Of a stretch of DNA of 64,000 bases, positions 1-64,000 are shown one piece after another. The notes under the pieces were generated by a model. The model had not been told where the DNA came from, did not search any database, and worked only from the letters and a program-made list of their open reading frames with translations. The stretch covers positions 62,001-126,000 of the forward strand of contig MABD01000011.1 in assembly GCA_002162955.1 (NCBI GenBank), read 5' to 3'. Within the stretch, counting starts at the first letter, position 1, and every line of letters begins with the position of its first letter. The stretch comes from Gammaproteobacteria bacterium 45_16_T64 (GTDB taxonomy: Bacteria > Pseudomonadota > Gammaproteobacteria > Pseudomonadales > Ketobacteraceae). A program made the position numbers and the translations under genes.

Positions 1-3000
1 CTGCGTTTTAGTGCACCTGAGGGTGCGTTTACTCCAGAAATCAAAAATCAAATTGTGTCGAACAAACCGGCCATTATGGAGTTTCTGAAACAGGCCCAGA
101 AGGCGACGGCGGAAACGATTCCCTGTGTAAGTCGGGATAAGCCTTTACGGGCATCCTACGGCCAGCAGCGGTTATGGTTACTCGACCAGCTGAACCCAGG
201 CGATGTGACTTATAACATGCCCACAGCGCTTCGAATTAAGGGTTTTATTGACCCAAATATTTTGGACCAGGCCTTTCAAGCGATTGTTGCACGACATGAG
301 GTATTGCGGACCCACTTTGAAGAGAAGGATGGTGAACCATACCAGGTTATTCGTTCGGATAATGCCTGGACACTCGATCGGTTGGATGTGTCTGATCTTG
401 AGTCTCAAGATAAAGAAACACAAATACAGCACTGTGTAAATGAAGATGCACTGACATCGTTTGATTTAAGCGCGGGACCTCTATTTCGAGGTAAACTTAT
501 CACCGTTAATACCCCTGAATCGGGCGAACCAGAATTCGTGTTAATTGCTTGCATGCACCACATCATTTCGGATGGTTGGTCGATGGAAGTTTTGGTCAAA
601 GAGATGATGGCTTTCTATATGGCGAAAGCGGCTAATAGCCCGTCAGTATTGCCAGAGCTACCGATTCAATATGCAGATTATTCTGAATGGCAGAGGGGGT
701 ATGTGGAAAGCGATGAACAAAAAGCCCACCTTGATTATTGGATAGGCGCTTTAGAAGGTGCACCGTCCGTCCTTAAACTACCCTCGGATAAACCTCGCTC
801 AGAATTGGTAAGTAACCGAGGAGCAGTGCATAAATTTGATATGCCTGCAGCGCTGTTTGTCCAGGTAGAATCGTTTTGTGATAAGAACAAGCTAACACCC
901 TACATGGTAACGTTAGGGGCGTGGCAATTATTGTTGTCTCGCTTTGTGGGTTCCAATGATGTTGTTGTCGGTGCACCTGTTGCTGGGCGTGATAGAGGGG
1001 AGACGCAAGACCTTATTGGTTTTTTCGTGAACCTGTTAATGTTACGTCTTAAGATAGATAACACTGAGACCAGTGAACAATTTTTTCAGCGCGTAAAAAC
1101 CATGGTGTTGGATGGGTTTAGTCATCAGGACTTACCTATCGATATGCTAATGGAAGCAATGTCGATTGAGCGTCAACCGGGGTATTCCCCACTTGCACAA
1201 GCTGCATTTCAACTGATTAATGTGCAGAGTGATGCTGAGTCTACATCGTTAGGTATGGGCCCACTAGAGGTGTCGGAGATACCATCGGCGAGCGCATCGG
1301 CGAGAATGGAGATGGTATTAGGTGTTGCCCGTTTAGATGCTAGTTACAGCGGTAGTTTGGAATATAATACCGACCTCTTTAGTGAGTCGACCATTGCAAC
1401 GTTGGTAAATCAATATCAGCACCTACTATTAGCACTGACTTCTGATAAGCAATTAACCATAGAGTCGATTCAGCTATTTAGCGATGATGAGTTATTATCT
1501 TCTTTAGGTGTTGATGCAGAAACTCACAGCTTGCTTCCATTGAATACTTATCAGCGGGATTTCTATCTGGCGTATAAAGTTAATCCCGATAGTTTTGAGA
1601 ATTCCTATGGGATCTCTGTGGATATCGAAATGCCGCTGGATGAAGCTACGTTAGCTGAGGCCGTTAAGTGGGTTGCGAAACAACATAGTCTTTTGTTGAG
1701 TTCTTTGATAGAGAGTCACTTACCTGGTACTGATGACGCGTACCTGGTTGTCGAACACAACCGCTCTATTTCACTAAATAGGGTAGAAGTAGAAGGTGAT
1801 TTGGCGAGCAATGCCGATTTGTTGATGCATAAACCTATTGACCTACTGCAAGATTCGTTAATTCGCGCGTATTTACTTTTAAATGCGACTGGTCAGCAAA
1901 AGTTGGTGTTGTGTTATCACCACTTGTTGGTGGATGGGGCATCCGCTTTTTTGCATATGGATGCCATTCTTGACTGTTATGAAACACTAAGAAATGGCGG
2001 GTCGCCATCACCGGTAACATCGTCAGATACTAGCCGCTCTATTGTTGCAAATAGTGATTACCAGCAATGGGACAAACAGAATGTTGATAGCGATGCGGTG
2101 ATCGCTTTTTGGAAAGACACGTTAAAAACAGTGGAGCCGCTGCAGTTTTCGATGCCAGAAACCTACCGTAAACGTGAGAATATTAACGCTTTTAATGATG
2201 AGACGGTATCGCTGACAATAGAAGGTGAGTTATTTTCCAGAGTGCGTGCATACTGCCAGGGACTCAGAATTAGCTTCCCGTTATTTTTTAAAGGTATTTA
2301 CGGCATACTTGTACAGCATTATTGTCGAGCAGAGAATGATTTTCATATAGCGGAATTTAACGGCAATCGACGTAATGCCAGTGACTCTGATTTAGGGTGT
2401 TTCTACCAACAGATTCCAATGGTGTTTCCGAATGCTCTGTTTGCAAACGATGCACAGATCGCCGATTTATTTAAGTACGAAAAAGAGTATCGGGCGAAGA
2501 CTCAAGCCTATCGATCTATTTCACTTAGCGAGCAGGCAAACATATTACCTCAGGCACCTGCGGTATTTATGTATAACTACTATAACTTCGTTCTAACGAG
2601 AAATGTGCAGGGGGCATTGGTGAGTCCTGTGATGTCCACACCAAAAGTTGAACGTGGCGTTCAGTTGATCGTGGGTGAGTTACAAGAATCTATTGACCTT
2701 ACGTTGCGCTATGATTTGGATAGTTTTGTCGATTTATCTCTGTTAGATCGCCTTGTATCAGTCGCACAACAAATTGTTGATGTTGGCGTCAACCAATTTT
2801 CGCAGTTGTCCTATATAACTGACTCTGAACGAGAGGAACTTCAGGTACATGGCAAGCAACTTTCACTTCAGACCAATGCCAGAAGTTTTGCCACCATCGT
2901 AGAGTGGTTTCAATTTCAAACCGCGAAATCCGAAAAATCCATTGCCGTTATTTATGGCGATCTACAGTTAACCTATGGTGAGTTAAACCAAAAATCAAAC

Positions 3001-6000
3001 CAGTTGGCGAGATACTTGGTATCTGAAGGTGTTGTGGCAGGAAGTCGGGTAGGAATTTGTTTAGAGCGTTCAGCTGACCTTATTGTATCTATTTTTGGTG
3101 TGCTGAAAGCGGGGGGGGCATATGTGCCGATGGATGCGAATTATCCGAAGGAGCGCCTTGCGTTTCTTATGGCTGATTGTCAGGCACCCACGGTGATATC
3201 GCACTCAACTTTAGTTGATCGATTGCCAGCATTTGATGGAAAGAGCTTGTTGATTGATCAAGCATGGGATGCTGAATCATCCAGCGGCTTGCAACAGCTC
3301 AGCGATGATGATCTTAATTTGACGATTAGTGATAATGACCCCATTTATACTATTTATACGTCTGGTTCAACGGGTCAGCCTAAAGGTGCAGCGGTTACCC
3401 ATCGAGGTGAACTAAACCTACAGCAATGGTATACCGAAGAAATGGCGTTTGGAAAAACAACCAATACGTTATTGATCAGCGCAGTGGGTTTTGATTTGAC
3501 TCAGAAGAATCTCTTCGCAGCGTTGTTGCAGGGTGGAACACTGGTGATTCCACAGATGGATTTGTTTGATGAAGAGCTGTTGGTTGATTTGATTAAGCAG
3601 CATCAAGTTAGTGTGGTTAACTGTGCTCCCAGTGCGTTTTATCCATTAGTCGAAACGGCTGCTTTTGATAGCTATGAGTCGTTATCTTCATTGAGGCATG
3701 TTGTACTTGGCGGTGAACCTATTCAACTGTCGTTACTTTATTCGTGGCTCGCCAACGACAATTCTCATGCGCAGATCATTAATAGTTATGGGCCAACTGA
3801 GTGTACGGATGTTGTTGCGTTTTATCGATTGACGGAAATCACTTCCCCCGATCAGAATATCCCTATTGGATTACCTATTCAGAATACCCAGTTATATTTG
3901 TTAACGGATAATAATCAGCTTGTGGCGCCTGGTTGTGTAGGAGAGCTATGTATTGCTGGCACGGGTGTCGGGTTAGGCTATCTAAATCGAGATGAGCTTA
4001 CTCGTAGCGTATTTATCGAAAACCCGTTTGGTGATGGTTTGTTGTATCGTACGGGGGATCTCGTGCGTTACCAAAAGGATGGTAATTTAGTCTATGTAGG
4101 ACGTAAGGATTTTCAAATAAAATTACGTGGTTTGCGTATTGAACTGGGTGAAATCGAATGGTCTTTACAGCAGCTTCCGGAAGTGAAAGATGGCTTAGTG
4201 TTGCTGAAAAATGATGAGTTGGTTGCGTATGTGGTATCGGAACAAGCGGAGATTGCAGAATGGCGTCAGCAGTTACGGGATCACCTACCTGAGTATATGG
4301 TACCAAGTGCCTTGGTGGTCTTGGCGCAGTGGCCTTTAACTCCTAATGGAAAGGTTGATAGAAAGGCCTTGCCGGAACCCACAGACGCAGAAAGCGCACG
4401 GGTAGAATATATAGCACCACGCAGCGAGTTAGAGACACAACTTGTGTCGATTTGGTCGGAAGTTCTTGATGCGCCGCAGATAGGGGTACTTGATAATCTG
4501 TTTGATCTAGGTGGGAATTCGCTGCTTGCGACGCGTATTATATCTCGCGTTAAGAAAGCGTTTGATATCGAGGTACAGGTGCGTGATTTGTTTGTGTCGC
4601 CAACGGTATCTGACCTTGCAATGCTGGTGCGACATGCACAACAGGGGGGAGTATCAAAAGCGCCAGCGATGATGGCGGTAGATAAATCCCAACCATTACC
4701 TATTTCATTCGCACAACAACGATTGTGGTTTTTGGATCAGTTGGATCCCGGTACGCCAGTATACAATATGCCTGGTGCGATACGACTTGATGGGGTACTG
4801 GATGCCGATCTACTAAACAAAGTGTTCTCTGAAATTGTCAATCGGCATGATAGTTTGCGTACGGGGTTTATAAGTGTCGATGAACAGCCCATGCAAGTGA
4901 TTGCAGACAAGGGAGAATGGGTTGTCGAATTTAGTGATATTTCGCACTTGCCGGCAGAAGATAGAGATTTAGAAGCGCTACGTCAGGCGCAGAACGAAGT
5001 GAGTTTTAGTTTTGATTTGGAAGTCGGGCCTTTAATTCGTACACGGCTGTTAAAATTATCGGATACGTCCCATGTACTCATCGTAAATATGCACCATATA
5101 ATTTCCGATGGTTGGTCAAACGGAATATTGATGCAGGATTTGGTATCAATTTACGATGCGTTTAGTCACGGTCGCCCGTCACCTCTGCCTGATTTGGCGA
5201 TTCAGTATGCGGACTTTTCTGTATGGCAACGGAATTGGTTGCAGGGTGACGTACTGCAAGAGCAAATCGATTATTGGACATCGAAGTTGCAGGATGTTCC
5301 TGTATTAGAATTGCCGTTTGATAAAAAGAGAGGGAGCAAACAGACGTTTAATGGTGCGTTTGAGAAAATTCAGTTAGATGAGGTACTATCTCGCCGCCTG
5401 AACCAACTTGCTAGAAAACAAGGCGCGAGCCTTTATCAAGTTATGCTAGCCGGCTTCAATGTTCTGTTGCATAAGTATAGTGGGCAGCAGGATTTTGCAG
5501 TGGGCACGCCGATTGCAAATCGAAATCGCTCAGAGCTCGAGAGTATTATCGGTTTCTTTGTGAATACGCTAGCGCTTCGAGCGCATTTTGAGGCGGGGGA
5601 GTCGTTTGTTCAGCAGTTAGAGCGTGTACGTGAACATTCACTCGATGCATACGCCTATCAAGACGTACCGTTTGAACGTTTGGTGGATGAGCTGAATGTC
5701 CCCAGGGAAATGAGTCATTCACCGATATTTCAAGTGATGTTTAACTTGGTTAATGGACCCTCGCAAGGTAGCGTTCAGCTTCCTGGATTAAAGATCAGTT
5801 CAGTTGGTGAGAAGCACGAAAACGTTAAATTTGATCTTATGTTGGATCTTGCCGAAATTGATGGAAAGATCCAAGGTAGTTTGGGTTTCAATACTGATCT
5901 ATTCTTACCTGGAACGGCGGCAAGTATGGTAACGCACTTTGCCACCTTGTTGTTGGAGGTCGTAAATAACCCGGAACTTCCGTTAGATCAATTAAATTGG

Positions 6001-9000
6001 CTAAGCAAAGAGGAGCAACATAAGCAACTGATTGAATGGAATCGGACGCAGGTAGATTATCCTAAGGATAAGACCATACACCAATGGTTTTCGGAGCAAG
6101 TACAGAAAACTCCGGAGAATATTGCCATAAAATTTGCGGACACTTCATTAACCTATGTGCAGTTGGATGAGCGCTCAAACCAAATAGCCCGTTTTTTAGC
6201 GGATACCGGTGTTTCTGTCGGTGATACTGTTGGATTGTGTTTGGATCGCTGTATTGAATTAATGCCAGCGGTGATAGGCATACTTAAAGCTGGTGGAACC
6301 TATGTTCCGTTGGATGCTAGCTACCCCCATGGCCGAATCAGTTATATCATTGAAAATGCGAATATTAGTCGGGTACTAACACGTTCCGATATAGAGAAGG
6401 GATTGCCTGAAGGTAGTTGGCAGTATATCCCTCTTGATCAGCAGGGGATTGACGATGCTGATAATACCGCGGTTCCGTTGTGTGGTGATGCTGAACAATT
6501 ACTGTATATGATCTATACCTCTGGCTCGACAGGAAGGCCAAAGGGGACGGGGGCGTATCATCGGTCTGAGGTGAATCTGTTGTCTTGGTATTGCCGTGAG
6601 TTCGATATGACGTCGCAAGATAACGTTTTACTTATGAGCGCTATCGGGTTTGATTTAACTCAGAAAAATCTATTTGCTCCTTTGGTGACTGGCGCGACCT
6701 TGGTGATTCCACACGCGCAGGAATATGATCCTGCAATATTTATCCGCCTGATTGAACAACAAGAGATTAGTTGGCTAAACTGCGCGCCAAGTGCGTTTTA
6801 CCCATTGCAAGATGATGCCGCAGATTGGTCTAGTCTAGCGTCATTAACGCGTGTGTTTTTAGGTGGTGAGGCAATTAATCTACCTCGTCTGCAGGGCTGG
6901 TTTGAAAATGCTCATTGCGAGCTTATTAATAGCTATGGCCCGACAGAGTGCACTGATATCGCGAGTTGGCATCGGGTGGATGTTACGTCAGATATTCAAT
7001 CTGGTGTAGTGCCTATTGGTCGCCCCAATGATAATGTAAAACTCTATGTGGTTGATGATGCAAATAAAATCTTGCCCATCGGTGCGATTGGTGAATTGTG
7101 TATTGGCGGCGATAGTGTCGGGCCGGGTTACGTATTTAATTCGGAGCTTTCGTCAGACGTTTTTGTGAGTAACCCGAATATCAAGTCAAACGACGTCATG
7201 TATAAAACAGGTGATTTGGTTCGCTATCGGCAGGACGGTTTGCTCGATTATCTCGGACGTCGTGATCATCAAGTTAAGTTGCGCGGCTTTCGAATTGAAA
7301 TTGAAGAAATTCAAGCGGTCATTAACGAGCAGGATGATATTTCTGAATCACTTGTTGCTGTTGTTAATCATCCTTCAATGGGGCAGCAGTTAATTGCGTG
7401 GGTGGTTGTGGGTGAGTTGCTTATCGCGAAGACGTCAGAAAAAGAACAGATAGAATCGCGTCTTAAGCAGCAACTCTCGAATCTGTTGCCGGGTTATATG
7501 GTGCCCTCAGCCTTTGTTTTGTTAGCTGGATTCCCTTTGACGCCGAATGGCAAGGTAGATAGAGCCAGTTTGCCAGCAGCACAAATAGAAGGAAGCGTAG
7601 ATGAATTTGTATTACCTGGTGGTGAAACGGAGACAGCGCTTGCATCCATTTTCGCTGCCGTACTGGGCATTGATAATGTAGGGGCGACGCATAACTTTTT
7701 CGATATCGGAGGACATTCTTTATTAGCAACGCAGGCGGTTGGGCGTATCAAATCCCAGTTTTCTGTCGAGCTTCCGCTGCGGGATATGTTTGAAGGCCCC
7801 ACGGTAAGGGAAATTGCACAACTTATTGATGCCGCCGTCGCATCTGGGGTTCAAGTAAACGTGCCTGATCTTGTCGTTGTGGATCGAAATGGGTTTCTCC
7901 CCCTATCTTTTGTGCAGCAGCAATTGTGGTTGTTAGATCAACTTGAACCTGGTACATCGGCATACAACATGCCAATTGCGTTGAGATTGAAAGGTGAGTT
8001 GGATGTAAAGATTCTGAATGCAGCGATATCAACAATAGTGGAACGACACGAAACACTTCGGAGTAATTTTATTAGCGATGGTGATTCGCCGAGAGTAATA
8101 ATTCACGAAGCGACGCCTTGGAATATCAACGTTGTCGACCTTAGTGGTTTATCTGTTGACGAGCAGGAATTTCAGATTAGTCTGCGGTCCAAGGAGGAGT
8201 TTGGCAAAGGTTTTGATTTGTCTTCGGGACCCTTGTATCGAACAACGTTGTTACAATTAGCCTCCGAAGATGGCACTGAGCAGGAGTGGGTGTTTTTGTC
8301 CACGATGCATCATATGATCTCAGATGGCTGGTCCATGGATGTAATGGTTCAAGAGTTGGGGATGTTGTATGCCGCGTTAAAGGATCAGTCTCGAGCGCCG
8401 TTACCAAATTTGCCGATTCAGTACGTAGATTATGCAGCATGGCAGCGCCAATGGATGCAAGGGGATGAGCTTGATCGACAAGTGAGTTATTGGCGCGAGC
8501 AGCTCGATAATGAATACGGTGTTCTTGATTTACCTACAGATTTTCCGCGACCATCGGTTCAGTCGTCAAATGGTGCCGCAGTGAAGTTAGAGGTGGCGGA
8601 ATCCACGGTTGAAAACCTTGAGCGTCTAGCCAAAGGGCAGGGGGCGACGCTATTTATGGCGTTGCTTACTGCGTTCAATGTCGTGTTGCATCGCTATAGC
8701 GGTCAGGAACGTATTAATGTTGGAATACCTATTGCCGGTCGGAACCGCTCAGAGATTGAACCCTTAATCGGCATGTTTATAAATACCGTCGTTGTCGGGG
8801 CAGATGTATCTGGAGCGCCAACATTTATTGAATTGCTTGACCGAGTTAAGAATCAGTCGTTAGGTGCTTTTTCTCATCAAGCATTACCGTTCGAAAAGAT
8901 TGTTGCTGAGCTAAAACCAAAACGTGACTTAAGTCGTACGCCATTTTTTCAGGTATTCTTCAATCTGTTGAATTTACCGGAAACTGCGCAACGAGTATCA

Positions 9001-11193
9001 GGGTTGTCGATCGAATCGTTGGTGGCTGATGCCGATGGTGCCCATGCAAAATACGACCTGAACTTATACGCTAAGCAGACTCCAGATGGTTTGCAGTTTT
9101 ATATGGTATATAACTCGGACTTATTTAAGCGTGAGACGATCGAGAGAATGCTGAATCACCTGAACCAGTACCTCGATGTGGTGGCAACCTCACCTGAAAC
9201 CTCAATCTATGAGGTTGCATTAGAGACGGTCAATTGCGCAACCCCTGATATAGAGCGGATTATTAATGAGGTCGAATTTGAGCATCCGGTCGTTGAATTA
9301 CAGCGGATGGCTCAAGAATCGTCCAATGATATTGCCATTCGAGATAAGAATGGCGATATCACCTATATGGAATTGACTCGTAAAGTTGATGCTTTGGCAG
9401 AGGTTTTAGTGTCTGTAGGGGCTTCTATTGATGGTGGGCTAGAGGGAAGAACAATTGGTATTTACGCCCAACGCAATTCTGCATTGGTGATTTCAATTCT
9501 TGCAGTTCTTCGTAGCGGCGCAGCATTTTTTATTCTGGACCCTGCCTATCCAGAAGAGCGGTTAAGCAAATATGTAGAGATCGCGAAACCGGTCGCAGCC
9601 ATCAATTTACATGAAGTACTATCGCCACAGCTACAGGCAACGTTGACTGAATACGTTGGTAGCAATGTGTTATCGATTACGAACAATGGAGATCTGGTTG
9701 CTCCTTGCGTCAATTCAATTTCTATACCCGATGTATTTGATGTTAAACGATTGGCGTATGTTGCGTTTACCTCTGGTACAACAGGTGAGCCGAAAGCGAT
9801 TGCGGGCACCTTAAATCCGGTAGCTCATTTTGTGAATTGGTATAAGCGAGAGTACGCGCTTTCGTCTGAAGATACGTTTAGTTTGTTGTCGGGACTAGCT
9901 CATGACCCTTTGTTGCGGGATATCTTCGTACCGTTGTCAATCGGCGCGACGATTAGTATTCCTAATGCAGAGGTGATGAATAATCCAGGTGAATTGGTGC
10001 AATGGTTGATAAATGAAAATATTAGCGTCATGCATCTAACGCCAGCAATGGGCCAGCTTATTACGGGGGCTGTTGAGTGGGACACAGAGGTGGGTGTACC
10101 AGAGAGTCATCAATTGCCAAATCTACGCTATGCTGTTTTTGGCGGGGATCGATTGTACGTTGGTGGCGTTAGGGCGCTATCGGCTTATGCGTCGCAAGTA
10201 TCTTGCATTAATTTTTACGGTGCAACAGAAACGCCGCAGGCAATGGCGCATCACCTAATAACATTGGGAGGCTCGGAAAAGGATACTCAGTGGTTGCCAA
10301 TCGGTAGTGGTATTGAGGATGTTCAAGTGCTTGTTGTAACGGAAAAGGGGGGGGTGGCTACACCGAATGAAGTCGGGGAGATTGTCGTTCGATCGCCATA
10401 TCTTTCTAGCGGCTATCTTAATGACGAGAATGACGAGTCCCCTTTTGTTGCTAATCCGTTAACGTTTTGCCCCGATGACCGAGTATACCGTACCGGCGAT
10501 CGCGGTAGATATTTAGCTGACGGCTCAGTCGAGTTTTTAGGCCGGATTGACCAGCAAATAAAAATACGCGGTTATCGTGTTGAGCTTATTGAAATCCAAC
10601 AGGCACTTAATGACTTGGAAGGAGTCAAACAATCTGTGGTGGTCGACTGTCTAGATCGGCGGGGAGATATTAGCTTAGTCGCTTACGTAGTTTGTCAAGA
10701 AAGTGAATTAGGGCTTAGTGATGGACTCGACATTGATAACGTGCGTATGCACTTGCGATCTCGTCTACCAGAATATATGCTACCCGCCGCATTTATAGAT
10801 ATATCACAAATTCCGTTAACACCTAATGGCAAGCTGGATAGGCATCGATTACCTGATCCTGCTACGGCATTTGTCGAGGACCTGTACGTTGCCCCTCGTA
10901 ATGATATCGAGCACGCGATTGCTGATATTTGGCAAGTCATTTTAAAGATTGAAAAAGTGAGCGTTCTGTCTAACTTCTTTGATGTGGGTGGACATTCCCT
11001 TTTGGCAACACAGATAGTCTCGAGAGTTGAAGCCTTATATGAGGTGAAGTTTCCCCTAAAGGTATTATTTCAATCCGCGTCTATCGAAGGTATGGCGAAT
11101 TATATTGATACAACGCTTTGGGCTAGAGGTGGGTTAGAAGCCGAAGAAGTCGAAGGTGAGGATGATGACGATATGGAGGAGTTTGAACTCTAA
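1..11193 (+). CDS. Nonribosomal peptide synthetase NRPS-1, three A-PCP modules, 5' end outside window
   Basis: Assembles part of a peptide on carrier proteins in the cytoplasm. The open frame runs to base 1. The residues before the first in-window GTG (55) match the second half of a TubC-type docking domain, as in the NRPS-2 N-terminus, so the true start lies upstream. Order of domains: docking remnant; C (HHIISDG at 556); second condensation-type domain C* (from about 1531, HHLLVDG at 1918); A1 (TSGSTG at 3358); PCP (Ser codon 4519); C (from 4696, HHIISDG at 5092); A2 (TSGSTG at 6517); PCP (Ser 7717); C (from 7897, HHMISDG at 8308); A3 (TSGTTG at 9769); PCP (Ser 10996); acidic tail (11146-11190). 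Specificity residues read by alignment to GrsA are DLKNVGSDVK (A1), DLKNFGSDIK (A2) and DPRHVGFQAK (A3). A3 carries HDPLLRD and HLTPAMGQL, as in alpha-aminoadipate reductases. No epimerization domain is seen. Substrates of A1 and A2 are not assigned. Confidence 0.95.
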   Translation: MRFSAPEGAFTPEIKNQIVSNKPAIMEFLKQAQKATAETIPCVSRDKPLRASYGQQRLWLLDQLNPGDVTYNMPTALRIKGFIDPNILDQAFQAIVARHEVLRTHFEEKDGEPYQVIRSDNAWTLDRLDVSDLESQDKETQIQHCVNEDALTSFDLSAGPLFRGKLITVNTPESGEPEFVLIACMHHIISDGWSMEVLVKEMMAFYMAKAANSPSVLPELPIQYADYSEWQRGYVESDEQKAHLDYWIGALEGAPSVLKLPSDKPRSELVSNRGAVHKFDMPAALFVQVESFCDKNKLTPYMVTLGAWQLLLSRFVGSNDVVVGAPVAGRDRGETQDLIGFFVNLLMLRLKIDNTETSEQFFQRVKTMVLDGFSHQDLPIDMLMEAMSIERQPGYSPLAQAAFQLINVQSDAESTSLGMGPLEVSEIPSASASARMEMVLGVARLDASYSGSLEYNTDLFSESTIATLVNQYQHLLLALTSDKQLTIESIQLFSDDELLSSLGVDAETHSLLPLNTYQRDFYLAYKVNPDSFENSYGISVDIEMPLDEATLAEAVKWVAKQHSLLLSSLIESHLPGTDDAYLVVEHNRSISLNRVEVEGDLASNADLLMHKPIDLLQDSLIRAYLLLNATGQQKLVLCYHHLLVDGASAFLHMDAILDCYETLRNGGSPSPVTSSDTSRSIVANSDYQQWDKQNVDSDAVIAFWKDTLKTVEPLQFSMPETYRKRENINAFNDETVSLTIEGELFSRVRAYCQGLRISFPLFFKGIYGILVQHYCRAENDFHIAEFNGNRRNASDSDLGCFYQQIPMVFPNALFANDAQIADLFKYEKEYRAKTQAYRSISLSEQANILPQAPAVFMYNYYNFVLTRNVQGALVSPVMSTPKVERGVQLIVGELQESIDLTLRYDLDSFVDLSLLDRLVSVAQQIVDVGVNQFSQLSYITDSEREELQVHGKQLSLQTNARSFATIVEWFQFQTAKSEKSIAVIYGDLQLTYGELNQKSNQLARYLVSEGVVAGSRVGICLERSADLIVSIFGVLKAGGAYVPMDANYPKERLAFLMADCQAPTVISHSTLVDRLPAFDGKSLLIDQAWDAESSSGLQQLSDDDLNLTISDNDPIYTIYTSGSTGQPKGAAVTHRGELNLQQWYTEEMAFGKTTNTLLISAVGFDLTQKNLFAALLQGGTLVIPQMDLFDEELLVDLIKQHQVSVVNCAPSAFYPLVETAAFDSYESLSSLRHVVLGGEPIQLSLLYSWLANDNSHAQIINSYGPTECTDVVAFYRLTEITSPDQNIPIGLPIQNTQLYLLTDNNQLVAPGCVGELCIAGTGVGLGYLNRDELTRSVFIENPFGDGLLYRTGDLVRYQKDGNLVYVGRKDFQIKLRGLRIELGEIEWSLQQLPEVKDGLVLLKNDELVAYVVSEQAEIAEWRQQLRDHLPEYMVPSALVVLAQWPLTPNGKVDRKALPEPTDAESARVEYIAPRSELETQLVSIWSEVLDAPQIGVLDNLFDLGGNSLLATRIISRVKKAFDIEVQVRDLFVSPTVSDLAMLVRHAQQGGVSKAPAMMAVDKSQPLPISFAQQRLWFLDQLDPGTPVYNMPGAIRLDGVLDADLLNKVFSEIVNRHDSLRTGFISVDEQPMQVIADKGEWVVEFSDISHLPAEDRDLEALRQAQNEVSFSFDLEVGPLIRTRLLKLSDTSHVLIVNMHHIISDGWSNGILMQDLVSIYDAFSHGRPSPLPDLAIQYADFSVWQRNWLQGDVLQEQIDYWTSKLQDVPVLELPFDKKRGSKQTFNGAFEKIQLDEVLSRRLNQLARKQGASLYQVMLAGFNVLLHKYSGQQDFAVGTPIANRNRSELESIIGFFVNTLALRAHFEAGESFVQQLERVREHSLDAYAYQDVPFERLVDELNVPREMSHSPIFQVMFNLVNGPSQGSVQLPGLKISSVGEKHENVKFDLMLDLAEIDGKIQGSLGFNTDLFLPGTAASMVTHFATLLLEVVNNPELPLDQLNWLSKEEQHKQLIEWNRTQVDYPKDKTIHQWFSEQVQKTPENIAIKFADTSLTYVQLDERSNQIARFLADTGVSVGDTVGLCLDRCIELMPAVIGILKAGGTYVPLDASYPHGRISYIIENANISRVLTRSDIEKGLPEGSWQYIPLDQQGIDDADNTAVPLCGDAEQLLYMIYTSGSTGRPKGTGAYHRSEVNLLSWYCREFDMTSQDNVLLMSAIGFDLTQKNLFAPLVTGATLVIPHAQEYDPAIFIRLIEQQEISWLNCAPSAFYPLQDDAADWSSLASLTRVFLGGEAINLPRLQGWFENAHCELINSYGPTECTDIASWHRVDVTSDIQSGVVPIGRPNDNVKLYVVDDANKILPIGAIGELCIGGDSVGPGYVFNSELSSDVFVSNPNIKSNDVMYKTGDLVRYRQDGLLDYLGRRDHQVKLRGFRIEIEEIQAVINEQDDISESLVAVVNHPSMGQQLIAWVVVGELLIAKTSEKEQIESRLKQQLSNLLPGYMVPSAFVLLAGFPLTPNGKVDRASLPAAQIEGSVDEFVLPGGETETALASIFAAVLGIDNVGATHNFFDIGGHSLLATQAVGRIKSQFSVELPLRDMFEGPTVREIAQLIDAAVASGVQVNVPDLVVVDRNGFLPLSFVQQQLWLLDQLEPGTSAYNMPIALRLKGELDVKILNAAISTIVERHETLRSNFISDGDSPRVIIHEATPWNINVVDLSGLSVDEQEFQISLRSKEEFGKGFDLSSGPLYRTTLLQLASEDGTEQEWVFLSTMHHMISDGWSMDVMVQELGMLYAALKDQSRAPLPNLPIQYVDYAAWQRQWMQGDELDRQVSYWREQLDNEYGVLDLPTDFPRPSVQSSNGAAVKLEVAESTVENLERLAKGQGATLFMALLTAFNVVLHRYSGQERINVGIPIAGRNRSEIEPLIGMFINTVVVGADVSGAPTFIELLDRVKNQSLGAFSHQALPFEKIVAELKPKRDLSRTPFFQVFFNLLNLPETAQRVSGLSIESLVADADGAHAKYDLNLYAKQTPDGLQFYMVYNSDLFKRETIERMLNHLNQYLDVVATSPETSIYEVALETVNCATPDIERIINEVEFEHPVVELQRMAQESSNDIAIRDKNGDITYMELTRKVDALAEVLVSVGASIDGGLEGRTIGIYAQRNSALVISILAVLRSGAAFFILDPAYPEERLSKYVEIAKPVAAINLHEVLSPQLQATLTEYVGSNVLSITNNGDLVAPCVNSISIPDVFDVKRLAYVAFTSGTTGEPKAIAGTLNPVAHFVNWYKREYALSSEDTFSLLSGLAHDPLLRDIFVPLSIGATISIPNAEVMNNPGELVQWLINENISVMHLTPAMGQLITGAVEWDTEVGVPESHQLPNLRYAVFGGDRLYVGGVRALSAYASQVSCINFYGATETPQAMAHHLITLGGSEKDTQWLPIGSGIEDVQVLVVTEKGGVATPNEVGEIVVRSPYLSSGYLNDENDESPFVANPLTFCPDDRVYRTGDRGRYLADGSVEFLGRIDQQIKIRGYRVELIEIQQALNDLEGVKQSVVVDCLDRRGDISLVAYVVCQESELGLSDGLDIDNVRMHLRSRLPEYMLPAAFIDISQIPLTPNGKLDRHRLPDPATAFVEDLYVAPRNDIEHAIADIWQVILKIEKVSVLSNFFDVGGHSLLATQIVSRVEALYEVKFPLKVLFQSASIEGMANYIDTTLWARGGLEAEEVEGEDDDDMEEFEL

Positions 11194-11262
11194 CTGATAA
11201 ACCGCACTGTAGGTTTGAAGTCCATTCGAAACAACATCACGAAAGCATAGAGTTAAGGAGAA

Positions 11263-11299
11263 TATCCGCTAGGGGGCTAGCGGATAGTCATGTTTTTAT
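11263..11299 (+). terminator. Candidate terminator hairpin after NRPS-1
   Basis: A perfect 10-bp inverted repeat (arms 11263-11272 and 11277-11286, loop GGGG) is followed at 11292 by a run of five T. It lies 70 bp after the NRPS-1 stop and before the decayed membrane gene. The T run starts a few bases after the stem, so termination may be partial. If it works, NRPS-2 needs its own promoter. Confidence 0.45.
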
Positions 11300-11320
11300 T
11301 AAAGTGAGAATGGATTTGCC

Positions 11321-12334
11321 GTGACAGTACTTGTTCGACGATTGGTAGAATCAAAATACTACCTGCTGTTTTTTTTGTTGCTTGTATTGTCGACACATAT
11401 TCCGACAGGGAAGGGGGTGTTGCTGGGCGATGACTTTATTCAGTGGGCTGCGACCACCACGCCTGAAGCGCTAGAGAATAAAGGTTTTAGCATTGCGGAT
11501 GATTCGAATAGTTTTCCCCAGAGGATAAAAAACGCTTTTCTTTTTATGAGCGCAGATAATAGTGCGACTAAGGAATTAAAAGCATATGGAGCGATACCTT
11601 GGTGGTCACCTGATGATATCACCATGCATATGTTTCGTCCTATTGCTGGAATTACTCATTGGATCGATTATCAGTTCTTAGATGGTGATGTGTTTCTAAT
11701 GCAGTTGCATACCGTGATGTATTTGTTGATGCTGACGGTAAGTTACTTTGCATTGTGTAGGCAATGAGAATTGCCATCGTGGACACCGATGTTGGCGTTA
11801 GCGCTATTTGTGTTTAGCTATAGCATGCCGATGAATATGAATTGGCTGGCATCAAGGAATGCGATTATTGCTCCTATGTTTGCGATCTTGGTGTTGATTT
11901 TTCATCATAGGTGGCGACGTATATACTATTTCTTACCGCTCAGTTTATTTGCGCTGGTGCTAGCGTTGTTATCTGCGGAAGCTGGTATCGCAATATTGGT
12001 TTGTTTATTACTCTCCCTCTGTATATATTACGTTTCTCAATAGAGCAGTGTTTCAAAAGTCCTTAAATGTATTATCATCGCCCTTTTGGGTGGGCTTATC
12101 ATGAGTTACCTCTGCCGAATAAGATATAAATGTTAGCGCCTGGACTCACTAAGATTGAATTATCGAGAGTCAGTGAGTATGAATTGGCCGGTGTGGAAGG
12201 GTATTGATCACATTTATAGCGAGCGCTCAGTGTGGCAATGGTTTGATTGGTCTGATCTGACGTACAAAAAATTTACAGAGCTATCGGTAGGGGAGCAGAG
12301 AGTTTTGCCCGGGCCGTTTGATCCAGTGTTATAA
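11321..12334 (+). pseudogene. Decayed integral membrane protein gene with three in-frame stops
   Basis: One reading frame runs 338 codons from a GTG at 11321 and is broken only by stops: TGA at 11765, TAG at 12041 and TAG at 12134. No frameshift is needed. The pieces are 148 aa, 91 codons, 30 codons and a last 51-aa piece from ATG 12179. The first has a hydrophobic start, then RPIAGITHWIDYQF and LMQLHTV. The second has NWLASRNAIIAP, FHHRWRR and LLSAEAGIA. These resemble a family of uncharacterised multi-pass membrane proteins with a glycosyltransferase-C-like look, from memory. The last 51 aa were not recognised. The gene sits between two NRPS genes and is probably not functional. Confidence 0.7.
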
Positions 12335-12841
12335 CTCCCCCTTCGATGCTTAATATTTAGGCTGTTTCTCATTGTTTGCTGAGCTTGGCCTTATACCTCT
12401 ATAACTCCCTTGTCGATAGTCCCCGTTTTTTTTCGTTCAATAACAATCATTTAGTGAGACTAATCCCGCCCAATTAATTGTAATGGATAGGCTGGGCGAA
12501 GGGCTAAATATACAGTAGACTTAGGGGTCGTCGATAATCCAATATTGTGATTGTTGGCACCTGATAAAATACAATAAAAGTTAATAAATACAATCACTTA
12601 GGTTGTATTAGAATAATAAGAAAACATATAAAAGAGCTAAAATACCAATGCGCGTAAGCTGTTTCTTCAATAATTGCCTATTATTTTATCCACTCATTGC
12701 GTTTATCCACTTCAGTTACTCTGGTTGAGCAGGACTGCGGCCGCCTAACGCATTGATTTTACAGTGTTTGAAACGACTCCCGATTTAACAAATATGTAAC
12801 AGTACCCGATCATAGTGGGTGCTTTGTAGGAATGTAATTAC
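12335..12841. other. 507-bp intergenic region upstream of NRPS-2
   Basis: AT-rich, with no convincing ORF. It holds a partial direct repeat (TATAACTCCC-type at 12330 and 12400, 70 bp apart) and a cluster of AATACAA elements at 12568-12609. A good Shine-Dalgarno sequence (TAGGAA, about 12827) precedes the NRPS-2 ATG. No strong sigma-70 or sigma-54 promoter was identified by eye, but a promoter is expected here because a hairpin follows NRPS-1. Confidence 0.5.
12568..12609. promoter_or_regulatory. AATACAA repeat cluster, candidate operator for NRPS-2
   Basis: AATACAA occurs at 12568-12574 and 12587-12593, and its exact reverse complement TTGTATT at 12603-12609. The last two form a perfect 7-bp inverted repeat with a 9-bp spacer. 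The site is about 235 bp upstream of the NRPS-2 start. A role in regulation is inference. Confidence 0.25.
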
Positions 12842-15800
12842 ATGAATATTGTCGATTTTTTATCTGAGTTACGACAACTTGATATCCAGATCTCTCTTAA
12901 CGGAGACAAACTGAAAATTAAAGCTCCTCAAGGTGCATTAACCAAAGAGATCAAAATTCAGCTAAAAGATCGCAAAGATGAGATTATTGAGTTCTTTTCC
13001 GGTGCTAAGAAACAGGATGAGAACCGGAAAATCCGACGAATTGAAAACCCTGAGGAAATCCCGCTGTCTTTTGGGCAGCAGCGGTTGTGGTTCTTCGAGC
13101 AAGCGAATCCTGGTACTGTGGCGAACAATATGTCGTCAGGTATTCGATTAAAAGGATCACTCAGTGTTGAGATTATACAGCGTGTATTTAATGCACTGAG
13201 TGAGCGGCATGAATCCTTACGGACAACGTTCTATACCAATGAAGAGGGTGTGCCTTTTCAGCAGGTCAACTCTGCGGAAGAATTCGATCTTCAGCAGGTA
13301 AGCATTGAAGGCTCCCGAGAGCAGCAAGAAGAAAAAATTGAAGCCTTGTTGGCGACCGAGACTAAACAAGCGTTTGATATCGTAAAGGGGCCACTTGTTC
13401 GCGCAACACTGGTTAAGGTATCCACCGAATCAGATGTTCAGGAACATGTACTGATTATTGGCATGCATCATATTATTTCCGATGGTTTTTCTGTGGGAAT
13501 ATTTATGCGAGAAATCGCGATGCTGTATCTGGCGTTCGTACGTAATATGCCATCCCCTTTGCCACCGTTAGAGGTGCAGTATCCTGACTTCTCAATATGG
13601 CAGCGCGAGTTCTTACAAGGAGAGGGGTTAGAGAAACAGCTCGATTATTGGGAAGAGAAGCTTACCGGAGCGCCTCTATTATCTACTTTTCCAAGTGATT
13701 TACCGCGTCCACCGATTCAGACGTCGAATGGCGCGAATCAGCGAGTAGAATTTTCCGGTGATTTTGGTGAACGCTTGTCAGCTTTTGCGACACAGCAGGA
13801 GCTCACTCCGTTTATTGTGTTGCTTGCGGCGTGGAAAATGCTGCTATTTCGTTACAGTAATCAACAGGATTTATGTGTAGGTATTCCCACGTCCGGTCGA
13901 AATCAATTATCACTAGAGCCATTAATCGGTTTTTTTGTTAACAGTATGGTTATTCGTTCTGATATAGACGGGCAAGCGTCTATGCAGGATGCGTTGGAAA
14001 GTGTCAGACACTCGGTGGTGAACGGTTTAGACAATGGGGATATTCCCATAGAGATGGCGGTGGAACGTTTAACCTTGAGCCGGAATCCTGCATATACCCC
14101 TCTGATCCAGGTTGCATTTCAGTTGATGGTGGAGAAGGGTACGAATCAAGCAATGGATGGAGCTTCTGCACATGCGAGTGACCTCACTGTTGAAGCACTT
14201 AAGAAAGATTCGGTCAGTGCAAAGTTTGATATGACCCTGTCTCTGACCCATAGCGATATTGGGGTTCAGGGCGCGTTAGAATACAATACCGATTTATACA
14301 CCCCGGAAACCATTTTACGCATCACTGAGCAGTTCAAGCAGGTAGCGGAATACCTGCTTTCAGGCGATTTAGCCATGCAGGTAGGTAGTTTCTCGCTACT
14401 ATCAGAAGAGCAGCGCGTATCCTTTGTGCTTGGTGATCAGGCTGATGCGTATGAAAAGGTATTGCCGCTCACGGCGATGCAGCGTGATTTGTACCTTTCC
14501 AGTTTACGTAATGCGGCGACCCTTGAAAATAGTTTGGGTTACGCGGTTGAATTACACCATAAAGTAAATGTTGATATATGGCGTGAAGAATTAACTCGGT
14601 TCAGTGATAGCCAGTCGATAATGCGGGCTGATATTAAAAGTTGTGCGGCGCCTTTTGCCGATGCTGCTTACTTATGTATTAAACACTCAGGGGAAATTGA
14701 ACTCGATATTATCGATCTGAGTGATGTTGAGGTCACGGATCTACAAGAAAGAATTGATGGGTTAGTCAGACGCCCATACTCATTCGATGATCAAAGAACG
14801 AGTACTGTCGTTTATTACCACTTAATTAAATTGGCGGAAGAGCACTGGGTGGCGCTTCTTGCAACACATCACTTAGTGATGGATGGCATTGGATATGCCC
14901 AGCAACTTTCTACCGTTTTCGACAATTACGAAAAACGCATGATTGATGCGAATTGTACGGATCTAAAAGTTAACCCGGACCTCTTTGCGGAATATATAGA
15001 GTACGACAGGGAAGAAGCAGATAAAAAAGAGACCGTTGATTATTGGCGCGAACAACTGAAAACAGTTGAACCCGTAGATTATAAAGTACTGAAGCCGGTG
15101 GACCAGCATTTTCGTAAGAGCTTTACCTTATCAACAGATCATTGGGATAGCGTACGTCAGTATTGTCGAAAAAATAAAATAACCCCCACACTGTATTTTA
15201 AGACACTGTACGGTTTGCTTATTAGCCACTATTGTCGTGCGGATAGTGACTTTGTGTTATCCGAATTTGGTGCTGGGCGACCTAAAGGCCATGCTGAGGC
15301 GGTGGGTTGTTATTATATTTTGAACCCGTTTATTTGCCGACAGTCTATCTATCAGAAGGGTACATTGGTCGCCGATATTTTCCGTGATGCGAGAGCTCAG
15401 CAAAAAGATCGTCGCGGTAAACTTCAGGTGTCAGTGCTGCAGCAATCACAGCTAATGTCCCATGGTCGCATTGGTTTTATGTACAACTATGTGCATTTTT
15501 ATGGCGAATTAACGTTGCTGGGTAAAAACGAAGTCATTCAGCAATTGATCCCTGATGCGGAATCCCAAGTTCAGCTCGTGATCAAGGTGATTGGCGCAGA
15601 TTTACACCTATTTTTGGATTATCACGGCACGCAATTTGAGGATCAGGATTTTCTTCAGCGCATGAATGATATCAGTCAGCAAATAATCGGTGGTATCGAA
15701 AACTTGGCTGATTTGTCGTTTGCCAATGATGGGGAGAACACGCTGTTGCAGCAGTGGTCTGCCGGTGAGGAAAAAGATATTGCTGAGCGTCCTATCCAGC

Positions 15801-18800
15801 GACCTTTCGAAGAGATAAGTGAGGCATCGCCGGATCGTACTGCGGTTATTTCGGGTTCAACACGCTGGACCTACCGTCAACTGAATGCAACAGCCAACCA
15901 ATTGGCGAATAACCTGCTGGATAATGGCGTTAGTACGGGGCAAGCGATTGCAATATGTGTCTCTCCGTCACCGTGGTGGATTGCTGGTGTGCTGGCTATT
16001 CTGAAGGCTGGCTGTCGATATATTCCGGTTGCAACGGATTATCCTGTAGCGAGAGTTAAAGACATCGTTGAAGATGCAAATGCTGCGGTAGTTCTTGTTG
16101 ATGAGGCTTCAGCGCGTAGCTTTGAAAATGTATTGGGGCAGCAGCGGTTGGTCGTTCTCAATGATGCATTGGTCAATGAATATGCCACGGATACACCAAG
16201 AATTGAAATTCCAGGGTCATCACTGTTATATACAATCTACACGTCGGGTTCTACGGGTAAACCTAAGGGTGCTAGCGTTACTCATCGAAATGCAGAAAAT
16301 CTATTGGCCTGGTATACCGATGAATACCATTTTGGTGTTGATAGTCAGCACTTGGTGATGAGTAGTATTGGTTTTGATTTAACCCAAAAGAATATTTTTG
16401 CGCCCTTACGTACAGGAGGCGCAATTGTTCTGCCGGAGATGGAGGAGTTTGATCCGCAGATCGTGGATAGCGTTATTCAGACCAATAATATTACCCATAT
16501 GAACTGCGCGCCGAGCGCGCTGTACGGTCTGGTGGAAGCCGATGATGTGGATCTTGCGTCATTTAGTACTTTGCAATATGTGTTGTTAGGTGGTGAGGCG
16601 ATACACCTCGGGCGCTTGCGGTCATGGATTGATCGTGATGATTGCCAGAGTAAATTGGTTAATATGTATGGTCCGACAGAGTGTACGGATATTGCAGCGA
16701 GTTACACTATTGACGATATCAAAGCCTATGCAGATACATTGGATGCTTCGCTTGTTGCAGATACCCCTATCGGCGTGCCAAATGCGAATGTCAAACTTCA
16801 TGTTCTTGATCAACATCAGGCTCAAGTTGTGCCTGGCTGTGTGGGTGAATTATGTATCAGCGGCGAAAGTGTTGGCGCCGGTTATCTTAATCGTGACCAA
16901 CTAAATGAAGAATGCTTCTTTGATTATCAGGGGCAGCGTACATATAAAACAGGGGACTTAGTTCGTTATAATGATACGGGTGAACTCGTTTATATTGGGC
17001 GTAAAGATTTCCAAGTGAAACTGCGTGGTTTACGTATTGAATTAGATGAAATTCGTTTTGCCTTAGCCCGTTTAGACGGTGTGCGGGACAGTTTGGCACT
17101 AGTGGATGGTGAGCGCCTGTTAGGTTTTGTCGTAGCTGATGTAGTTGATGACAATTATCGCCCATTGCTAAATGAATATTTGCCGGCGTATATGATTCCG
17201 TCATCCATTACATTGTTAGATGAATGGCCATTAACGCCCAACGGAAAGGTTGATCGAAAGCAATTGTTAACGCTTGCGAGTGAACATCAACTGGATTACG
17301 AGGCACCTGAAACCGAAACTGAAATAAGCTTGGCGGGCATTTGGAGTGAGGTGCTCAATGTTGCGGATGTTAGCTGTAACGCAAACTTTTTTGATTTGGG
17401 AGGGCATTCGCTGTTAGCGACTAAAATCGCATCAAGAGCTTCCCAAGTATTTGAAATACACTTAACCGTAAGAGCGATGTTTGAGTCGCCGACGATAAAA
17501 GCATTGGCCAAACAGATTGATGGCATGCTTGACGGTGGTGAAAAGAAAGAGATCATTCCGGTAGTGTCTCGGGAAAAAGTACAGTCTGGTGAACAGCGAG
17601 TGCCACTCTCTTTTGCCCAGCAACGATTGTGGTTGTTAGATAAAATCGATGGCGGTAGTACTGCCTATAATGTGCCTCTCGCAATGCGGATTAAGGGAGG
17701 CTTAAATGTCGACACCTTAAACGATACGATAAACGCATTATTAGTTCGACATGAAGGTTTACGGACCGTCTTTAGAGAAGATGACAATGGCGCATATCAA
17801 TGGATAGTGGACGCCGACCAATATCAATTACAGCTAATGGCGCTGGATGATATTGATCTTTCCGACGGGGATGCCGTCGATGAAGCTATTCGAAACGTGG
17901 TAGCAAGAGAAATACTGCGTCCATTTGATTTGGAAACGGGGCCGCTAATACGCGCCAGTGCAGTAAAAATCACGGAAAGAGATTACCTGTTAATTATCGT
18001 TGCCCATCATATTGTGACAGATGGGTGGTCAATGAATGTACTCGGGCAAGAGCTAGCGACTATTTATGTCACCTCTTCGATGGGGATTGCAAGTCCGTTA
18101 GAAGCCCCTCAGTTGCACTATCTGGATTATGCTCAATGGCAGAGACATCGTTTGGATGACAGTGCTGTGGCCGAGCATTTATCTTATTGGCAACAAGATC
18201 TGCAAGATCTGCCGAATTTGAATTTGCCTACGGATTTTGTTAGGCCTTCTGTGCAAACCTATGCGGGTGCATCGGTACCTTTCTCCCTTAGTCGAAATAC
18301 CAGAGAGAAATTGGAAGCCATTGCTCATAGTAACGGCGGAACTTTATTTAATGCGCTAATGGCTGCGTTCGGCATATTGCTCAATCGGTATACTGGACAA
18401 ACAGATTTTGCTATTGGCACGCCAGTAGCCGGTCGCGACCATCCTGACTTGGAAAAGTTGGTGGGTTTCTTTGTTAACACCTTAGTTATTCGGTTGCGCT
18501 TGGATGGTGTCGAGCGATTTGACGCCTTAGTGCGCTCAGTAAATCAATCGGTCGTTAACGGTTATGAACATCAAGAGATCCCGTTTGAACAGATCGTAGA
18601 AACTATTTCGCCTTCTAGAGATATGAGTCGTGCGCCGTTATTTCAAGCCATGCTTGTGTATCAAAATATGGGTGTTGATCAGCAGCAAATGAACCAAAAT
18701 GCGGCGCAGGCGGGGGATATTAGTCTTCATCCGGTCGAGTTTGATGTTGAATCCTCCAAATTTGATATCACCATGTCATTGGCTGAGATAGACCCGGCTG

Positions 18801-21800
18801 CGAAATCCGATTTTGGTTTGTCAGGTGTCTTGCAATATAACAAAGATCTATTTGAACGCTCGACTATCGAGAGTATTGCGAGCCATTTTGTTTCCCTATG
18901 TGAGCGATTAGTGGCCGCGCCTGATATGGCGTTATCTGATGTGTCGATGTTGACGGAAGTTGAAATTGATCAGCAATTGGTGCAGTGGAATGACACCACG
19001 GTTGCGTACGATCGGGGGCAATCCGTACAACAATTGTTTATCGAACAAGCTCAAAAAACGCCGGAATATGTCGCCGTAAGCTGTGGTGATGAGCGACAGA
19101 CGTATCAAGATTTGGATAGTGCGAGTAATTTGATAGCGACACACCTGATAAGCTTGGGCGTTAAACCGGGCGATCGAGTCGGTATTTGTTTCGATCGATC
19201 GTTACATATTATGAGTTCTATCATTGGGGTGCTTAAAGCGGGTGCGACCTATGTGCCGCTGGATGCAAGTTATCCGGCTGGGCGTATTCAATATATTGTA
19301 GAAGATGCGGGAATACAGCGTGTACTTACCCGTGAGTCCATTGGTGCAAATTTACCGATCGCTCATTGCACCACCACTAATACGGATGAGGTGTTAGCGG
19401 CCAGCAGGGCCGCGGGTGAGCGTGGTGATGAGCCGGTAAACGTTGAGCCTGATGCAAATCGTTTACTTTATCTCATCTATACCTCTGGATCGACTGGAAG
19501 ACCGAAAGGAACGGGTGCGTATCACTATTCAGAAGTGAATTTGTTACGCTGGTATGGCGAAGAATTCTCGATGGGTGAAAATGATCGAGTGATGTTGATG
19601 AGTGCACTAGGGTTTGATTTAACCCAAAAGAACTTGTTTGCGCCATTAACGCTAGGTGCCTCGTTGGTGATTCCAACGGTACAGGAATACGATCCGGCAC
19701 TGCTCGTTGCAGAGATTGAAAAGCAACAGGTAACCTGGATTAACTGTGCGCCGTCAGCATTCTATGATCTTCAAGAAGATGAATCCAATTGGCCTCGCAT
19801 TGCCACATTGAGGCACGTATTCCTCGGTGGTGAGCCGATTAATCTTATGCGTCTAGATGCGTGGCGCCGTACCGCTAGCTGCCAGTTGATTAATAGCTAT
19901 GGTCCAACAGAATGTACGGATATTGCGGCATTCCATGTGGTAAGTGCGAATGACGGGCTGACTTCAATGTTGCCGATAGGACGTCCGAATCATAATGTTA
20001 GGCTCTATATCTTAGGTGCCAATGATGAGTTGTTACCTATTGGTGCGGTAGGGGAGTTGTGCATTAGTGGGGATTCGGTTGGCCCAGGCTATCTACATAG
20101 CGCTGAACTCACCGATGAGGTGTTTGTCCCTCACCCTTTTGGTAAGCAAGGTGAGAAGCTTTATCGTACGGGTGATCTTGCGCGCTATCGTAAAAATGGT
20201 GATGTCGAATATTTGGGGCGACGTGATCAGCAGATTAAATTACGCGGGTACCGTATTGAGGTCGGCGAAATTCAGGCTGTCATTAATGAGCAACCTCACA
20301 TTGTCGATAGCGTAGTTGCCACCCAGAAAGTGGGGGGGGCGGTAGAGCAGCTTGTTGCTTGGCTGGTGGTAGATGGCCTAGACAGCTTGGATGAATCACA
20401 GCGGCAGGTGTTGCAGGAGAGCTGCAAAACGTCAGTCGCTCAGATGTTGCCATCACATATGGTTCCCTCGGTATGGATGTTAGTGGCTAAATTCCCATTG
20501 ACGCCGAATGGAAAAATAGATCGAAAAGCCTTACCTACGCCTGTGCTAAGCCAGTCAATTGCGATTATTGCACCGAGGAATGAACAAGAGCAAACGCTGG
20601 CGAATATTTGGGGCAGTGTGCTGGGTGCTTCGGATGTTGGAATCAACCAGAATTTCTTTGAGTTGGGTGGTCACTCATTGCTGGCGACCAAAGTGGTTGC
20701 TCGTGTGGTTAAGCAAACCAATGCCAACATTACCGTTCGGTCGCTATTTGAAGCGCCGACCATTGAACAGTTTGCACAAGCGATTGCAAGCGCAGGGTTA
20801 CAGAAAAATAATCAAGAAAGAATTAAACGATTGAACAAAGTAGATGATATCCCCTTATCTTACGGGCAGATGCGTCTATTGCAATTTGATCAAATGAACC
20901 CAGGTTCCAGTGCTAACAACATGCCTATCGCGGTACGTGTAAAAGGCGTGTTTGATGTACGGGTTATGCAGAAAGCATACAAAGAGCTATTGCGTCGACA
21001 TGAATCCTTGCGGACTACGTTTTACGCAACAGATGAAGGTGAATTTCGTCAACGAGTACATGCCAAGCAAGAAAATGTACTGCAAGTTATTTCATTGGCT
21101 GGACAGGATGATGCTGAAGAAAAGGTGTTGGAATTTGTCGCCAACGACCGAGGAACCTGCTTTGACTTAATGAATGGGCCGCTGGTTCGTGGTGCATTAT
21201 TAGTGTTGAACGCGGAAGAGAGTAAAGAAGAATCCGTATTGACCTTTTGTATGCACCATATTATTTCAGATGGTGTCTCGATGTCGGTCTTGTTACGAGA
21301 GATGACCACCATTTATGTGGCATTTGCCCATAAGATGCCATCGCCATTACCGGAATTAGCGTTACAGTATGCTGATTATGCTGAGTGGCAACATAGCCAA
21401 CTTAATGAAGAAGTGATGAGTGAGCAGTTAGATTACTGGGAGTCTCATCTCGCCAATGCACCGACGCTAATCACGCTTCCAACGGATAGGCCACGCCCTA
21501 GCGTTCGTACTACCAATGGTAAATCGTTGAGTCTTACCTTTGCGCCAGATTTTAATCAACGCTTAACTGCGTTCTCTAGAGAGCATGGCGTAACACCCTT
21601 TATGGTGATGCTATTTTCCTGGCAGTTGTTGTTATCAAAATACTCTCAGCAACAGTCTGTGTCTGTGGGTGTGCCGATGGAAGGGCGACCGCAGTCTGAG
21701 CTAGAGAATATCATTGGCTTCTTTATCAATAGCATGATTCTCAATGCCGACTTACCCCCCTATCTATCGCTAAAAGATGGCTTAGAACAGGTACGTAGTT

Positions 21801-24800
21801 CCGTGCTGAATGGTTTCGCGAATGGTGATGTGCCGCTCGATAAAGTCATTGAGCGAATGAATATTAAACATAGCAGTTCTTACACGCCTATCGCTCAAGT
21901 TGCTTTTCAGCTAATGGCTGACGCTGGTTTTAGTACAGAGGAGCAGTCTCTGGCAACCGAGTTTGGTGATTTGTCGGTTGAGGTGGTTCAAACCGGTGGT
22001 GTGTCGGCGAAGTTCGACATGTTGCTGTCGTTGCACCAAACGTCTAGCGGGCTATCCGGTGACTTGGAATTTAATACAGACTTATTTGATGATAGTACGG
22101 TTGAGGAATTAATCTGCTGTTATGTGTTTTTGTCGGAATCATTGGTTGCGAATCCAGAGCAACTCGTCGGCACCGTGTCACTGAGTAGTCACGACGTGTT
22201 GATGAAAACACTGGCGTTGTCTGAATCAGACTATGACGATGCGTGGCCGCTGACGGCGATGCAGCGGGATTTGTATTTTTCCAGCGTTAGCAAACCGCAG
22301 ACACTGGAAAATAGCTTGGGTTATGGTGTTGAATTACATCATAAGCTTGATGTCAAAATTTGGCGGGAAGAGCTTACGCGCTTTACGAATCAGCAGTCTA
22401 TCCTGCGATCAGAAATTGTGAACTGTTCTGCTCCCTTTGCAGATTCAGTGTATTTGGGGATTCGAAAGCCAGGCTCTATCAATATCGATGTTATCGACCT
22501 TTCCAGAGATGATGTTGATAATAAACGACTGCAAAAGCGCATTGAGGATCTCGTACGGCACCCGTATATTTTCGATAATGCAGGCAATAGTGATCTTGTT
22601 ACCTATCATTTGATCAAAGTAGCGGAAGATCATTGGGTAACTGTCATGGCAGCGCATCACTTGGTGTTAGATGGTGTGGGGATTGTTCGTCAATTAGACG
22701 TGGTATTAGAAAATTATCAAAAACGCTGTGCCGATGCCCAAATAGATGAGTTGACTACTGATCCTGATCTGTTTGCTGAACACGTTAGGCATGATCGTCA
22801 GAATGCCGATAGCAAAGCGACCGTTGAGTATTGGGAAAAAGAACTGGCAACGGTTGAACCGCTGGACTACAAAGTTCAGTCACCTATCAATAGGCGTGTG
22901 AGTACCCATCAAACTTTTTCTGCGGAGCATTTGGATCAAATCCGTAAATTCTGCCGAAAAAAGAAAATCACCCCAACGCTGTATTTCAAGTGTCTATATG
23001 GTTTGCTGATTAATCAATATTGTCGAGCGGAAGGGGATTTCGTATTTTCTGAGTTGTATGCGGGTCGACCTAAAGGCCATGCCGAAGGGGTTGGTTGTTA
23101 TTATTTGTTGAATCCTTTCGTATGCAAACTGGACATGTATGAGCCTGGTGCTGAAGTGGATAGTTTGTTTTCGGGGGCTCGAGCCGATCAGAAAGCACGG
23201 CGTGATAAGCTTCAGCTTTCTATCTTGCAGCAATCATTATTGATGCCCCAGGGTCGCCTTGGATTTATGTATAACTACATTCATTTTTACCCAGAACTTA
23301 ACGTGATGGGGGTTGATGAAGAGTTTATCCAATTTACACCCAATGTAGAATCCCATGTTCAGTTGATTGTTAAGATGATTGGTCAAGAACTTCATACCTA
23401 TCTTGATTATCATGGTGCGGATTTTGAAGATAGAGACTTCTTGGTAAGGCTGGAGCACGTGAGCCAGCAAATAGTTGATGGCGTCGATACGATTTCTGAT
23501 ATCTCGCTAGTAACACCCACTGAGATGGAGCAGCTCAAGCAATGGTCTGCGGGTGAAAAACAGGTCATAGGTGAATCGCCGATTCAACAGTTGATCGAGC
23601 AGCAGGTGAAAACCTCACCTGAAGCCATTGCCGTTATCTGCGGTAGCGAGTCGTTGAACTATCAGCAACTTAATGAGAAAGCGAATCAAGTGGCTCACTG
23701 TCTCGCGGATCAAGGCGTTCTACCAGGCCAAACCGTCAGCGTGTTTGTTTCGCGCACTCCTTGGTGGATTGTGTCTGTGCTGGGTGTGATGAAAGCGGGA
23801 TGTAGCTACATTCCGATTGCGGCGGATTATCCAGAAGCGCGTGTGAAAGACATCGTCGACGATGCAGCGTCGGCCGCAGTGCTAGTAGACGGCACGACAA
23901 AAGGTTGTGTGCCTGAAGGTATTGATCAGCAAGCGGTGATCGTGCTGAGTGATGATCAGCTTTCAAGTTATTCTACCCACTCTCTGGCGATAAACACCGC
24001 AGTCGATGATTTGCTTTATACCATTTATACGTCGGGCTCTACGGGTAAACCAAAAGGCGCCAGCGTTACCCATAAAAACGCCGAAAATCTATATGGCTGG
24101 TACACGAAAGCATATGATTTCAATCAGGACGGAAAAACGCTAATTATTAGTAGTCCAGGGTTTGATTTAACTCAGAAGAATATATTTGCCCCTTTACGTA
24201 CCGGTGGTGTTGTTGTGTTACCGGGTGTAGAGAGTTTTGATCCGAAAGCCATTGGTAAGGTTATTGCTGATAACGGTGTTACCCATCTTAATTGCGCACC
24301 CAGTGCCTTATACGGACTGTTAGAAAATGAAGATGTTGATTTAGCCGATCTTAGTTCATTGCGATATGTCTTGCTGGGTGGGGAGTCGATCCAGCTAGAG
24401 CGCCTTGAGTCCTGGGCGCAGAGAGAGGATTGTCAATCACGACTCGTGAATATGTACGGTCCTACTGAGTGTACGGATATTGCGGCGAGTTATACCGTAG
24501 AGAATTTACGTGATTATTTTACTGGGGTCGCTAAGGGCAAATTGTCCAAAATTCTGCCCATTGGTATGCCGAATGCCAACGTTACGTTACACGTCTTGAA
24601 TCAGCATTTGGTTCCGGTCGTTCCTGGCTGTATAGGGGAGTTGTGTATCAGTGGTGACAGTGTGGGGGCGGGGTATGTCAATCGAGAGGAGCTGAACAAA
24701 GAGTCTTTTGTTACCGTTGATGGAGAGCGAACGTATCGTACCGGTGATTTGGTACGGTACGATGATCAAGGGCGCCTGGTGTATGTGGACCGAAAAGATT

Positions 24801-27800
24801 TTCAGACCAAAGTTCGGGGCTATCGCATTGAACTCGGTGAAATTGAAAATGTATTGAATACGGTTACAACAGTTCGTGATGCGGTAGTGATCGTTAGAGA
24901 GGATATGCCTGGAGGCGCAGGGTTGACGGCTTATGTGGATATGCCGGGAATTGATACCGAGGCTCAACCTGATATTGTTCAGGGCTTGCGAGATCGATTA
25001 TTTAAGAATTTACCGGACTATATGGTTCCTGCGTCTATTTCATTGTTAGATGAATTACCGTTAAATCCGTCGGGCAAAGTGGATCGTAAGGCTCTTGCGG
25101 CATTACCGCTTGCGGACCTCGGTGGCGGTGTTGACATTGTTCCTCCACAGACGGAACTACAGGCGCAACTTGTTGATATTTGGCAGACCGTGTTGGGTAT
25201 TGATACCTTAGGTATTAAGCAAGATTTCTTCCAGTTAGGTGGACATTCGTTATTGGCAACCAAAGTCGTATCTCGGGTCGCCAAAATAACCGACGCAACA
25301 GTCTCGGTAAGAACGTTGTTTGAAGCGCCGACAATTGAATTATTTGCAGAGCAAATCACTCTGTTGGATGAAAAGAAATCCCAATTGCCCGCCATTGTTC
25401 GCATTGGATCCACAGAGGGTATTCCTTTGTCATTTGGTCAAAGCCGATTATGGTATTTCGATCAAATGAATCCAGGTTCTAGCGCAAATAACATGCCTTC
25501 CGCTATTCGAATAAAAGGGGCGTTTACTGTTGAGGTATTACAGCACGCGTTTGTGGAGCTGATACGTCGACATGAAACCTTACGCACGACCTTCTATTCA
25601 GATCAAGAGGGTAGACCTCTGCAACGGATATTGCCTGAGAGCGGCAATCAAATTCAAGTAATCTCTTATGTGGGTGATGATGATGCAGAGGCCAATGCAA
25701 TGGCTTTTGCAGCGGGTGATCGAGCAACCGGGTTTGATCTAGAAAACGGGCCATTATTACGGGGTACATTGATACAACTCAATGATGATGAGAATTCAAA
25801 AGAGTCGATTCTAACATTCTGTATGCATCATATCATCAGTGATGGCATGTCGTTGGCGGTTCTATTAAAAGAGCTCACAACACTCTATATGGCGCGATTG
25901 CACAATGTTCCATCGCCGTTACCACCGTTACCATTACAATATGCAGATTTTGCTCAATGGCAACAGACCTATCTTACGGATGATGCGTTAGAAGAGCAGA
26001 TTTCTTACTGGGAAGATCACCTGCGTGATGCACCAGCGCTGCTTGAGTTACCGACTGATCGCCCAAGACCAGCGGTACAAACAACCAATGGTAATATACG
26101 TAACTTACGTTTCTCCAAAGAGTTTGGAGAGCGATTGAATGAGTTCTCCCGTGAAAATGGTCTCACACCTTTTATGGTGATGTTGTTTTCCTGGAAAATG
26201 CTGCTATCTAAATATGCACAACAAGAGTCTATCTCTATTGGTGTACCCACGAGCGGTAGAACGCAGCAAGAGCTTGAGAATATTATAGGGTTCTTTATTA
26301 ACAGCGTGGTGCTAAATACAACATTGCCTGCGAATCTATCGATTGCTGATGGTCTTAAGCGGGTACGTGAAACCGTGTTGGGCGGCTTTACGAATGAAAA
26401 CGTACCGGTGGATATGGTATTTGAACGGCTCGATATAGATCGTAACCCCTCCTATACACCTCTGGTGCAGGTGGCGTTTCAACTCGTGACAAGCGATGGC
26501 TTTTCTCCTGAGCAAGAAGCGTTAGCCGCGCAGTTTGGTGACCTTTCTGTGGAGCCGCTCTCACTGGGTGGTGCATCTGCCAAGTTTGATATGACCATGA
26601 CGTTAACCCAATCAGCCGAAGGGTTATTTGGCGATTTGGAATTTAATACTGATTTATTTGATGAGTCGACTATTGATGCGGTGGTTGAGCATTACCAATA
26701 TCTTTCAGAATCCATTATGGCTGATCCACTTCAGCTTATGGGTAATACCGATCTGTGCAGTAAAAAAGATCTTATTCAAGCAGTAGGCTTGCCTCTGGAG
26801 GAGTATAACGACATTTGGCAGTTATCCGCGATGCAGTACGATATGCTGATGGATAACTTAATGAATCCAACGACATTGCAGAGCAGTCATGGTTGTGCTG
26901 TGCATCTTCATAGTGCTGTGGATAGTGATTTATGGCAGCGCTGTATTCAAGCCTTCTCGGACCAGTCAGGCATATTTCGGGCGAAATTTGTCGCAGCAAA
27001 ATCATCTCATCTTGATATGGGCTATTTTGCTATTCGCAATGAACATTCGGTAAATTATCAACTTATGGATCTGAGCGCTGGTGATTACTCCGACGCTGAT
27101 ATCAAGGCCATAACCGATAAGTTTGTGTATATCCCTTATGATGTGGTCAATGATGAATTGGTTCGTTTCCTTACCATAAAAATTGCAGATGATCATTACG
27201 TTGTGGTGGCGGCAGTTCATCACGCAATTCAAGATGGCGCAGCGCTTCATGTATTTTGGGAGTCGGTGACCGGCGCTTACCAGCAGCAGCTCGATAGTCC
27301 TGGTGCACCGTGGGATTTCCCCGTGGATAATTTCACTGATTTTGTCGCCGAAGATCGCCTGATAATGGATACACCAGAAGTCGTTGATTTTTGGCGTGGC
27401 AAGCTATCGACAGTAGAGCCTTTGGACTTCTCTGTGCCTACGCCAGTCCCAGAACCTGGTGCATATCGAAGTCAAGAATTCTGGCTTGAAGACGATCATT
27501 GGGCTCAGGTCAAAGCCTATTGCCGAAAGAAGCGAATAACACCTGCACTGTATTTCAAAGTGCTTTACGGTTTGGTGATAAATGCCTACTGCCGTCCTGA
27601 TGGGGATTTTTCTATCCAGGAAACGATGGCAGGTCGGACCAAAGATTACTACACAACTCAAGGGTGTTTTATTCAGGAAATTCCCTTCGTATTTAACAAA
27701 GCGGCTTTTGGTGCTTCGAGTAGTATCGTTGATTTATATAAAGACGTCAGGGCATTCCAAAAAGCTATTAAGAACTATCGATTGATATCCATCGGTGAGC

Positions 27801-30736
27801 AGATGGCTCTGTCCCCTCGGGGCCGTGTGAGCTTTATGTACAATTACTATCTGTTCCTCAAAGGAACAGAATTTCTCGGCGAAGAGATTTTTATAGAAGG
27901 CACCCCAAGTGATCCTTCAGGTAATGTGCAGGTTGTAGTGACCGAGGTTCGGGGCAATTTGCGGATTAACCTGTTGTATCACCCTCATGTCTTTGAGGAC
28001 TTTGGTCTAGTTGATCGCATGGTGAGTATTAGTCGGCAATTGGTGATTGACGGTGTTGAAGAACTTGGCCAATTGCAATACGTCACTGATGAGGCAGAAA
28101 TTGCCACGTTAATGGATAAATGGAACGATACCGAAGAGGCATTTGATCTTAGCAAGACGGTTCACACGCGCTTTGAAGAGCAGGTTTTGCAAACACCAGC
28201 GTTGATTGCGGTGGTTGATGATAACGCTGCGTATAGCTATGAGATACTTAACCAACGTGCGAATCAATTGGCTCGTTATCTTGTTGATGTAGGTATTAAT
28301 AGCGGTGACCTCGTTGGTTTATGTGCTGAGCGATCAGCCGATTTCCTTGTCGGTATCTTAGGTGTGATGAAGGCGGGTGGGGCTTATGTGCCCATGGATC
28401 CTAAGTATCCGCAGGAGCGTATTACGTACATGCGTGACAACTCGCAAGTGAGTGTATTGTTGAGTCAACAACACCTAGCCGAAAAGGTAGAAGGAAGTGA
28501 TGCGGCTAATGTTGTTTACCTCGATAGCGATTGGCCGAAGATATCAAATTTCGAAAACACCAATTTATTACTTGATATCCCTTCGACGAATCGGGCGTAT
28601 ATGATCTACACCTCCGGTTCTACCGGCCAACCAAAGGGCGCAATTGTTCGTCACAATGGTGCAGTAAACCATATTGAAGCTGAGCGTAAAGCGCTAGAGT
28701 TTGACAGAAGCTTTAGTTTTCTTCAGACGGCACCTTCCTCTTCTGATATTTCCGTATGGCAGTTCGTTGGTCCGGTAATTTGTGGCGGAAAATCTGTGGT
28801 GCTGGATGAAGTGACCAACGCTCAGAAGATGTTTGAACTGGTGAAAGAACACGATATAGACATTGTGGAGCTGGTTCCTGTGGCGTTGCAGTTGCTAATG
28901 GAATACATCAAACAATTACCCGAAAGCGAACGAGCCTTGCCAGCGTTGCGATGGATGATGGCGACGGGTGAAGCCGTATCAGTCGACTTGGTGAATTCAT
29001 GGTTGGCATTGTACCCTGCGATCCCCGTGGTGAACGCTTACGGTCCGACAGAAGCAGCGGATGATGTTATTCAGTGTGCAATTGACAAGCCTTTACCTGC
29101 TGGGCAGCGGTCTGTGCCTATTGGTAAGCCACTAGCAAATCTTCAAGTATTGATACTGGATGATCATCAGCGTTTGGTACCTGCGGGGATTCCTGGTGAG
29201 ATCTGTATTTCAGGTGTCGGTGTGGGTGAAGGTTATTGGAATAATCCAGAAAAAACCGATGAGGCTTTTGTCGACCATCCAATAGATGCTGACAAAGGTA
29301 AGATTTATCGTACCGGTGATTTAGGGCGCTGGTTGGCAGGTGGTTCGATTGAATATTTAGATCGAGTCGATAATCAGGTGAAAGTACGTGGTTTCAGAAT
29401 TGAGCTTGGCGAAGTGGAAGCGGCGGTGACGGCGCTGAATTCAGTCCGAGAGGCGGCGGTGATTGTTCGTGATGATATGCCTGGCGGAACAGCTTTGGCT
29501 GCTTACGTTGTACCGGCGATCGATGATTTTGATGTGTCTGCCACTCGGGCGCTATTACGTGCCGCGCTGCCGGATTACATGGTGCCAACAGCGTTGGTTG
29601 CGTTAGATACATTACCACTCACTCCTGCAGGTAAAGTTGATAGAAAGTCGTTGCCTAAACCGAAGGCGATGGTATTGGATAGTGGGGAATATGTAGCACC
29701 CCGAACTACACTCGAATCGACCTTGGTTGATATGTGGGAGTCATTACTGCCCGTAGAGCAGGTGGGAGTCACGGATAACTTCTTCGATATTGGCGGGCAC
29801 TCTCTCATTGGTGTGAGATTGATGGCGCGTATTGGCCAGGAGTTTTCTATCTCGTTACAGATAACCGAGCTATTAAACGCCCCTACGATTGAAAAGCTAG
29901 CGGTGGTGATTCAAGAAGAAAATGGTTCTACTGAGTGGACGCCACTCGTGACTTTGAAGCGTGTGACAGAAACAGACGTTGTCAAACCAGCGAGACCGTT
30001 GTTCTTTATTCACCCAGTAGGCGGTGATGTGCTGTGTTATACCGACATTGCCGCCACGTTGCCTGCGAATGTACCGGTTTATGGTTTGCAGTCGCGAGGT
30101 TTTGCATTAGGCATGGATGTCTATGGTTCTATCGATGAAATGGTGGAGGCTTATGCTGGCGCTATATTGAGCGCACAAACCGAAGGGCCTTATCAGATTG
30201 CTGCGCAATCTTTGGGCGGGGTGATTGCATTAAAGGTGGCGGAAGCACTCACTGCTAAGGGCCATAAGGTTGGTCCAATCTTTATGTTTGATACCTACAC
30301 TCCGGAAGTCATGATTAAAGACCAGCCTTCTAATGTAGAAATTATTGAAGCGGCTATTGGGCAACCATTACCCAAAAATGTGAAGCAACTGGTTTCTTCG
30401 GGCGATGATGCGTGGTTGGAGATGATGTATAAAACCGCAAGAGCGGCGAAAATTCTGCAAGAGGACTTCACATTTGAGCAGATACAGTCTGTATATAAAG
30501 TGGCCCTGACAAATCATGAATTGGTTTCGGCGATCGAATTAGGTAATATACACGGCGATGTTTATCACTTTGCCGCGAAAGACCTTAAGACTAATGAAAG
30601 CTCCCAAGACGGTTGGAAAGCCCTTGGTTATGCGTTTACTTATCAGCAATCAGTAGGTGAGCATGAATCTATGATTCGTGGCGATAACGCTGTGGTACTG
30701 GGTCAGAAGATCAAAGAAATTATTGCAAGGGCCTAA
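12842..30736 (+). CDS. Nonribosomal peptide synthetase NRPS-2, four modules plus thioesterase
   Basis: Continues and releases the peptide; 5,964 aa. Residues 1-55 are a TubC-type N-terminal docking domain. Module 1: C (HHIISDG 13466), C* (from 14458, HHLVMDG 14867), A (TSGSTG 16241), PCP (Ser 17408). Module 2: C (HHIVTDG 18005), A (19481), PCP (Ser 20675). Module 3: C (HHIISDG 21254), C* (from 22244, HHLVLDG 22655), A (24029), PCP (Ser 25247). Module 4: C (HHIISDG 25826), C* (from 26816, HHAIQDG 27218), A (28610), PCP (Ser 29801). A type I thioesterase follows from about 29960, with AAQSLGG (nucleophile Ser codon 30209), the first Gly of GxSxG being Ala. Signatures are DLKNLGMDIK, DLKNFGSDIK, DLKNLGMDIK and DIWEMTADDK. 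The last resembles Dab codes I recall from pyoverdine synthetases and fits the Dab aminotransferase next door. Modules 1 and 3 look like recent duplicates. The start is set by TAGGAA upstream of ATG. Confidence 0.97.
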   Translation: MNIVDFLSELRQLDIQISLNGDKLKIKAPQGALTKEIKIQLKDRKDEIIEFFSGAKKQDENRKIRRIENPEEIPLSFGQQRLWFFEQANPGTVANNMSSGIRLKGSLSVEIIQRVFNALSERHESLRTTFYTNEEGVPFQQVNSAEEFDLQQVSIEGSREQQEEKIEALLATETKQAFDIVKGPLVRATLVKVSTESDVQEHVLIIGMHHIISDGFSVGIFMREIAMLYLAFVRNMPSPLPPLEVQYPDFSIWQREFLQGEGLEKQLDYWEEKLTGAPLLSTFPSDLPRPPIQTSNGANQRVEFSGDFGERLSAFATQQELTPFIVLLAAWKMLLFRYSNQQDLCVGIPTSGRNQLSLEPLIGFFVNSMVIRSDIDGQASMQDALESVRHSVVNGLDNGDIPIEMAVERLTLSRNPAYTPLIQVAFQLMVEKGTNQAMDGASAHASDLTVEALKKDSVSAKFDMTLSLTHSDIGVQGALEYNTDLYTPETILRITEQFKQVAEYLLSGDLAMQVGSFSLLSEEQRVSFVLGDQADAYEKVLPLTAMQRDLYLSSLRNAATLENSLGYAVELHHKVNVDIWREELTRFSDSQSIMRADIKSCAAPFADAAYLCIKHSGEIELDIIDLSDVEVTDLQERIDGLVRRPYSFDDQRTSTVVYYHLIKLAEEHWVALLATHHLVMDGIGYAQQLSTVFDNYEKRMIDANCTDLKVNPDLFAEYIEYDREEADKKETVDYWREQLKTVEPVDYKVLKPVDQHFRKSFTLSTDHWDSVRQYCRKNKITPTLYFKTLYGLLISHYCRADSDFVLSEFGAGRPKGHAEAVGCYYILNPFICRQSIYQKGTLVADIFRDARAQQKDRRGKLQVSVLQQSQLMSHGRIGFMYNYVHFYGELTLLGKNEVIQQLIPDAESQVQLVIKVIGADLHLFLDYHGTQFEDQDFLQRMNDISQQIIGGIENLADLSFANDGENTLLQQWSAGEEKDIAERPIQRPFEEISEASPDRTAVISGSTRWTYRQLNATANQLANNLLDNGVSTGQAIAICVSPSPWWIAGVLAILKAGCRYIPVATDYPVARVKDIVEDANAAVVLVDEASARSFENVLGQQRLVVLNDALVNEYATDTPRIEIPGSSLLYTIYTSGSTGKPKGASVTHRNAENLLAWYTDEYHFGVDSQHLVMSSIGFDLTQKNIFAPLRTGGAIVLPEMEEFDPQIVDSVIQTNNITHMNCAPSALYGLVEADDVDLASFSTLQYVLLGGEAIHLGRLRSWIDRDDCQSKLVNMYGPTECTDIAASYTIDDIKAYADTLDASLVADTPIGVPNANVKLHVLDQHQAQVVPGCVGELCISGESVGAGYLNRDQLNEECFFDYQGQRTYKTGDLVRYNDTGELVYIGRKDFQVKLRGLRIELDEIRFALARLDGVRDSLALVDGERLLGFVVADVVDDNYRPLLNEYLPAYMIPSSITLLDEWPLTPNGKVDRKQLLTLASEHQLDYEAPETETEISLAGIWSEVLNVADVSCNANFFDLGGHSLLATKIASRASQVFEIHLTVRAMFESPTIKALAKQIDGMLDGGEKKEIIPVVSREKVQSGEQRVPLSFAQQRLWLLDKIDGGSTAYNVPLAMRIKGGLNVDTLNDTINALLVRHEGLRTVFREDDNGAYQWIVDADQYQLQLMALDDIDLSDGDAVDEAIRNVVAREILRPFDLETGPLIRASAVKITERDYLLIIVAHHIVTDGWSMNVLGQELATIYVTSSMGIASPLEAPQLHYLDYAQWQRHRLDDSAVAEHLSYWQQDLQDLPNLNLPTDFVRPSVQTYAGASVPFSLSRNTREKLEAIAHSNGGTLFNALMAAFGILLNRYTGQTDFAIGTPVAGRDHPDLEKLVGFFVNTLVIRLRLDGVERFDALVRSVNQSVVNGYEHQEIPFEQIVETISPSRDMSRAPLFQAMLVYQNMGVDQQQMNQNAAQAGDISLHPVEFDVESSKFDITMSLAEIDPAAKSDFGLSGVLQYNKDLFERSTIESIASHFVSLCERLVAAPDMALSDVSMLTEVEIDQQLVQWNDTTVAYDRGQSVQQLFIEQAQKTPEYVAVSCGDERQTYQDLDSASNLIATHLISLGVKPGDRVGICFDRSLHIMSSIIGVLKAGATYVPLDASYPAGRIQYIVEDAGIQRVLTRESIGANLPIAHCTTTNTDEVLAASRAAGERGDEPVNVEPDANRLLYLIYTSGSTGRPKGTGAYHYSEVNLLRWYGEEFSMGENDRVMLMSALGFDLTQKNLFAPLTLGASLVIPTVQEYDPALLVAEIEKQQVTWINCAPSAFYDLQEDESNWPRIATLRHVFLGGEPINLMRLDAWRRTASCQLINSYGPTECTDIAAFHVVSANDGLTSMLPIGRPNHNVRLYILGANDELLPIGAVGELCISGDSVGPGYLHSAELTDEVFVPHPFGKQGEKLYRTGDLARYRKNGDVEYLGRRDQQIKLRGYRIEVGEIQAVINEQPHIVDSVVATQKVGGAVEQLVAWLVVDGLDSLDESQRQVLQESCKTSVAQMLPSHMVPSVWMLVAKFPLTPNGKIDRKALPTPVLSQSIAIIAPRNEQEQTLANIWGSVLGASDVGINQNFFELGGHSLLATKVVARVVKQTNANITVRSLFEAPTIEQFAQAIASAGLQKNNQERIKRLNKVDDIPLSYGQMRLLQFDQMNPGSSANNMPIAVRVKGVFDVRVMQKAYKELLRRHESLRTTFYATDEGEFRQRVHAKQENVLQVISLAGQDDAEEKVLEFVANDRGTCFDLMNGPLVRGALLVLNAEESKEESVLTFCMHHIISDGVSMSVLLREMTTIYVAFAHKMPSPLPELALQYADYAEWQHSQLNEEVMSEQLDYWESHLANAPTLITLPTDRPRPSVRTTNGKSLSLTFAPDFNQRLTAFSREHGVTPFMVMLFSWQLLLSKYSQQQSVSVGVPMEGRPQSELENIIGFFINSMILNADLPPYLSLKDGLEQVRSSVLNGFANGDVPLDKVIERMNIKHSSSYTPIAQVAFQLMADAGFSTEEQSLATEFGDLSVEVVQTGGVSAKFDMLLSLHQTSSGLSGDLEFNTDLFDDSTVEELICCYVFLSESLVANPEQLVGTVSLSSHDVLMKTLALSESDYDDAWPLTAMQRDLYFSSVSKPQTLENSLGYGVELHHKLDVKIWREELTRFTNQQSILRSEIVNCSAPFADSVYLGIRKPGSINIDVIDLSRDDVDNKRLQKRIEDLVRHPYIFDNAGNSDLVTYHLIKVAEDHWVTVMAAHHLVLDGVGIVRQLDVVLENYQKRCADAQIDELTTDPDLFAEHVRHDRQNADSKATVEYWEKELATVEPLDYKVQSPINRRVSTHQTFSAEHLDQIRKFCRKKKITPTLYFKCLYGLLINQYCRAEGDFVFSELYAGRPKGHAEGVGCYYLLNPFVCKLDMYEPGAEVDSLFSGARADQKARRDKLQLSILQQSLLMPQGRLGFMYNYIHFYPELNVMGVDEEFIQFTPNVESHVQLIVKMIGQELHTYLDYHGADFEDRDFLVRLEHVSQQIVDGVDTISDISLVTPTEMEQLKQWSAGEKQVIGESPIQQLIEQQVKTSPEAIAVICGSESLNYQQLNEKANQVAHCLADQGVLPGQTVSVFVSRTPWWIVSVLGVMKAGCSYIPIAADYPEARVKDIVDDAASAAVLVDGTTKGCVPEGIDQQAVIVLSDDQLSSYSTHSLAINTAVDDLLYTIYTSGSTGKPKGASVTHKNAENLYGWYTKAYDFNQDGKTLIISSPGFDLTQKNIFAPLRTGGVVVLPGVESFDPKAIGKVIADNGVTHLNCAPSALYGLLENEDVDLADLSSLRYVLLGGESIQLERLESWAQREDCQSRLVNMYGPTECTDIAASYTVENLRDYFTGVAKGKLSKILPIGMPNANVTLHVLNQHLVPVVPGCIGELCISGDSVGAGYVNREELNKESFVTVDGERTYRTGDLVRYDDQGRLVYVDRKDFQTKVRGYRIELGEIENVLNTVTTVRDAVVIVREDMPGGAGLTAYVDMPGIDTEAQPDIVQGLRDRLFKNLPDYMVPASISLLDELPLNPSGKVDRKALAALPLADLGGGVDIVPPQTELQAQLVDIWQTVLGIDTLGIKQDFFQLGGHSLLATKVVSRVAKITDATVSVRTLFEAPTIELFAEQITLLDEKKSQLPAIVRIGSTEGIPLSFGQSRLWYFDQMNPGSSANNMPSAIRIKGAFTVEVLQHAFVELIRRHETLRTTFYSDQEGRPLQRILPESGNQIQVISYVGDDDAEANAMAFAAGDRATGFDLENGPLLRGTLIQLNDDENSKESILTFCMHHIISDGMSLAVLLKELTTLYMARLHNVPSPLPPLPLQYADFAQWQQTYLTDDALEEQISYWEDHLRDAPALLELPTDRPRPAVQTTNGNIRNLRFSKEFGERLNEFSRENGLTPFMVMLFSWKMLLSKYAQQESISIGVPTSGRTQQELENIIGFFINSVVLNTTLPANLSIADGLKRVRETVLGGFTNENVPVDMVFERLDIDRNPSYTPLVQVAFQLVTSDGFSPEQEALAAQFGDLSVEPLSLGGASAKFDMTMTLTQSAEGLFGDLEFNTDLFDESTIDAVVEHYQYLSESIMADPLQLMGNTDLCSKKDLIQAVGLPLEEYNDIWQLSAMQYDMLMDNLMNPTTLQSSHGCAVHLHSAVDSDLWQRCIQAFSDQSGIFRAKFVAAKSSHLDMGYFAIRNEHSVNYQLMDLSAGDYSDADIKAITDKFVYIPYDVVNDELVRFLTIKIADDHYVVVAAVHHAIQDGAALHVFWESVTGAYQQQLDSPGAPWDFPVDNFTDFVAEDRLIMDTPEVVDFWRGKLSTVEPLDFSVPTPVPEPGAYRSQEFWLEDDHWAQVKAYCRKKRITPALYFKVLYGLVINAYCRPDGDFSIQETMAGRTKDYYTTQGCFIQEIPFVFNKAAFGASSSIVDLYKDVRAFQKAIKNYRLISIGEQMALSPRGRVSFMYNYYLFLKGTEFLGEEIFIEGTPSDPSGNVQVVVTEVRGNLRINLLYHPHVFEDFGLVDRMVSISRQLVIDGVEELGQLQYVTDEAEIATLMDKWNDTEEAFDLSKTVHTRFEEQVLQTPALIAVVDDNAAYSYEILNQRANQLARYLVDVGINSGDLVGLCAERSADFLVGILGVMKAGGAYVPMDPKYPQERITYMRDNSQVSVLLSQQHLAEKVEGSDAANVVYLDSDWPKISNFENTNLLLDIPSTNRAYMIYTSGSTGQPKGAIVRHNGAVNHIEAERKALEFDRSFSFLQTAPSSSDISVWQFVGPVICGGKSVVLDEVTNAQKMFELVKEHDIDIVELVPVALQLLMEYIKQLPESERALPALRWMMATGEAVSVDLVNSWLALYPAIPVVNAYGPTEAADDVIQCAIDKPLPAGQRSVPIGKPLANLQVLILDDHQRLVPAGIPGEICISGVGVGEGYWNNPEKTDEAFVDHPIDADKGKIYRTGDLGRWLAGGSIEYLDRVDNQVKVRGFRIELGEVEAAVTALNSVREAAVIVRDDMPGGTALAAYVVPAIDDFDVSATRALLRAALPDYMVPTALVALDTLPLTPAGKVDRKSLPKPKAMVLDSGEYVAPRTTLESTLVDMWESLLPVEQVGVTDNFFDIGGHSLIGVRLMARIGQEFSISLQITELLNAPTIEKLAVVIQEENGSTEWTPLVTLKRVTETDVVKPARPLFFIHPVGGDVLCYTDIAATLPANVPVYGLQSRGFALGMDVYGSIDEMVEAYAGAILSAQTEGPYQIAAQSLGGVIALKVAEALTAKGHKVGPIFMFDTYTPEVMIKDQPSNVEIIEAAIGQPLPKNVKQLVSSGDDAWLEMMYKTARAAKILQEDFTFEQIQSVYKVALTNHELVSAIELGNIHGDVYHFAAKDLKTNESSQDGWKALGYAFTYQQSVGEHESMIRGDNAVVLGQKIKEIIARA

Positions 30737-30781
30737 TATAGGGCCCAATGAGTAGCTCGAAAATCATAGGAAAGCGTGTTA

Positions 30782-32041
30782 ATGAGTACCGAAGTATTTT
30801 CCCAATATGAGTCAGAAGTAAGGTCTTACTGTCGTTCTTTTCCGGTCGTTTTTAGTCGAGCCAAAGGCGCGGAGCTATGGACTGAAGGTGGAGGTCGCTA
30901 TATCGACTTTTTTGCGGGGGCCGGCGCGCTAAATTATGGACATAACCCCGATGCAATTAAGGCTAAATTGGTCGAGTATCTTCAATCCGATAATATTGTT
31001 CATGGATTGGACCTGTTTACGGGTGCCAAGCGAACTTTTCTAACGGCACTACATGAGAAAATCTTACAGCCACGTGGCTTAGATTATCGCACACAGTTCT
31101 GTGGCCCAACGGGCACTAACGCCGTTGAAGCAGCTATTAAGATTGCCAGAAAAGTCACTGGGCGAACGGGGATTTTCTCGTTTCAAGGCGGTTTCCATGG
31201 CATGACGCTGGGTGCGTTAGCCGCGACAGGCAATCAATATAACCGCGGAGGCGCTGGTGTGCCCTTGGGCAACGTGCATTTTATGCCGTACCCCCATGGT
31301 TTTATGGGGACTTTCGATAGTATTGAGTACATGGATACTATTCTAAGCGATCCAAGCTCCGGCTATGAAAAGCCAGCAGCCATGCTATTGGAAACAGTTC
31401 AAGCAGAAGGAGGGATTGTTGAGGCTCCTATTGAGTGGCTACAACGATTGCGTGAGCTGTGTGATAAGCACGATATGTTGATGATTGTTGATGATATTCA
31501 AGTAGGGTGCGGAAGAGCGGGTTATTTCTTCTCTTTTGAGCGTGCAGGAATTATTCCTGATATCGTCACATTGTCAAAATCTATCAGTGGATATGGCTTG
31601 CCGATGGCCATTGTGTTGATGAAGCCAGAATTAGATAAATGGATGCCCGGTGAGCATAACGGGACCTTCCGGGGTAATCAGTTGGCTTTCATTGGTGGTG
31701 CTGCTGCGATAGATCTGTGGGAGACCGAGAGCATTCAGCAGCAAGTGAAAGACAAAGCTGAGTATATTGAGAGCTTTCTAAAGAACGAAATCGCGACACT
31801 TGATACAAAAATAGAAATACGTGGCATTGGCATGATCTGGGGTATTGACCTGAGCAAACTTGATGAGCCAGATAAGGCTGATCAAGTGCTGGCTAAGTGC
31901 TTCGAGGCGGGTCTTGTGATTGAGAGTGCAGGTCGCAAAGGGCAGGTTGTTAAGTTGTTGCCACCGCTCACTATTCCTATGCCGCTACTGGAAGAAGGGT
32001 GTGGAATTCTCAAGGATGCTTTTCTAGCATCACTTAGTTAG
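30782..32041 (+). CDS. Diaminobutyrate-2-oxoglutarate aminotransferase (EctB/PvdH family)
   Basis: Class III PLP-dependent aminotransferase that makes L-2,4-diaminobutyrate from aspartate semialdehyde and glutamate, a cytosolic reaction supplying Dab for peptide or ectoine synthesis. The 419-aa length is normal for the family. Visible marks are FFAGAGALNYGHNP near the N-terminus, CGPTGTNAVEAA for cofactor phosphate binding, VDDIQVGCGR with the PLP aspartate, and the Schiff-base lysine in TLSKSISG. ATG 30782 was preferred over GTG 30776 because AGGAAAG at 30767 is then 8 bp away. It follows NRPS-2 by 45 bp and is probably in its operon. No ectA or ectC is beside it, so a role in Dab supply to the NRPS is the likelier reading. 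Confidence 0.9.
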   Translation: MSTEVFSQYESEVRSYCRSFPVVFSRAKGAELWTEGGGRYIDFFAGAGALNYGHNPDAIKAKLVEYLQSDNIVHGLDLFTGAKRTFLTALHEKILQPRGLDYRTQFCGPTGTNAVEAAIKIARKVTGRTGIFSFQGGFHGMTLGALAATGNQYNRGGAGVPLGNVHFMPYPHGFMGTFDSIEYMDTILSDPSSGYEKPAAMLLETVQAEGGIVEAPIEWLQRLRELCDKHDMLMIVDDIQVGCGRAGYFFSFERAGIIPDIVTLSKSISGYGLPMAIVLMKPELDKWMPGEHNGTFRGNQLAFIGGAAAIDLWETESIQQQVKDKAEYIESFLKNEIATLDTKIEIRGIGMIWGIDLSKLDEPDKADQVLAKCFEAGLVIESAGRKGQVVKLLPPLTIPMPLLEEGCGILKDAFLASLS

Positions 32042-32090
32042 ATCTTATAGGCCTACTTTATGGGGCGTTGACGTCGCGGTATCGTATATT

Positions 32091-33407
32091 ATGACCGGTT
32101 TGAAGTTGTTTTATTTTGTTCTGATAGGGCAAGCTGTTTCCCTGCTTGGCTCCACCTTGACCAATTTTGGATTAGGCGTGTGGGCGTATGAAATTAGCAA
32201 CGAGGTAAGCGACTTTACCACTATAGCAATAGCGTCCACGCTTCCAGGCATTTTGCTTGCACCTTTTATAGGCTCACTTATTGACCGCTCCAAACGAAAA
32301 GCGATTCTTTTTGGTGCTCAGTTTGGGAGCGCCCTAGTAACAATCACCCTCGCGACGTTGTATTGGACTGATCAGCTACAGGTTTGGCACATTATCGCGG
32401 TGGTACCCTTTGGATCTGTATGCGTCACAATGCTACAAGTAGGGTTTGCCTCTTGTATCTCTTTGGTGGTGCCAAAAGAATCCTTGAGTAAAGCCAATGG
32501 CGCGCTCGCGCTTGGGTTTGGTAGTGTCCAATTGGCCGGGCCTATGTTGGCGGGAGCCGCATTAGATACTATTGGGATGCGAGGCATATTTCTGATTGAT
32601 ATCGTGACTTTTGGCGTTGGCCTTTTGACGATCGCTGTTGTTGCTATTCCCACTCCAGCCCGTGACCCCGAGAAGAAAAAATTCACCTTTGCCAGCATGT
32701 TCTCTGATTTGGCTGAAGCCTATCGCTATATGAAGGATAAGAAAGGGCTATTGGGTGGGTTGTACGTATTTGCCTTGGTGGGTTTTAATGTCTCCATGGT
32801 GCAGGTACTTTTTCTGCCTTTGCTTTTAGGTGTAGGTACTCGGACTGACCTCGGTTTTGTTCAATCGATGGGGGGAGTAGGTACATTGGTTGGTGGAATA
32901 TTAATGATCAGCTGGAAAGGCGCCTCACGTCAGATGTTCGCGGTATTAGGCGCGGCGACCTTTGTCTCGATGATGTTAGTGGTGCTTCCTGTTGCCCAAC
33001 AAATTTGGATGTTGGCTGCGGGAGCCTTTGTTATTATGCTGGCAGCGCCGATTTCCGCTGCATCGAGTCAAACTCTGTGGCAAAAGAAGATAGATGCTTC
33101 CATTCAAGGAAGAGTATTTGGGCTGCGGAATACAATTTCCCGAGCAGCACAGCCCTTGGCATTTTTTATGGCGGGATATCTAGCGGATACCTACTTCGAA
33201 CCCTCAATGCTTGAAGGTGGAGCGCTTGCGCCATTCTTTGGTGATGTTTGGGGAGTAGGTCAAGGGAGAGGCGTGGCATTATTGATATCTTGTGCCGGTC
33301 TAGCAAGTTTATTGGTGGTATTGGTTGCATGGATGATACCGAGTATTAGACGAGCCGATATAAATCTTCCTGACGTTGTTGTGGATCCTGTCACTAGCCA
33401 ACCGTGA
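32091..33407 (+). CDS. MFS efflux transporter, EntS/MFS_3-like
   Basis: Inner-membrane proton-driven exporter, 438 aa. The hydrophobic pattern fits about twelve membrane segments. The loop FIGSLIDRSKRKAILFG between helices 2 and 3 matches the major facilitator signature (GxxxDRxxRR type). The N-terminal part (LGSTLTNFGLGVWAYE) is typical of the enterobactin-exporter-like MFS_3 group. It begins 49 bp after the aminotransferase gene and ends in a terminator-like hairpin, so it is likely the last gene of the NRPS-2 unit. Export of the peptide is inferred from context. The upstream Shine-Dalgarno sequence is weak. Confidence 0.88.
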   Translation: MTGLKLFYFVLIGQAVSLLGSTLTNFGLGVWAYEISNEVSDFTTIAIASTLPGILLAPFIGSLIDRSKRKAILFGAQFGSALVTITLATLYWTDQLQVWHIIAVVPFGSVCVTMLQVGFASCISLVVPKESLSKANGALALGFGSVQLAGPMLAGAALDTIGMRGIFLIDIVTFGVGLLTIAVVAIPTPARDPEKKKFTFASMFSDLAEAYRYMKDKKGLLGGLYVFALVGFNVSMVQVLFLPLLLGVGTRTDLGFVQSMGGVGTLVGGILMISWKGASRQMFAVLGAATFVSMMLVVLPVAQQIWMLAAGAFVIMLAAPISAASSQTLWQKKIDASIQGRVFGLRNTISRAAQPLAFFMAGYLADTYFEPSMLEGGALAPFFGDVWGVGQGRGVALLISCAGLASLLVVLVAWMIPSIRRADINLPDVVVDPVTSQP

Positions 33408-33457
33408 AAAGCATCAGTGCACCCTAATTAATATAGGTGTACCCTGGTGTTTTTCAC
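33404..33457 (+). terminator. Imperfect long hairpin at the end of the MFS gene
   Basis: GTGAAAA (33404-33410) pairs perfectly with TTTTCAC (33451-33457). Inside it GTGCACC (33417-33423) pairs with GGTGTAC (33436-33442) with one wobble. It overlaps the MFS stop codon and contains a T run. Termination of the NRPS-2 transcript here is plausible, and the next gene is 310 bp away. Confidence 0.4.
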
Positions 33458-33767
33458 AGTTCGGTCACATCCCTTTGTTACCGTGGGTTTCAGCAATGTT
33501 ACAGTTTGTAAAATTGCGCAGTATTTACTTTGTCGGTTATTGACGGGGAAATTCTTTGAGGGCTATATTTGTCTATACATTGAGCTGCATTTTGTGGCTC
33601 GCGGCCAGTAGTGGTACACGTGTACCATTTTGGTTTCTAAAATGCTGACATCTATAGCTAAATAGAATTTCCTAGATAGCACTTCGTGAGGTGATAATGC
33701 CATTGGGCTAACCACCAAAAGAAGTGGTCGATAATTACAATAATAAGACATTCCACTGGATATCTTT
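33408..33767. other. 360-bp intergenic region before the type II thioesterase
   Basis: No credible ORF. It contains the second half of the MFS hairpin and a perfect 16-bp palindrome at 33612-33627. A weak GGATAT-like ribosome site precedes the next ATG. No clear -35/-10 pair was found. Confidence 0.5.
33612..33627. promoter_or_regulatory. 16-bp perfect palindrome TGGTACACGTGTACCA, candidate operator
   Basis: The sequence equals its own reverse complement over 16 bp and lies 140 bp upstream of the type II thioesterase. The half site GTGTACC recurs at 33437-33443. Binding by a dimeric regulator is inference. Confidence 0.35.
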
Positions 33768-34601
33768 ATGGGCGCATTACAAAGCAGTATTCCCGATATA
33801 TCAGACAGCGTGTGGTTTCAGGTCTCTAAACCTGTGTCAAAACCGCGATTACGTTTGTTCTGCTTTAGCTATGCGGGCGGCAACGCATCAGCATATCGGG
33901 ATTGGTACCAACAGTTACCTGATGATGTAGAGGTGTGCTCGGTGCAGCTCCCTGGTAGGGGATCACGCTTCAAAGAGAACGCGTACACTAATCTTGATGC
34001 TCTGTTGGGTGCTCTAGAGTCAGCCATTGCTCCATACCTAAATGCTTCTTATGCATTTTTTGGGCATAGCATGGGGGCGCAAGTCGCCTATGAGCTAGCG
34101 CGAAAGCTCCGTGACAAGGGACTAAATGAACCGGAATATCTATTCGTGTCTGGCCGAAGAGCTCCTCAGTTGCCGGCAAAGAGAAAGCCTATTCACGGGT
34201 TACCTGAAGATCAATTTCTAGAAGAAATTCGTCGTTTAAACGGTACGCCCGCAGAAGCACTGGATAACCCAGAGCTTATGGCGCTAGTAAGCCCTATATT
34301 GAGGGCTGATTGCCAAGTCATAGAAACATGGGATTATGAACCATCGGAGCCTTTGGCTATTCCCGTATTGGCTTTGGGTGGGGCTAAAGATGATAATGTT
34401 GCTATTGATGAATTAGAGGATTGGGCAAAAGTCACCAATAAACATTTCGGGTTGCAATTGTTTTCAGGTGACCACTTTTACCTACACTCCGCCACAGATT
34501 CCCTGTTGAATTGCCTCGCAAATACTCTGGAGAAGGCTGTTGGTCGATCTGATAACCTGCTTTCCAAAGTTGTTCAAAAGGCAGCCAGTAAAATTCAATA
34601 A
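33768..34601 (+). CDS. Type II (editing) thioesterase, GrsT family
   Basis: Stand-alone alpha/beta hydrolase that removes stalled or mis-primed acyl groups from NRPS carrier proteins. The 277-aa length is slightly above the usual 240-260 aa. Motifs: LFCFSYAGGNASAY at the start of the fold, the nucleophile Ser in FFGHSMGAQVAYELA, an acidic residue in LALGGAKDDNV, and the catalytic His in SGDHFYLH. It follows the MFS gene after 360 bp and may have its own promoter. The link to the NRPS genes rests on family role and proximity. Confidence 0.9.
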   Translation: MGALQSSIPDISDSVWFQVSKPVSKPRLRLFCFSYAGGNASAYRDWYQQLPDDVEVCSVQLPGRGSRFKENAYTNLDALLGALESAIAPYLNASYAFFGHSMGAQVAYELARKLRDKGLNEPEYLFVSGRRAPQLPAKRKPIHGLPEDQFLEEIRRLNGTPAEALDNPELMALVSPILRADCQVIETWDYEPSEPLAIPVLALGGAKDDNVAIDELEDWAKVTNKHFGLQLFSGDHFYLHSATDSLLNCLANTLEKAVGRSDNLLSKVVQKAASKIQ

Positions 34602-34801
34602 TGTCCCATCGGTAAATGGCAAGGATGCTTGTTGTGTCGAAATCCCTCCATATTGAGCAGTACCCGCAGATCCAACTTTGTAATTTATTGTTGTTACTGT
34701 TTAATATCTAAGTGTTTTTCCGCTACTATGCATGTGCTCACAGCACGATTAAAATGCTGGAATGCGTGTAAACAAAAAGAATAATTAACGGTCTACAGTT
34801 C

Positions 34802-34817
34802 ATATAACGTGTTATAT
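34802..34817. promoter_or_regulatory. Inverted repeat ATATAACGTGTTATAT before the RND operon
   Basis: Perfect 7-bp arms with a 2-bp centre, 55 bp upstream of the adaptor start, in a 271-bp non-coding stretch. It suits a TetR-like dimer site or promoter operator. No regulator gene is adjacent, so this is a candidate only. Confidence 0.3.
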
Positions 34818-34872
34818 AACTACACTCTACGGTACTGATGTAGATCAAAAATCATAAAAAAGCAGATTAAGA

Positions 34873-36525
34873 ATGAATAAAGCACTTAAGGTTGTTTTGC
34901 CTATTGCGGCCATTATCGGAGCTTTGGTTGTATCCGCTCTATTGTTTATGAGTCGTCCAAAAGTAGAATTGAAACCGGTTGAGATTAAGCAGCCGCTGGT
35001 TTCCGTCACCCCGGTACAGTCTCAGGCTTTGAGTATCCCCGTCGTAACACGTGGAACTGTGACACCGGGCACTGAAATTCAGTTAACCTCGGAGGTAAGT
35101 GGTCAGGTTCGCACGGTGTCTAATCATTTTGCCAATGGCGGTTTTTTTAAGAAAGGCGAAGTGCTCGTTAAGGTTGATCCGATTGAATATGAAGTAAATA
35201 TTAGCCGGGCAAAGGCAAATGTGGCTAAAGCGAAGCAAGCAGAACTGCAAGCCCACGCAGAATTCAAAGCTCGAAGTCGAGTGAGGGGTGTAAAGAGGGA
35301 CGCTTATGCCTCCGGTAAAGCGCAATGGGACCAGGCCAAGTCAAGTCTACAGGCAGCTAAAGCTGAGTTGGAATCAGCACAATTACAGAAGAAAAGAACC
35401 ATCATAAAGGCTCCTTTTGACGGCAGGGTGAGGTATAAGTCTGTTGATGTAGGGCAATATATTCGCCCCGGTGTTCAGTTAGGAACGATTTATGCTGTTG
35501 ATGTTGCGGAAGTTCGATTACCGCTTTCTGATAGGCAATTGGGTTTAGTTGATGTTCCTTTGCGCTACCAGGAGGCTGCAGAGATGGAAGGTACACCTGT
35601 CATCCTGAAAGGGCAGTATGGCGGCAAAACCTATGAATGGATGGGGAGAGTTGTTCGAGCAGAAGGTGGGCTAGACGAGAAAAATCGGCTACTTTATGTG
35701 GTTGCACAAATTGAAGACCCCTATGCTCGGGATGTAAATCAGCCTGATCGCCCGCCATTATCTGCAGGGACTTTTGTAGAAGCGAAAATAGCGGGCCGGT
35801 ACCATGAAAGCGTATTCACTATTCCGCGAAGGGCGTTACGTAATGGTAATCAATTGTGGTTAGTTGATGCGGATAAGCGACTATTTCGGCGTGAAGTCGA
35901 CGTTTTATATAAAGGCAAGGATCAAATTTATGTCCAAGGTGGATTGACTAATGGTGAGCAAGTTGTGCTCAGTCAATTGGACATCGCAGTGGAGGGAATG
36001 CAGGTGCGAACTAAGCTAGACGCACCTAGAGATCAGGATGACACGCCGTCACGAGTTAATGACCTTATGAGTGGGGCGGCGGAGCTGAGAGAACGTAAAG
36101 CTGTTGGCTTCACAACGGATCAAATTACTCCTCAGCAAATGAAGGCGATGGCACTTAAAGCCAAAGCAGCACTTGAGAGTTTAGACGAGCCGGCACGTGA
36201 AAAGCTGGTAGACAATGTTAAAAATATAGTTGACTCAGTCAAGCAAGTTGCTACTGAGATCCCAAGCCCGAAAGTGGAAGAGTCAATTGAAATTGCAGTT
36301 GAGTCTGAGGAAGGTGAGGAGGAGATGTCGCCTTTGGCAGCACTTATTGCGCAAGACGAAGCTGATGCTCAGCTGGAAGCCGACGCTCAGATAAAATTAG
36401 AGACGCAAAGCATTAGCAATGAGCCACCACAAGGCAAGACGACACCAGATGTGGTTGCATCCGTATCTTCAGGTGGCGTTACTAAAGCTATTGCTCCAGC
36501 ACCATTGGTGGAAGCTGCCCAATGA
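34873..36525 (+). CDS. RND efflux periplasmic adaptor (HlyD/AcrA family) with long acidic C-terminal tail
   Basis: Membrane-fusion protein joining an RND pump to an outer-membrane channel. One N-terminal membrane anchor lies near residues 7-28. The lipoyl/barrel-sandwich half motif LTSEVSGQVRTVSNHFANGG is followed by a coiled-coil hairpin with the Ala/Lys/Gln-rich stretch about residues 110-175, then KAPFDGRVRYKSVDVGQY as the second lipoyl half. The last ~150 residues (from about 400) are rich in Glu, Asp and Gln, contain EEGEEEMSP, and go beyond the usual 350-400 aa. It overlaps the RND gene by 4 bp (ATGA), which indicates translational coupling. Substrate is unknown; export of the NRPS product is possible from the location. 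Confidence 0.9.
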   Translation: MNKALKVVLPIAAIIGALVVSALLFMSRPKVELKPVEIKQPLVSVTPVQSQALSIPVVTRGTVTPGTEIQLTSEVSGQVRTVSNHFANGGFFKKGEVLVKVDPIEYEVNISRAKANVAKAKQAELQAHAEFKARSRVRGVKRDAYASGKAQWDQAKSSLQAAKAELESAQLQKKRTIIKAPFDGRVRYKSVDVGQYIRPGVQLGTIYAVDVAEVRLPLSDRQLGLVDVPLRYQEAAEMEGTPVILKGQYGGKTYEWMGRVVRAEGGLDEKNRLLYVVAQIEDPYARDVNQPDRPPLSAGTFVEAKIAGRYHESVFTIPRRALRNGNQLWLVDADKRLFRREVDVLYKGKDQIYVQGGLTNGEQVVLSQLDIAVEGMQVRTKLDAPRDQDDTPSRVNDLMSGAAELRERKAVGFTTDQITPQQMKAMALKAKAALESLDEPAREKLVDNVKNIVDSVKQVATEIPSPKVEESIEIAVESEEGEEEMSPLAALIAQDEADAQLEADAQIKLETQSISNEPPQGKTTPDVVASVSSGGVTKAIAPAPLVEAAQ

Positions 36526-39500
36526 ATGGAGTGATTGCTTGGTTTGCTGAAAACAAGGTTGCTGCCAACCTTCTGATGGTTTTTATCTTGATTGCTGGCG
36601 CGCTGTCGTTAAGTGACGCTAGGAAAGAGATACTACCGAACATATCGTTGGATCTGATTACCATAACGACGGCTTACCCTGGAGCGTCTCCAGAAGACGT
36701 TGAGAAGTCGGTAATTACTCGTATTGAATCTGCTGTTTACGACGTAGAAGGTATAAAGTCGCTGTCCGCTCGTGCGAATGAGCATTTGGGGTTGGTAACA
36801 GTTGAGGTTGCTTATGGCTATGATGCAAAGGAAGTACTTAATGAAATAAAGGCGAGGGTTGACGGGATTGGAACGTTTCCCAGTGATGTTGAGCGTCCCA
36901 TCATAAAAGAAATTTCGGTTAGAAACCTTGTTGCATATGTGCTGATTTCTGGTCCAGCAGATACTCGATCACTTAAAAATATAGCGAAGAACATTAAGAC
37001 TGATCTCACTGGTTTGGACACTATTAGCCAGGTAGAGCACACGGCGAGCAAGCCATCAGAAATAGCCATAGAAGTGTCTGAATCCTCACTGCAACGTTAT
37101 GGGATGAGCTTTTCGGAGGTTGCCGCTGCTGTGCGCCAAAGCTCTCTCGATTTGCCTACAGGCGTTATAAAAACCGCTCAAGGTGATATTTCTATCAAGG
37201 CCAAAGGTCAGGTGTATTGGGGAGATCAATTTGAGGAGATTGTCGTTAGAGCGTTGCCTGATGGCGCCCAGGTGTTGGTTAGAGATGTTGCAAACGTATC
37301 TGACGGGTTTAAAGCGGGAATTTCATCGGCAGAGTTCAACGGACAGCCTGCCGTCGCCTTGAGTGTGTACCGGGTCGGAAATCAAAATATACTCGATATA
37401 TCGCAAGCTCTGAAAGACTACGTCGCTAATCCAAGAACCTATGTGCCGGATAACGTGAAAGTTGAGGTGTGGCAGGATACGTCGGTCTATTTCAAAAGCA
37501 GGATGGATTTACTGACTGAAAATGCTGCTGGCGGTCTCGCTCTGTTGTTTGTGATCTTGTTGATGTTCTTACGTTTTGGGCTTTCTTTTTGGGTTAGCTT
37601 GGGAATTCCGATTTCCTTCATGGGGGCTTTTTGGTTGCTGCCTATTTTTGGTGGGTCGATCAATATGATTTCTCTGTTTGCCTTCATCCTAGTGTTAGGG
37701 GTGGTGGTTGATGATGCGATTATTGTTGGAGAAAATATTTTTAGCCTTCATCGTAAAGGTGTAACTGGTTTGGAGGGCGCAGTGTTGGGCGCGCAAGAAG
37801 TTGCGAAGCCGGTTGTGTTTGCTGTCTTGACTACCGTTATCGCATTCTTGCCTTTGGTCATGCTTCCAGGGCCGGAAGGTAAATTGATGCAGGTCATACC
37901 TATTGTTGTTATCGCAACACTTATGTTTTCTTTACTTGAATCTCTCTTAGTTTTGCCGGCACACCTTTCCGGAAGTAAGAGTGATGATATTGATCGGATT
38001 CCAGTGCTTAGCGGTCTTCAGTCGCGTTTCTCTTTCGGGCTTGAGCGATTTATCGATAATGTCTACAAGCCTTTCTTAGAGAAATGTTTAGCATGGCGCT
38101 ATACCTCTTTGTTTGTGTTTGTTGCTGTACTTATCATGGCACTCGCGTTGGTTGCTTCGGGCTGGCTGAAATTGGTAATGTTCTCAACGATTGAAGCTGA
38201 TACGGCAAGTGCAGACGTTTCGTTTGCGCAGGCGGCCCCGCCAAGCGTTGTTCGGCAGGGCATTAAGTCGCTCGAAAATGCAGCTTTTGAAATTAAAAGA
38301 GAGTTGAAAGCGGAGACGGGTGAAGAGCAAATAGTTCATATATTTACAACTTACGCGAACGAAAACTCAGGCAATATCATTATAGAAATGGCGGCGTCGG
38401 AAGATCGAAAGCTTTCCGGAACGTCCATTACTGACCGATGGCGCAAGAAGGTTGGGGATTTGCCCGATGTAACTGGATTGACCTTTAAGTCAACTCTAAG
38501 TCAATCAGGAGCTTCGATAAATCTAGAGCTATCTTCCAATAGCTTGGAGGACCTCAAGGCTGCATCGGAGGGGCTGAAGGCTCGAATGGCTGAATATAAA
38601 GGCATTTATGGTATCACCGATTCGTTTCAGAAAGGTAAGCAGGAGTTACAAATTGAACTTAAACCTGTAGCGAGAAACCTAGGGCTGAGCCTGGACGAGG
38701 TGGCAGTTCAAGTCAGGCAGGCTTATCATGGAGCAGAGGTGCAAAGCCTGCAGCGGGGCGATGTAGATGTAAAAGTCATTGTTCGTTACCCGGCGGAAGA
38801 GCGATCTTCTCTTTGGTATCTTGAAAATATGTATATACGCCTCAGGGATGGCAGTCGAGTTCCTTTGTTGACTGTTGCCGATATTCAGTATGGTGTCGGT
38901 GCGTCTTATATTAAGCGTCACAATCGTCGTCGGATTATCCAGGTTAATGCAAAAATTGACGATAGCATCTCCTCAGAGGTCAAGGTGATGGCTGCGCTTA
39001 AGAAAGACTTTTTGACAAGTGTTTCTGAAAATTATCCAGGTATGCGCTGGGCAGTAGCAGGTTCACAAAAGGATAAGGCAGAGTTTCAGTCATATCTCAA
39101 AACAGCTTATTTGTTTGCTTTGTTGGGTATGTACGTGATGATGGCAACACTGTTCCGTTCTTATACTCAGCCTTTGATGGTGATGTTTGCGATACCCTTT
39201 GGCCTCATTGGAGCGTTAATGGGGCATTTCGTGCTGGGGTTGGAAGTCACCCTCTGGTCGTTGGTCGGAATGATTGCGGTGAGTGGCGTTGTGGTTAATG
39301 ACAACCTCGTGCTCGTGGATTATATAAACCGCAAGCTCGAAAGCGGCGAGAGTTTGCTTGCCTCAATCCGAGAGGCTGGTGCTGCTCGATTTAGGCCGAT
39401 TATGCTTACTTCGCTGACAACGTTTGGCGGTTTGACCCCGTTGATGCTGGAAACAAGTCTGCAAGCTCAATTTTTGATCCCTATGGCGGTCTCGTTAGCT

Positions 39501-39875
39501 TTCGGGGTAATGTTCGCCACGATCGTTAGTTTGATTCTGGTGCCTGCTGCTTATTATATTTTGCACGACATCGAATCTGGTTTAAGTAAGTTGTTCAAAA
39601 GTAATGAGCTGGCGGTTTCTGAAGGAGGCTCAGCCGAGGTGGGTGCAGAGCCAATGCTACTAGACCCAGTTGTTGGTGTCGATGATGAAGAAAAGCGTCA
39701 ATGGCATGTGGGGCTTGATGAGGCATACGAGCAGGGTCATAAAGATGGCTTAACGGGAAGTACTCCTAGATCAGCCCCCTACGACCTAGAGGTGCTGGTT
39801 GCGAGTTGGGAGGCTGGCTGGGATGATGGGCGCGAAGAGTTTGAAATGAGTGGTAGCAAGCCGGTGAAAGGGTAA
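36522..39875 (+). CDS. RND efflux permease (AcrB/HAE1-like) with RMF-like C-terminal extension
   Basis: Proton-driven inner-membrane pump, 1,117 aa. It opens with WFAENKVAANLLMVFILIAG as in AcrB-type proteins. The two-Asp TM4 motif LGVVVDDAIIVGENIF is present, and the two porter halves and second membrane half (MIAVSGVVVNDNLVLVDYIN) are intact. After the last helix (about residue 1030) there is a hydrophilic tail. Residues 1068-1107 (39723-39842) read A-x3-G-x3-G-x2-G-x6-PY-x8-W-x2-GW, the spacing of ribosome modulation factor, including APY for CPY. It is co-transcribed with the adaptor and the MORN lipoprotein. The pump call is secure; the meaning of the tail is unknown. Confidence 0.93.
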   Translation: MNGVIAWFAENKVAANLLMVFILIAGALSLSDARKEILPNISLDLITITTAYPGASPEDVEKSVITRIESAVYDVEGIKSLSARANEHLGLVTVEVAYGYDAKEVLNEIKARVDGIGTFPSDVERPIIKEISVRNLVAYVLISGPADTRSLKNIAKNIKTDLTGLDTISQVEHTASKPSEIAIEVSESSLQRYGMSFSEVAAAVRQSSLDLPTGVIKTAQGDISIKAKGQVYWGDQFEEIVVRALPDGAQVLVRDVANVSDGFKAGISSAEFNGQPAVALSVYRVGNQNILDISQALKDYVANPRTYVPDNVKVEVWQDTSVYFKSRMDLLTENAAGGLALLFVILLMFLRFGLSFWVSLGIPISFMGAFWLLPIFGGSINMISLFAFILVLGVVVDDAIIVGENIFSLHRKGVTGLEGAVLGAQEVAKPVVFAVLTTVIAFLPLVMLPGPEGKLMQVIPIVVIATLMFSLLESLLVLPAHLSGSKSDDIDRIPVLSGLQSRFSFGLERFIDNVYKPFLEKCLAWRYTSLFVFVAVLIMALALVASGWLKLVMFSTIEADTASADVSFAQAAPPSVVRQGIKSLENAAFEIKRELKAETGEEQIVHIFTTYANENSGNIIIEMAASEDRKLSGTSITDRWRKKVGDLPDVTGLTFKSTLSQSGASINLELSSNSLEDLKAASEGLKARMAEYKGIYGITDSFQKGKQELQIELKPVARNLGLSLDEVAVQVRQAYHGAEVQSLQRGDVDVKVIVRYPAEERSSLWYLENMYIRLRDGSRVPLLTVADIQYGVGASYIKRHNRRRIIQVNAKIDDSISSEVKVMAALKKDFLTSVSENYPGMRWAVAGSQKDKAEFQSYLKTAYLFALLGMYVMMATLFRSYTQPLMVMFAIPFGLIGALMGHFVLGLEVTLWSLVGMIAVSGVVVNDNLVLVDYINRKLESGESLLASIREAGAARFRPIMLTSLTTFGGLTPLMLETSLQAQFLIPMAVSLAFGVMFATIVSLILVPAAYYILHDIESGLSKLFKSNELAVSEGGSAEVGAEPMLLDPVVGVDDEEKRQWHVGLDEAYEQGHKDGLTGSTPRSAPYDLEVLVASWEAGWDDGREEFEMSGSKPVKG

Positions 39876-39885
39876 ACGTGTAGAA

Positions 39886-41016
39886 ATGTTCTATGATATA
39901 CCCAATACACGAAATTTAACGGAAACCTTTAGAGCGGGAAATTTGAGTTTGTTTAGATCAGTAATGTGCATTGTTATATCCATCCTCGTAGTAGGTTGCG
40001 GAAGCGATACGACGGAGTCAGGGGCAAATGTCGCGCCATCGGCGGTATCCCGGGATTTTGTTGACTTGGATGATGGGGCTCGATTTAGCGGGGACATAGT
40101 CCAAGGTCTTAAGCAGGGTTTTGGTGTCTATATCTGGCCTAATGGAGATCGTTACGAAGGCAATTGGCAAGATGATGCGATGTCTGGTGCGGGGGCGTTT
40201 ACTGATAGATCTGGACGTTTGTACGACGGTCAATGGAAAGCTGGGCGCTACAATGGTGAGGGCGTCTACAAATGGCCTAGTGGTAGCACGTATAAGGGGC
40301 AGTTTGTTGATGGCTTAAAGAATGGCAACGGAAGCTATACCTGGGCCGATGGTCGGGTTTACGTGGGCGAGTTCAAGAATGATAAGAAAAACGGTGCTGG
40401 TTCATATCAATGGCCTGATGGACGAAAATACACAGGTCAATTCGTCAATGATGCACGAACGGGGCGTGGGCGATTGCTAAGCCCGAGTGGAGAGAATTAT
40501 GATGGCCAATTCGTTGAGGGTGCTCAGCACGGCAGTGGTAATGCTAGCTATCCTGATGGCAGTACTTATGAGGGTGAGTTCGACGAGGATCAGAAAGTTG
40601 GTCGCGGCACGATGAAGTGGCCGTCGGGGGAGATATATAGTGGCCAGTTTCGGGCGGATACCCCTAATGGTGCAGGTATTATGCAGTGGCCAAATGGGAA
40701 TCGCTACGAAGGAGGGTTTGTTTCTGGAATCATGCAGGGTAGAGGGAAATACTACTGGCAAGATGGTCGGGTGTATGACGGCGAATTCAAGCATGGTGCC
40801 AGAACAGGTAAAGGATCACTTCAGTGGCCTTCTGGGGAACGCTACATTGGTGACTTTGTGAGCGATACCAGAGAGGGGCGAGGCACCTTTAGCTGGCCTG
40901 ATGGCAGTAAGTATGTGGGCAGTTTTAGCCAGAGTCAGCTGCATGGCCGAGGTAGTTGTACTGCATCCGGTCAAACGGCCCCATGTCGGTTTGATAAAGG
41001 GGTCCGAATAGAATAA
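39886..41016 (+). CDS. MORN-repeat lipoprotein, 13 repeats
   Basis: Predicted lipoprotein: a hydrophobic segment ends in the lipobox LVVGC (Cys at residue 38 from this start). Start choice is uncertain. ATG 39886 gives a long N-region, while TTG 39943 would give a standard short signal sequence. The rest is 13 tandem repeats of about 23 aa with the MORN pattern YxGxFxxGxxxGxGxxxWPDG, from FSGDIVQG near residue 66 to the last, partly degenerate copy ending in a Cys pair. MORN repeats form beta-hairpin rods known for membrane or protein contacts; the role here is unknown. It starts 10 bp after the RND stop, so it probably belongs to the pump operon. Confidence 0.85.
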   Translation: MFYDIPNTRNLTETFRAGNLSLFRSVMCIVISILVVGCGSDTTESGANVAPSAVSRDFVDLDDGARFSGDIVQGLKQGFGVYIWPNGDRYEGNWQDDAMSGAGAFTDRSGRLYDGQWKAGRYNGEGVYKWPSGSTYKGQFVDGLKNGNGSYTWADGRVYVGEFKNDKKNGAGSYQWPDGRKYTGQFVNDARTGRGRLLSPSGENYDGQFVEGAQHGSGNASYPDGSTYEGEFDEDQKVGRGTMKWPSGEIYSGQFRADTPNGAGIMQWPNGNRYEGGFVSGIMQGRGKYYWQDGRVYDGEFKHGARTGKGSLQWPSGERYIGDFVSDTREGRGTFSWPDGSKYVGSFSQSQLHGRGSCTASGQTAPCRFDKGVRIE

Positions 41017-41052
41017 GCCCTAAGGCAGAGGGCGACGACAGTGGCCTGTTCG

Positions 41053-42027
41053 CTACCCTATGGCGTTTAGGTCCATCAAAGCTTCTTTGGCGTTTTGGTG
41101 CCTTGTGGCCGGATTGGGGTCAAGCAGTTTTGCGATAATGCTTGATATATCGCGACCCACGATATCAGAAAGAAAATCCTCATGAGGTCTTTCCTTTGAA
41201 GCGGCGAAAAGCACCTTTTCTCGTTTTGATTTCCCTTCATTCCAGCGCCGATTTTTGACTAATTCGTAGAATAGGATGCCTGCTTGGTATAGATCACTTC
41301 GGTGATCCCATATTTCTCCTTTGGCTTGCTCGGGGGAAATAAAAGAAGGCTTGGCCAGCCACTGGTAGCTATCTTTGTGGGCTTGTTTGACAAAGTGAGA
41401 GCAGCCAAAATCAACTAGATAGATCCGCTGCTTGCTGTCAATTAGGATGTTTTCAGAGCTAATGTCGCCGTGAGCTACGGGCTTAAGACGCTCTTGCACG
41501 TGAACTAATTGCTCGAGTAATTGCGTTACTATATTGGTGGCAATATCTTTTATCAGTTCGGGAGGGAAGCGGTCCTTTTCCTGGGATAGGTTTATTAATG
41601 GTACGCCTTCAATGAATTCGTAAGCGTAATAGGCTTTTCCATCTATAAGTCCGCGAGATAAATATTTGGGTAAATAAGGGTGGTGGAGTTCTTTAACTAT
41701 CTGGCTCTCATTGGAAAATTGCCGTCTTACGGCGGCATGGTTTAGCCATTGTTCTCTTACGAGTTTTACCGCTAGCTTGGGTTTCCCTGGTTCTTTTGGG
41801 ATCCCCTTCATGACTACGCAAACACCACCCTCAGTAAAAGGTTCAAGGCGATAGTGGCCAATGTTGAGTTTTACATTGATTGGTTTGATGATCTGAAGGC
41901 TTTGCTGCGCACTCGCGGGTTTGGTAGAAGCTGTTTTGCGTGCAGAGGAGGCTGGGGTTGGTTTGGGTACCGTTTTGGTTTTTGCTGGTTGTTTCTTACG
42001 CCATCTGAAAAGCTTGGAAAGCTTCAT
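41053..42027 (-). CDS. Ser/Thr protein kinase (Hanks type), cytoplasmic
   Basis: Protein kinase of 324 aa. Residues 1-50 are a Lys/Pro/Ala/Thr-rich linker with no membrane segment. Kinase motifs: a weak Gly loop (TEGGVCVVMKG instead of GxGxxG), beta3 Lys in LAVKLV, alphaC Glu in NESQIVKEL, catalytic loop HGDISSENIL (HGD for HRD, with Asp and Asn kept), VDFG, SPEQ for APE, and SDLYQAGILFYEL. The loop residues needed for catalysis are present, so it is probably active. It lies convergent to the MORN gene and divergent from the Flp pilin. The Tad locus contains two FHA proteins and a PP2C phosphatase, so phosphorylation of Tad components is a reasonable inference. Confidence 0.88.
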   Translation of the reverse strand: MKLSKLFRWRKKQPAKTKTVPKPTPASSARKTASTKPASAQQSLQIIKPINVKLNIGHYRLEPFTEGGVCVVMKGIPKEPGKPKLAVKLVREQWLNHAAVRRQFSNESQIVKELHHPYLPKYLSRGLIDGKAYYAYEFIEGVPLINLSQEKDRFPPELIKDIATNIVTQLLEQLVHVQERLKPVAHGDISSENILIDSKQRIYLVDFGCSHFVKQAHKDSYQWLAKPSFISPEQAKGEIWDHRSDLYQAGILFYELVKNRRWNEGKSKREKVLFAASKERPHEDFLSDIVGRDISSIIAKLLDPNPATRHQNAKEALMDLNAIG

Positions 42028-42578
42028 TGTGTATTGTGTCCCCGAAAAATACCAATAGTGGTTAGATCCATCTTGGTTTAAGTCTATTAGAGTTATTATA
42101 TGTCTGTGATCAATAATAGAGCGAAACCCGCAAAAGCAGGTAACATTCTGTTAATTAATGTTAAATTAAACCGTGGATGTATTTTACACGCCAGGTAATG
42201 GCTTGCAATGATCTTTCGATACACATTGCTATCCTACTGATTTCAGTTGCTTTAATTGAGCGGGGTGGGCTGCAAGCTTAACTGTTAAAATTGGCCATTG
42301 TGCCGGTTTGTTAAAACTAGTACGTATGTTTGGCTTTAGGGGGGTTGACTTAATTTCTGCCTATGTAAGTATACCAAACCATGATATGTGTCTATTTTTT
42401 CAACTCATTGGGCTATAAGGAGTTGAAAATGATCCGATAGGCTGATATCTATTAGGCGACTTGGTATGAACCTGCAAAAAGACAGGTCTGCCGGCAAGCC
42501 TTACAATAAAAACCTTTGTTGTAATAAAAAAATGCCATATTGGCGATAATGATAAACAAATAAAAAGGGGCTAAACCT
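42028..42578. other. 551-bp intergenic region between kinase and flp
   Basis: Divergent promoter region with no credible ORF. TTGACT at 42345-42350 is a possible -35 box, but no good -10 lies 16-18 bp downstream. AAGGGG ahead of the flp ATG is a clear ribosome site. Nothing else was identified. Confidence 0.4.
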
Positions 42579-42908
42579 ATGAAATTCAATAACACTTCTG
42601 CTCGTAAAAATGTTCGCGGCCAAGGCATGTCAGAATACCTCATCATCGTAGCGCTAATCGCGGTTGCGGGTATTGCTGTAATGGGTCTGTTTGGTGGTGC
42701 TGCACGTAACCAGGTTGCTGTGCTTGCGAATGAAATTGCGGGTGGTACCGTTGGAGATGGTGATGCGGCGAGCACACAAGCGGCTACCAATGCAACTGCA
42801 GCACTTGCTGATGCGGCCGTTGCGACTAACCTAACCAACTTTAACTCAGGTAACTCTACGTTGGGTACCGGTACTGCAGCAACAAGCCGTGGCGGAGCCA
42901 ACCAGTAA
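42579..42908 (+). CDS. flp: Flp-type major pilin
   Basis: Type IVb pilin of the Tad system, 109 aa. The short basic leader ends RG, and the mature part begins QGMSEYLIIVALIAVAGI, with Glu at +5 and Tyr at +6 as in Flp pilins. The hydrophobic N-terminal helix is followed by a small, Ala/Thr/Gly/Asn-rich tail. The tail is longer than in classical Flp pilins (often 50-80 aa). A strong ribosome site (AAGGGG) precedes the ATG. A hairpin follows the stop, which would favour high pilin expression over downstream genes. Confidence 0.9.
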   Translation: MKFNNTSARKNVRGQGMSEYLIIVALIAVAGIAVMGLFGGAARNQVAVLANEIAGGTVGDGDAASTQAATNATAALADAAVATNLTNFNSGNSTLGTGTAATSRGGANQ

Positions 42909-42917
42909 TAGCCTATC

Positions 42918-42942
42918 CACAAGGGGGTTCGCCCCCTTCGTG
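42918..42942 (+). terminator. GC-rich TTCG-loop hairpin after flp, likely attenuator
   Basis: AAGGGGG (42921-42927), loop TTCG, CCCCCTT (42932-42938), with further CAC/GTG pairing around a one-base bulge. A UUCG tetraloop on a C-G pair is very stable. No T run follows, so partial termination, or protection of the flp mRNA 3' end, is more likely than full termination. It also abuts the start of the next gene. Confidence 0.5.
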
Positions 42943-42950
42943 TATTGCCT

Positions 42951-44549
42951 ATGAAAATACAACTTAAGCACCCCAATCAAAAAAATAACAAAGGCCAAGT
43001 AATTATTCCTGGAATGGGGTTGATACTTGTTATTGCCGTTGTAGTTTTCATGATGTTTAATTCTAATCGTGCCGTTTCTGAGAAGATCAATCTCGTGAAT
43101 GCTGCCGATGCTGCCGCCTATTCTGGCGCGCTTGTGGCATCTCGCCAGCTTAATTTTATGGCTTATACCAATCGTACAATGATTGCCAATGAAGTGGCGA
43201 TTGGGCATATGGTCAGTTATCAAACTGAAGTTAATTTAGTCCATGATACCGTTGTTAATGGTTTGGGGGGCATTGGCGGGGGAATAATTAATGCTGTTCT
43301 TAACTTTTTCCCTGTAAAACCAGCATTTGATGTGTGGCGCGAAACCATGGAAGTGATTGGTGGCGCATATGTCTTGGCGGTCGATGCAACCAATGCATTA
43401 TATTCCGATTTTCAAAAAACCGAATATCAGGCGTTATTGGCGTCTGGAGTTTCCTCTCCTATTGATAGTGCGATGGTGGGTGTGGCTCAACAATATGTAA
43501 AAAGAAACGGTATCCAGATTCTGGTGAATGATACCGATACGCTGATTGCGCTAGGGGTTGAGGATCCGGAATTAAAAGCTCGGGCGGATAATGCCACGGA
43601 TCGAACCTTGTTATGTTCCATGATCATGTTTACTCAGCCGGGGCAGGATAGCGGGGAGGATGATGATGCGAGACTTAGCAATAATATCTCGACAGGCAAC
43701 GCACTAGCCGAAGCCTGCAATAGTGGTAGCAGTGGCGCGGCGGGGACAATTGATACTCCCTATGATGACAGTGGTGACCTGTTGGCGATGTTAAGTGTAT
43801 CAGCTAATGCTGCGACCTCTGGTGACTGGATAGGGGACAGAAGTGCTGCAGGTGACTATAAAACGTTCTGGTCTTTTGGTGCGTCATTGTCTCGCTCTGG
43901 TTCGACCCAAGCTAGATGGGATAACACCAATAATCAAATTAACTGGTCATCCTATGACTTAGGTAATACGTCCGATGACGGCGATACAATACAGGGTAGC
44001 ACAGGGCCTTTTGGGCTTGGTTTTAATGTTGATGCCAGTGGTAAAAGTGATGCGGTTGAAGTAGCAGATTCATTTGCGGACAATCCTATATCGGCAGTTG
44101 TTGCGGATGCGCTTAGCGGGCTTATGGGCGTGCTCGGAGTGTGTGACCAAGGTGTAGATTGTGATGCGTTAGAAAATGGCGATTATAATGGTATTCAGTC
44201 CTACGCGCGGCTCAACCCGATGAATACGCAGGCGACGATAACCGCATTTCTTACTCAGTCTGAAAATTGCAATGACTTATTAGGCGTTGGGAATGATTCG
44301 ACACAAGAGGAAGTAGAGGGTTGGCGTGATGACCAAACACGTTTCGCCAGTAATTGCGATGGGCGCTCCTTAACCGCATTGTCTGAAGCTAGAGTGTTTT
44401 ATAGTCGCCCTCGCTGCGTAGACAATGATGGTGACGGCGTTTGCGAGGCCGGATTTGTCGATTTGGTTGCAGGCGAAGAAGAGTTGCCGAATCTATTTAA
44501 TCCGTTCTGGTCGGCCAGTTTAACCAACACATCAAGCTTTATACATTGA
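42951..44549 (+). CDS. TadG-like Flp pilus assembly protein
   Basis: Predicted membrane-anchored pseudopilin-like protein of 532 aa. An N-terminal NKKGQVIIPGMG-like leader (here NNKGQVIIPGMGLILVIAVV) precedes one membrane helix, then SEKINLVNAADAAAYSGALVA, the hallmark of the TadG/TadE-G-like N-terminal domain. The long periplasmic part is Asp/Gly/Ser-rich and contains several Cys residues and DNDGDGVCEAG, a calcium-loop-like stretch. ATG 42951 was chosen over TTG 42945. No Shine-Dalgarno sequence is seen because the preceding hairpin occupies that place. TadG-type proteins are thought to act in pilus assembly or priming; the exact role here is unknown. Confidence 0.8.
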   Translation: MKIQLKHPNQKNNKGQVIIPGMGLILVIAVVVFMMFNSNRAVSEKINLVNAADAAAYSGALVASRQLNFMAYTNRTMIANEVAIGHMVSYQTEVNLVHDTVVNGLGGIGGGIINAVLNFFPVKPAFDVWRETMEVIGGAYVLAVDATNALYSDFQKTEYQALLASGVSSPIDSAMVGVAQQYVKRNGIQILVNDTDTLIALGVEDPELKARADNATDRTLLCSMIMFTQPGQDSGEDDDARLSNNISTGNALAEACNSGSSGAAGTIDTPYDDSGDLLAMLSVSANAATSGDWIGDRSAAGDYKTFWSFGASLSRSGSTQARWDNTNNQINWSSYDLGNTSDDGDTIQGSTGPFGLGFNVDASGKSDAVEVADSFADNPISAVVADALSGLMGVLGVCDQGVDCDALENGDYNGIQSYARLNPMNTQATITAFLTQSENCNDLLGVGNDSTQEEVEGWRDDQTRFASNCDGRSLTALSEARVFYSRPRCVDNDGDGVCEAGFVDLVAGEEELPNLFNPFWSASLTNTSSFIH

Positions 44550-44557
44550 GGTGGGCG

Positions 44558-45433
44558 ATGAATTCAGGGGTGAAAGTAAGTCGGTTTTCTCGTCAGCGAG
44601 GCCAATCAGTGGCGGAGTTTTTGGTAGTTGCTGCAGTCGTGGTGCCGATGATATTAACCATAGCGTCCTTTGCTAATCTGCTCGATGTGCAGTTAACCGC
44701 TAGCAAAGCTGCTCGCTTTGCTGGTTGGGAGAGAACAGTATATATCGATAAATCCCGTGGTGGTGAATGGACTACTGGGGAGATTCGTGACCACCTCAAA
44801 CTGAATATCAATGAGCTTATACTCTCTCGGCCCTGGAATGACTTTGGCCCAGGAAAAGAGTTTGCCGCCAACCCAACCGGATTAGTTGATACCATTACGG
44901 GTGTGGAATTTGTAACGACTGAGTTGAAAAAATTAACCCATGATACCGATACCCAGTCTGTAATGGCTACAGCCTCAGGTTTGGGGCAAAGCGTGGTTGA
45001 GTCGGCTGAAATTAGCATTCCGTTAAATTCATCGTCATCGTTGCTTCGAATCGTTGAATTTGTTAATTATCAAGAGGAAAAGTATACGGATCTGGATGAA
45101 CCCTTGGATAGTGTTGCGAATCAACATCGGTTCAATTTGTCAGAGCGAGCTCCCATTGTTGCAAATGGTTTTGCCGGCGATGATTTCGCCGATGCGCTGA
45201 CAGAAGATGGTTTAAAGGAAACCGTTAGCAAAGTAGCACTGGATGGTACGCCATTGCAGCAATTTGAGCGTGGTATTGTCGGTATCGGTGATTTTAATTT
45301 AGGTAGTGGTGCGATTCGGTATTTGGGTGGTTTTAAGGAAATGTCTCTCGGTATGGGTAGTGACGGTGTAAGTACCTCTGCAGAAAATCAATCTCGACTA
45401 TTGCCTTCTTACCTGGGCGCATTTAACGAGTAA
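44558..45433 (+). CDS. TadE-like pseudopilin
   Basis: Protein of 291 aa with a basic leader ending RQRG, followed by QSVAEFLVVAAVVVPMIL. Glu at +5 after a Gly cleavage site fits a TadE/TadF-type prepilin processed by the Tad prepilin peptidase. The remaining ~250 residues are a soluble, periplasmic domain without a recognised fold. The start at ATG 44558 has GAGGTGG at a proper distance. It begins 9 bp after the TadG stop, so the two are co-transcribed. Confidence 0.8.
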   Translation: MNSGVKVSRFSRQRGQSVAEFLVVAAVVVPMILTIASFANLLDVQLTASKAARFAGWERTVYIDKSRGGEWTTGEIRDHLKLNINELILSRPWNDFGPGKEFAANPTGLVDTITGVEFVTTELKKLTHDTDTQSVMATASGLGQSVVESAEISIPLNSSSSLLRIVEFVNYQEEKYTDLDEPLDSVANQHRFNLSERAPIVANGFAGDDFADALTEDGLKETVSKVALDGTPLQQFERGIVGIGDFNLGSGAIRYLGGFKEMSLGMGSDGVSTSAENQSRLLPSYLGAFNE

Positions 45434-45453
45434 TTTCAAAGGTATTGGTTTAG

Positions 45454-46158
45454 GTGTCCTCTTTGATGCGATGTGTTGCTTTATTCTTACTGTTAATTTT
45501 TGCTGTTAATGCGCAACCCAAATCATATGACCCTCTAGTCACTAAGTTGCCTGGCATCCCTGTTATACCAGGTGCAACGTGGCAGTGGGTAGGGGTGCAA
45601 ATGGCGATAAATGGCATACCTATGTCCATAAAGACCTTCGAGTACAAGGGGACTGAGCGTCAACTTGAGCGGTATTATGTAAGTTTATGGAAATCAAAGG
45701 GGCATGGGCAATATAAAGCTAAGGATTGGGGGCGTTATAAAATCATTGGTCATGAGCTGGACGGCTTTTATTCGACAGTGCAATACAGGAAGGAAGGTAA
45801 GGTTATTCGAGGAAAGCTGGTAGTAACCGAGATCGCCACGCGTCATAGGAATAAACAGGGTACACAGGTACCAAAGCCGCCAGCAAGCAACGTTATTAGC
45901 GTTGTAGAAAGCCGAGATGCAGGAAAACGATCAGAAACGGTTACGTTTGATAGCAATAAAGACGTTGATTTTAACATCCGATACTATGAGAATCAGTATA
46001 AGAATGAAAACTGGGGGTTAGTATTTAGTCAGGATGTTTATCGGCGATCCTCAGTGAGGCACTTCCAAAAAGGAAGTCAATTGGTGCAGGTGACCGTTAA
46101 ATTGCTGCCGGGCCAACCAAAAAACAAATCCCATATTATGGTTCATTGGATAAAATAG
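45454..46158 (+). CDS. Secreted protein of unknown function in Tad locus
   Basis: Not recognised. A signal peptide is clear (MRCVALFLLLIFAVNAQ when read from ATG 45466; GTG 45454 adds four residues). The mature part of about 210 aa is basic. It appears to hold two similar segments, one around QLERYYVSLWKSKGHG and one around NIRYYENQYKNENWG, each followed by beta-rich sequence. Position between pseudopilin genes suggests a periplasmic assembly or stabilising role, by context only. Confidence 0.65.
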   Translation: MSSLMRCVALFLLLIFAVNAQPKSYDPLVTKLPGIPVIPGATWQWVGVQMAINGIPMSIKTFEYKGTERQLERYYVSLWKSKGHGQYKAKDWGRYKIIGHELDGFYSTVQYRKEGKVIRGKLVVTEIATRHRNKQGTQVPKPPASNVISVVESRDAGKRSETVTFDSNKDVDFNIRYYENQYKNENWGLVFSQDVYRRSSVRHFQKGSQLVQVTVKLLPGQPKNKSHIMVHWIK

Positions 46159-46171
46159 GGCGGAGGTGTAT

Positions 46172-46447
46172 ATGCGTACTTATCCCGGCAAGCGTCACTC
46201 TGGGCAGGTGATGGCCGAGTACATCATTGCCTCAGTGTTTCTGGGGTTGTTTGTATGGTACGCGATTGTGGGTGGCAGTGTTGACGGGGCTACCGGAAAA
46301 GGTGGGATGTTAGAAACGGATGTTAGTGTGACAGGGACGGGCGCTGTATTGGACAGAGCAACGGGTACAAATGTTGCAGTGCCTGGCCTGGTTCAGGCGC
46401 TGCACAATAAGCAAGTGGATTTTTCCAATGAGATATACAAGCCCTAA
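46172..46447 (+). CDS. Second small pilin or pseudopilin of Tad locus
   Basis: A 91-aa protein. Basic leader MRTYPGKRHSG is followed by QVMAEYIIASVFLGLFVWYA, again Gly, then Glu at +5 and Tyr at +6, so a Flp-type processing site. The small C-terminal part is Gly/Thr/Val-rich. GGAGG 5 bp before ATG 46172 supports this start over GTG 46166. It may be a minor pilin or an alternative Flp subunit. Confidence 0.75.
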   Translation: MRTYPGKRHSGQVMAEYIIASVFLGLFVWYAIVGGSVDGATGKGGMLETDVSVTGTGAVLDRATGTNVAVPGLVQALHNKQVDFSNEIYKP

Positions 46448-46489
46448 AGTAACTTATATCTCGTATAACGTGAGTTTGGTGATACTAAA

Positions 46490-47290
46490 ATGAAATCTAA
46501 TAATAAATTAACAATCATTCTCCTTTTTGGCGCGTTGCTTACCGGTGGTGCCGGTTGGTTTTTGACACAAAACTATATTGATACTCAGGTGACGGATTAC
46601 AAGTCTGATTTTGATGACAGGCGTCAGGCAGTGAGTGTTGTGGTTGCATCGAGGAATCTTGCTGTTGGCGACGTGTTATCCCCAGCAACCGCTCAAATTC
46701 GTCAGATACCTGGAGCCTATGTGCCGAGAGATGCTATCCGCCCTGGGCAGTTTGGCGCGGTGGAAGGGCGTCAGCTAATCCATGCAATCAAACTGGGTGA
46801 GCCAATATTAAAAATCCATGTCAACGCAGTTAAAGTGGATGGCTTAGCAAGCTTGCTTGAAGATGGTGAAAGGGCAATAACGATTCCGGTTGATACCTTA
46901 GACACTATGTCGGGTTTTTTGAACCCTGGCGACCGTGTTGATCTTTATATCACGCTGAAGGATGGCGAGCGTGATAGAACAGTGCCTCTTGTGGAAAACG
47001 TTCGGGTACTTGCGACCGGAAAAGACATTGATGATGGTATTAGCGAAGGTCAGAAAAAGTATAATGAGATCACCATAGGGGTGACCCCCCTTGATGCCAC
47101 CCGAGTTATTCACGGTCAAATAGTGGGTGACCTTGCTGTCTTGCTACGAAAGTCACAGGACGAAGGGTCCCGGTTTGATGATTACGTGACTATTGATAAC
47201 CTTATCGATAACCCACAAGATGCGGCTCCTACCCCACAAAGAGCTACAGGCTGGGGGTTTGAATTGATTAAAGGTGGTACTCGATCTTAA
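46490..47290 (+). CDS. cpaB: Flp pilus assembly protein CpaB/RcpC
   Basis: Periplasmic pilus assembly factor of 266 aa that works with the secretin. One N-terminal membrane helix (IILLFGALLTGGAGWFL) is followed by a SAF domain (VVASRNLAVGDVLSPATAQ) and the CpaB C-terminal domain (RAITIPVDTLDTMSGFLNPG, DRVDLYITL), the standard family layout. It precedes the secretin gene by 58 bp. Confidence 0.92.
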   Translation: MKSNNKLTIILLFGALLTGGAGWFLTQNYIDTQVTDYKSDFDDRRQAVSVVVASRNLAVGDVLSPATAQIRQIPGAYVPRDAIRPGQFGAVEGRQLIHAIKLGEPILKIHVNAVKVDGLASLLEDGERAITIPVDTLDTMSGFLNPGDRVDLYITLKDGERDRTVPLVENVRVLATGKDIDDGISEGQKKYNEITIGVTPLDATRVIHGQIVGDLAVLLRKSQDEGSRFDDYVTIDNLIDNPQDAAPTPQRATGWGFELIKGGTRS

Positions 47291-47348
47291 CCAGTGGTAT
47301 TTTGCAGTTATCTCCACAAATAATAAAAAATAAGGAATATATAGCTTT

Positions 47349-48608
47349 ATGTTATCTACTCGTTCCAGGCGAGCTGTGTTGTCGTCGATAGTACTGTCTT
47401 TTATATGTCTTATTGCTCACGTACCTACTGCATTTGCGGAGGGTTATTCAGATACGGTGTCCATCGTTGAAGGGCAGACAACATTATTGCCCTATCCCGG
47501 GGTTTCGAGGGTCTCCATAGGTCATCCAGACATTGCCAACGCCCAGGCAACGGGGCCAGATGAGATTCTGCTGACGGGACTAAAGGCGGGTGTTACTGAT
47601 TTACGCATTTGGACGGTGCAAGGTGTTCAAAAGCGCTTTTTGCTCCGTGTGGTGGATAATTCCTGGGTTCAAATTATAGAAATTGCCAATATCGTGTTGG
47701 CTGATGTTGAAGGTGTCAATGCGAGAGAAGAAAACGGCATTGTTTTTATCGAAGGGAGAGTTCTTAGGCAGCAGGATGTTGCTATTATCGATGGTATGAA
47801 AGGGAAGCTTTCATCTGAAATTTCTAAGGGAACGGTGGTTTTTAACGTGGTTAATCCATCGGTTAGTCTTGCAGCGATGGTTATGCTGGATGTGCAGGTT
47901 GTAGAAGTGAGGCGGAATGAGGCCAAGCGCATTGGAATTCAATGGGGGGCTAATGCCACGGGTCCGTTGATTTCTTTTAATGACGGACTAGATAGTGGGC
48001 AAGTAGGTATTACCACATCCTTGGGGTCAACTATACAATTACTTCAGAGTGAAGGTGTGGCGAGGGTTTTAGCTCAGCCAAAGCTAGTGACTCGAAGTGG
48101 TTCTAAAGCTAAATTTCTGGCAGGTGGCGAGATTCCCATACCGGTAACCAATCAGGATGGTTCAGTATCGGTGACTTTTAAGCAGGTGGGTGTGATTTTA
48201 GATATGCAGCCGGTTACTGATCCCGATGGTTTTATTGCCGTAGCACTTGAGATAGAGGTAAGTGCGGTAGATGAAAGCGTATCTGTACTGGGCATTCCTG
48301 GTTTTACTACGCGCTCTACCAAAATGGAGATGAATGTACTTTCCGGTCAAACCATGGTTATTTCTGGCATGTTACAGTCGGAAGATTCCAAGTCAATTAC
48401 ACGCCTACCTGGTCTTGGCAGTATCCCTATTATTGGTGAGCTGTTTAGGTCTCGCGATTTTCAAGATCAGACAACAGAGCTGATGATTTTTGTCACGCCT
48501 CATCTAATGGACCCAGAAGGGAAACTAAATGTTGATCTGATGCAATACGGAAAAGAACTCAGTGAATCCGCCCATGGAGAGACACAAAGTTGGAGCATCT
48601 TTGACTAG
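47349..48608 (+). CDS. cpaC: Tad secretin CpaC/RcpA
   Basis: Outer-membrane channel for the Flp pilus, 419 aa with signal peptide (hydrophobic stretch ending PTAFAEG). An N-terminal pilus-secretin domain (LLPYPGVSRVSIGHPDIANA, LLTGLKAGVTDLRIW) and a BON-like segment come first. The secretin core follows (VQVVEVRRNEAKRIGIQWG, GVARVLAQPKLVTRSG, FLAGGEIPIPV) and it ends in ELMIFVTPHLMDP. All family landmarks are present. AAGGAA lies 12 bp before ATG. Confidence 0.93.
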   Translation: MLSTRSRRAVLSSIVLSFICLIAHVPTAFAEGYSDTVSIVEGQTTLLPYPGVSRVSIGHPDIANAQATGPDEILLTGLKAGVTDLRIWTVQGVQKRFLLRVVDNSWVQIIEIANIVLADVEGVNAREENGIVFIEGRVLRQQDVAIIDGMKGKLSSEISKGTVVFNVVNPSVSLAAMVMLDVQVVEVRRNEAKRIGIQWGANATGPLISFNDGLDSGQVGITTSLGSTIQLLQSEGVARVLAQPKLVTRSGSKAKFLAGGEIPIPVTNQDGSVSVTFKQVGVILDMQPVTDPDGFIAVALEIEVSAVDESVSVLGIPGFTTRSTKMEMNVLSGQTMVISGMLQSEDSKSITRLPGLGSIPIIGELFRSRDFQDQTTELMIFVTPHLMDPEGKLNVDLMQYGKELSESAHGETQSWSIFD

Positions 48609-48629
48609 ATGCCCCAGAGGGTTGGTCGT

Positions 48630-50300
48630 ATGTTAGATTTTGAAATACAAGATTCAAGCAACAACATTACTAGTTATCAGTTTGGTCCTGGCGTTTTTCT
48701 TATGGGAAAGGGGGATCAATGCGACGTATTGCTAAATGATGGTCATGTGTCTAGAGTCCATGCAGAGCTGGTGGTAAAAAAAGAATCGGCACAGCTGGTG
48801 GACAAAGGTAGTACCAATGGTACTTGGTTTGAGGGGCAGCAACTTGAAATGCCCTTAATGCTGAGGACCGGTCAAGAAGTAGTATTTGGCGAGCTTCGAT
48901 TTAGGGTTAAAAGTGTTCCCAGAGATGAAATGGATCTTTCCTTTGGGGGGCAGGATAGAACTAACATTAAATCGAAAGTGGTTCAGCAGAGTGAAGAGAT
49001 AGTTAATCTAAAGCGTCGTGTCCATTCGATGATTTTGGAGTACCTTGATCTTCGTAAGCGTGGTAATTTGCAGGACATGAGTGCTGAAGATCTTCGTGTT
49101 GAGGCTGTAAAAGCGACGCAGGAGATAATTAGGGAGCGGGTCGATAAGTTACCGGATGGGATTGGTAGGGAAGAGCTGTTGCGTCAAGTCGTTGCTGAAG
49201 CTGTCGGTCTAGGTGCGCTGGAGCCATTGCTGGACGACGACGACGTGACTGAGGTGATGGTGAATGGCCCAGATCAAATCTACGTAGAGAAGAGTGGGAA
49301 AATTCAATTAGCTGAGAGTCGTTTTACCAGTACTCAATCTTTACTTGCAGTTATCGACCGAATTGTGTCGCCATTAGGTCGTCGAATCGATGAAAGCTCA
49401 CCAATGGTGGATGCTCGGCTATCAGATGGATCGAGGGTTAACGCGATTATCCCGCCGTTGGCGTTGAATGGGCCTACCATCACCATCAGGAAATTCTCGA
49501 AGAAAAAATTGTACATGAATGACCTCTTTAAATATGGGTCGATCAATAAGGAAATGGCAGTATTTTTACGTACTTGCGTTAATCACCATAAGAATATCAT
49601 GATATCTGGTGGTACTGGCTCTGGAAAAACCACATTACTCAATATATTGTCTAACTTTATTGGGCCAACGGAAAGGATCGTGACGATTGAGGATGCTGCA
49701 GAATTACAGCTAAATCAGCCCCACGTGATATCGTTAGAAAGCAGACCCTCAAATGCAGAAGGAAAAGGGCGAGTCACGATTAGGGATTTAGTGACTAACT
49801 CCCTGCGTATGCGGCCAGATCGTATCGTTGTGGGTGAGTGTCGAGGAGGAGAGGCCTTAGACATGCTACAGGCAATGAATACGGGGCATGATGGTTCATT
49901 GACCACTGGGCACGCGAATTCTCCGGCGGATTTTTTATCTCGGTTGGAAGTTATGGTGATGATGGCTGGCGTTGACCTACCTTCAAGGGCGATACGAGAG
50001 CAAATATCATCTGCCGTTGATATATTAGTGCAGCAAAACCGAATGGCGGACGGGACCCGAAAAGTAACCCATGTAATGGAAGTGCTGGGGTTTGACGGCG
50101 AAAATATTGTATTAAAACCTATTTTTGAATACCATAAAAAAGGTATTGATGAGGAAGGTAAGATTCTAGGGTTTTATTCCGCAAGTGGTTATGTACCGCA
50201 ATTTTATCGTGAACTGATAGCGCAAGGACAAAAGCTAGACACATCAATCTTTGAGGATGCGGAAGTCAAGATTGAAGGGTTGGATCAGGCATGGGAATAG
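48630..50300 (+). CDS. tadA: FHA domain-TadA/CpaF secretion ATPase fusion
   Basis: Hexameric motor ATPase of the Tad pilus with an N-terminal forkhead-associated (phosphothreonine-binding) domain. FHA: residues about 15-100, VSRVHAEL and GSTNGTW are kept, and the usual GR is GK. The CpaF part begins near residue 130 and has the ATPase N-terminal domain, Walker A ISGGTGSGKTTLLN, Asp box, VGECRGGEALDMLQAMNTGH with the Walker B region, and GHANSP. ATG 48630 has AGAGGG 8 bp upstream, while ATG 48609 lies directly after the secretin stop; either is possible. Overlaps tadB by 10 bp. Confidence 0.93.
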   Translation: MLDFEIQDSSNNITSYQFGPGVFLMGKGDQCDVLLNDGHVSRVHAELVVKKESAQLVDKGSTNGTWFEGQQLEMPLMLRTGQEVVFGELRFRVKSVPRDEMDLSFGGQDRTNIKSKVVQQSEEIVNLKRRVHSMILEYLDLRKRGNLQDMSAEDLRVEAVKATQEIIRERVDKLPDGIGREELLRQVVAEAVGLGALEPLLDDDDVTEVMVNGPDQIYVEKSGKIQLAESRFTSTQSLLAVIDRIVSPLGRRIDESSPMVDARLSDGSRVNAIIPPLALNGPTITIRKFSKKKLYMNDLFKYGSINKEMAVFLRTCVNHHKNIMISGGTGSGKTTLLNILSNFIGPTERIVTIEDAAELQLNQPHVISLESRPSNAEGKGRVTIRDLVTNSLRMRPDRIVVGECRGGEALDMLQAMNTGHDGSLTTGHANSPADFLSRLEVMVMMAGVDLPSRAIREQISSAVDILVQQNRMADGTRKVTHVMEVLGFDGENIVLKPIFEYHKKGIDEEGKILGFYSASGYVPQFYRELIAQGQKLDTSIFEDAEVKIEGLDQAWE

Positions 50301-51172
50301 AGAGCGTAGCTGCGGTCTTACATGAGTATGCAGAAATATTGATTTTTGTGCTGACCATTGTATTTTGTGTCTGCGTGTTCTTTCTTGTGAATAGCATCGG
50401 TAGAGATATCTTTACGCTGTATAGGAAGCGCTTCTATTTAAAAGTCGATAAAGGTTTGCGCGATGTTGTTGTTCTGGTGGAGCCTTCTCAGGTATTTACC
50501 ATGACAATGGTGTTTGCCGTGTTTGTTGGGCCATTGATTTTTATCGTTACGAACTTGGTGATAGCATTGTCGGTAGTTGGCGTGGTGCTGTTTGCTCCGC
50601 CTATTATTCTAAGTATCATGAAGAGCAAACGGTCAGAGAAGTTCATTAAACAACTGCCTGACGCATTAGCGGCAATGTCATCCTCCATGAGTTCTGGTCT
50701 AAATCTGATTAAAGCCATGCAACAGGTAGTAAAAAATCAACCCGAACCAATCGCGCAAGAATTTGCCCAGGTAATGGTCGAAAATCGTGTTGGGCACGAT
50801 CTAAATGATTCTTTGGATGATTTAGCAGAAAGAATCGGTAAGCAAGACGTGGTATTGATGAATTCAGCTATTAAGATCTCTAGGGCTGTCGGGGGGAATT
50901 TAGGCGAGACGCTAGAGATTCTATCCCATACCTTGCGTGAGAAGGCGAAAGTTGAAGGCAAGGTGAGAGCTCTAACGTCCATGGGAAAGGCTCAAGGTAA
51001 TTTGGCGATGGGTTTTCCGGTGTTTATGGGGTACGTATTCTTCAAGTTAGAGCCAGAAGCGATGAACTTGCTGTTTACCTCGCAACTTGGTTGGATTTGG
51101 CTAGGCATTATGGGGGCGATGGCAGTGATGGGGGCTGTGTTGATTAAGAAGGTGGTGACCATTGATATTTGA
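50291..51172 (+). CDS. tadB: Tad inner-membrane platform protein TadB
   Basis: Type II secretion F-like platform protein, 293 aa, with membrane helices near residues 15-35, 75-105 and at the C-terminus. The cytoplasmic T2SF domain holds the typical LPDALAAMSSSMSSGLNLIKAM and VGGNLGETLEILSHTLREK segments. It overlaps both tadA and tadC, as expected of a translationally coupled unit. Confidence 0.92.
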   Translation: MGIESVAAVLHEYAEILIFVLTIVFCVCVFFLVNSIGRDIFTLYRKRFYLKVDKGLRDVVVLVEPSQVFTMTMVFAVFVGPLIFIVTNLVIALSVVGVVLFAPPIILSIMKSKRSEKFIKQLPDALAAMSSSMSSGLNLIKAMQQVVKNQPEPIAQEFAQVMVENRVGHDLNDSLDDLAERIGKQDVVLMNSAIKISRAVGGNLGETLEILSHTLREKAKVEGKVRALTSMGKAQGNLAMGFPVFMGYVFFKLEPEAMNLLFTSQLGWIWLGIMGAMAVMGAVLIKKVVTIDI

Positions 51173-52121
51173 TGAGTTGTTTCAATGGGTCGCCAGCGTT
51201 CCGTTTTTAGGTTATTTGCCAGCGATATTTGCAGGGTTGGCAATAGCGGTGGGTACTTTTGCGCTATCAAAGCTGGTCGTTCGCACTCGGCCTGAAGTTG
51301 ATTCGATGGAGTGGCGCGATCCTCCCCCTGTTTTATTTAAGATTTTCAAACCACTTGTTCGGCTTTTTGCGACGGATGTTCGTTCGTTAATGAGGGATGA
51401 GTATTATAAATCCCTCCATCAAAAACTGAGCGCTGCCGGACAAAATTATGCAATATTGCCTCACGAATTTACCACGCTGAAGCTAATCTGTATGGTTGTT
51501 GGCGGCATTGTGTCCGTTGTAGTATACAAGATTGATCAGGATCTGGGCCCTGAAGCATTGATATTTTTGGCCTCTACGGTGCCAGTGGGTTTTTTCTATC
51601 CGGATATTTGGTTGGCAGATAAAGTCGGTGCACGACGTAGAGCCGTCGCGAAAGAATTCCCATTCTTGTTGGATCTTCTGGTGCTGTCGATGAGGGCTGG
51701 ATTGAATTATTCGACATCGCTGGGGCAGGCCATCGCTAGCTTACCCACCGGGCCAGTGCGTGAGGAGTTTGCTAAACTGCTACGCGAAACTCGGGCGGGT
51801 AAGTCAAGGCGCGAAGCGCTATTGGATTTGGCGGAGCGAATGAACATAGATTCAGTGAATAACTTTGTTGCCGCAGTGAATCAGGCGGATGAAACTGGTG
51901 GTGAAATTGTTGACGTACTGACTGCTCAAGCTGAGCAAAAAAGAGTGGAGCGTTTTAACCACGCTGAGGAAGTTGCGAATAAAGCGCCAGTTAAGATGTT
52001 GATTCCGATGATGGCGTTTCTTTTTCCTATTATCTTTATGCTGCTAGCCTTCGTTGTTATTGTAAAGCTTGCGGAAATTGATATGTTGCCAACATCGATG
52101 CTGGTGCTACTTGCGTCGTAA
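51162..52121 (+). CDS. tadC: Tad inner-membrane platform protein TadC
   Basis: Second T2SF platform protein, 319 aa. Helices flank the T2SF domain, which includes FPFLLDLLVLSMRAGLNY and TRAGKSRREALLDLAERM. It overlaps tadB by 11 bp. The start is TTG 51162, because an upstream stop rules out extension, no in-frame ATG is nearby, and AAGGTGG sits at a good distance. Confidence 0.92.
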   Translation: MIFDELFQWVASVPFLGYLPAIFAGLAIAVGTFALSKLVVRTRPEVDSMEWRDPPPVLFKIFKPLVRLFATDVRSLMRDEYYKSLHQKLSAAGQNYAILPHEFTTLKLICMVVGGIVSVVVYKIDQDLGPEALIFLASTVPVGFFYPDIWLADKVGARRRAVAKEFPFLLDLLVLSMRAGLNYSTSLGQAIASLPTGPVREEFAKLLRETRAGKSRREALLDLAERMNIDSVNNFVAAVNQADETGGEIVDVLTAQAEQKRVERFNHAEEVANKAPVKMLIPMMAFLFPIIFMLLAFVVIVKLAEIDMLPTSMLVLLAS

Positions 52122-52149
52122 CGGAAGTGTCGCTGCGAGGAGTCAATTA

Positions 52150-52476
52150 ATGCAACCTAAATCACTGGACGGATTATTCATCTCAAAGGCAAATAGCTGG
52201 CTAAAGCGATTAGTCGGCCTGCTTGGACACTCTTCTTTGAGTGATAATAGCGCTATGCTGTTCGAGCCGGGCGGCAGTATACATACTATTGGGATGCGGT
52301 TTGCCATTGACGTTATCTACCTAGATAAGCAGAATAAGGTGCTTAAAATTGTTACTGATATGAAGAGCTTCCGGTTTTCCATCGCGCCAAAGGGAACTAG
52401 GGCTGTATTGGAGCTTGCATCTGGTAACGCAAAACGCACAGGAATTTACTTGGATCAGACCCTTGTGTTTGGTTGA
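52150..52476 (+). CDS. DUF192 family protein
   Basis: Small protein of 108 aa with the DUF192 core: RLVGLLGHSSL, the Ile-His-Thr-Ile-Gly-Met-Arg-Phe block with IDVIYLD, and a C-terminal LELASGNAKRTGI. Family function is unknown. It has no signal peptide here. ATG 52150 with GAGGAG upstream was preferred over a longer frame from 52069 that runs inside tadC. DUF192 genes are commonly seen near Tad genes, from memory. Confidence 0.82.
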   Translation: MQPKSLDGLFISKANSWLKRLVGLLGHSSLSDNSAMLFEPGGSIHTIGMRFAIDVIYLDKQNKVLKIVTDMKSFRFSIAPKGTRAVLELASGNAKRTGIYLDQTLVFG

Positions 52477-52536
52477 ATAGAGACTACGAACAAAAATAAC
52501 TAAAGTCTGCCCTGATAATGGGCGCAGGAATATACC

Positions 52537-54003
52537 ATGAAACAAGGCTCAGACAATTTTGTACCAGAATCGACGCCAGTGATTGATTTGCGGAAAAATG
52601 GTTTGCCACCATCAGTTGATATTAGTGCAAATGACCCTACCCAAAATTGGGATAACGATAAGACTGAAGTCTACATGGATTCAGATGAGGATGAAGCAAC
52701 TGCATCCCTAATTGATGAGGATGGCGACTCACATCCAATTACGGCGTTCCCTTTTGTTCTGGGCAGGGGGACTGAATGTGACCTGGTGCTTTCAGGCAAG
52801 GGGTTGTCGAGGAAGCACGTAGAGATTGTGTTCCAATCGGGTCGCTTTGTCGTTAACGATCTTGATAGTCTTAACGGTCTGAAAGTGAATGGCTACAAAG
52901 TCTCGCGGGTTATTCTTGAAGAAAGCGATGAAATCAAGTTAGGGGAAGTTAATCTGACGTTTGTCTCTGGTGACACGGATGCGGAGAGAGAGGCCTCTGT
53001 TGTCGCTCCTGGTTCGACAAATGATCCATTTGGAGATGGCGGAGGAAGGAAAGTCACTAAAGCTGTTGGCGGTATCTTTAGTGTTGCGTTGATTATTGGG
53101 GGGGCTTTCTACGCCTATAAAATGATGCAACCAAATCAATCTGCCGATCAGCTAGTGCAAGTGGCACCTAAATCTAAAGCAGCACCATCTCTGCCCGCCC
53201 AGATACCCTCGAATAAGCCTACTACCAGTACACCGGCCATTATAGCTAGCGCCCCACCTAAGCCGCTATCGGCACCGCCACCTAGCATTTCTAAAGGCGT
53301 CAAGAAAATTCAATTGCCTGTTGCAAGCATTCCTGAACCGGTGATAGCGAAGCCCGTATCGAGGCCTGTGCTGAAGAAGGTCAAAGTAAGTCGTAACTTG
53401 CCTAAGGCTAAAAAAGCGCTAGCCTCTGCGAGTACACGCTATCTAGATGGGGATGCTGATGCGCTATTTAAAGATTTGAGGATCTATGGTGCTGATTCAA
53501 CGCTGCCTTTAAGCTTGCGCACGAGGTTAAAAGGTAAGCATGAGTCTCTGGCGGCGGTTTATGCGGACTATGTGAAAGGCCAGAAGGCTTATGCGCAGCA
53601 GAATCACGATGGAGCATTTAATTATTGGACGCGATTCTTAGAAAAAGAAGGTCGCTTGTTCACTAAGACCAGAAGTTTGTATGCTGACCAGGTAGTGTTG
53701 AAGGTTGTGGATGAATATGTAACTCGTGGTAACAAAGCTTCGCAAACGGGTGAAAATCACAAAGCTTACAAAATGTGGCAAAAAGCCGTGAAGTTGGGTG
53801 ATAGTGTTGCGGCTAAAATTGCCTTGGATTCAGTGAGCGCAAAGTCTAAACAGCTTTATCGTAAAGCGCTGCGATTGGAGTATGTGAATGCATCCAAGGC
53901 AAAAGCACTTTGGCAGGAGGTGGTTTCTTTAGTGCCACCGGGTACAGAGTACTATACAAAAGCGAGTTCTAAGCTTGCATGGTATGAGCGTTGGGGAGGA
54001 TGA
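52537..54003 (+). CDS. Transmembrane FHA protein with periplasmic TPR-like domain
   Basis: Protein of 488 aa. Residues 1-60 are acidic and contain TEVYMDSDEDE. An FHA domain follows (FVLGRGTECDLVLSG, LSRKHVEI, DLDSLNGLKVNG), with Arg, Ser, His and Asn of the phosphothreonine site all kept. One membrane helix is near residue 185 (AVGGIFSVALIIGGAFYAYK). Then comes a Pro-rich linker (about 205-285) and a helical C-terminal domain with repeated FNYWTRFLEKEG and KMWQKAV-like units. The topology suggests a cytosolic phospho-sensor joined to a periplasmic part. It starts after AGGAATA and its stop overlaps the next gene (TGATG). Confidence 0.75.
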   Translation: MKQGSDNFVPESTPVIDLRKNGLPPSVDISANDPTQNWDNDKTEVYMDSDEDEATASLIDEDGDSHPITAFPFVLGRGTECDLVLSGKGLSRKHVEIVFQSGRFVVNDLDSLNGLKVNGYKVSRVILEESDEIKLGEVNLTFVSGDTDAEREASVVAPGSTNDPFGDGGGRKVTKAVGGIFSVALIIGGAFYAYKMMQPNQSADQLVQVAPKSKAAPSLPAQIPSNKPTTSTPAIIASAPPKPLSAPPPSISKGVKKIQLPVASIPEPVIAKPVSRPVLKKVKVSRNLPKAKKALASASTRYLDGDADALFKDLRIYGADSTLPLSLRTRLKGKHESLAAVYADYVKGQKAYAQQNHDGAFNYWTRFLEKEGRLFTKTRSLYADQVVLKVVDEYVTRGNKASQTGENHKAYKMWQKAVKLGDSVAAKIALDSVSAKSKQLYRKALRLEYVNASKAKALWQEVVSLVPPGTEYYTKASSKLAWYERWGG

Positions 54004-54545
54004 TGGCGATTTGGCATCGATTGACTCTGAGGTCAATAGGTATTGTTGCGTTAGTGATGTCGACACAGGGTTGCTCCGTTCTATCGGGGCTAAAAGAAAA
54101 AGCTGACCCTGACATAGCGAGGTTGGAGCGTATTGATATGCTGGTTCAGCGTGCTGAAACAGCATATCGAGCAAAACAATTTAAAAAATCAGCCGATATA
54201 TGGAAACAAGTTACGATGCTTGATCCAGTTCATGTGAAGGCTCTCTACCGGCTGGGGAATACGCAATTTAGACTGGGTAACATGAAGGTCGCCAGAGGTT
54301 ATTACGAAAAAACAGTTGAAGCTAGTCCTCGCCATGCTAAAGCCCACTACAACTTAGCGGTAATTAGCTTGGTGATCGCAGAGCAGCACCTTCAGTTTTA
54401 TGCTGCGACTACCGACCCGGGTGCTGACTTGGAAAGTGTCACCGCCATTCTTGGTGAGATTGATAAATTCAAAGATGCTCAAAATAAGACAAAGCCTACG
54501 CGCTTAGAACAGTTGGCGAAAAAGCTGAGTGAAAAGAATAGGTAG
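54003..54545 (+). CDS. TadD-like TPR lipoprotein
   Basis: Pilot or assembly lipoprotein, 180 aa. The signal sequence ends in the lipobox STQGC (Cys near residue 24). Then come TPR units: AYRAKQFKKSADIWKQV, ALYRLGNTQFRLGNM, and AHYNLAVISLVIAEQHL. ATG 54003 overlaps the preceding stop as TGATG, with GGGGAGG upstream, so translational coupling is likely. TadD proteins are usually 200-300 aa, so this is short. Confidence 0.75.
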   Translation: MAIWHRLTLRSIGIVALVMSTQGCSVLSGLKEKADPDIARLERIDMLVQRAETAYRAKQFKKSADIWKQVTMLDPVHVKALYRLGNTQFRLGNMKVARGYYEKTVEASPRHAKAHYNLAVISLVIAEQHLQFYAATTDPGADLESVTAILGEIDKFKDAQNKTKPTRLEQLAKKLSEKNR

Positions 54546-54554
54546 TTTGGTGTT

Positions 54555-55220
54555 TTGAAGACAATTACCATTAGTAAAAAAGGAAGCCGCTCGGAATTTA
54601 ATGAGGATGCGCTCCTATCTCTGCCGGTAAAGGGAGTGTTCCTTGTGTCGGATGGTGTTGGTGGCGGGCCTTCTGGACATAAGGCCTCAAGAACTACAGT
54701 GCATAATCTATATGAGACCCTTTCCAGCATTGAGATAACGCAGGATGCAATAATAAAGAGTATTTCTACTGCAAATGATGCAGTGTATCAAAAAGCATTA
54801 GAAGGCGAGCATAAAGGGATGGCTTGTACCTTGGTGTTGGCTTGGTGTGATGGAGAGCGTTTGACTTGTTTTAATATAGGTGACAGTCGAATTTATCGCA
54901 TTCGAAATGGGCTGATAGAGCAACTTACGTCCGATCAAACAAAACAGGTTAAGCGGAACGATAGGATGAAATCGTTGGTGACCAACGCTATTGGTGTTAA
55001 GCCTTCAGTGACCGCAGAGTTAACGGAATGGGATTGGGTTGATGGTGATTTGGTGATGCTGATGAGTGACGGTATTTCCGATGTAGTCTCGGATAATGAA
55101 ATGCAAGATTTAGTGACGGCAGAAGGTGTGTCAATGCTTGAGAAGGCGAATGCGCTAATTGCGGCCAGCGTAGCTAATGGTTCTACGGATGATAAGACCC
55201 TTGTGTTTTGTTTTAACTAA
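54555..55220 (+). CDS. PP2C-type Ser/Thr phosphatase
   Basis: Metal-dependent phosphatase of 221 aa, cytosolic. Motifs are NEDALL near the N-terminus, SDGVGGGPSGH for metal binding, GDSRIYRI, LMSDGISDVV, and a final DDKTLV. Start is TTG 54555 with no clear Shine-Dalgarno sequence; no in-frame ATG gives a better start. It lies in the Tad unit next to two FHA proteins and is the expected partner of the kinase at 41053-42027, by inference. Confidence 0.88.
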   Translation: MKTITISKKGSRSEFNEDALLSLPVKGVFLVSDGVGGGPSGHKASRTTVHNLYETLSSIEITQDAIIKSISTANDAVYQKALEGEHKGMACTLVLAWCDGERLTCFNIGDSRIYRIRNGLIEQLTSDQTKQVKRNDRMKSLVTNAIGVKPSVTAELTEWDWVDGDLVMLMSDGISDVVSDNEMQDLVTAEGVSMLEKANALIAASVANGSTDDKTLVFCFN

Positions 55221-55243
55221 TATTCCCTCGTTGGAGGTGGCAT

Positions 55244-55954
55244 GTGCGAAACATCATGATGAATAGATATTCAAAAGAAAGCGGTGCGGCGATGATTGAA
55301 ACAATTATCACGTTCCCTGTAGTGATGCTGCTAGGGTTTGGTATATTGCACCTGGGATTGATTTATCAGGCGAAATCGAATTTAGAATATGCTGCTTTGA
55401 TGGCTGCTAGGATGGCGTCTACCAGCGGGTTTTATTCGGTAAGTAATCCAGCCAATGATTTTTTTGATGAGTTCAAGGCGGAAGTAAGGCATCGAATGCA
55501 AGCATCCGATCCCTTGAGGGAAGGTGCCCAAGCAGATGATGCAGAAGAGCTAAGCAAGGTAGCTATTCGTGTGCTGCGACCTTCTATGGATGTATTTGCA
55601 GAGTTCGGGCAAGGTACTTGTCCGACAGGGAGTTGTTTGATACCAAATGATAATTTACTTTACCGTACTACGTCTCTTCGAACTCTTCCCGATGGCGTTG
55701 AAATGAACATTCAAGATGCAAATATCCTGCAGCTTAGTGTTTCTTATAGATATAACTCGGGAGTGCCTTTTTTAAGCCGGTTATTCGCTGTAGATTCTTT
55801 TGATGATATGGACGCATTTTTGGATGAAAGTGAAAAGCATGAAACTGCTGGTACACCTGGAATGAGAATAACAGCAGTTTCAACCGTAAGAATGCAGACA
55901 GATGCGCGAATGAGGGCGGGCTTGGAATGTTACTTTGAGGGTGATGGATGTTAA
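55244..55954 (+). CDS. TadE-like pseudopilin, second copy
   Basis: Protein of 236 aa with leader KESG and then AAMIETIITFPVVMLLGFGI, a Gly cleavage site with Glu at +5 as in TadE. The helix is followed by a soluble domain with MAARMASTSG. GTG 55244 is supported by GGAGGTGG at a good distance; an overlapping ATG at 55242 ends after five codons. The role is pilus assembly by family. Confidence 0.78.
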   Translation: MRNIMMNRYSKESGAAMIETIITFPVVMLLGFGILHLGLIYQAKSNLEYAALMAARMASTSGFYSVSNPANDFFDEFKAEVRHRMQASDPLREGAQADDAEELSKVAIRVLRPSMDVFAEFGQGTCPTGSCLIPNDNLLYRTTSLRTLPDGVEMNIQDANILQLSVSYRYNSGVPFLSRLFAVDSFDDMDAFLDESEKHETAGTPGMRITAVSTVRMQTDARMRAGLECYFEGDGC

Positions 55955-56042
55955 GTGGAGTTTAGTCATTGGTTATCCAAAGAGTTAAAGTCGGTATGAT
56001 GAATTTTGTAAATTGGATTTTATAATAAAAATAGGAGTAGGT

Positions 56043-57395
56043 ATGGGTATTGAAAAGCTTGTTTTTGCTAGACAAGCAAAAGGTCTCGCGTGTTCTTTGG
56101 TGGTTGTGGCTTTGTTGTCAGGATGTGATGCTGCGGATGATGGCACTGGCACCTCTTCCTCAACGGGTGATGCCACCTCCACATCGGGAGGCTCTACTGA
56201 CGCCGTGACTGGGTCAGGCTCGTTTGAGGGAACCCCTGACATAAATAGCTTCTCGTTGGCGCCTGAAATGCTAAGCCCCGAAGGGTTTAGTATCAATGGT
56301 GGGGTGACCCCCGTTACCGCACAATTCGGCGACGACTTAAACTCCCAGATACCCGACGGTACTGAAGTTTTCTTTATGGCTGAGTACGGTGTTATTGGCG
56401 ATAGCTGCACAACAACAGGAAGTCGGTGTAGCGTTGATTGGTTGTCGGGTGAACCTCGTACACTGCCCTTTAGCGACACCTCGGAAAAACAAGTAGGGGA
56501 TGAGTGTCTCAATGCCGCAGGGGTAGCCAGTGATCTACCGGGCATTCAGGTGCCTTGCCCTTATGCTAACGCTATAGCAAGTACTGCAACTGTTGCAGGT
56601 AACTATGGCGGATTGGGCCAAGTGTATCAAAATAGAGTGTCGATCATGGCGTGGGTTGAAGATGGTGCGGAAACTTTCTTTGATGCGAATGGAGACGGTT
56701 TGTTTAATGATGGGGAGAAATTCATTGACGTAGGCGAGCCTTTTATCGACCATAATGAAGATGGCGTGTACGGAGCGCGTTTAGCGGATGGGTCTATTGC
56801 AGACGGAGCTGCGTCAATAGGGGTTGAGGAAGGCCTCTGTTACGATGATGATGCGAGGTATTGTTTTCAGCAGGGTGGAGAGAATGAAACCTACGTTGAT
56901 ATCGATAAGGATGGTCAGTTTGATCCGCTAGGCAATGGCATTTACAACGGCCCACTTTGTGCGATTGAAGGTGACGGTTGCACCAAAAGTGGTGTGACTA
57001 TCTTTAAGCAGTTTACGTTGTTACAAGCGGGCTCATTTGCGAAGGTTGGAATTGTGAATCTTGATGGGGTCGCGAAGGATTTGTATCAGGCTTCCAGCTA
57101 TGTAACTCCTAGTGATTTGATGACCTTTGTAGGAGATTCAAGTGTTTTTGCAATTTATGTTTCCGATTTCCGTAACGGGTTTATGCCTGGGGGAACAACG
57201 ATTGAGTTTGAAACGTCTTACGGTGATATCGTTGGAGATGATGACTGCACTGTCCTGGAAACCTCTGCATTAGGTTACACAAGCTGTTTGATTAGAATCG
57301 ATGCGGAAAGTGATACAGGTTCTGGGGTCTTTTCGGTGACGGTCACCACGCCTGACAATAAAGAAACTGTAGCTACCCGTATTATAGCGGATTAA
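56043..57395 (+). CDS. Lipoprotein with EF-hand-like acidic loops
   Basis: Not recognised as a named family. The signal ends in LLSGC (Cys near residue 28 from ATG 56043) and is followed by a Ser/Thr/Gly/Asp-rich linker of ~40 aa. Calcium-loop-like stretches occur at DANGDGLFNDGE, DHNEDGVYG and DIDKDGQFD. Many Cys residues lie in the middle and C-terminal parts. The start was chosen for AGGAG 5 bp upstream, over a longer frame from 56013. The gene closes the Tad block, ahead of a terminator. A surface adhesive or pilus-linked role is only a guess from position. Confidence 0.7.
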   Translation: MGIEKLVFARQAKGLACSLVVVALLSGCDAADDGTGTSSSTGDATSTSGGSTDAVTGSGSFEGTPDINSFSLAPEMLSPEGFSINGGVTPVTAQFGDDLNSQIPDGTEVFFMAEYGVIGDSCTTTGSRCSVDWLSGEPRTLPFSDTSEKQVGDECLNAAGVASDLPGIQVPCPYANAIASTATVAGNYGGLGQVYQNRVSIMAWVEDGAETFFDANGDGLFNDGEKFIDVGEPFIDHNEDGVYGARLADGSIADGAASIGVEEGLCYDDDARYCFQQGGENETYVDIDKDGQFDPLGNGIYNGPLCAIEGDGCTKSGVTIFKQFTLLQAGSFAKVGIVNLDGVAKDLYQASSYVTPSDLMTFVGDSSVFAIYVSDFRNGFMPGGTTIEFETSYGDIVGDDDCTVLETSALGYTSCLIRIDAESDTGSGVFSVTVTTPDNKETVATRIIAD

Positions 57396-57401
57396 ATGCG
57401 T

Positions 57402-57433
57402 CGCCCAGCCTCGTTTTATACGACGGTTGGGCG
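57402..57433. terminator. Bidirectional hairpin between convergent genes
   Basis: CGCCCAGCC (57402-57410) pairs with GGTTGGGCG (57425-57433), one G-T wobble, with an inner TCGT/ACGA stem and T-rich loop. It separates the lipoprotein gene (plus) from the dehydrogenase gene (minus), 7 bp past the former's stop. Confidence 0.55.
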
Positions 57434-57442
57434 TCATTTGAA

Positions 57443-58303
57443 TTACTTTAGTCTGGTTTTAAGGCTTGACGTATCCCAGCGTCCACCCTTATTTTTCTGT
57501 ACATCTGCGTAAAACTGATCAACCAGCGCTGCCACTGGCAGTTGGCTACCGTTTTTTCTGGCTTCTTCTAAGCACATTGCCAGATCTTTTCTCATCCAAT
57601 CCACGGCAAACCCATGTTTGTATTCATCATCGATCATGGTTTCGTGTCTATTATCCATTTGCCAGGATTGTGCGGCGCCCTTGGATATGACCTCTACGAC
57701 TTTGTGAACGTCCAGCCCGGCGTTCTCAGCAAACTGCAGGCCTTCAGATAGCCCCTGTACGAGTCCCGCGATACAAATCTGATTCACCATCTTTGTTAAT
57801 TGTCCGCTGCCTGGCCCACCGAGAAGATTTGATTGTTTGGCGTAACAATTAATGGCGGGGAGGACTTTTTGATAAGCGTCATTGTCACCACCGCACATAA
57901 TGGTTAGCTGTCCGCTTTCGGCTCCCTGTTGACCCCCAGATACTGGTGCATCAAGGAATGCAACCTTTCTGGATTTTGCCTCTTGATAGAGCTCTCTAGC
58001 AACTTCTGCTGAGGCGGTGGTGTGATCCACCAAAATCGACCCCTCGCTCATGCTGGAGAGAGCACCTTCAGCTCCGAGTATCACGCTACGCAAATCATCG
58101 TCATTGCCAACGCAGGAAAATACGATGTCACGCTGCTTTGCCGCATCCTGAGGGGTGCTGGCAACGCGCCCTGCATACTTGTTTACCCATTGCTCGGCTT
58201 TTGAGGTGGTGCGGTTGTAAACGGTGACATCGTGACCTTTTGCTGCGAGGTGCCCTGCCATAGGGTAGCCCATTACTCCGAGCCCAATAAATGCTACTTT
58301 CAT
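57443..58303 (-). CDS. 3-hydroxyisobutyrate dehydrogenase-family beta-hydroxyacid dehydrogenase
   Basis: NAD(P)-dependent dehydrogenase of 286 aa, usual length, in the GlxR/GarR/HIBADH family. The Rossmann motif GLGVMGYPMAGHL is at the N-terminus. The substrate loop is DAPVSGGQQGAESGQL, and the catalytic Lys lies in GSGQLTKMVNQ. The exact substrate (tartronate semialdehyde, 3-hydroxyisobutyrate or another) cannot be told from motifs. AAGGA precedes the ATG on the minus strand, and a run of nine C lies just upstream of that. Confidence 0.88.
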   Translation of the reverse strand: MKVAFIGLGVMGYPMAGHLAAKGHDVTVYNRTTSKAEQWVNKYAGRVASTPQDAAKQRDIVFSCVGNDDDLRSVILGAEGALSSMSEGSILVDHTTASAEVARELYQEAKSRKVAFLDAPVSGGQQGAESGQLTIMCGGDNDAYQKVLPAINCYAKQSNLLGGPGSGQLTKMVNQICIAGLVQGLSEGLQFAENAGLDVHKVVEVISKGAAQSWQMDNRHETMIDDEYKHGFAVDWMRKDLAMCLEEARKNGSQLPVAALVDQFYADVQKNKGGRWDTSSLKTRLK

Positions 58304-58380
58304 TTCGGTGTCCTTGAGGGGGGGGGATCAAGCGATAGATGATATGGCAATGGTGATACAAACACTAATCTGCAGGCATA

Positions 58381-58408
58381 AAAAAAGGCGGATAATCCGC
58401 CTTTTTTT
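58381..58408 (-). terminator. Rho-independent terminator of gltA
   Basis: GGCGG-ATAAT-CCGCC flanked by A6 and T7 on the plus strand, so it can act in both directions. It lies 12 bp beyond the gltA stop on the minus strand. A classic intrinsic terminator. Confidence 0.9.
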
Positions 58409-58419
58409 ATTGTTTGGTC

Positions 58420-59700
58420 TTAGCGCTTGTCGATTGAGACAAAGTCACGCTTTGCAGCGCCAGTATATAACTGACGCGGACGACCAATCTTATATGATCC
58501 ACTGATCATTTCGTGCCAGTGCGCAACCCAACCAGGTGTGCGGCCTAACGCGAAGATTACGGTGAACATTTCTGTTGGGATACCGATAGCCTTAAGAATG
58601 ATACCAGAGTAGAAATCTACGTTCGGGTACAAGTTCTTCTCAATGAAGTAAGAGTCGCTACGAGCGATTTCTTCAAGCTTCATGGCTAGTTCTAACTGAG
58701 GATCGTTGATACCCAGCTCGCTTAACACTTCATGGCAGGTTTCACGCATAACGGTAGCGCGAGGGTCGAAGTTTTTGTAAACGCGGTGACCAAAGCCCAT
58801 TAGACGGAACGGATCGTTCTTATCTTTTGCTTTTGTGATATAAGCATCTACATTGGATACGTCACCGATTTCGTCAAGCATTTTCAGTACGGCTTCGTTT
58901 GCTCCGCCGTGTGCAGGGCCCCAAAGAGCAGCGATACCAGCCGCCATACAAGCAAATGGGTTGGCGCCAGAAGAGCCAGCCAAACGCACGGTAGAGGTCG
59001 ATGCGTTTTGCTCGTGATCTGCATGAAGGATAAAGATCTTATCCATTGCTTTGGCGATGATTGGGTTAACCTTGGTTTCTTCACAAGGAACACCAAACAT
59101 CATATGCAAAAAGTTTTCTGAATAGTTAAGGTCGTTGCGAGGGTACATGAAAGGCTGGCCTTGCGTGTACTTGTAACACATGGCAGCCAATGTAGGCATT
59201 TTCGCAATTAGACGATATGCAGCAATCTCTCGGTGTGCCTCATCCGCGATATCCAAAGAATCGTGATAAAACGCAGATAATGCTCCAACAACACCACACA
59301 TGATGGCCATTGGGTGCGCATCTCGTCTGAAACCTTTGTAGAATGTTGCAAGCTGGTCGTGAACCATTGTGTGGTTCATCACAGAAGATACAAAAGACTC
59401 TTTCTGCTCAGTGCTTGGAAGCTCACCGTACATAAGTAGGTAGCATACTTCCAAATAATCAGAGTCATTTGCTAGTTGATCAATAGGGTAGCCGCGGTGC
59501 AATAGCACGCCTTTTCCGCCATCAATATAGGTGATCTTTGATTCGCAGGATGCTGTAGATACGAAACCTGGATCGTAAGTGAACATGCCGTTGCCGGTAA
59601 GTTGACCCACGTCAACAACGTCTGGTCCGATGGTTCCTGAATATATTGGCAACTCTAATGTCTTATCGCCAATGGTTAACTGAGCAGTTTTCTCAGTCAT
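58420..59700 (-). CDS. gltA: Citrate synthase
   Basis: First enzyme of the TCA cycle, condensing acetyl-CoA and oxaloacetate; 426 aa, normal for the type II (NADH-sensitive) bacterial enzyme. Motifs: [32 protein letters not shown] with a catalytic His, [15 protein letters not shown], and [23 protein letters not shown] lies before the ATG. It is divergent from sdhCDAB, an order shared with pseudomonads and relatives. Confidence 0.98.
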
Positions 59701-60283
59701 AATAATCTCCTGTCCGCATTGATGAGCGAAATGGTGGGCGTGATAGGGTCAGGTAGGACCTTTATATCAACGTTACTACACCATTTATGCTTGTGTTAAA
59801 GGCAGACGAACACCGTTAATTATTGAGGTGTTGTGACTCCCGTCCTTTTTGAATCATCAAGATGATCCAGCCTTTATAAATACGCCAATTAAATTCCGTT
59901 TTTTACCTTTATAAGGGAAACGAATGACGTAACTCAATAAATCGCGGGCAAAAAGTAATGATTTGCCCAATGTTTGTCAAATTATTTCAAACACCTTGCG
60001 TGTTTATTGATCTATCTTGTAAAGGTTTTTCACGAAAATGCCCAATGTGGGTTATTTGAAGCAAGTATAGAGCAAGTCTGGTCAATTGTATGGTTCATAT
60101 GAAGTAGATATCTGGGGCACCCGAGCCGATAGTGTATTTGTAATTGCTCCTTGATACGACTATACTTCGGCCCCGAAAGATAGAGGGGGGATGAAATTTA
60201 GACAGCTAGCTAAGTTGCTAATTTCCTTTCCTATTTTGGTGCAACACCGTTGTCTTAACGCCCTATAATGGGGCCATTACACA
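59701..60283. other. 583-bp divergent region between gltA and sdhC
   Basis: AT-rich; expected to hold promoters for both directions. The only good box found is TATAAT at 60264, near the sdhC start. A 25-codon ORF at 60191-60268 after AGAGGGGGG is noted but unsupported. No other feature seen. Confidence 0.5.
60264..60269 (+). promoter_or_regulatory. -10-like TATAAT before sdhC
   Basis: Perfect TATAAT 14 bp before GTG 60284. No matching -35 box lies 17 bp upstream. If used, the mRNA would start near 60276 and have almost no leader, which fits the lack of a Shine-Dalgarno sequence. Confidence 0.3.
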
Positions 60284-60670
60284 GTGAAAACGACAGTGAA
60301 TAGCAAGAGACCTGTTAACCTGGATTTATCCACAATAGCGTTTCCACTTCCCGCTTTGATTTCAATTACTCATCGTATAACAGGCGTTGCCTTGTTTGTC
60401 GGTGTTGGATTGTTGTTATGGGGATTGGATTTATCGTTGGCCAGTGAAGAATCGTTTAACTCTCTAAAAGAGTGTTTGGACGGCGTATTCGCTAAACTCG
60501 TGTTATGGGCAATTCTGTCCGGTTTGATTTTCCACTTAGTGGCGGGTATCAAACATTTGGGCATGGATATGGGTATCGGTGAAACATTGGAGGGTGGTCG
60601 CCTTGGCGCGAAAATCGTTCTTGTGCTTTCAATTGTACTTATTATCGCCGCGGGGGTTTGGATATGGTAA
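60284..60670 (+). CDS. sdhC: Succinate dehydrogenase cytochrome b556 subunit
   Basis: Membrane anchor of complex II that binds heme and ubiquinone. Family opening NSKRPVNLDLSTI is clear. The SITHRITGV region is SdhC-like, and LIFHLVAGIKHLGMD carries the heme-ligand His. Three hydrophobic helices are visible. The outer start (GTG 60284) gives 128 aa; GTG 60296 would begin exactly at VNSKRPVN as in homologues and may be the real start. Neither has a Shine-Dalgarno sequence. Overlaps sdhD by 7 bp. Confidence 0.95.
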   Translation: MKTTVNSKRPVNLDLSTIAFPLPALISITHRITGVALFVGVGLLLWGLDLSLASEESFNSLKECLDGVFAKLVLWAILSGLIFHLVAGIKHLGMDMGIGETLEGGRLGAKIVLVLSIVLIIAAGVWIW

Positions 60671-61035
60671 CTAACGCAACAAGCCTGGGCCGTAATGGCT
60701 TATACGATTGGCTAATACAGCGGGCGAGTGCAGTAGTGCTTGGTGTTTACTTTATTTGTGTTTTAGGATTTTTCCTATGCCCAGGTGAGGCAACCTTTGC
60801 AGACTGGCACGCGTATATGACATCAACCTATATGAAAGTGTTCACGATGATTGCTTTAATTAGCTTCATGGGGCATGCGTGGGTTGGATTGTGGACGGTG
60901 TCGACTGACTATTTGACTAGCCTTCAGCTAGGCAAAGCAGGGACGACCGTAAGAATGATTTTCCAGGGTGGGTTAGCACTTATTTTGCTTGCGTACCTGT
61001 TCTGGGGTGTTCAGATTTTGTGGGGTGTTAAGTAA
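60664..61035 (+). CDS. sdhD: Succinate dehydrogenase membrane anchor subunit
   Basis: Second hydrophobic anchor of complex II, 123 aa. [16 protein letters not shown] near the start and [15 protein letters not shown] with the heme-side His fit SdhD. ATG 60664 overlaps the sdhC stop; TTG 60658 is less likely. Its stop overlaps the sdhA ATG (TAATG). Confidence 0.95.
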
Positions 61036-62807
61036 TGGCGAATATCCGAACCCTAAGTTTTGATGCCGTAATTGTTGGTGGTGGTGGCGCAGGTATGCGT
61101 GCAGCACTTCAGCTAGCGCAATCGGGTCAGAAAATTGCACTAATTACCAAGGTATTTCCTACGCGTTCTCATACTGTTTCTGCTCAAGGCGGAATCACTT
61201 GTGCGATCGCGAGTGACGATCCAAATGATGATTGGCGCTGGCACATGTATGATACCGTGAAAGGCTCCGATTATATCGGTGACCAGGACGCTATCGAATA
61301 TATGTGTAATGTTGGTCCTGAGGTGGTTTATGAGTTAGACCACATGGGGTTGCCATTCTCTCGCACCGAAGAAGGCCGTATTTATCAGCGACCTTTTGGT
61401 GGGCAGTCTAAAGGCCCAGATAATCCTACCCAGGCAGCTCGAACCTGTGCTGCAGCTGACCGTACTGGTCATGCTCTCCTGCATGCGCTTTATCAGCAAA
61501 ATGTTAAGCATCAGACGACCTTTTTTAATGAATGGTATGCAACGGATTTGGTTAAAAACCAAGACGGCGTAGTAACTGGTGTTATCGCAATTTGCATGGA
61601 AACGGGTGAAAAGGTTTTCTTCAAATCTCGAGCTACTGTGCTGGCTACTGGTGGGTCTGGTCGTATATATCAGTCCACGACTAACGCACTTATCAATACC
61701 GGTGACGGTGTTGGTATGGCATTGCGTCTAGGCTTACCTGTTCAAGATATGGAAATGTGGCAGTTCCACCCGACCGGTATAGCGGGTGCTGGAGTCCTTG
61801 TGACTGAAGGGTGTCGTGGAGAAGGTGGCTATCTTGTAAATAAAGATGGTGAACGCTTCATGGAGCGCTATGCACCTAATGCTAAAGATCTCGCGGGGCG
61901 TGATGTTGTTGCTCGCTCCATTATGCAAGAGATTTTGGATGGTCGCGGTTGTGGACCTGATGGCGATCACGTATACCTGAAGCTGGATCACCTGGGACAA
62001 GAAGTGTTGCATAGCCGCTTACCTGGTATTTGTGAGTTAGCTATTACTTTTGCTGCATCAGATCCAGTTAAAGTGCCAATCCCTGTAGTGCCAACATGCC
62101 ATTATATGATGGGTGGTATACCGACCAATATTCATGGTCAGGCGATTACGCAAGATGCTGCTGGTAACGATAAAATTGTTGACGGACTGTATGCTGTTGG
62201 TGAGGTGGCTTGTGTGTCTGTCCACGGTGCAAACCGCTTGGGTGGTAACTCATTGTTAGACCTTGTGGTCTTCGGTCGTGCTGCTGGTATGTTCATCGAA
62301 AAGGCGCTTAAACAGGGCGTAGAACATCGTGACACGTCTGAGTCTGATCTAGAGCAGGCTGATAGCCGTTTTGCTCGTTTGGAAGCTTCTACCAAAGGTG
62401 AAGATGTCGCCACATTGCGCAAGGAATTGCAGAAGACCATGCAGAATAGCTTCGGTGTATTCCGTAAAGGCGACATGATGGCAGAAGGTGTTGTTAAGCT
62501 GGCTGAATTGCGATCTCGCATTGCAGATATCCATTTGACGGATAAGTCAAACGCTTATAACACTGCTCGAATTGAAGCTCTTGAGTTGGAAAACCTAATC
62601 GAAGTGGCGGAAGCAACGGCGGTTGCGGCAGATGAGCGTAAAGAGAGTCGTGGAGCTCACTCGCGTTATGATTTCCCTGAGCGTGACGATGAAAACTGGC
62701 TTAAGCATTCTTTGTATTCTCCTGAAACAAAGAAAGTGACTAAGCGCGATGTGAATTTTGCGCCTAAGACAGTTGATACTTTCCAACCAAAAATTAGAAC
62801 TTATTAG
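61035..62807 (+). CDS. sdhA: Succinate dehydrogenase flavoprotein subunit
   Basis: FAD-containing catalytic subunit, 590 aa, normal length. FAD-binding [15 protein letters not shown], the FAD-linkage His in [11 protein letters not shown], active-site [13 protein letters not shown], and [14 protein letters not shown] are all present. Cytoplasmic face of the inner membrane. Translationally coupled to sdhD. Confidence 0.98.
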
Positions 62808-62818
62808 GGGGAGCGCAG

Positions 62819-63523
62819 ATGTTAGTTAGTATATATCGGTACAATCCGGATACAGATGCAGAACCTTATATGAAAGATTATGAGATCGATACCGGTGGTA
62901 AAGATCTGATGGTTCTGGATGTATTAAATCTAGTAAAAGAGCAAGATCCGACGTTGGCGTATCGTCGCTCTTGTCGTGAAGGTGTTTGTGGCTCTGACGG
63001 CATGAACATGAACGGGAAAAACGGTTTGGCGTGTATTACGTCCATTTCCCAGGCGACGAATGGTAAGAAAAAGCTTATCCTGCGACCTTTACCCGGGTTG
63101 CCAGTGGTTCGTGATGTTGTTGTAGATATGACCATGTTTTACAACCAATACGAAAAAATTAAGCCATACCTTATCAATGAAACAGCGGCTCCGGCGATTG
63201 AACGCCTTCAGACTCCTGAAGAGCGCGAGAAGCTGGATGGCCTGTACGAATGTATCTTATGTGCATGCTGTACAACGTCCTGCCCTTCTTTCTGGTGGAA
63301 TCCAGAGAAGTTTATAGGGCCTGCGGGCTTGCTTCAGGCATATCGATTTATTATTGATAGCCGTGATAACGCGACGAGTGAGCGCTTAGCTGATTTGGAT
63401 GATCCATTTAGCTTGTTCCGTTGTCGTGGAATTATGAACTGTGTGAATGTTTGTCCGAAAGGATTGAACCCAACACAGGCAATCGGTCATATCCGCTCTA
63501 TGTTGCTAGATCGTGCAACCTAG
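62819..63523 (+). CDS. sdhB: Succinate dehydrogenase iron-sulfur subunit
   Basis: Electron-transfer subunit, 234 aa. The [2Fe-2S] ligands are in SCREGVCGSDGM and LACIT; the [4Fe-4S] ligands are in CILCACCTTSCPSFW, and the [3Fe-4S] ligands are in CRGIMNCVNVCPKGLNP. GGGGGAG before the ATG is a strong ribosome site. It lies 11 bp after sdhA. Confidence 0.98.
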   Translation: MLVSIYRYNPDTDAEPYMKDYEIDTGGKDLMVLDVLNLVKEQDPTLAYRRSCREGVCGSDGMNMNGKNGLACITSISQATNGKKKLILRPLPGLPVVRDVVVDMTMFYNQYEKIKPYLINETAAPAIERLQTPEEREKLDGLYECILCACCTTSCPSFWWNPEKFIGPAGLLQAYRFIIDSRDNATSERLADLDDPFSLFRCRGIMNCVNVCPKGLNPTQAIGHIRSMLLDRAT

Positions 63524-63847
63524 GCTGGTATAAAAAACGCAAAATCGTTACAATTCAGACATCTACAGCGCCTAAGCAAACTGCTTAGGCGCATGTGTGG
63601 AAAGGCGCTACACTTGATGTTGTGAATGGCAAAACATCGTATTACCACTTGATGTTTTCGTGATTCGCTCGGTCGCTTACAAGGCGATCTGAAGCTTAGA
63701 AATTAAACTTAGGACTCTCGGTAAAACCGAGCTATCTGTTTTCGCTTGCAGGCTTACAAGGCCACAGCGGGCTAATTCCTTGCAGAAGTGTCTATTGCTG
63801 TATGTCAGCGTTGGCAGGTAGAGTTCCTATTACTACGGTGATCTGCA
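63524..63847. other. 324-bp intergenic region between sdhB and sucA
   Basis: Contains a strong perfect hairpin (63568-63592) and a partial direct repeat (ACTTGATGTT near 63611 and 63650). No ORF. A separate sucA promoter is possible but no clear boxes were found. Confidence 0.45.
63568..63592 (+). terminator. Perfect 11-bp hairpin after sdhB
   Basis: GCGCCTAAGCA, loop AAC, TGCTTAGGCGC. No T run follows, so it may pause or stabilise the sdh mRNA rather than end it. Confidence 0.4.
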
Positions 63848-64000
63848 ATGGAAGACAGTTTGATGTATCGGCAGTGGAGTACGTCCCATTTATCAGGGGG
63901 CAATGCTGTTTATGTCGAGGAACTTTTTGAGTCCTACCTTAAAGACCCCAACTCCGTCCCTGAAGAGTGGCGAGAGAACTTTGATAAATTACCCCGGGTC
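63848..64000 (+). CDS. sucA: 2-oxoglutarate dehydrogenase E1 component, N-terminal part
   Basis: The first 51 codons; the gene continues past the window. The start MEDSLMYRQWSTSHLSGG, then VEELFESYLKDPNSVPEEW, matches the conserved E1o N-terminus. Position after sdhCDAB is the standard gammaproteobacterial order. Part of the TCA cycle enzyme complex that converts 2-oxoglutarate to succinyl-CoA. Confidence 0.93.
   Translation, partial: MEDSLMYRQWSTSHLSGGNAVYVEELFESYLKDPNSVPEEWRENFDKLPRV

What the first reader, a model, noticed from the sequence alone, without database searches (positions are those of the whole stretch)
1531..28130. Four modules with two condensation-type domains in series (C-C*-A-PCP)
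In NRPS-1 module 1 and NRPS-2 modules 1, 3 and 4, a second C-superfamily domain (from about 1531, 14458, 22244 and 26816) sits between the ordinary C domain and the A domain. All four C* keep HHxxxDG (HHLLVDG, HHLVMDG, HHLVLDG, HHAIQDG) and share a header of the form PLTAMQRDLY. They form one subtype unlike the C domains in front of them. Accessory C-like 'interface' or X domains are known to recruit tailoring oxygenases, usually with altered motifs. Here the motif is intact, so a second acylation (for example of a side chain) or an enzyme-docking role are both possible.
Basis: partly seen in the sequence, partly recalled or inferred. Interest (0 to 1): 0.75.

Follow-up and report, generated by a model that had tools for sequence, protein, structure and literature searches.

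The report
Second condensation domain, likely side-chain acylation
In a bacterium's peptide-making enzymes, certain modules carry an extra, apparently active joining domain, nearly always where the amino acid has a reactive side chain, which suggests that the domain hangs an extra acyl group on that side chain.

Summary
In detail: four modules are C-C*-A-T at the stated places. Five more lie outside the window: two in the preceding gene, three in a second cluster. C* is a distinct condensation-domain family, seen in 28 of 390 genomes drawn from the order (own included), so not an assembly error. The catalytic His is kept in 141 of 143 domains counted, the motif Asp in 143; one copy below my score cut-off has lost it. 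In 120 C-C*-A modules, 119 adenylation codes fit residues with a side-chain OH or NH2 (homoserine 90, diaminobutyrate 23, Ser 3, Thr, Lys, Orn), against 60 of 111 ordinary modules. Seven interface-type domains, fetched as controls, also precede A domains but go with Asp or His codes, lack HH where readable (5), and in 6 of 7 clusters follow a fused TauD dioxygenase; no TauD was found near C*. A C* sub-clade holds the chain-initiating position. Best reading: C* acylates the side chain of the residue on its own module's carrier. Product and donor are unknown; a deep sister relation to interface domains is not rejected.

The parts
1..11193 (+). NRPS-1 (the gene starts 70-100 bases left of the window): C-C*-A-T, C-A-T, C-A-T
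154..1446 (+). ordinary C domain of NRPS-1 module 1
1537..2829 (+). C* of NRPS-1 module 1 (HHLLVDG)
2995..4524 (+). A domain, code DLKNVGSDVK (homoserine)
12842..30736 (+). NRPS-2: C-C*-A-T, C-A-T, C-C*-A-T, C-C*-A-T, thioesterase
13067..14359 (+). ordinary C domain of NRPS-2 module 1
14465..15736 (+). C* of NRPS-2 module 1 (HHLVMDG)
15893..17413 (+). A domain, code DLKNLGMDIK (homoserine-like)
19124..20680 (+). A domain of NRPS-2 module 2, code DLKNFGSDIK (homoserine-like); no C* in this module
20858..22156 (+). ordinary C domain of NRPS-2 module 3
22247..23524 (+). C* of NRPS-2 module 3 (HHLVLDG), the domain modelled
23681..25252 (+). A domain, code DLKNLGMDIK (homoserine-like)
25430..26725 (+). 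ordinary C domain of NRPS-2 module 4
26819..28105 (+). C* of NRPS-2 module 4 (HHAIQDG)
28259..29806 (+). A domain, code DIWEMTADDK (diaminobutyrate; assignment recalled, supported by the next gene)
29900..30736 (+). thioesterase domain of NRPS-2
   Evidence: PF00975, 91 bits
30776..32041 (+). EctB-type diaminobutyrate-2-oxoglutarate transaminase, likely supplies Dab
   Evidence: NF006733 and TIGR02407 over cut-off
33768..34601 (+). stand-alone thioesterase
   Evidence: PF00975

Best explanation
C* is a catalytically competent condensation-type domain set between the ordinary C domain and the A domain. The A domain loads homoserine or diaminobutyrate (rarely Ser, Thr, Lys, Orn) on the carrier. 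C* acylates the side-chain OH or NH2 of that carrier-bound residue, taking the acyl group from a donor in trans (acyl-CoA or acyl-ACP). The ordinary C domain joins the upstream peptide to the alpha-amine, probably after side-chain acylation. The product of this cluster would be a 14-residue lipopeptide with up to six side-chain acyl groups besides its N-terminal one. Shown: architecture, family, conserved His, code association, fold (model). Inferred: seat of C* on the C-A platform (from a model search), acyl transfer, donor in trans, order of events, product.
For: (1) Second His kept in 141 of 143 C* counted, Asp 143, Gly 137. (2) 119 of 120 C-C*-A modules have A codes for a residue with a side-chain nucleophile, against 60 of 111 C-A modules; thinned by A-domain similarity 57 of 58 against 26 of 59. 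Dab codes: 23 with C*, 0 with C alone. On the C* tree the residue label, with the starter position as one state, needs at least nine changes. (3) A C* sub-clade (6 domains) includes, in 5 genomes, the first domain of an NRPS whose partner genes carry the thioesterase or a longer N-terminal segment; this C* should initiate the chain with an acyl group from no upstream carrier. (4) Model pLDDT 95.7 with the condensation fold. (5) The ordinary C before C* has lost GW of HHxxxDGW more often than C domains of homoserine modules without C* (39 of 90 against 5 of 40; thinned 26 of 54 against 4 of 28), as if its acceptor were altered. (6) No TauD near C* clusters, none in 3 of 14 C* genomes.
Against: No product is known and no A domain here was assayed; homoserine codes rest on two papers, the Dab code on recall plus the aminotransferase gene. 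44 of 111 ordinary modules also carry homoserine-type codes, so a nucleophile is not enough. One C* module has a Gly-type code with an intact motif. Three C* lack the catalytic His (two of 143, and a degenerate one in G008 below my cut-off), all at homoserine-coded modules. No dedicated acyl-donor gene was found. A membrane acyltransferase-like gene beside some clusters could itself acylate the product. Rows are related, so p-values overstate. The starter role is read from position only. C* with interface domains as one clade is not rejected.
Confidence: 0.55

Rival explanations
1. C* is a docking platform for a trans-acting tailoring enzyme, as siderophore interface domains are for TauD-type beta-hydroxylases; the conserved motif is then structural or a relic.
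For: Extra C-fold domain directly before A, as in the interface-type domains found here. A tree holding C* and interface domains together is not rejected (p-AU 0.85 and 29 log units better than the free quick tree; p-AU 0.24). C* genomes hold many P450 genes.
Against: Second His 141 of 143 and Asp 143 of 143, while the 5 of 7 interface-type domains whose motif region was readable lack HH. Interface modules carry Asp (6) or His (1) codes, C* modules none. In 6 of 7 interface clusters a TauD domain is fused at the end of the protein before; near C* clusters of 14 genomes none was found, and 3 have none at all. One hydroxylase acting on Hse, Dab, Ser, Thr, Orn and Lys is implausible (inference).
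Confidence: 0.15
2. C* closes a ring on the side chain by cyclodehydration, sharing the work with C as the tandem Cy domains of VibF do: homoserine to a dihydro-oxazine, Dab to a tetrahydropyrimidine, Ser or Thr to an oxazoline.
For: The main substrates have a nucleophile at beta or gamma; division of labour between tandem domains is known for VibF (recalled).
Against: C* has HHxxxDG, not the DxxxxD motif of Cy domains (recalled). Lys and Orn would need 7- or 8-membered rings. Starter C* in five genomes precede aliphatic-coded residues, which cannot cyclise.
Confidence: 0.1
3. C* moves the growing peptide itself onto the side-chain nucleophile (ester or isopeptide bond), so that the backbone runs through gamma-OH or gamma-NH2.
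For: Needs no extra donor. Polymer synthetases of the epsilon-poly-lysine kind, whose membrane part was described as tandem condensation domains, link residues through side-chain amines (PMC10522769, passages). In the best tree C* lies with DCL and dual domains, which take peptidyl donors, but at 95/70 only.
Against: The ordinary C keeps HHxxxD in 130 of 133 tandem modules and would be redundant; C* at the initiating position is not explained.
Confidence: 0.1

Closest known systems
Siderophore interface (I) domains paired with TauD-type beta-hydroxylases (Reitz et al. 2019; not held, recalled; named in passages of PMC12230676 and PMC10212144)
   Same: Extra C-superfamily domain directly before an A domain, behind a C domain.
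   Different: HH lost (5 of 5 readable), Asp or His codes (7 of 7), TauD fused next door (6 of 7). C* keeps the motif, sits at Hse/Dab modules, has no TauD near. Each is its own clade (4 of 7 interface rows used); a deep sister relation is open.
Starter (lipo-initiating) C domains such as RzmA-Cs (PMC7804268, passages read)
   Same: HHxxxDG whose second His works on an acyl donor; one C* sub-clade holds the starter position.
   Different: 16-17% identity to RzmA-Cs chains; most C* are internal, behind another C; a clade with two N-terminal lipopeptide-type C domains neither shown nor rejected.
Epsilon-poly-lysine and delta-poly-ornithine synthetases (PMC10522769, passages read)
   Same: Segments described as tandem condensation domains; bonds made to side-chain amines.
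   Different: Segments of about 180 residues between membrane helices at the C-terminus, making a polymer; C* is a full domain inside a canonical module.
Tandem Cy domains of vibriobactin synthetase VibF (recalled)
   Same: Two C-superfamily domains in series on one module's residue.
   Different: C* has HHxxxDG, not the Cy motif, and follows an ordinary C.
X domain of glycopeptide synthetases (PDB 4tx2, 4tx3)
   Same: Accessory C-fold domain (13-15% identity).
   Different: X recruits P450 in the last module (recalled); C* lies before A in many modules, no P450 in the cluster here.
Ester-forming C-superfamily enzymes SgcC5, FUM14, PapA (recalled)
   Same: Precedent for O-acyl transfer by such a fold.
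   Different: Not a cis domain in tandem with an amide-forming C.

Membership tests
Condensation-domain superfamily, catalytic | HHxxxDG with the second His | tested here: met
   second His 141 of 143, Asp 143, Gly 137, first His 119; one further copy below the cut-off has lost the motif, one is a fragment
Condensation-domain superfamily, catalytic | two-lobed C fold | tested here: met
   model pLDDT 95.7; the 50 listed Foldseek hits are C-superfamily structures or contain them, TMq 0.72-0.83
Siderophore interface domain | extra C-fold domain before the A domain, behind a C | tested here: met
   in 6 of 7 interface clusters a TauD domain and a gene border lie between C and I
Siderophore interface domain | loss of the HHxxxDG motif | tested here: not met
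   kept in C*; HH lost in the 5 of 7 interface-type domains readable
Siderophore interface domain | TauD-type hydroxylase in the cluster | tested here: not met
   14 C* genomes: none in 3; in 10 on other contigs, in G007 about 2 Mb away
Siderophore interface domain | module activates a beta-hydroxylated residue (Asp, His) | tested here: not met
   0 of 120 C* modules; 7 of 7 interface modules (Asp code recalled, His code)
Siderophore interface domain | same clade | tested here: inconclusive
   each its own clade but a tree joining them is not rejected
Starter C domain | N-terminal initiating position | tested here: not met
   the four window C* are internal; 6 relatives are N-terminal
Starter C domain | accepts acyl-CoA or acyl-ACP | not testable with these tools
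   needs an assay
Cyclisation (Cy) domain | DxxxxD in place of HHxxxDG | tested here: not met
   (Cy motif recalled)
DCL or dual C domain | follows an E domain, or epimerises | tested here: not met
   preceded by an ordinary C; epimerisation not testable
X domain | last module, recruits P450 | tested here: not met
   position before A; the P450 listed on contig C58 is 23 kb from the first NRPS gene (list cut)

The most novel reading that the evidence does not exclude
C* is a new class of NRPS domain: an in-line side-chain acyltransferase working in tandem with an ordinary C domain. It would let one assembly line build peptides with many acylated homoserine and diaminobutyrate side chains (up to six per 14-mer here) from acyl-CoA or acyl-ACP.
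Probability: 0.5. Interest if true: 0.85.

Novelty: new variant of a known kind. Interest (0 to 1): 0.72.

Why it matters
It would add a step to NRPS logic, acylation of a side chain by a domain in the assembly line, and give a sequence handle to predict multiply acylated lipopeptides. Extra C-like domains before A have so far been read as enzyme docking sites; here catalysis is the better reading, testable with one excised C*-A-T unit. A recognisable C* family would also keep genome-mining tools from calling such modules erroneous or interface modules.

Tried and rejected
Beta-hydroxylation by a CmlA-type enzyme, suggested by the chitinopeptins (PMC9248904: sections 8 and 9 and passages read): CmlA_N in 0 of 14 C* genomes, but the control did not ring, so absence is not shown. 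P450 docking: P450 genes are numerous; the ones listed lie outside the 14-module clusters, but the list was cut and G175 has one at C56:64934-65500 close to another C* NRPS. A first reading of the quick tree, that C* groups firmly away from interface domains, was withdrawn after the AU tests. Acyl-chain gate residue (RzmA R148 position): as varied in C* as in ordinary C, uninformative. The search for related loci gave one locus, MAG Moraxellaceae bacterium NORP69, whose contig has the length of G004:C190. Plasmid relatives: best identities 26.8% and 27.8%. Paper searches (one search listed 40 of 132, 25 of 26, 8 of 83) showed, by titles and abstract starts, no description of C-C*-A at homoserine modules; subscription papers are mostly not held. 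Not tested: tunnel shape (no coordinates reach the script box), MIBiG, selection.

Rows left out before counts: one search counts 143 of 145 C* hits (dropped: a degenerate copy in G008 and a fragment in G103). One search left 22 of 261 A domains unassigned; three of these follow a C* and carry homoserine-type codes. The model alignment A2 holds 6 own C* plus 73 of 100 thinned ones; neither of the two counted C* without the His is in it. The careful tree has 54 of 96 rows: long or partial rows and 3 of 7 interface domains left out.

Full report
WHERE IT IS. The window is bases 62001-126000 of contig C58 of an unnamed 6.49-Mb genome. A genome of the same genus (G004) has a contig of the same length as one of MAG Moraxellaceae bacterium NORP69. 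The cluster starts left of the window: NA (AMP-binding enzyme plus carrier, read as a fatty acyl-AMP ligase start; then two modules), NB (three), NC (two), a membrane protein, then NRPS-1 (three) and NRPS-2 (four, ending in a thioesterase), 14 modules in all, six with C*. The gene after NRPS-2 is an EctB-type Dab aminotransferase. A second cluster on contig C17 has three NRPS genes with three C-C*-A modules; one of the genes begins with a C* domain.

THE OBSERVATION. Four C* lie at 1537-2829, 14465-15736, 22247-23524 and 26819-28105, each between C and A. Linkers are regular: C to C* 31 residues, C* to A 53, against 69 from C to A in ordinary modules (medians of 134, 128 and 113). A profile of nine own C* finds, in the cut list, full-length relatives down to 162 bits, then nothing until 111 bits. 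At E of 1e-40 or better, 28 of 390 genomes drawn from the order (own included; 11 of 142 genera) and 1 of 398 drawn from the phylum (the own one) have it; at most four candidates a genome were scored there, and very distant copies would be missed.

SUBSTRATES. I joined fetched stretches of 28 genomes into 70 pieces (1.44 Mb) and read nine positions of the Stachelhaus code against GrsA (letters recalled). Of 261 A domains, 120 sit in C-C*-A, 111 in C-A, 6 behind an N-terminal C*, 2 behind a cut C*, 22 unassigned. Codes in C-C*-A: homoserine type 90 (DLKN or DLKS), Dab 23, Ser 3, Thr 1, Lys 1, Orn 1, Gly type 1. In C-A: homoserine 44, Ser 8, Thr 8, aliphatic 22, DPRH type 17, Gly 8, other 4. DLKNVGSDVK and DLKNLGTDVK are reported for Hse/Hsl (PMC12283262, passages), DLKNFGSDVK for Hse in laxaphycins from an antiSMASH 4.1 reading (PMC7524897, passages); the other DLKN variants, and the Ser, Thr, Lys, Orn, Gly and aliphatic groupings, are by likeness and recall. 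The Dab reading of DIWEMTADDK is recalled; Dab aminotransferase genes lie in the clusters of G000, G005, G007 and G011. Nucleophile against not: 119/1 and 60/51; thinned at the strictest level 57/1 and 26/33. The p-values (8e-19; 1e-11) ignore relatedness. On the C* tree of 126 rows the label, starter counted as one state, needs at least nine changes, and Dab C* form two groups, so C* follows the residue of its own module.

CATALYTIC RESIDUES. Of 143 C* counted: second His 141, Asp 143, Gly 137, first His 119. Of the two hits left out, one (G008) has lost the motif and one (G103) is a fragment. In an alignment of 79 chosen C* His138 and Asp142 are the only invariant columns at a mean column identity of 30%. 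Such conservation argues for catalysis; the three domains without the His, all at homoserine-coded modules, would be dead copies.

CONTROLS. In six of seven the protein before ends in C plus a TauD domain (PF02668, 145-169 bits); L168 has no such tail. Separate TauD genes are annotated next to the NRPS genes of L152, L156 and L171. A codes are Asp type in six and His in one. HH is absent in the five whose motif region was readable. So the same method separates the two kinds of extra domain: interface goes with Asp or His and TauD, C* with Hse, Dab, Ser, Thr, Orn, Lys and no TauD.

PHYLOGENY. In the quick tree of 96 rows C* plus starter C* is one clade (100, SH-aLRT) and the seven interface domains another (98). 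In a careful tree of 54 rows (4 interface rows) both are clades at 100/100. C* falls with DCL and dual domains at 95/70, which is not firm. Holding C* and interface domains together is not rejected: p-AU 0.24 on the careful tree; on the quick tree 0.85, with a likelihood 29 units better than the free search had found. C* with two N-terminal lipopeptide-type C domains is not rejected either (p-AU 0.30). So C* is its own family, but its deep origin is open; the starter C* are part of it.

STARTER POSITION. In own C17, G001, G002, G003 and G035 an NRPS of the form C*-A-T-E-C-A-T (cut in G001 and G002) starts with C*; a sixth starter-type C* (G035) is a lone C*-A-T gene. In own C17 one partner gene ends in a thioesterase and both partners begin with a longer N-terminal segment, read by eye as a TubC-type docking domain. 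So only the C* gene can be first, and this C* should put an acyl group on the first residue without any upstream carrier; no fatty acyl-AMP ligase was recognised among the C17 genes that I listed, though not all were scanned. By extension internal C* could use a donor in trans. This is inference from position.

STRUCTURE. The C* model (pLDDT 95.7, pTM 0.92) has the C fold; identities to the 50 listed chains are 13-18%. For a C-C*-A model (pLDDT 89.8, pTM 0.73) the top Foldseek hits are PvdL E-C-A at rmsd above 20 A, that is like order but other arrangement; EntF, SrfA-C and McyA C-A structures align over 731-775 columns at TMq 0.45-0.50 and rmsd 5.6-7.0. Since such an alignment takes in A, it must pair C* with the canonical C; I infer that C* holds the usual C seat and the ordinary C is displaced (ranges are not printed). 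The ordinary C in tandem homoserine modules keeps GW of HHxxxDGW in 51 of 90 cases against 35 of 40 without C* (thinned 28 of 54 against 24 of 28), which fits an acceptor already changed by C*.

PARTNERS. TauD: 11 of 14 C* genomes have one or more; in ten these are on contigs other than those of the C* seen, in G007 (one contig) about 2 Mb away; G005, G011 and G152 have none. CmlA_N: 0 of 14, control silent. A membrane protein of about 600 residues without Pfam match (P0001) has relatives in 24 of 28 C* genomes, in nine of them on a C* NRPS stretch by my reading. A membrane protein with a marginal Acyl_transf_3 match (31.6 bits, cut-off 31) lies next to the second type of cluster (own C17, G001-G003, G035, G075), with a distant copy 4 kb left of NA; 7 of 28 genomes have it. 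It may add acyl groups itself, a caution for the main reading.

VERDICT. The arrangement is real and recurs within one order. The best explanation is in-line side-chain acylation (0.55). By motif, partner and substrate C* is not a siderophore interface domain, although a remote common origin is not excluded. Papers were seen as passages unless stated otherwise; the defining interface paper (Reitz 2019) is recalled.

Noticed in passing
window 11357-12025 (C58:73357-74025): Partial copy, with one stop, of the P0001 membrane-protein family between NRPS-1 and NRPS-2.
   Followed up: no
L010:13788-15680 (C58:59788-61680), left of the window: 630-residue membrane protein without Pfam or NCBIfam match; relatives in 24 of 28 C* genomes, in several beside C* NRPS genes; by eye its motifs resemble GT-C glycosyltransferases.
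   Followed up: partly
window 154-1446, 13067-14359, 20858-22156, 25430-26725 and relatives: Ordinary C domains before C* often lose the GW of HHxxxDGW; 15 of 90 homoserine tandem modules have HHxxxDA against 1 of 40 without C*.
   Followed up: partly
G008:C22 (L073, open frame from 14355): A C* at a homoserine-coded module has lost the HHxxxDG motif and scores 75 bits: a likely dead copy.
   Followed up: partly
window 36522-39875: RND-type pump whose residues 1065-1106 match RMF (ribosome modulation factor, PF04957), just under its cut-off.
   Followed up: no
window 9424-11001: NRPS-1 module 3 A domain has a DPRH-type code (DPRHVGFQAK) and an unusual core FTSGTTGEPKAI; the code type recurs in related clusters.
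   Followed up: no
L013:14105-15271 and L011:17383-18564: Membrane protein with a marginal Acyl_transf_3 match next to the C17 cluster and a distant copy left of the C58 cluster.
   Followed up: partly
window 42945-57395: Tad-type pilus locus (secretin, ATPase with FHA domain, two T2SSF genes, RcpC, TadE) downstream, largely conserved in G007.
   Followed up: no
window 39886-41016 and 41053-42027: MORN-repeat protein (nine matched stretches) beside an oppositely oriented protein kinase gene.
   Followed up: no
L069:14838-16034 (G007): Stand-alone protein with a weak, sub-cut-off condensation-domain match beside the C* cluster, opposite strand.
   Followed up: no
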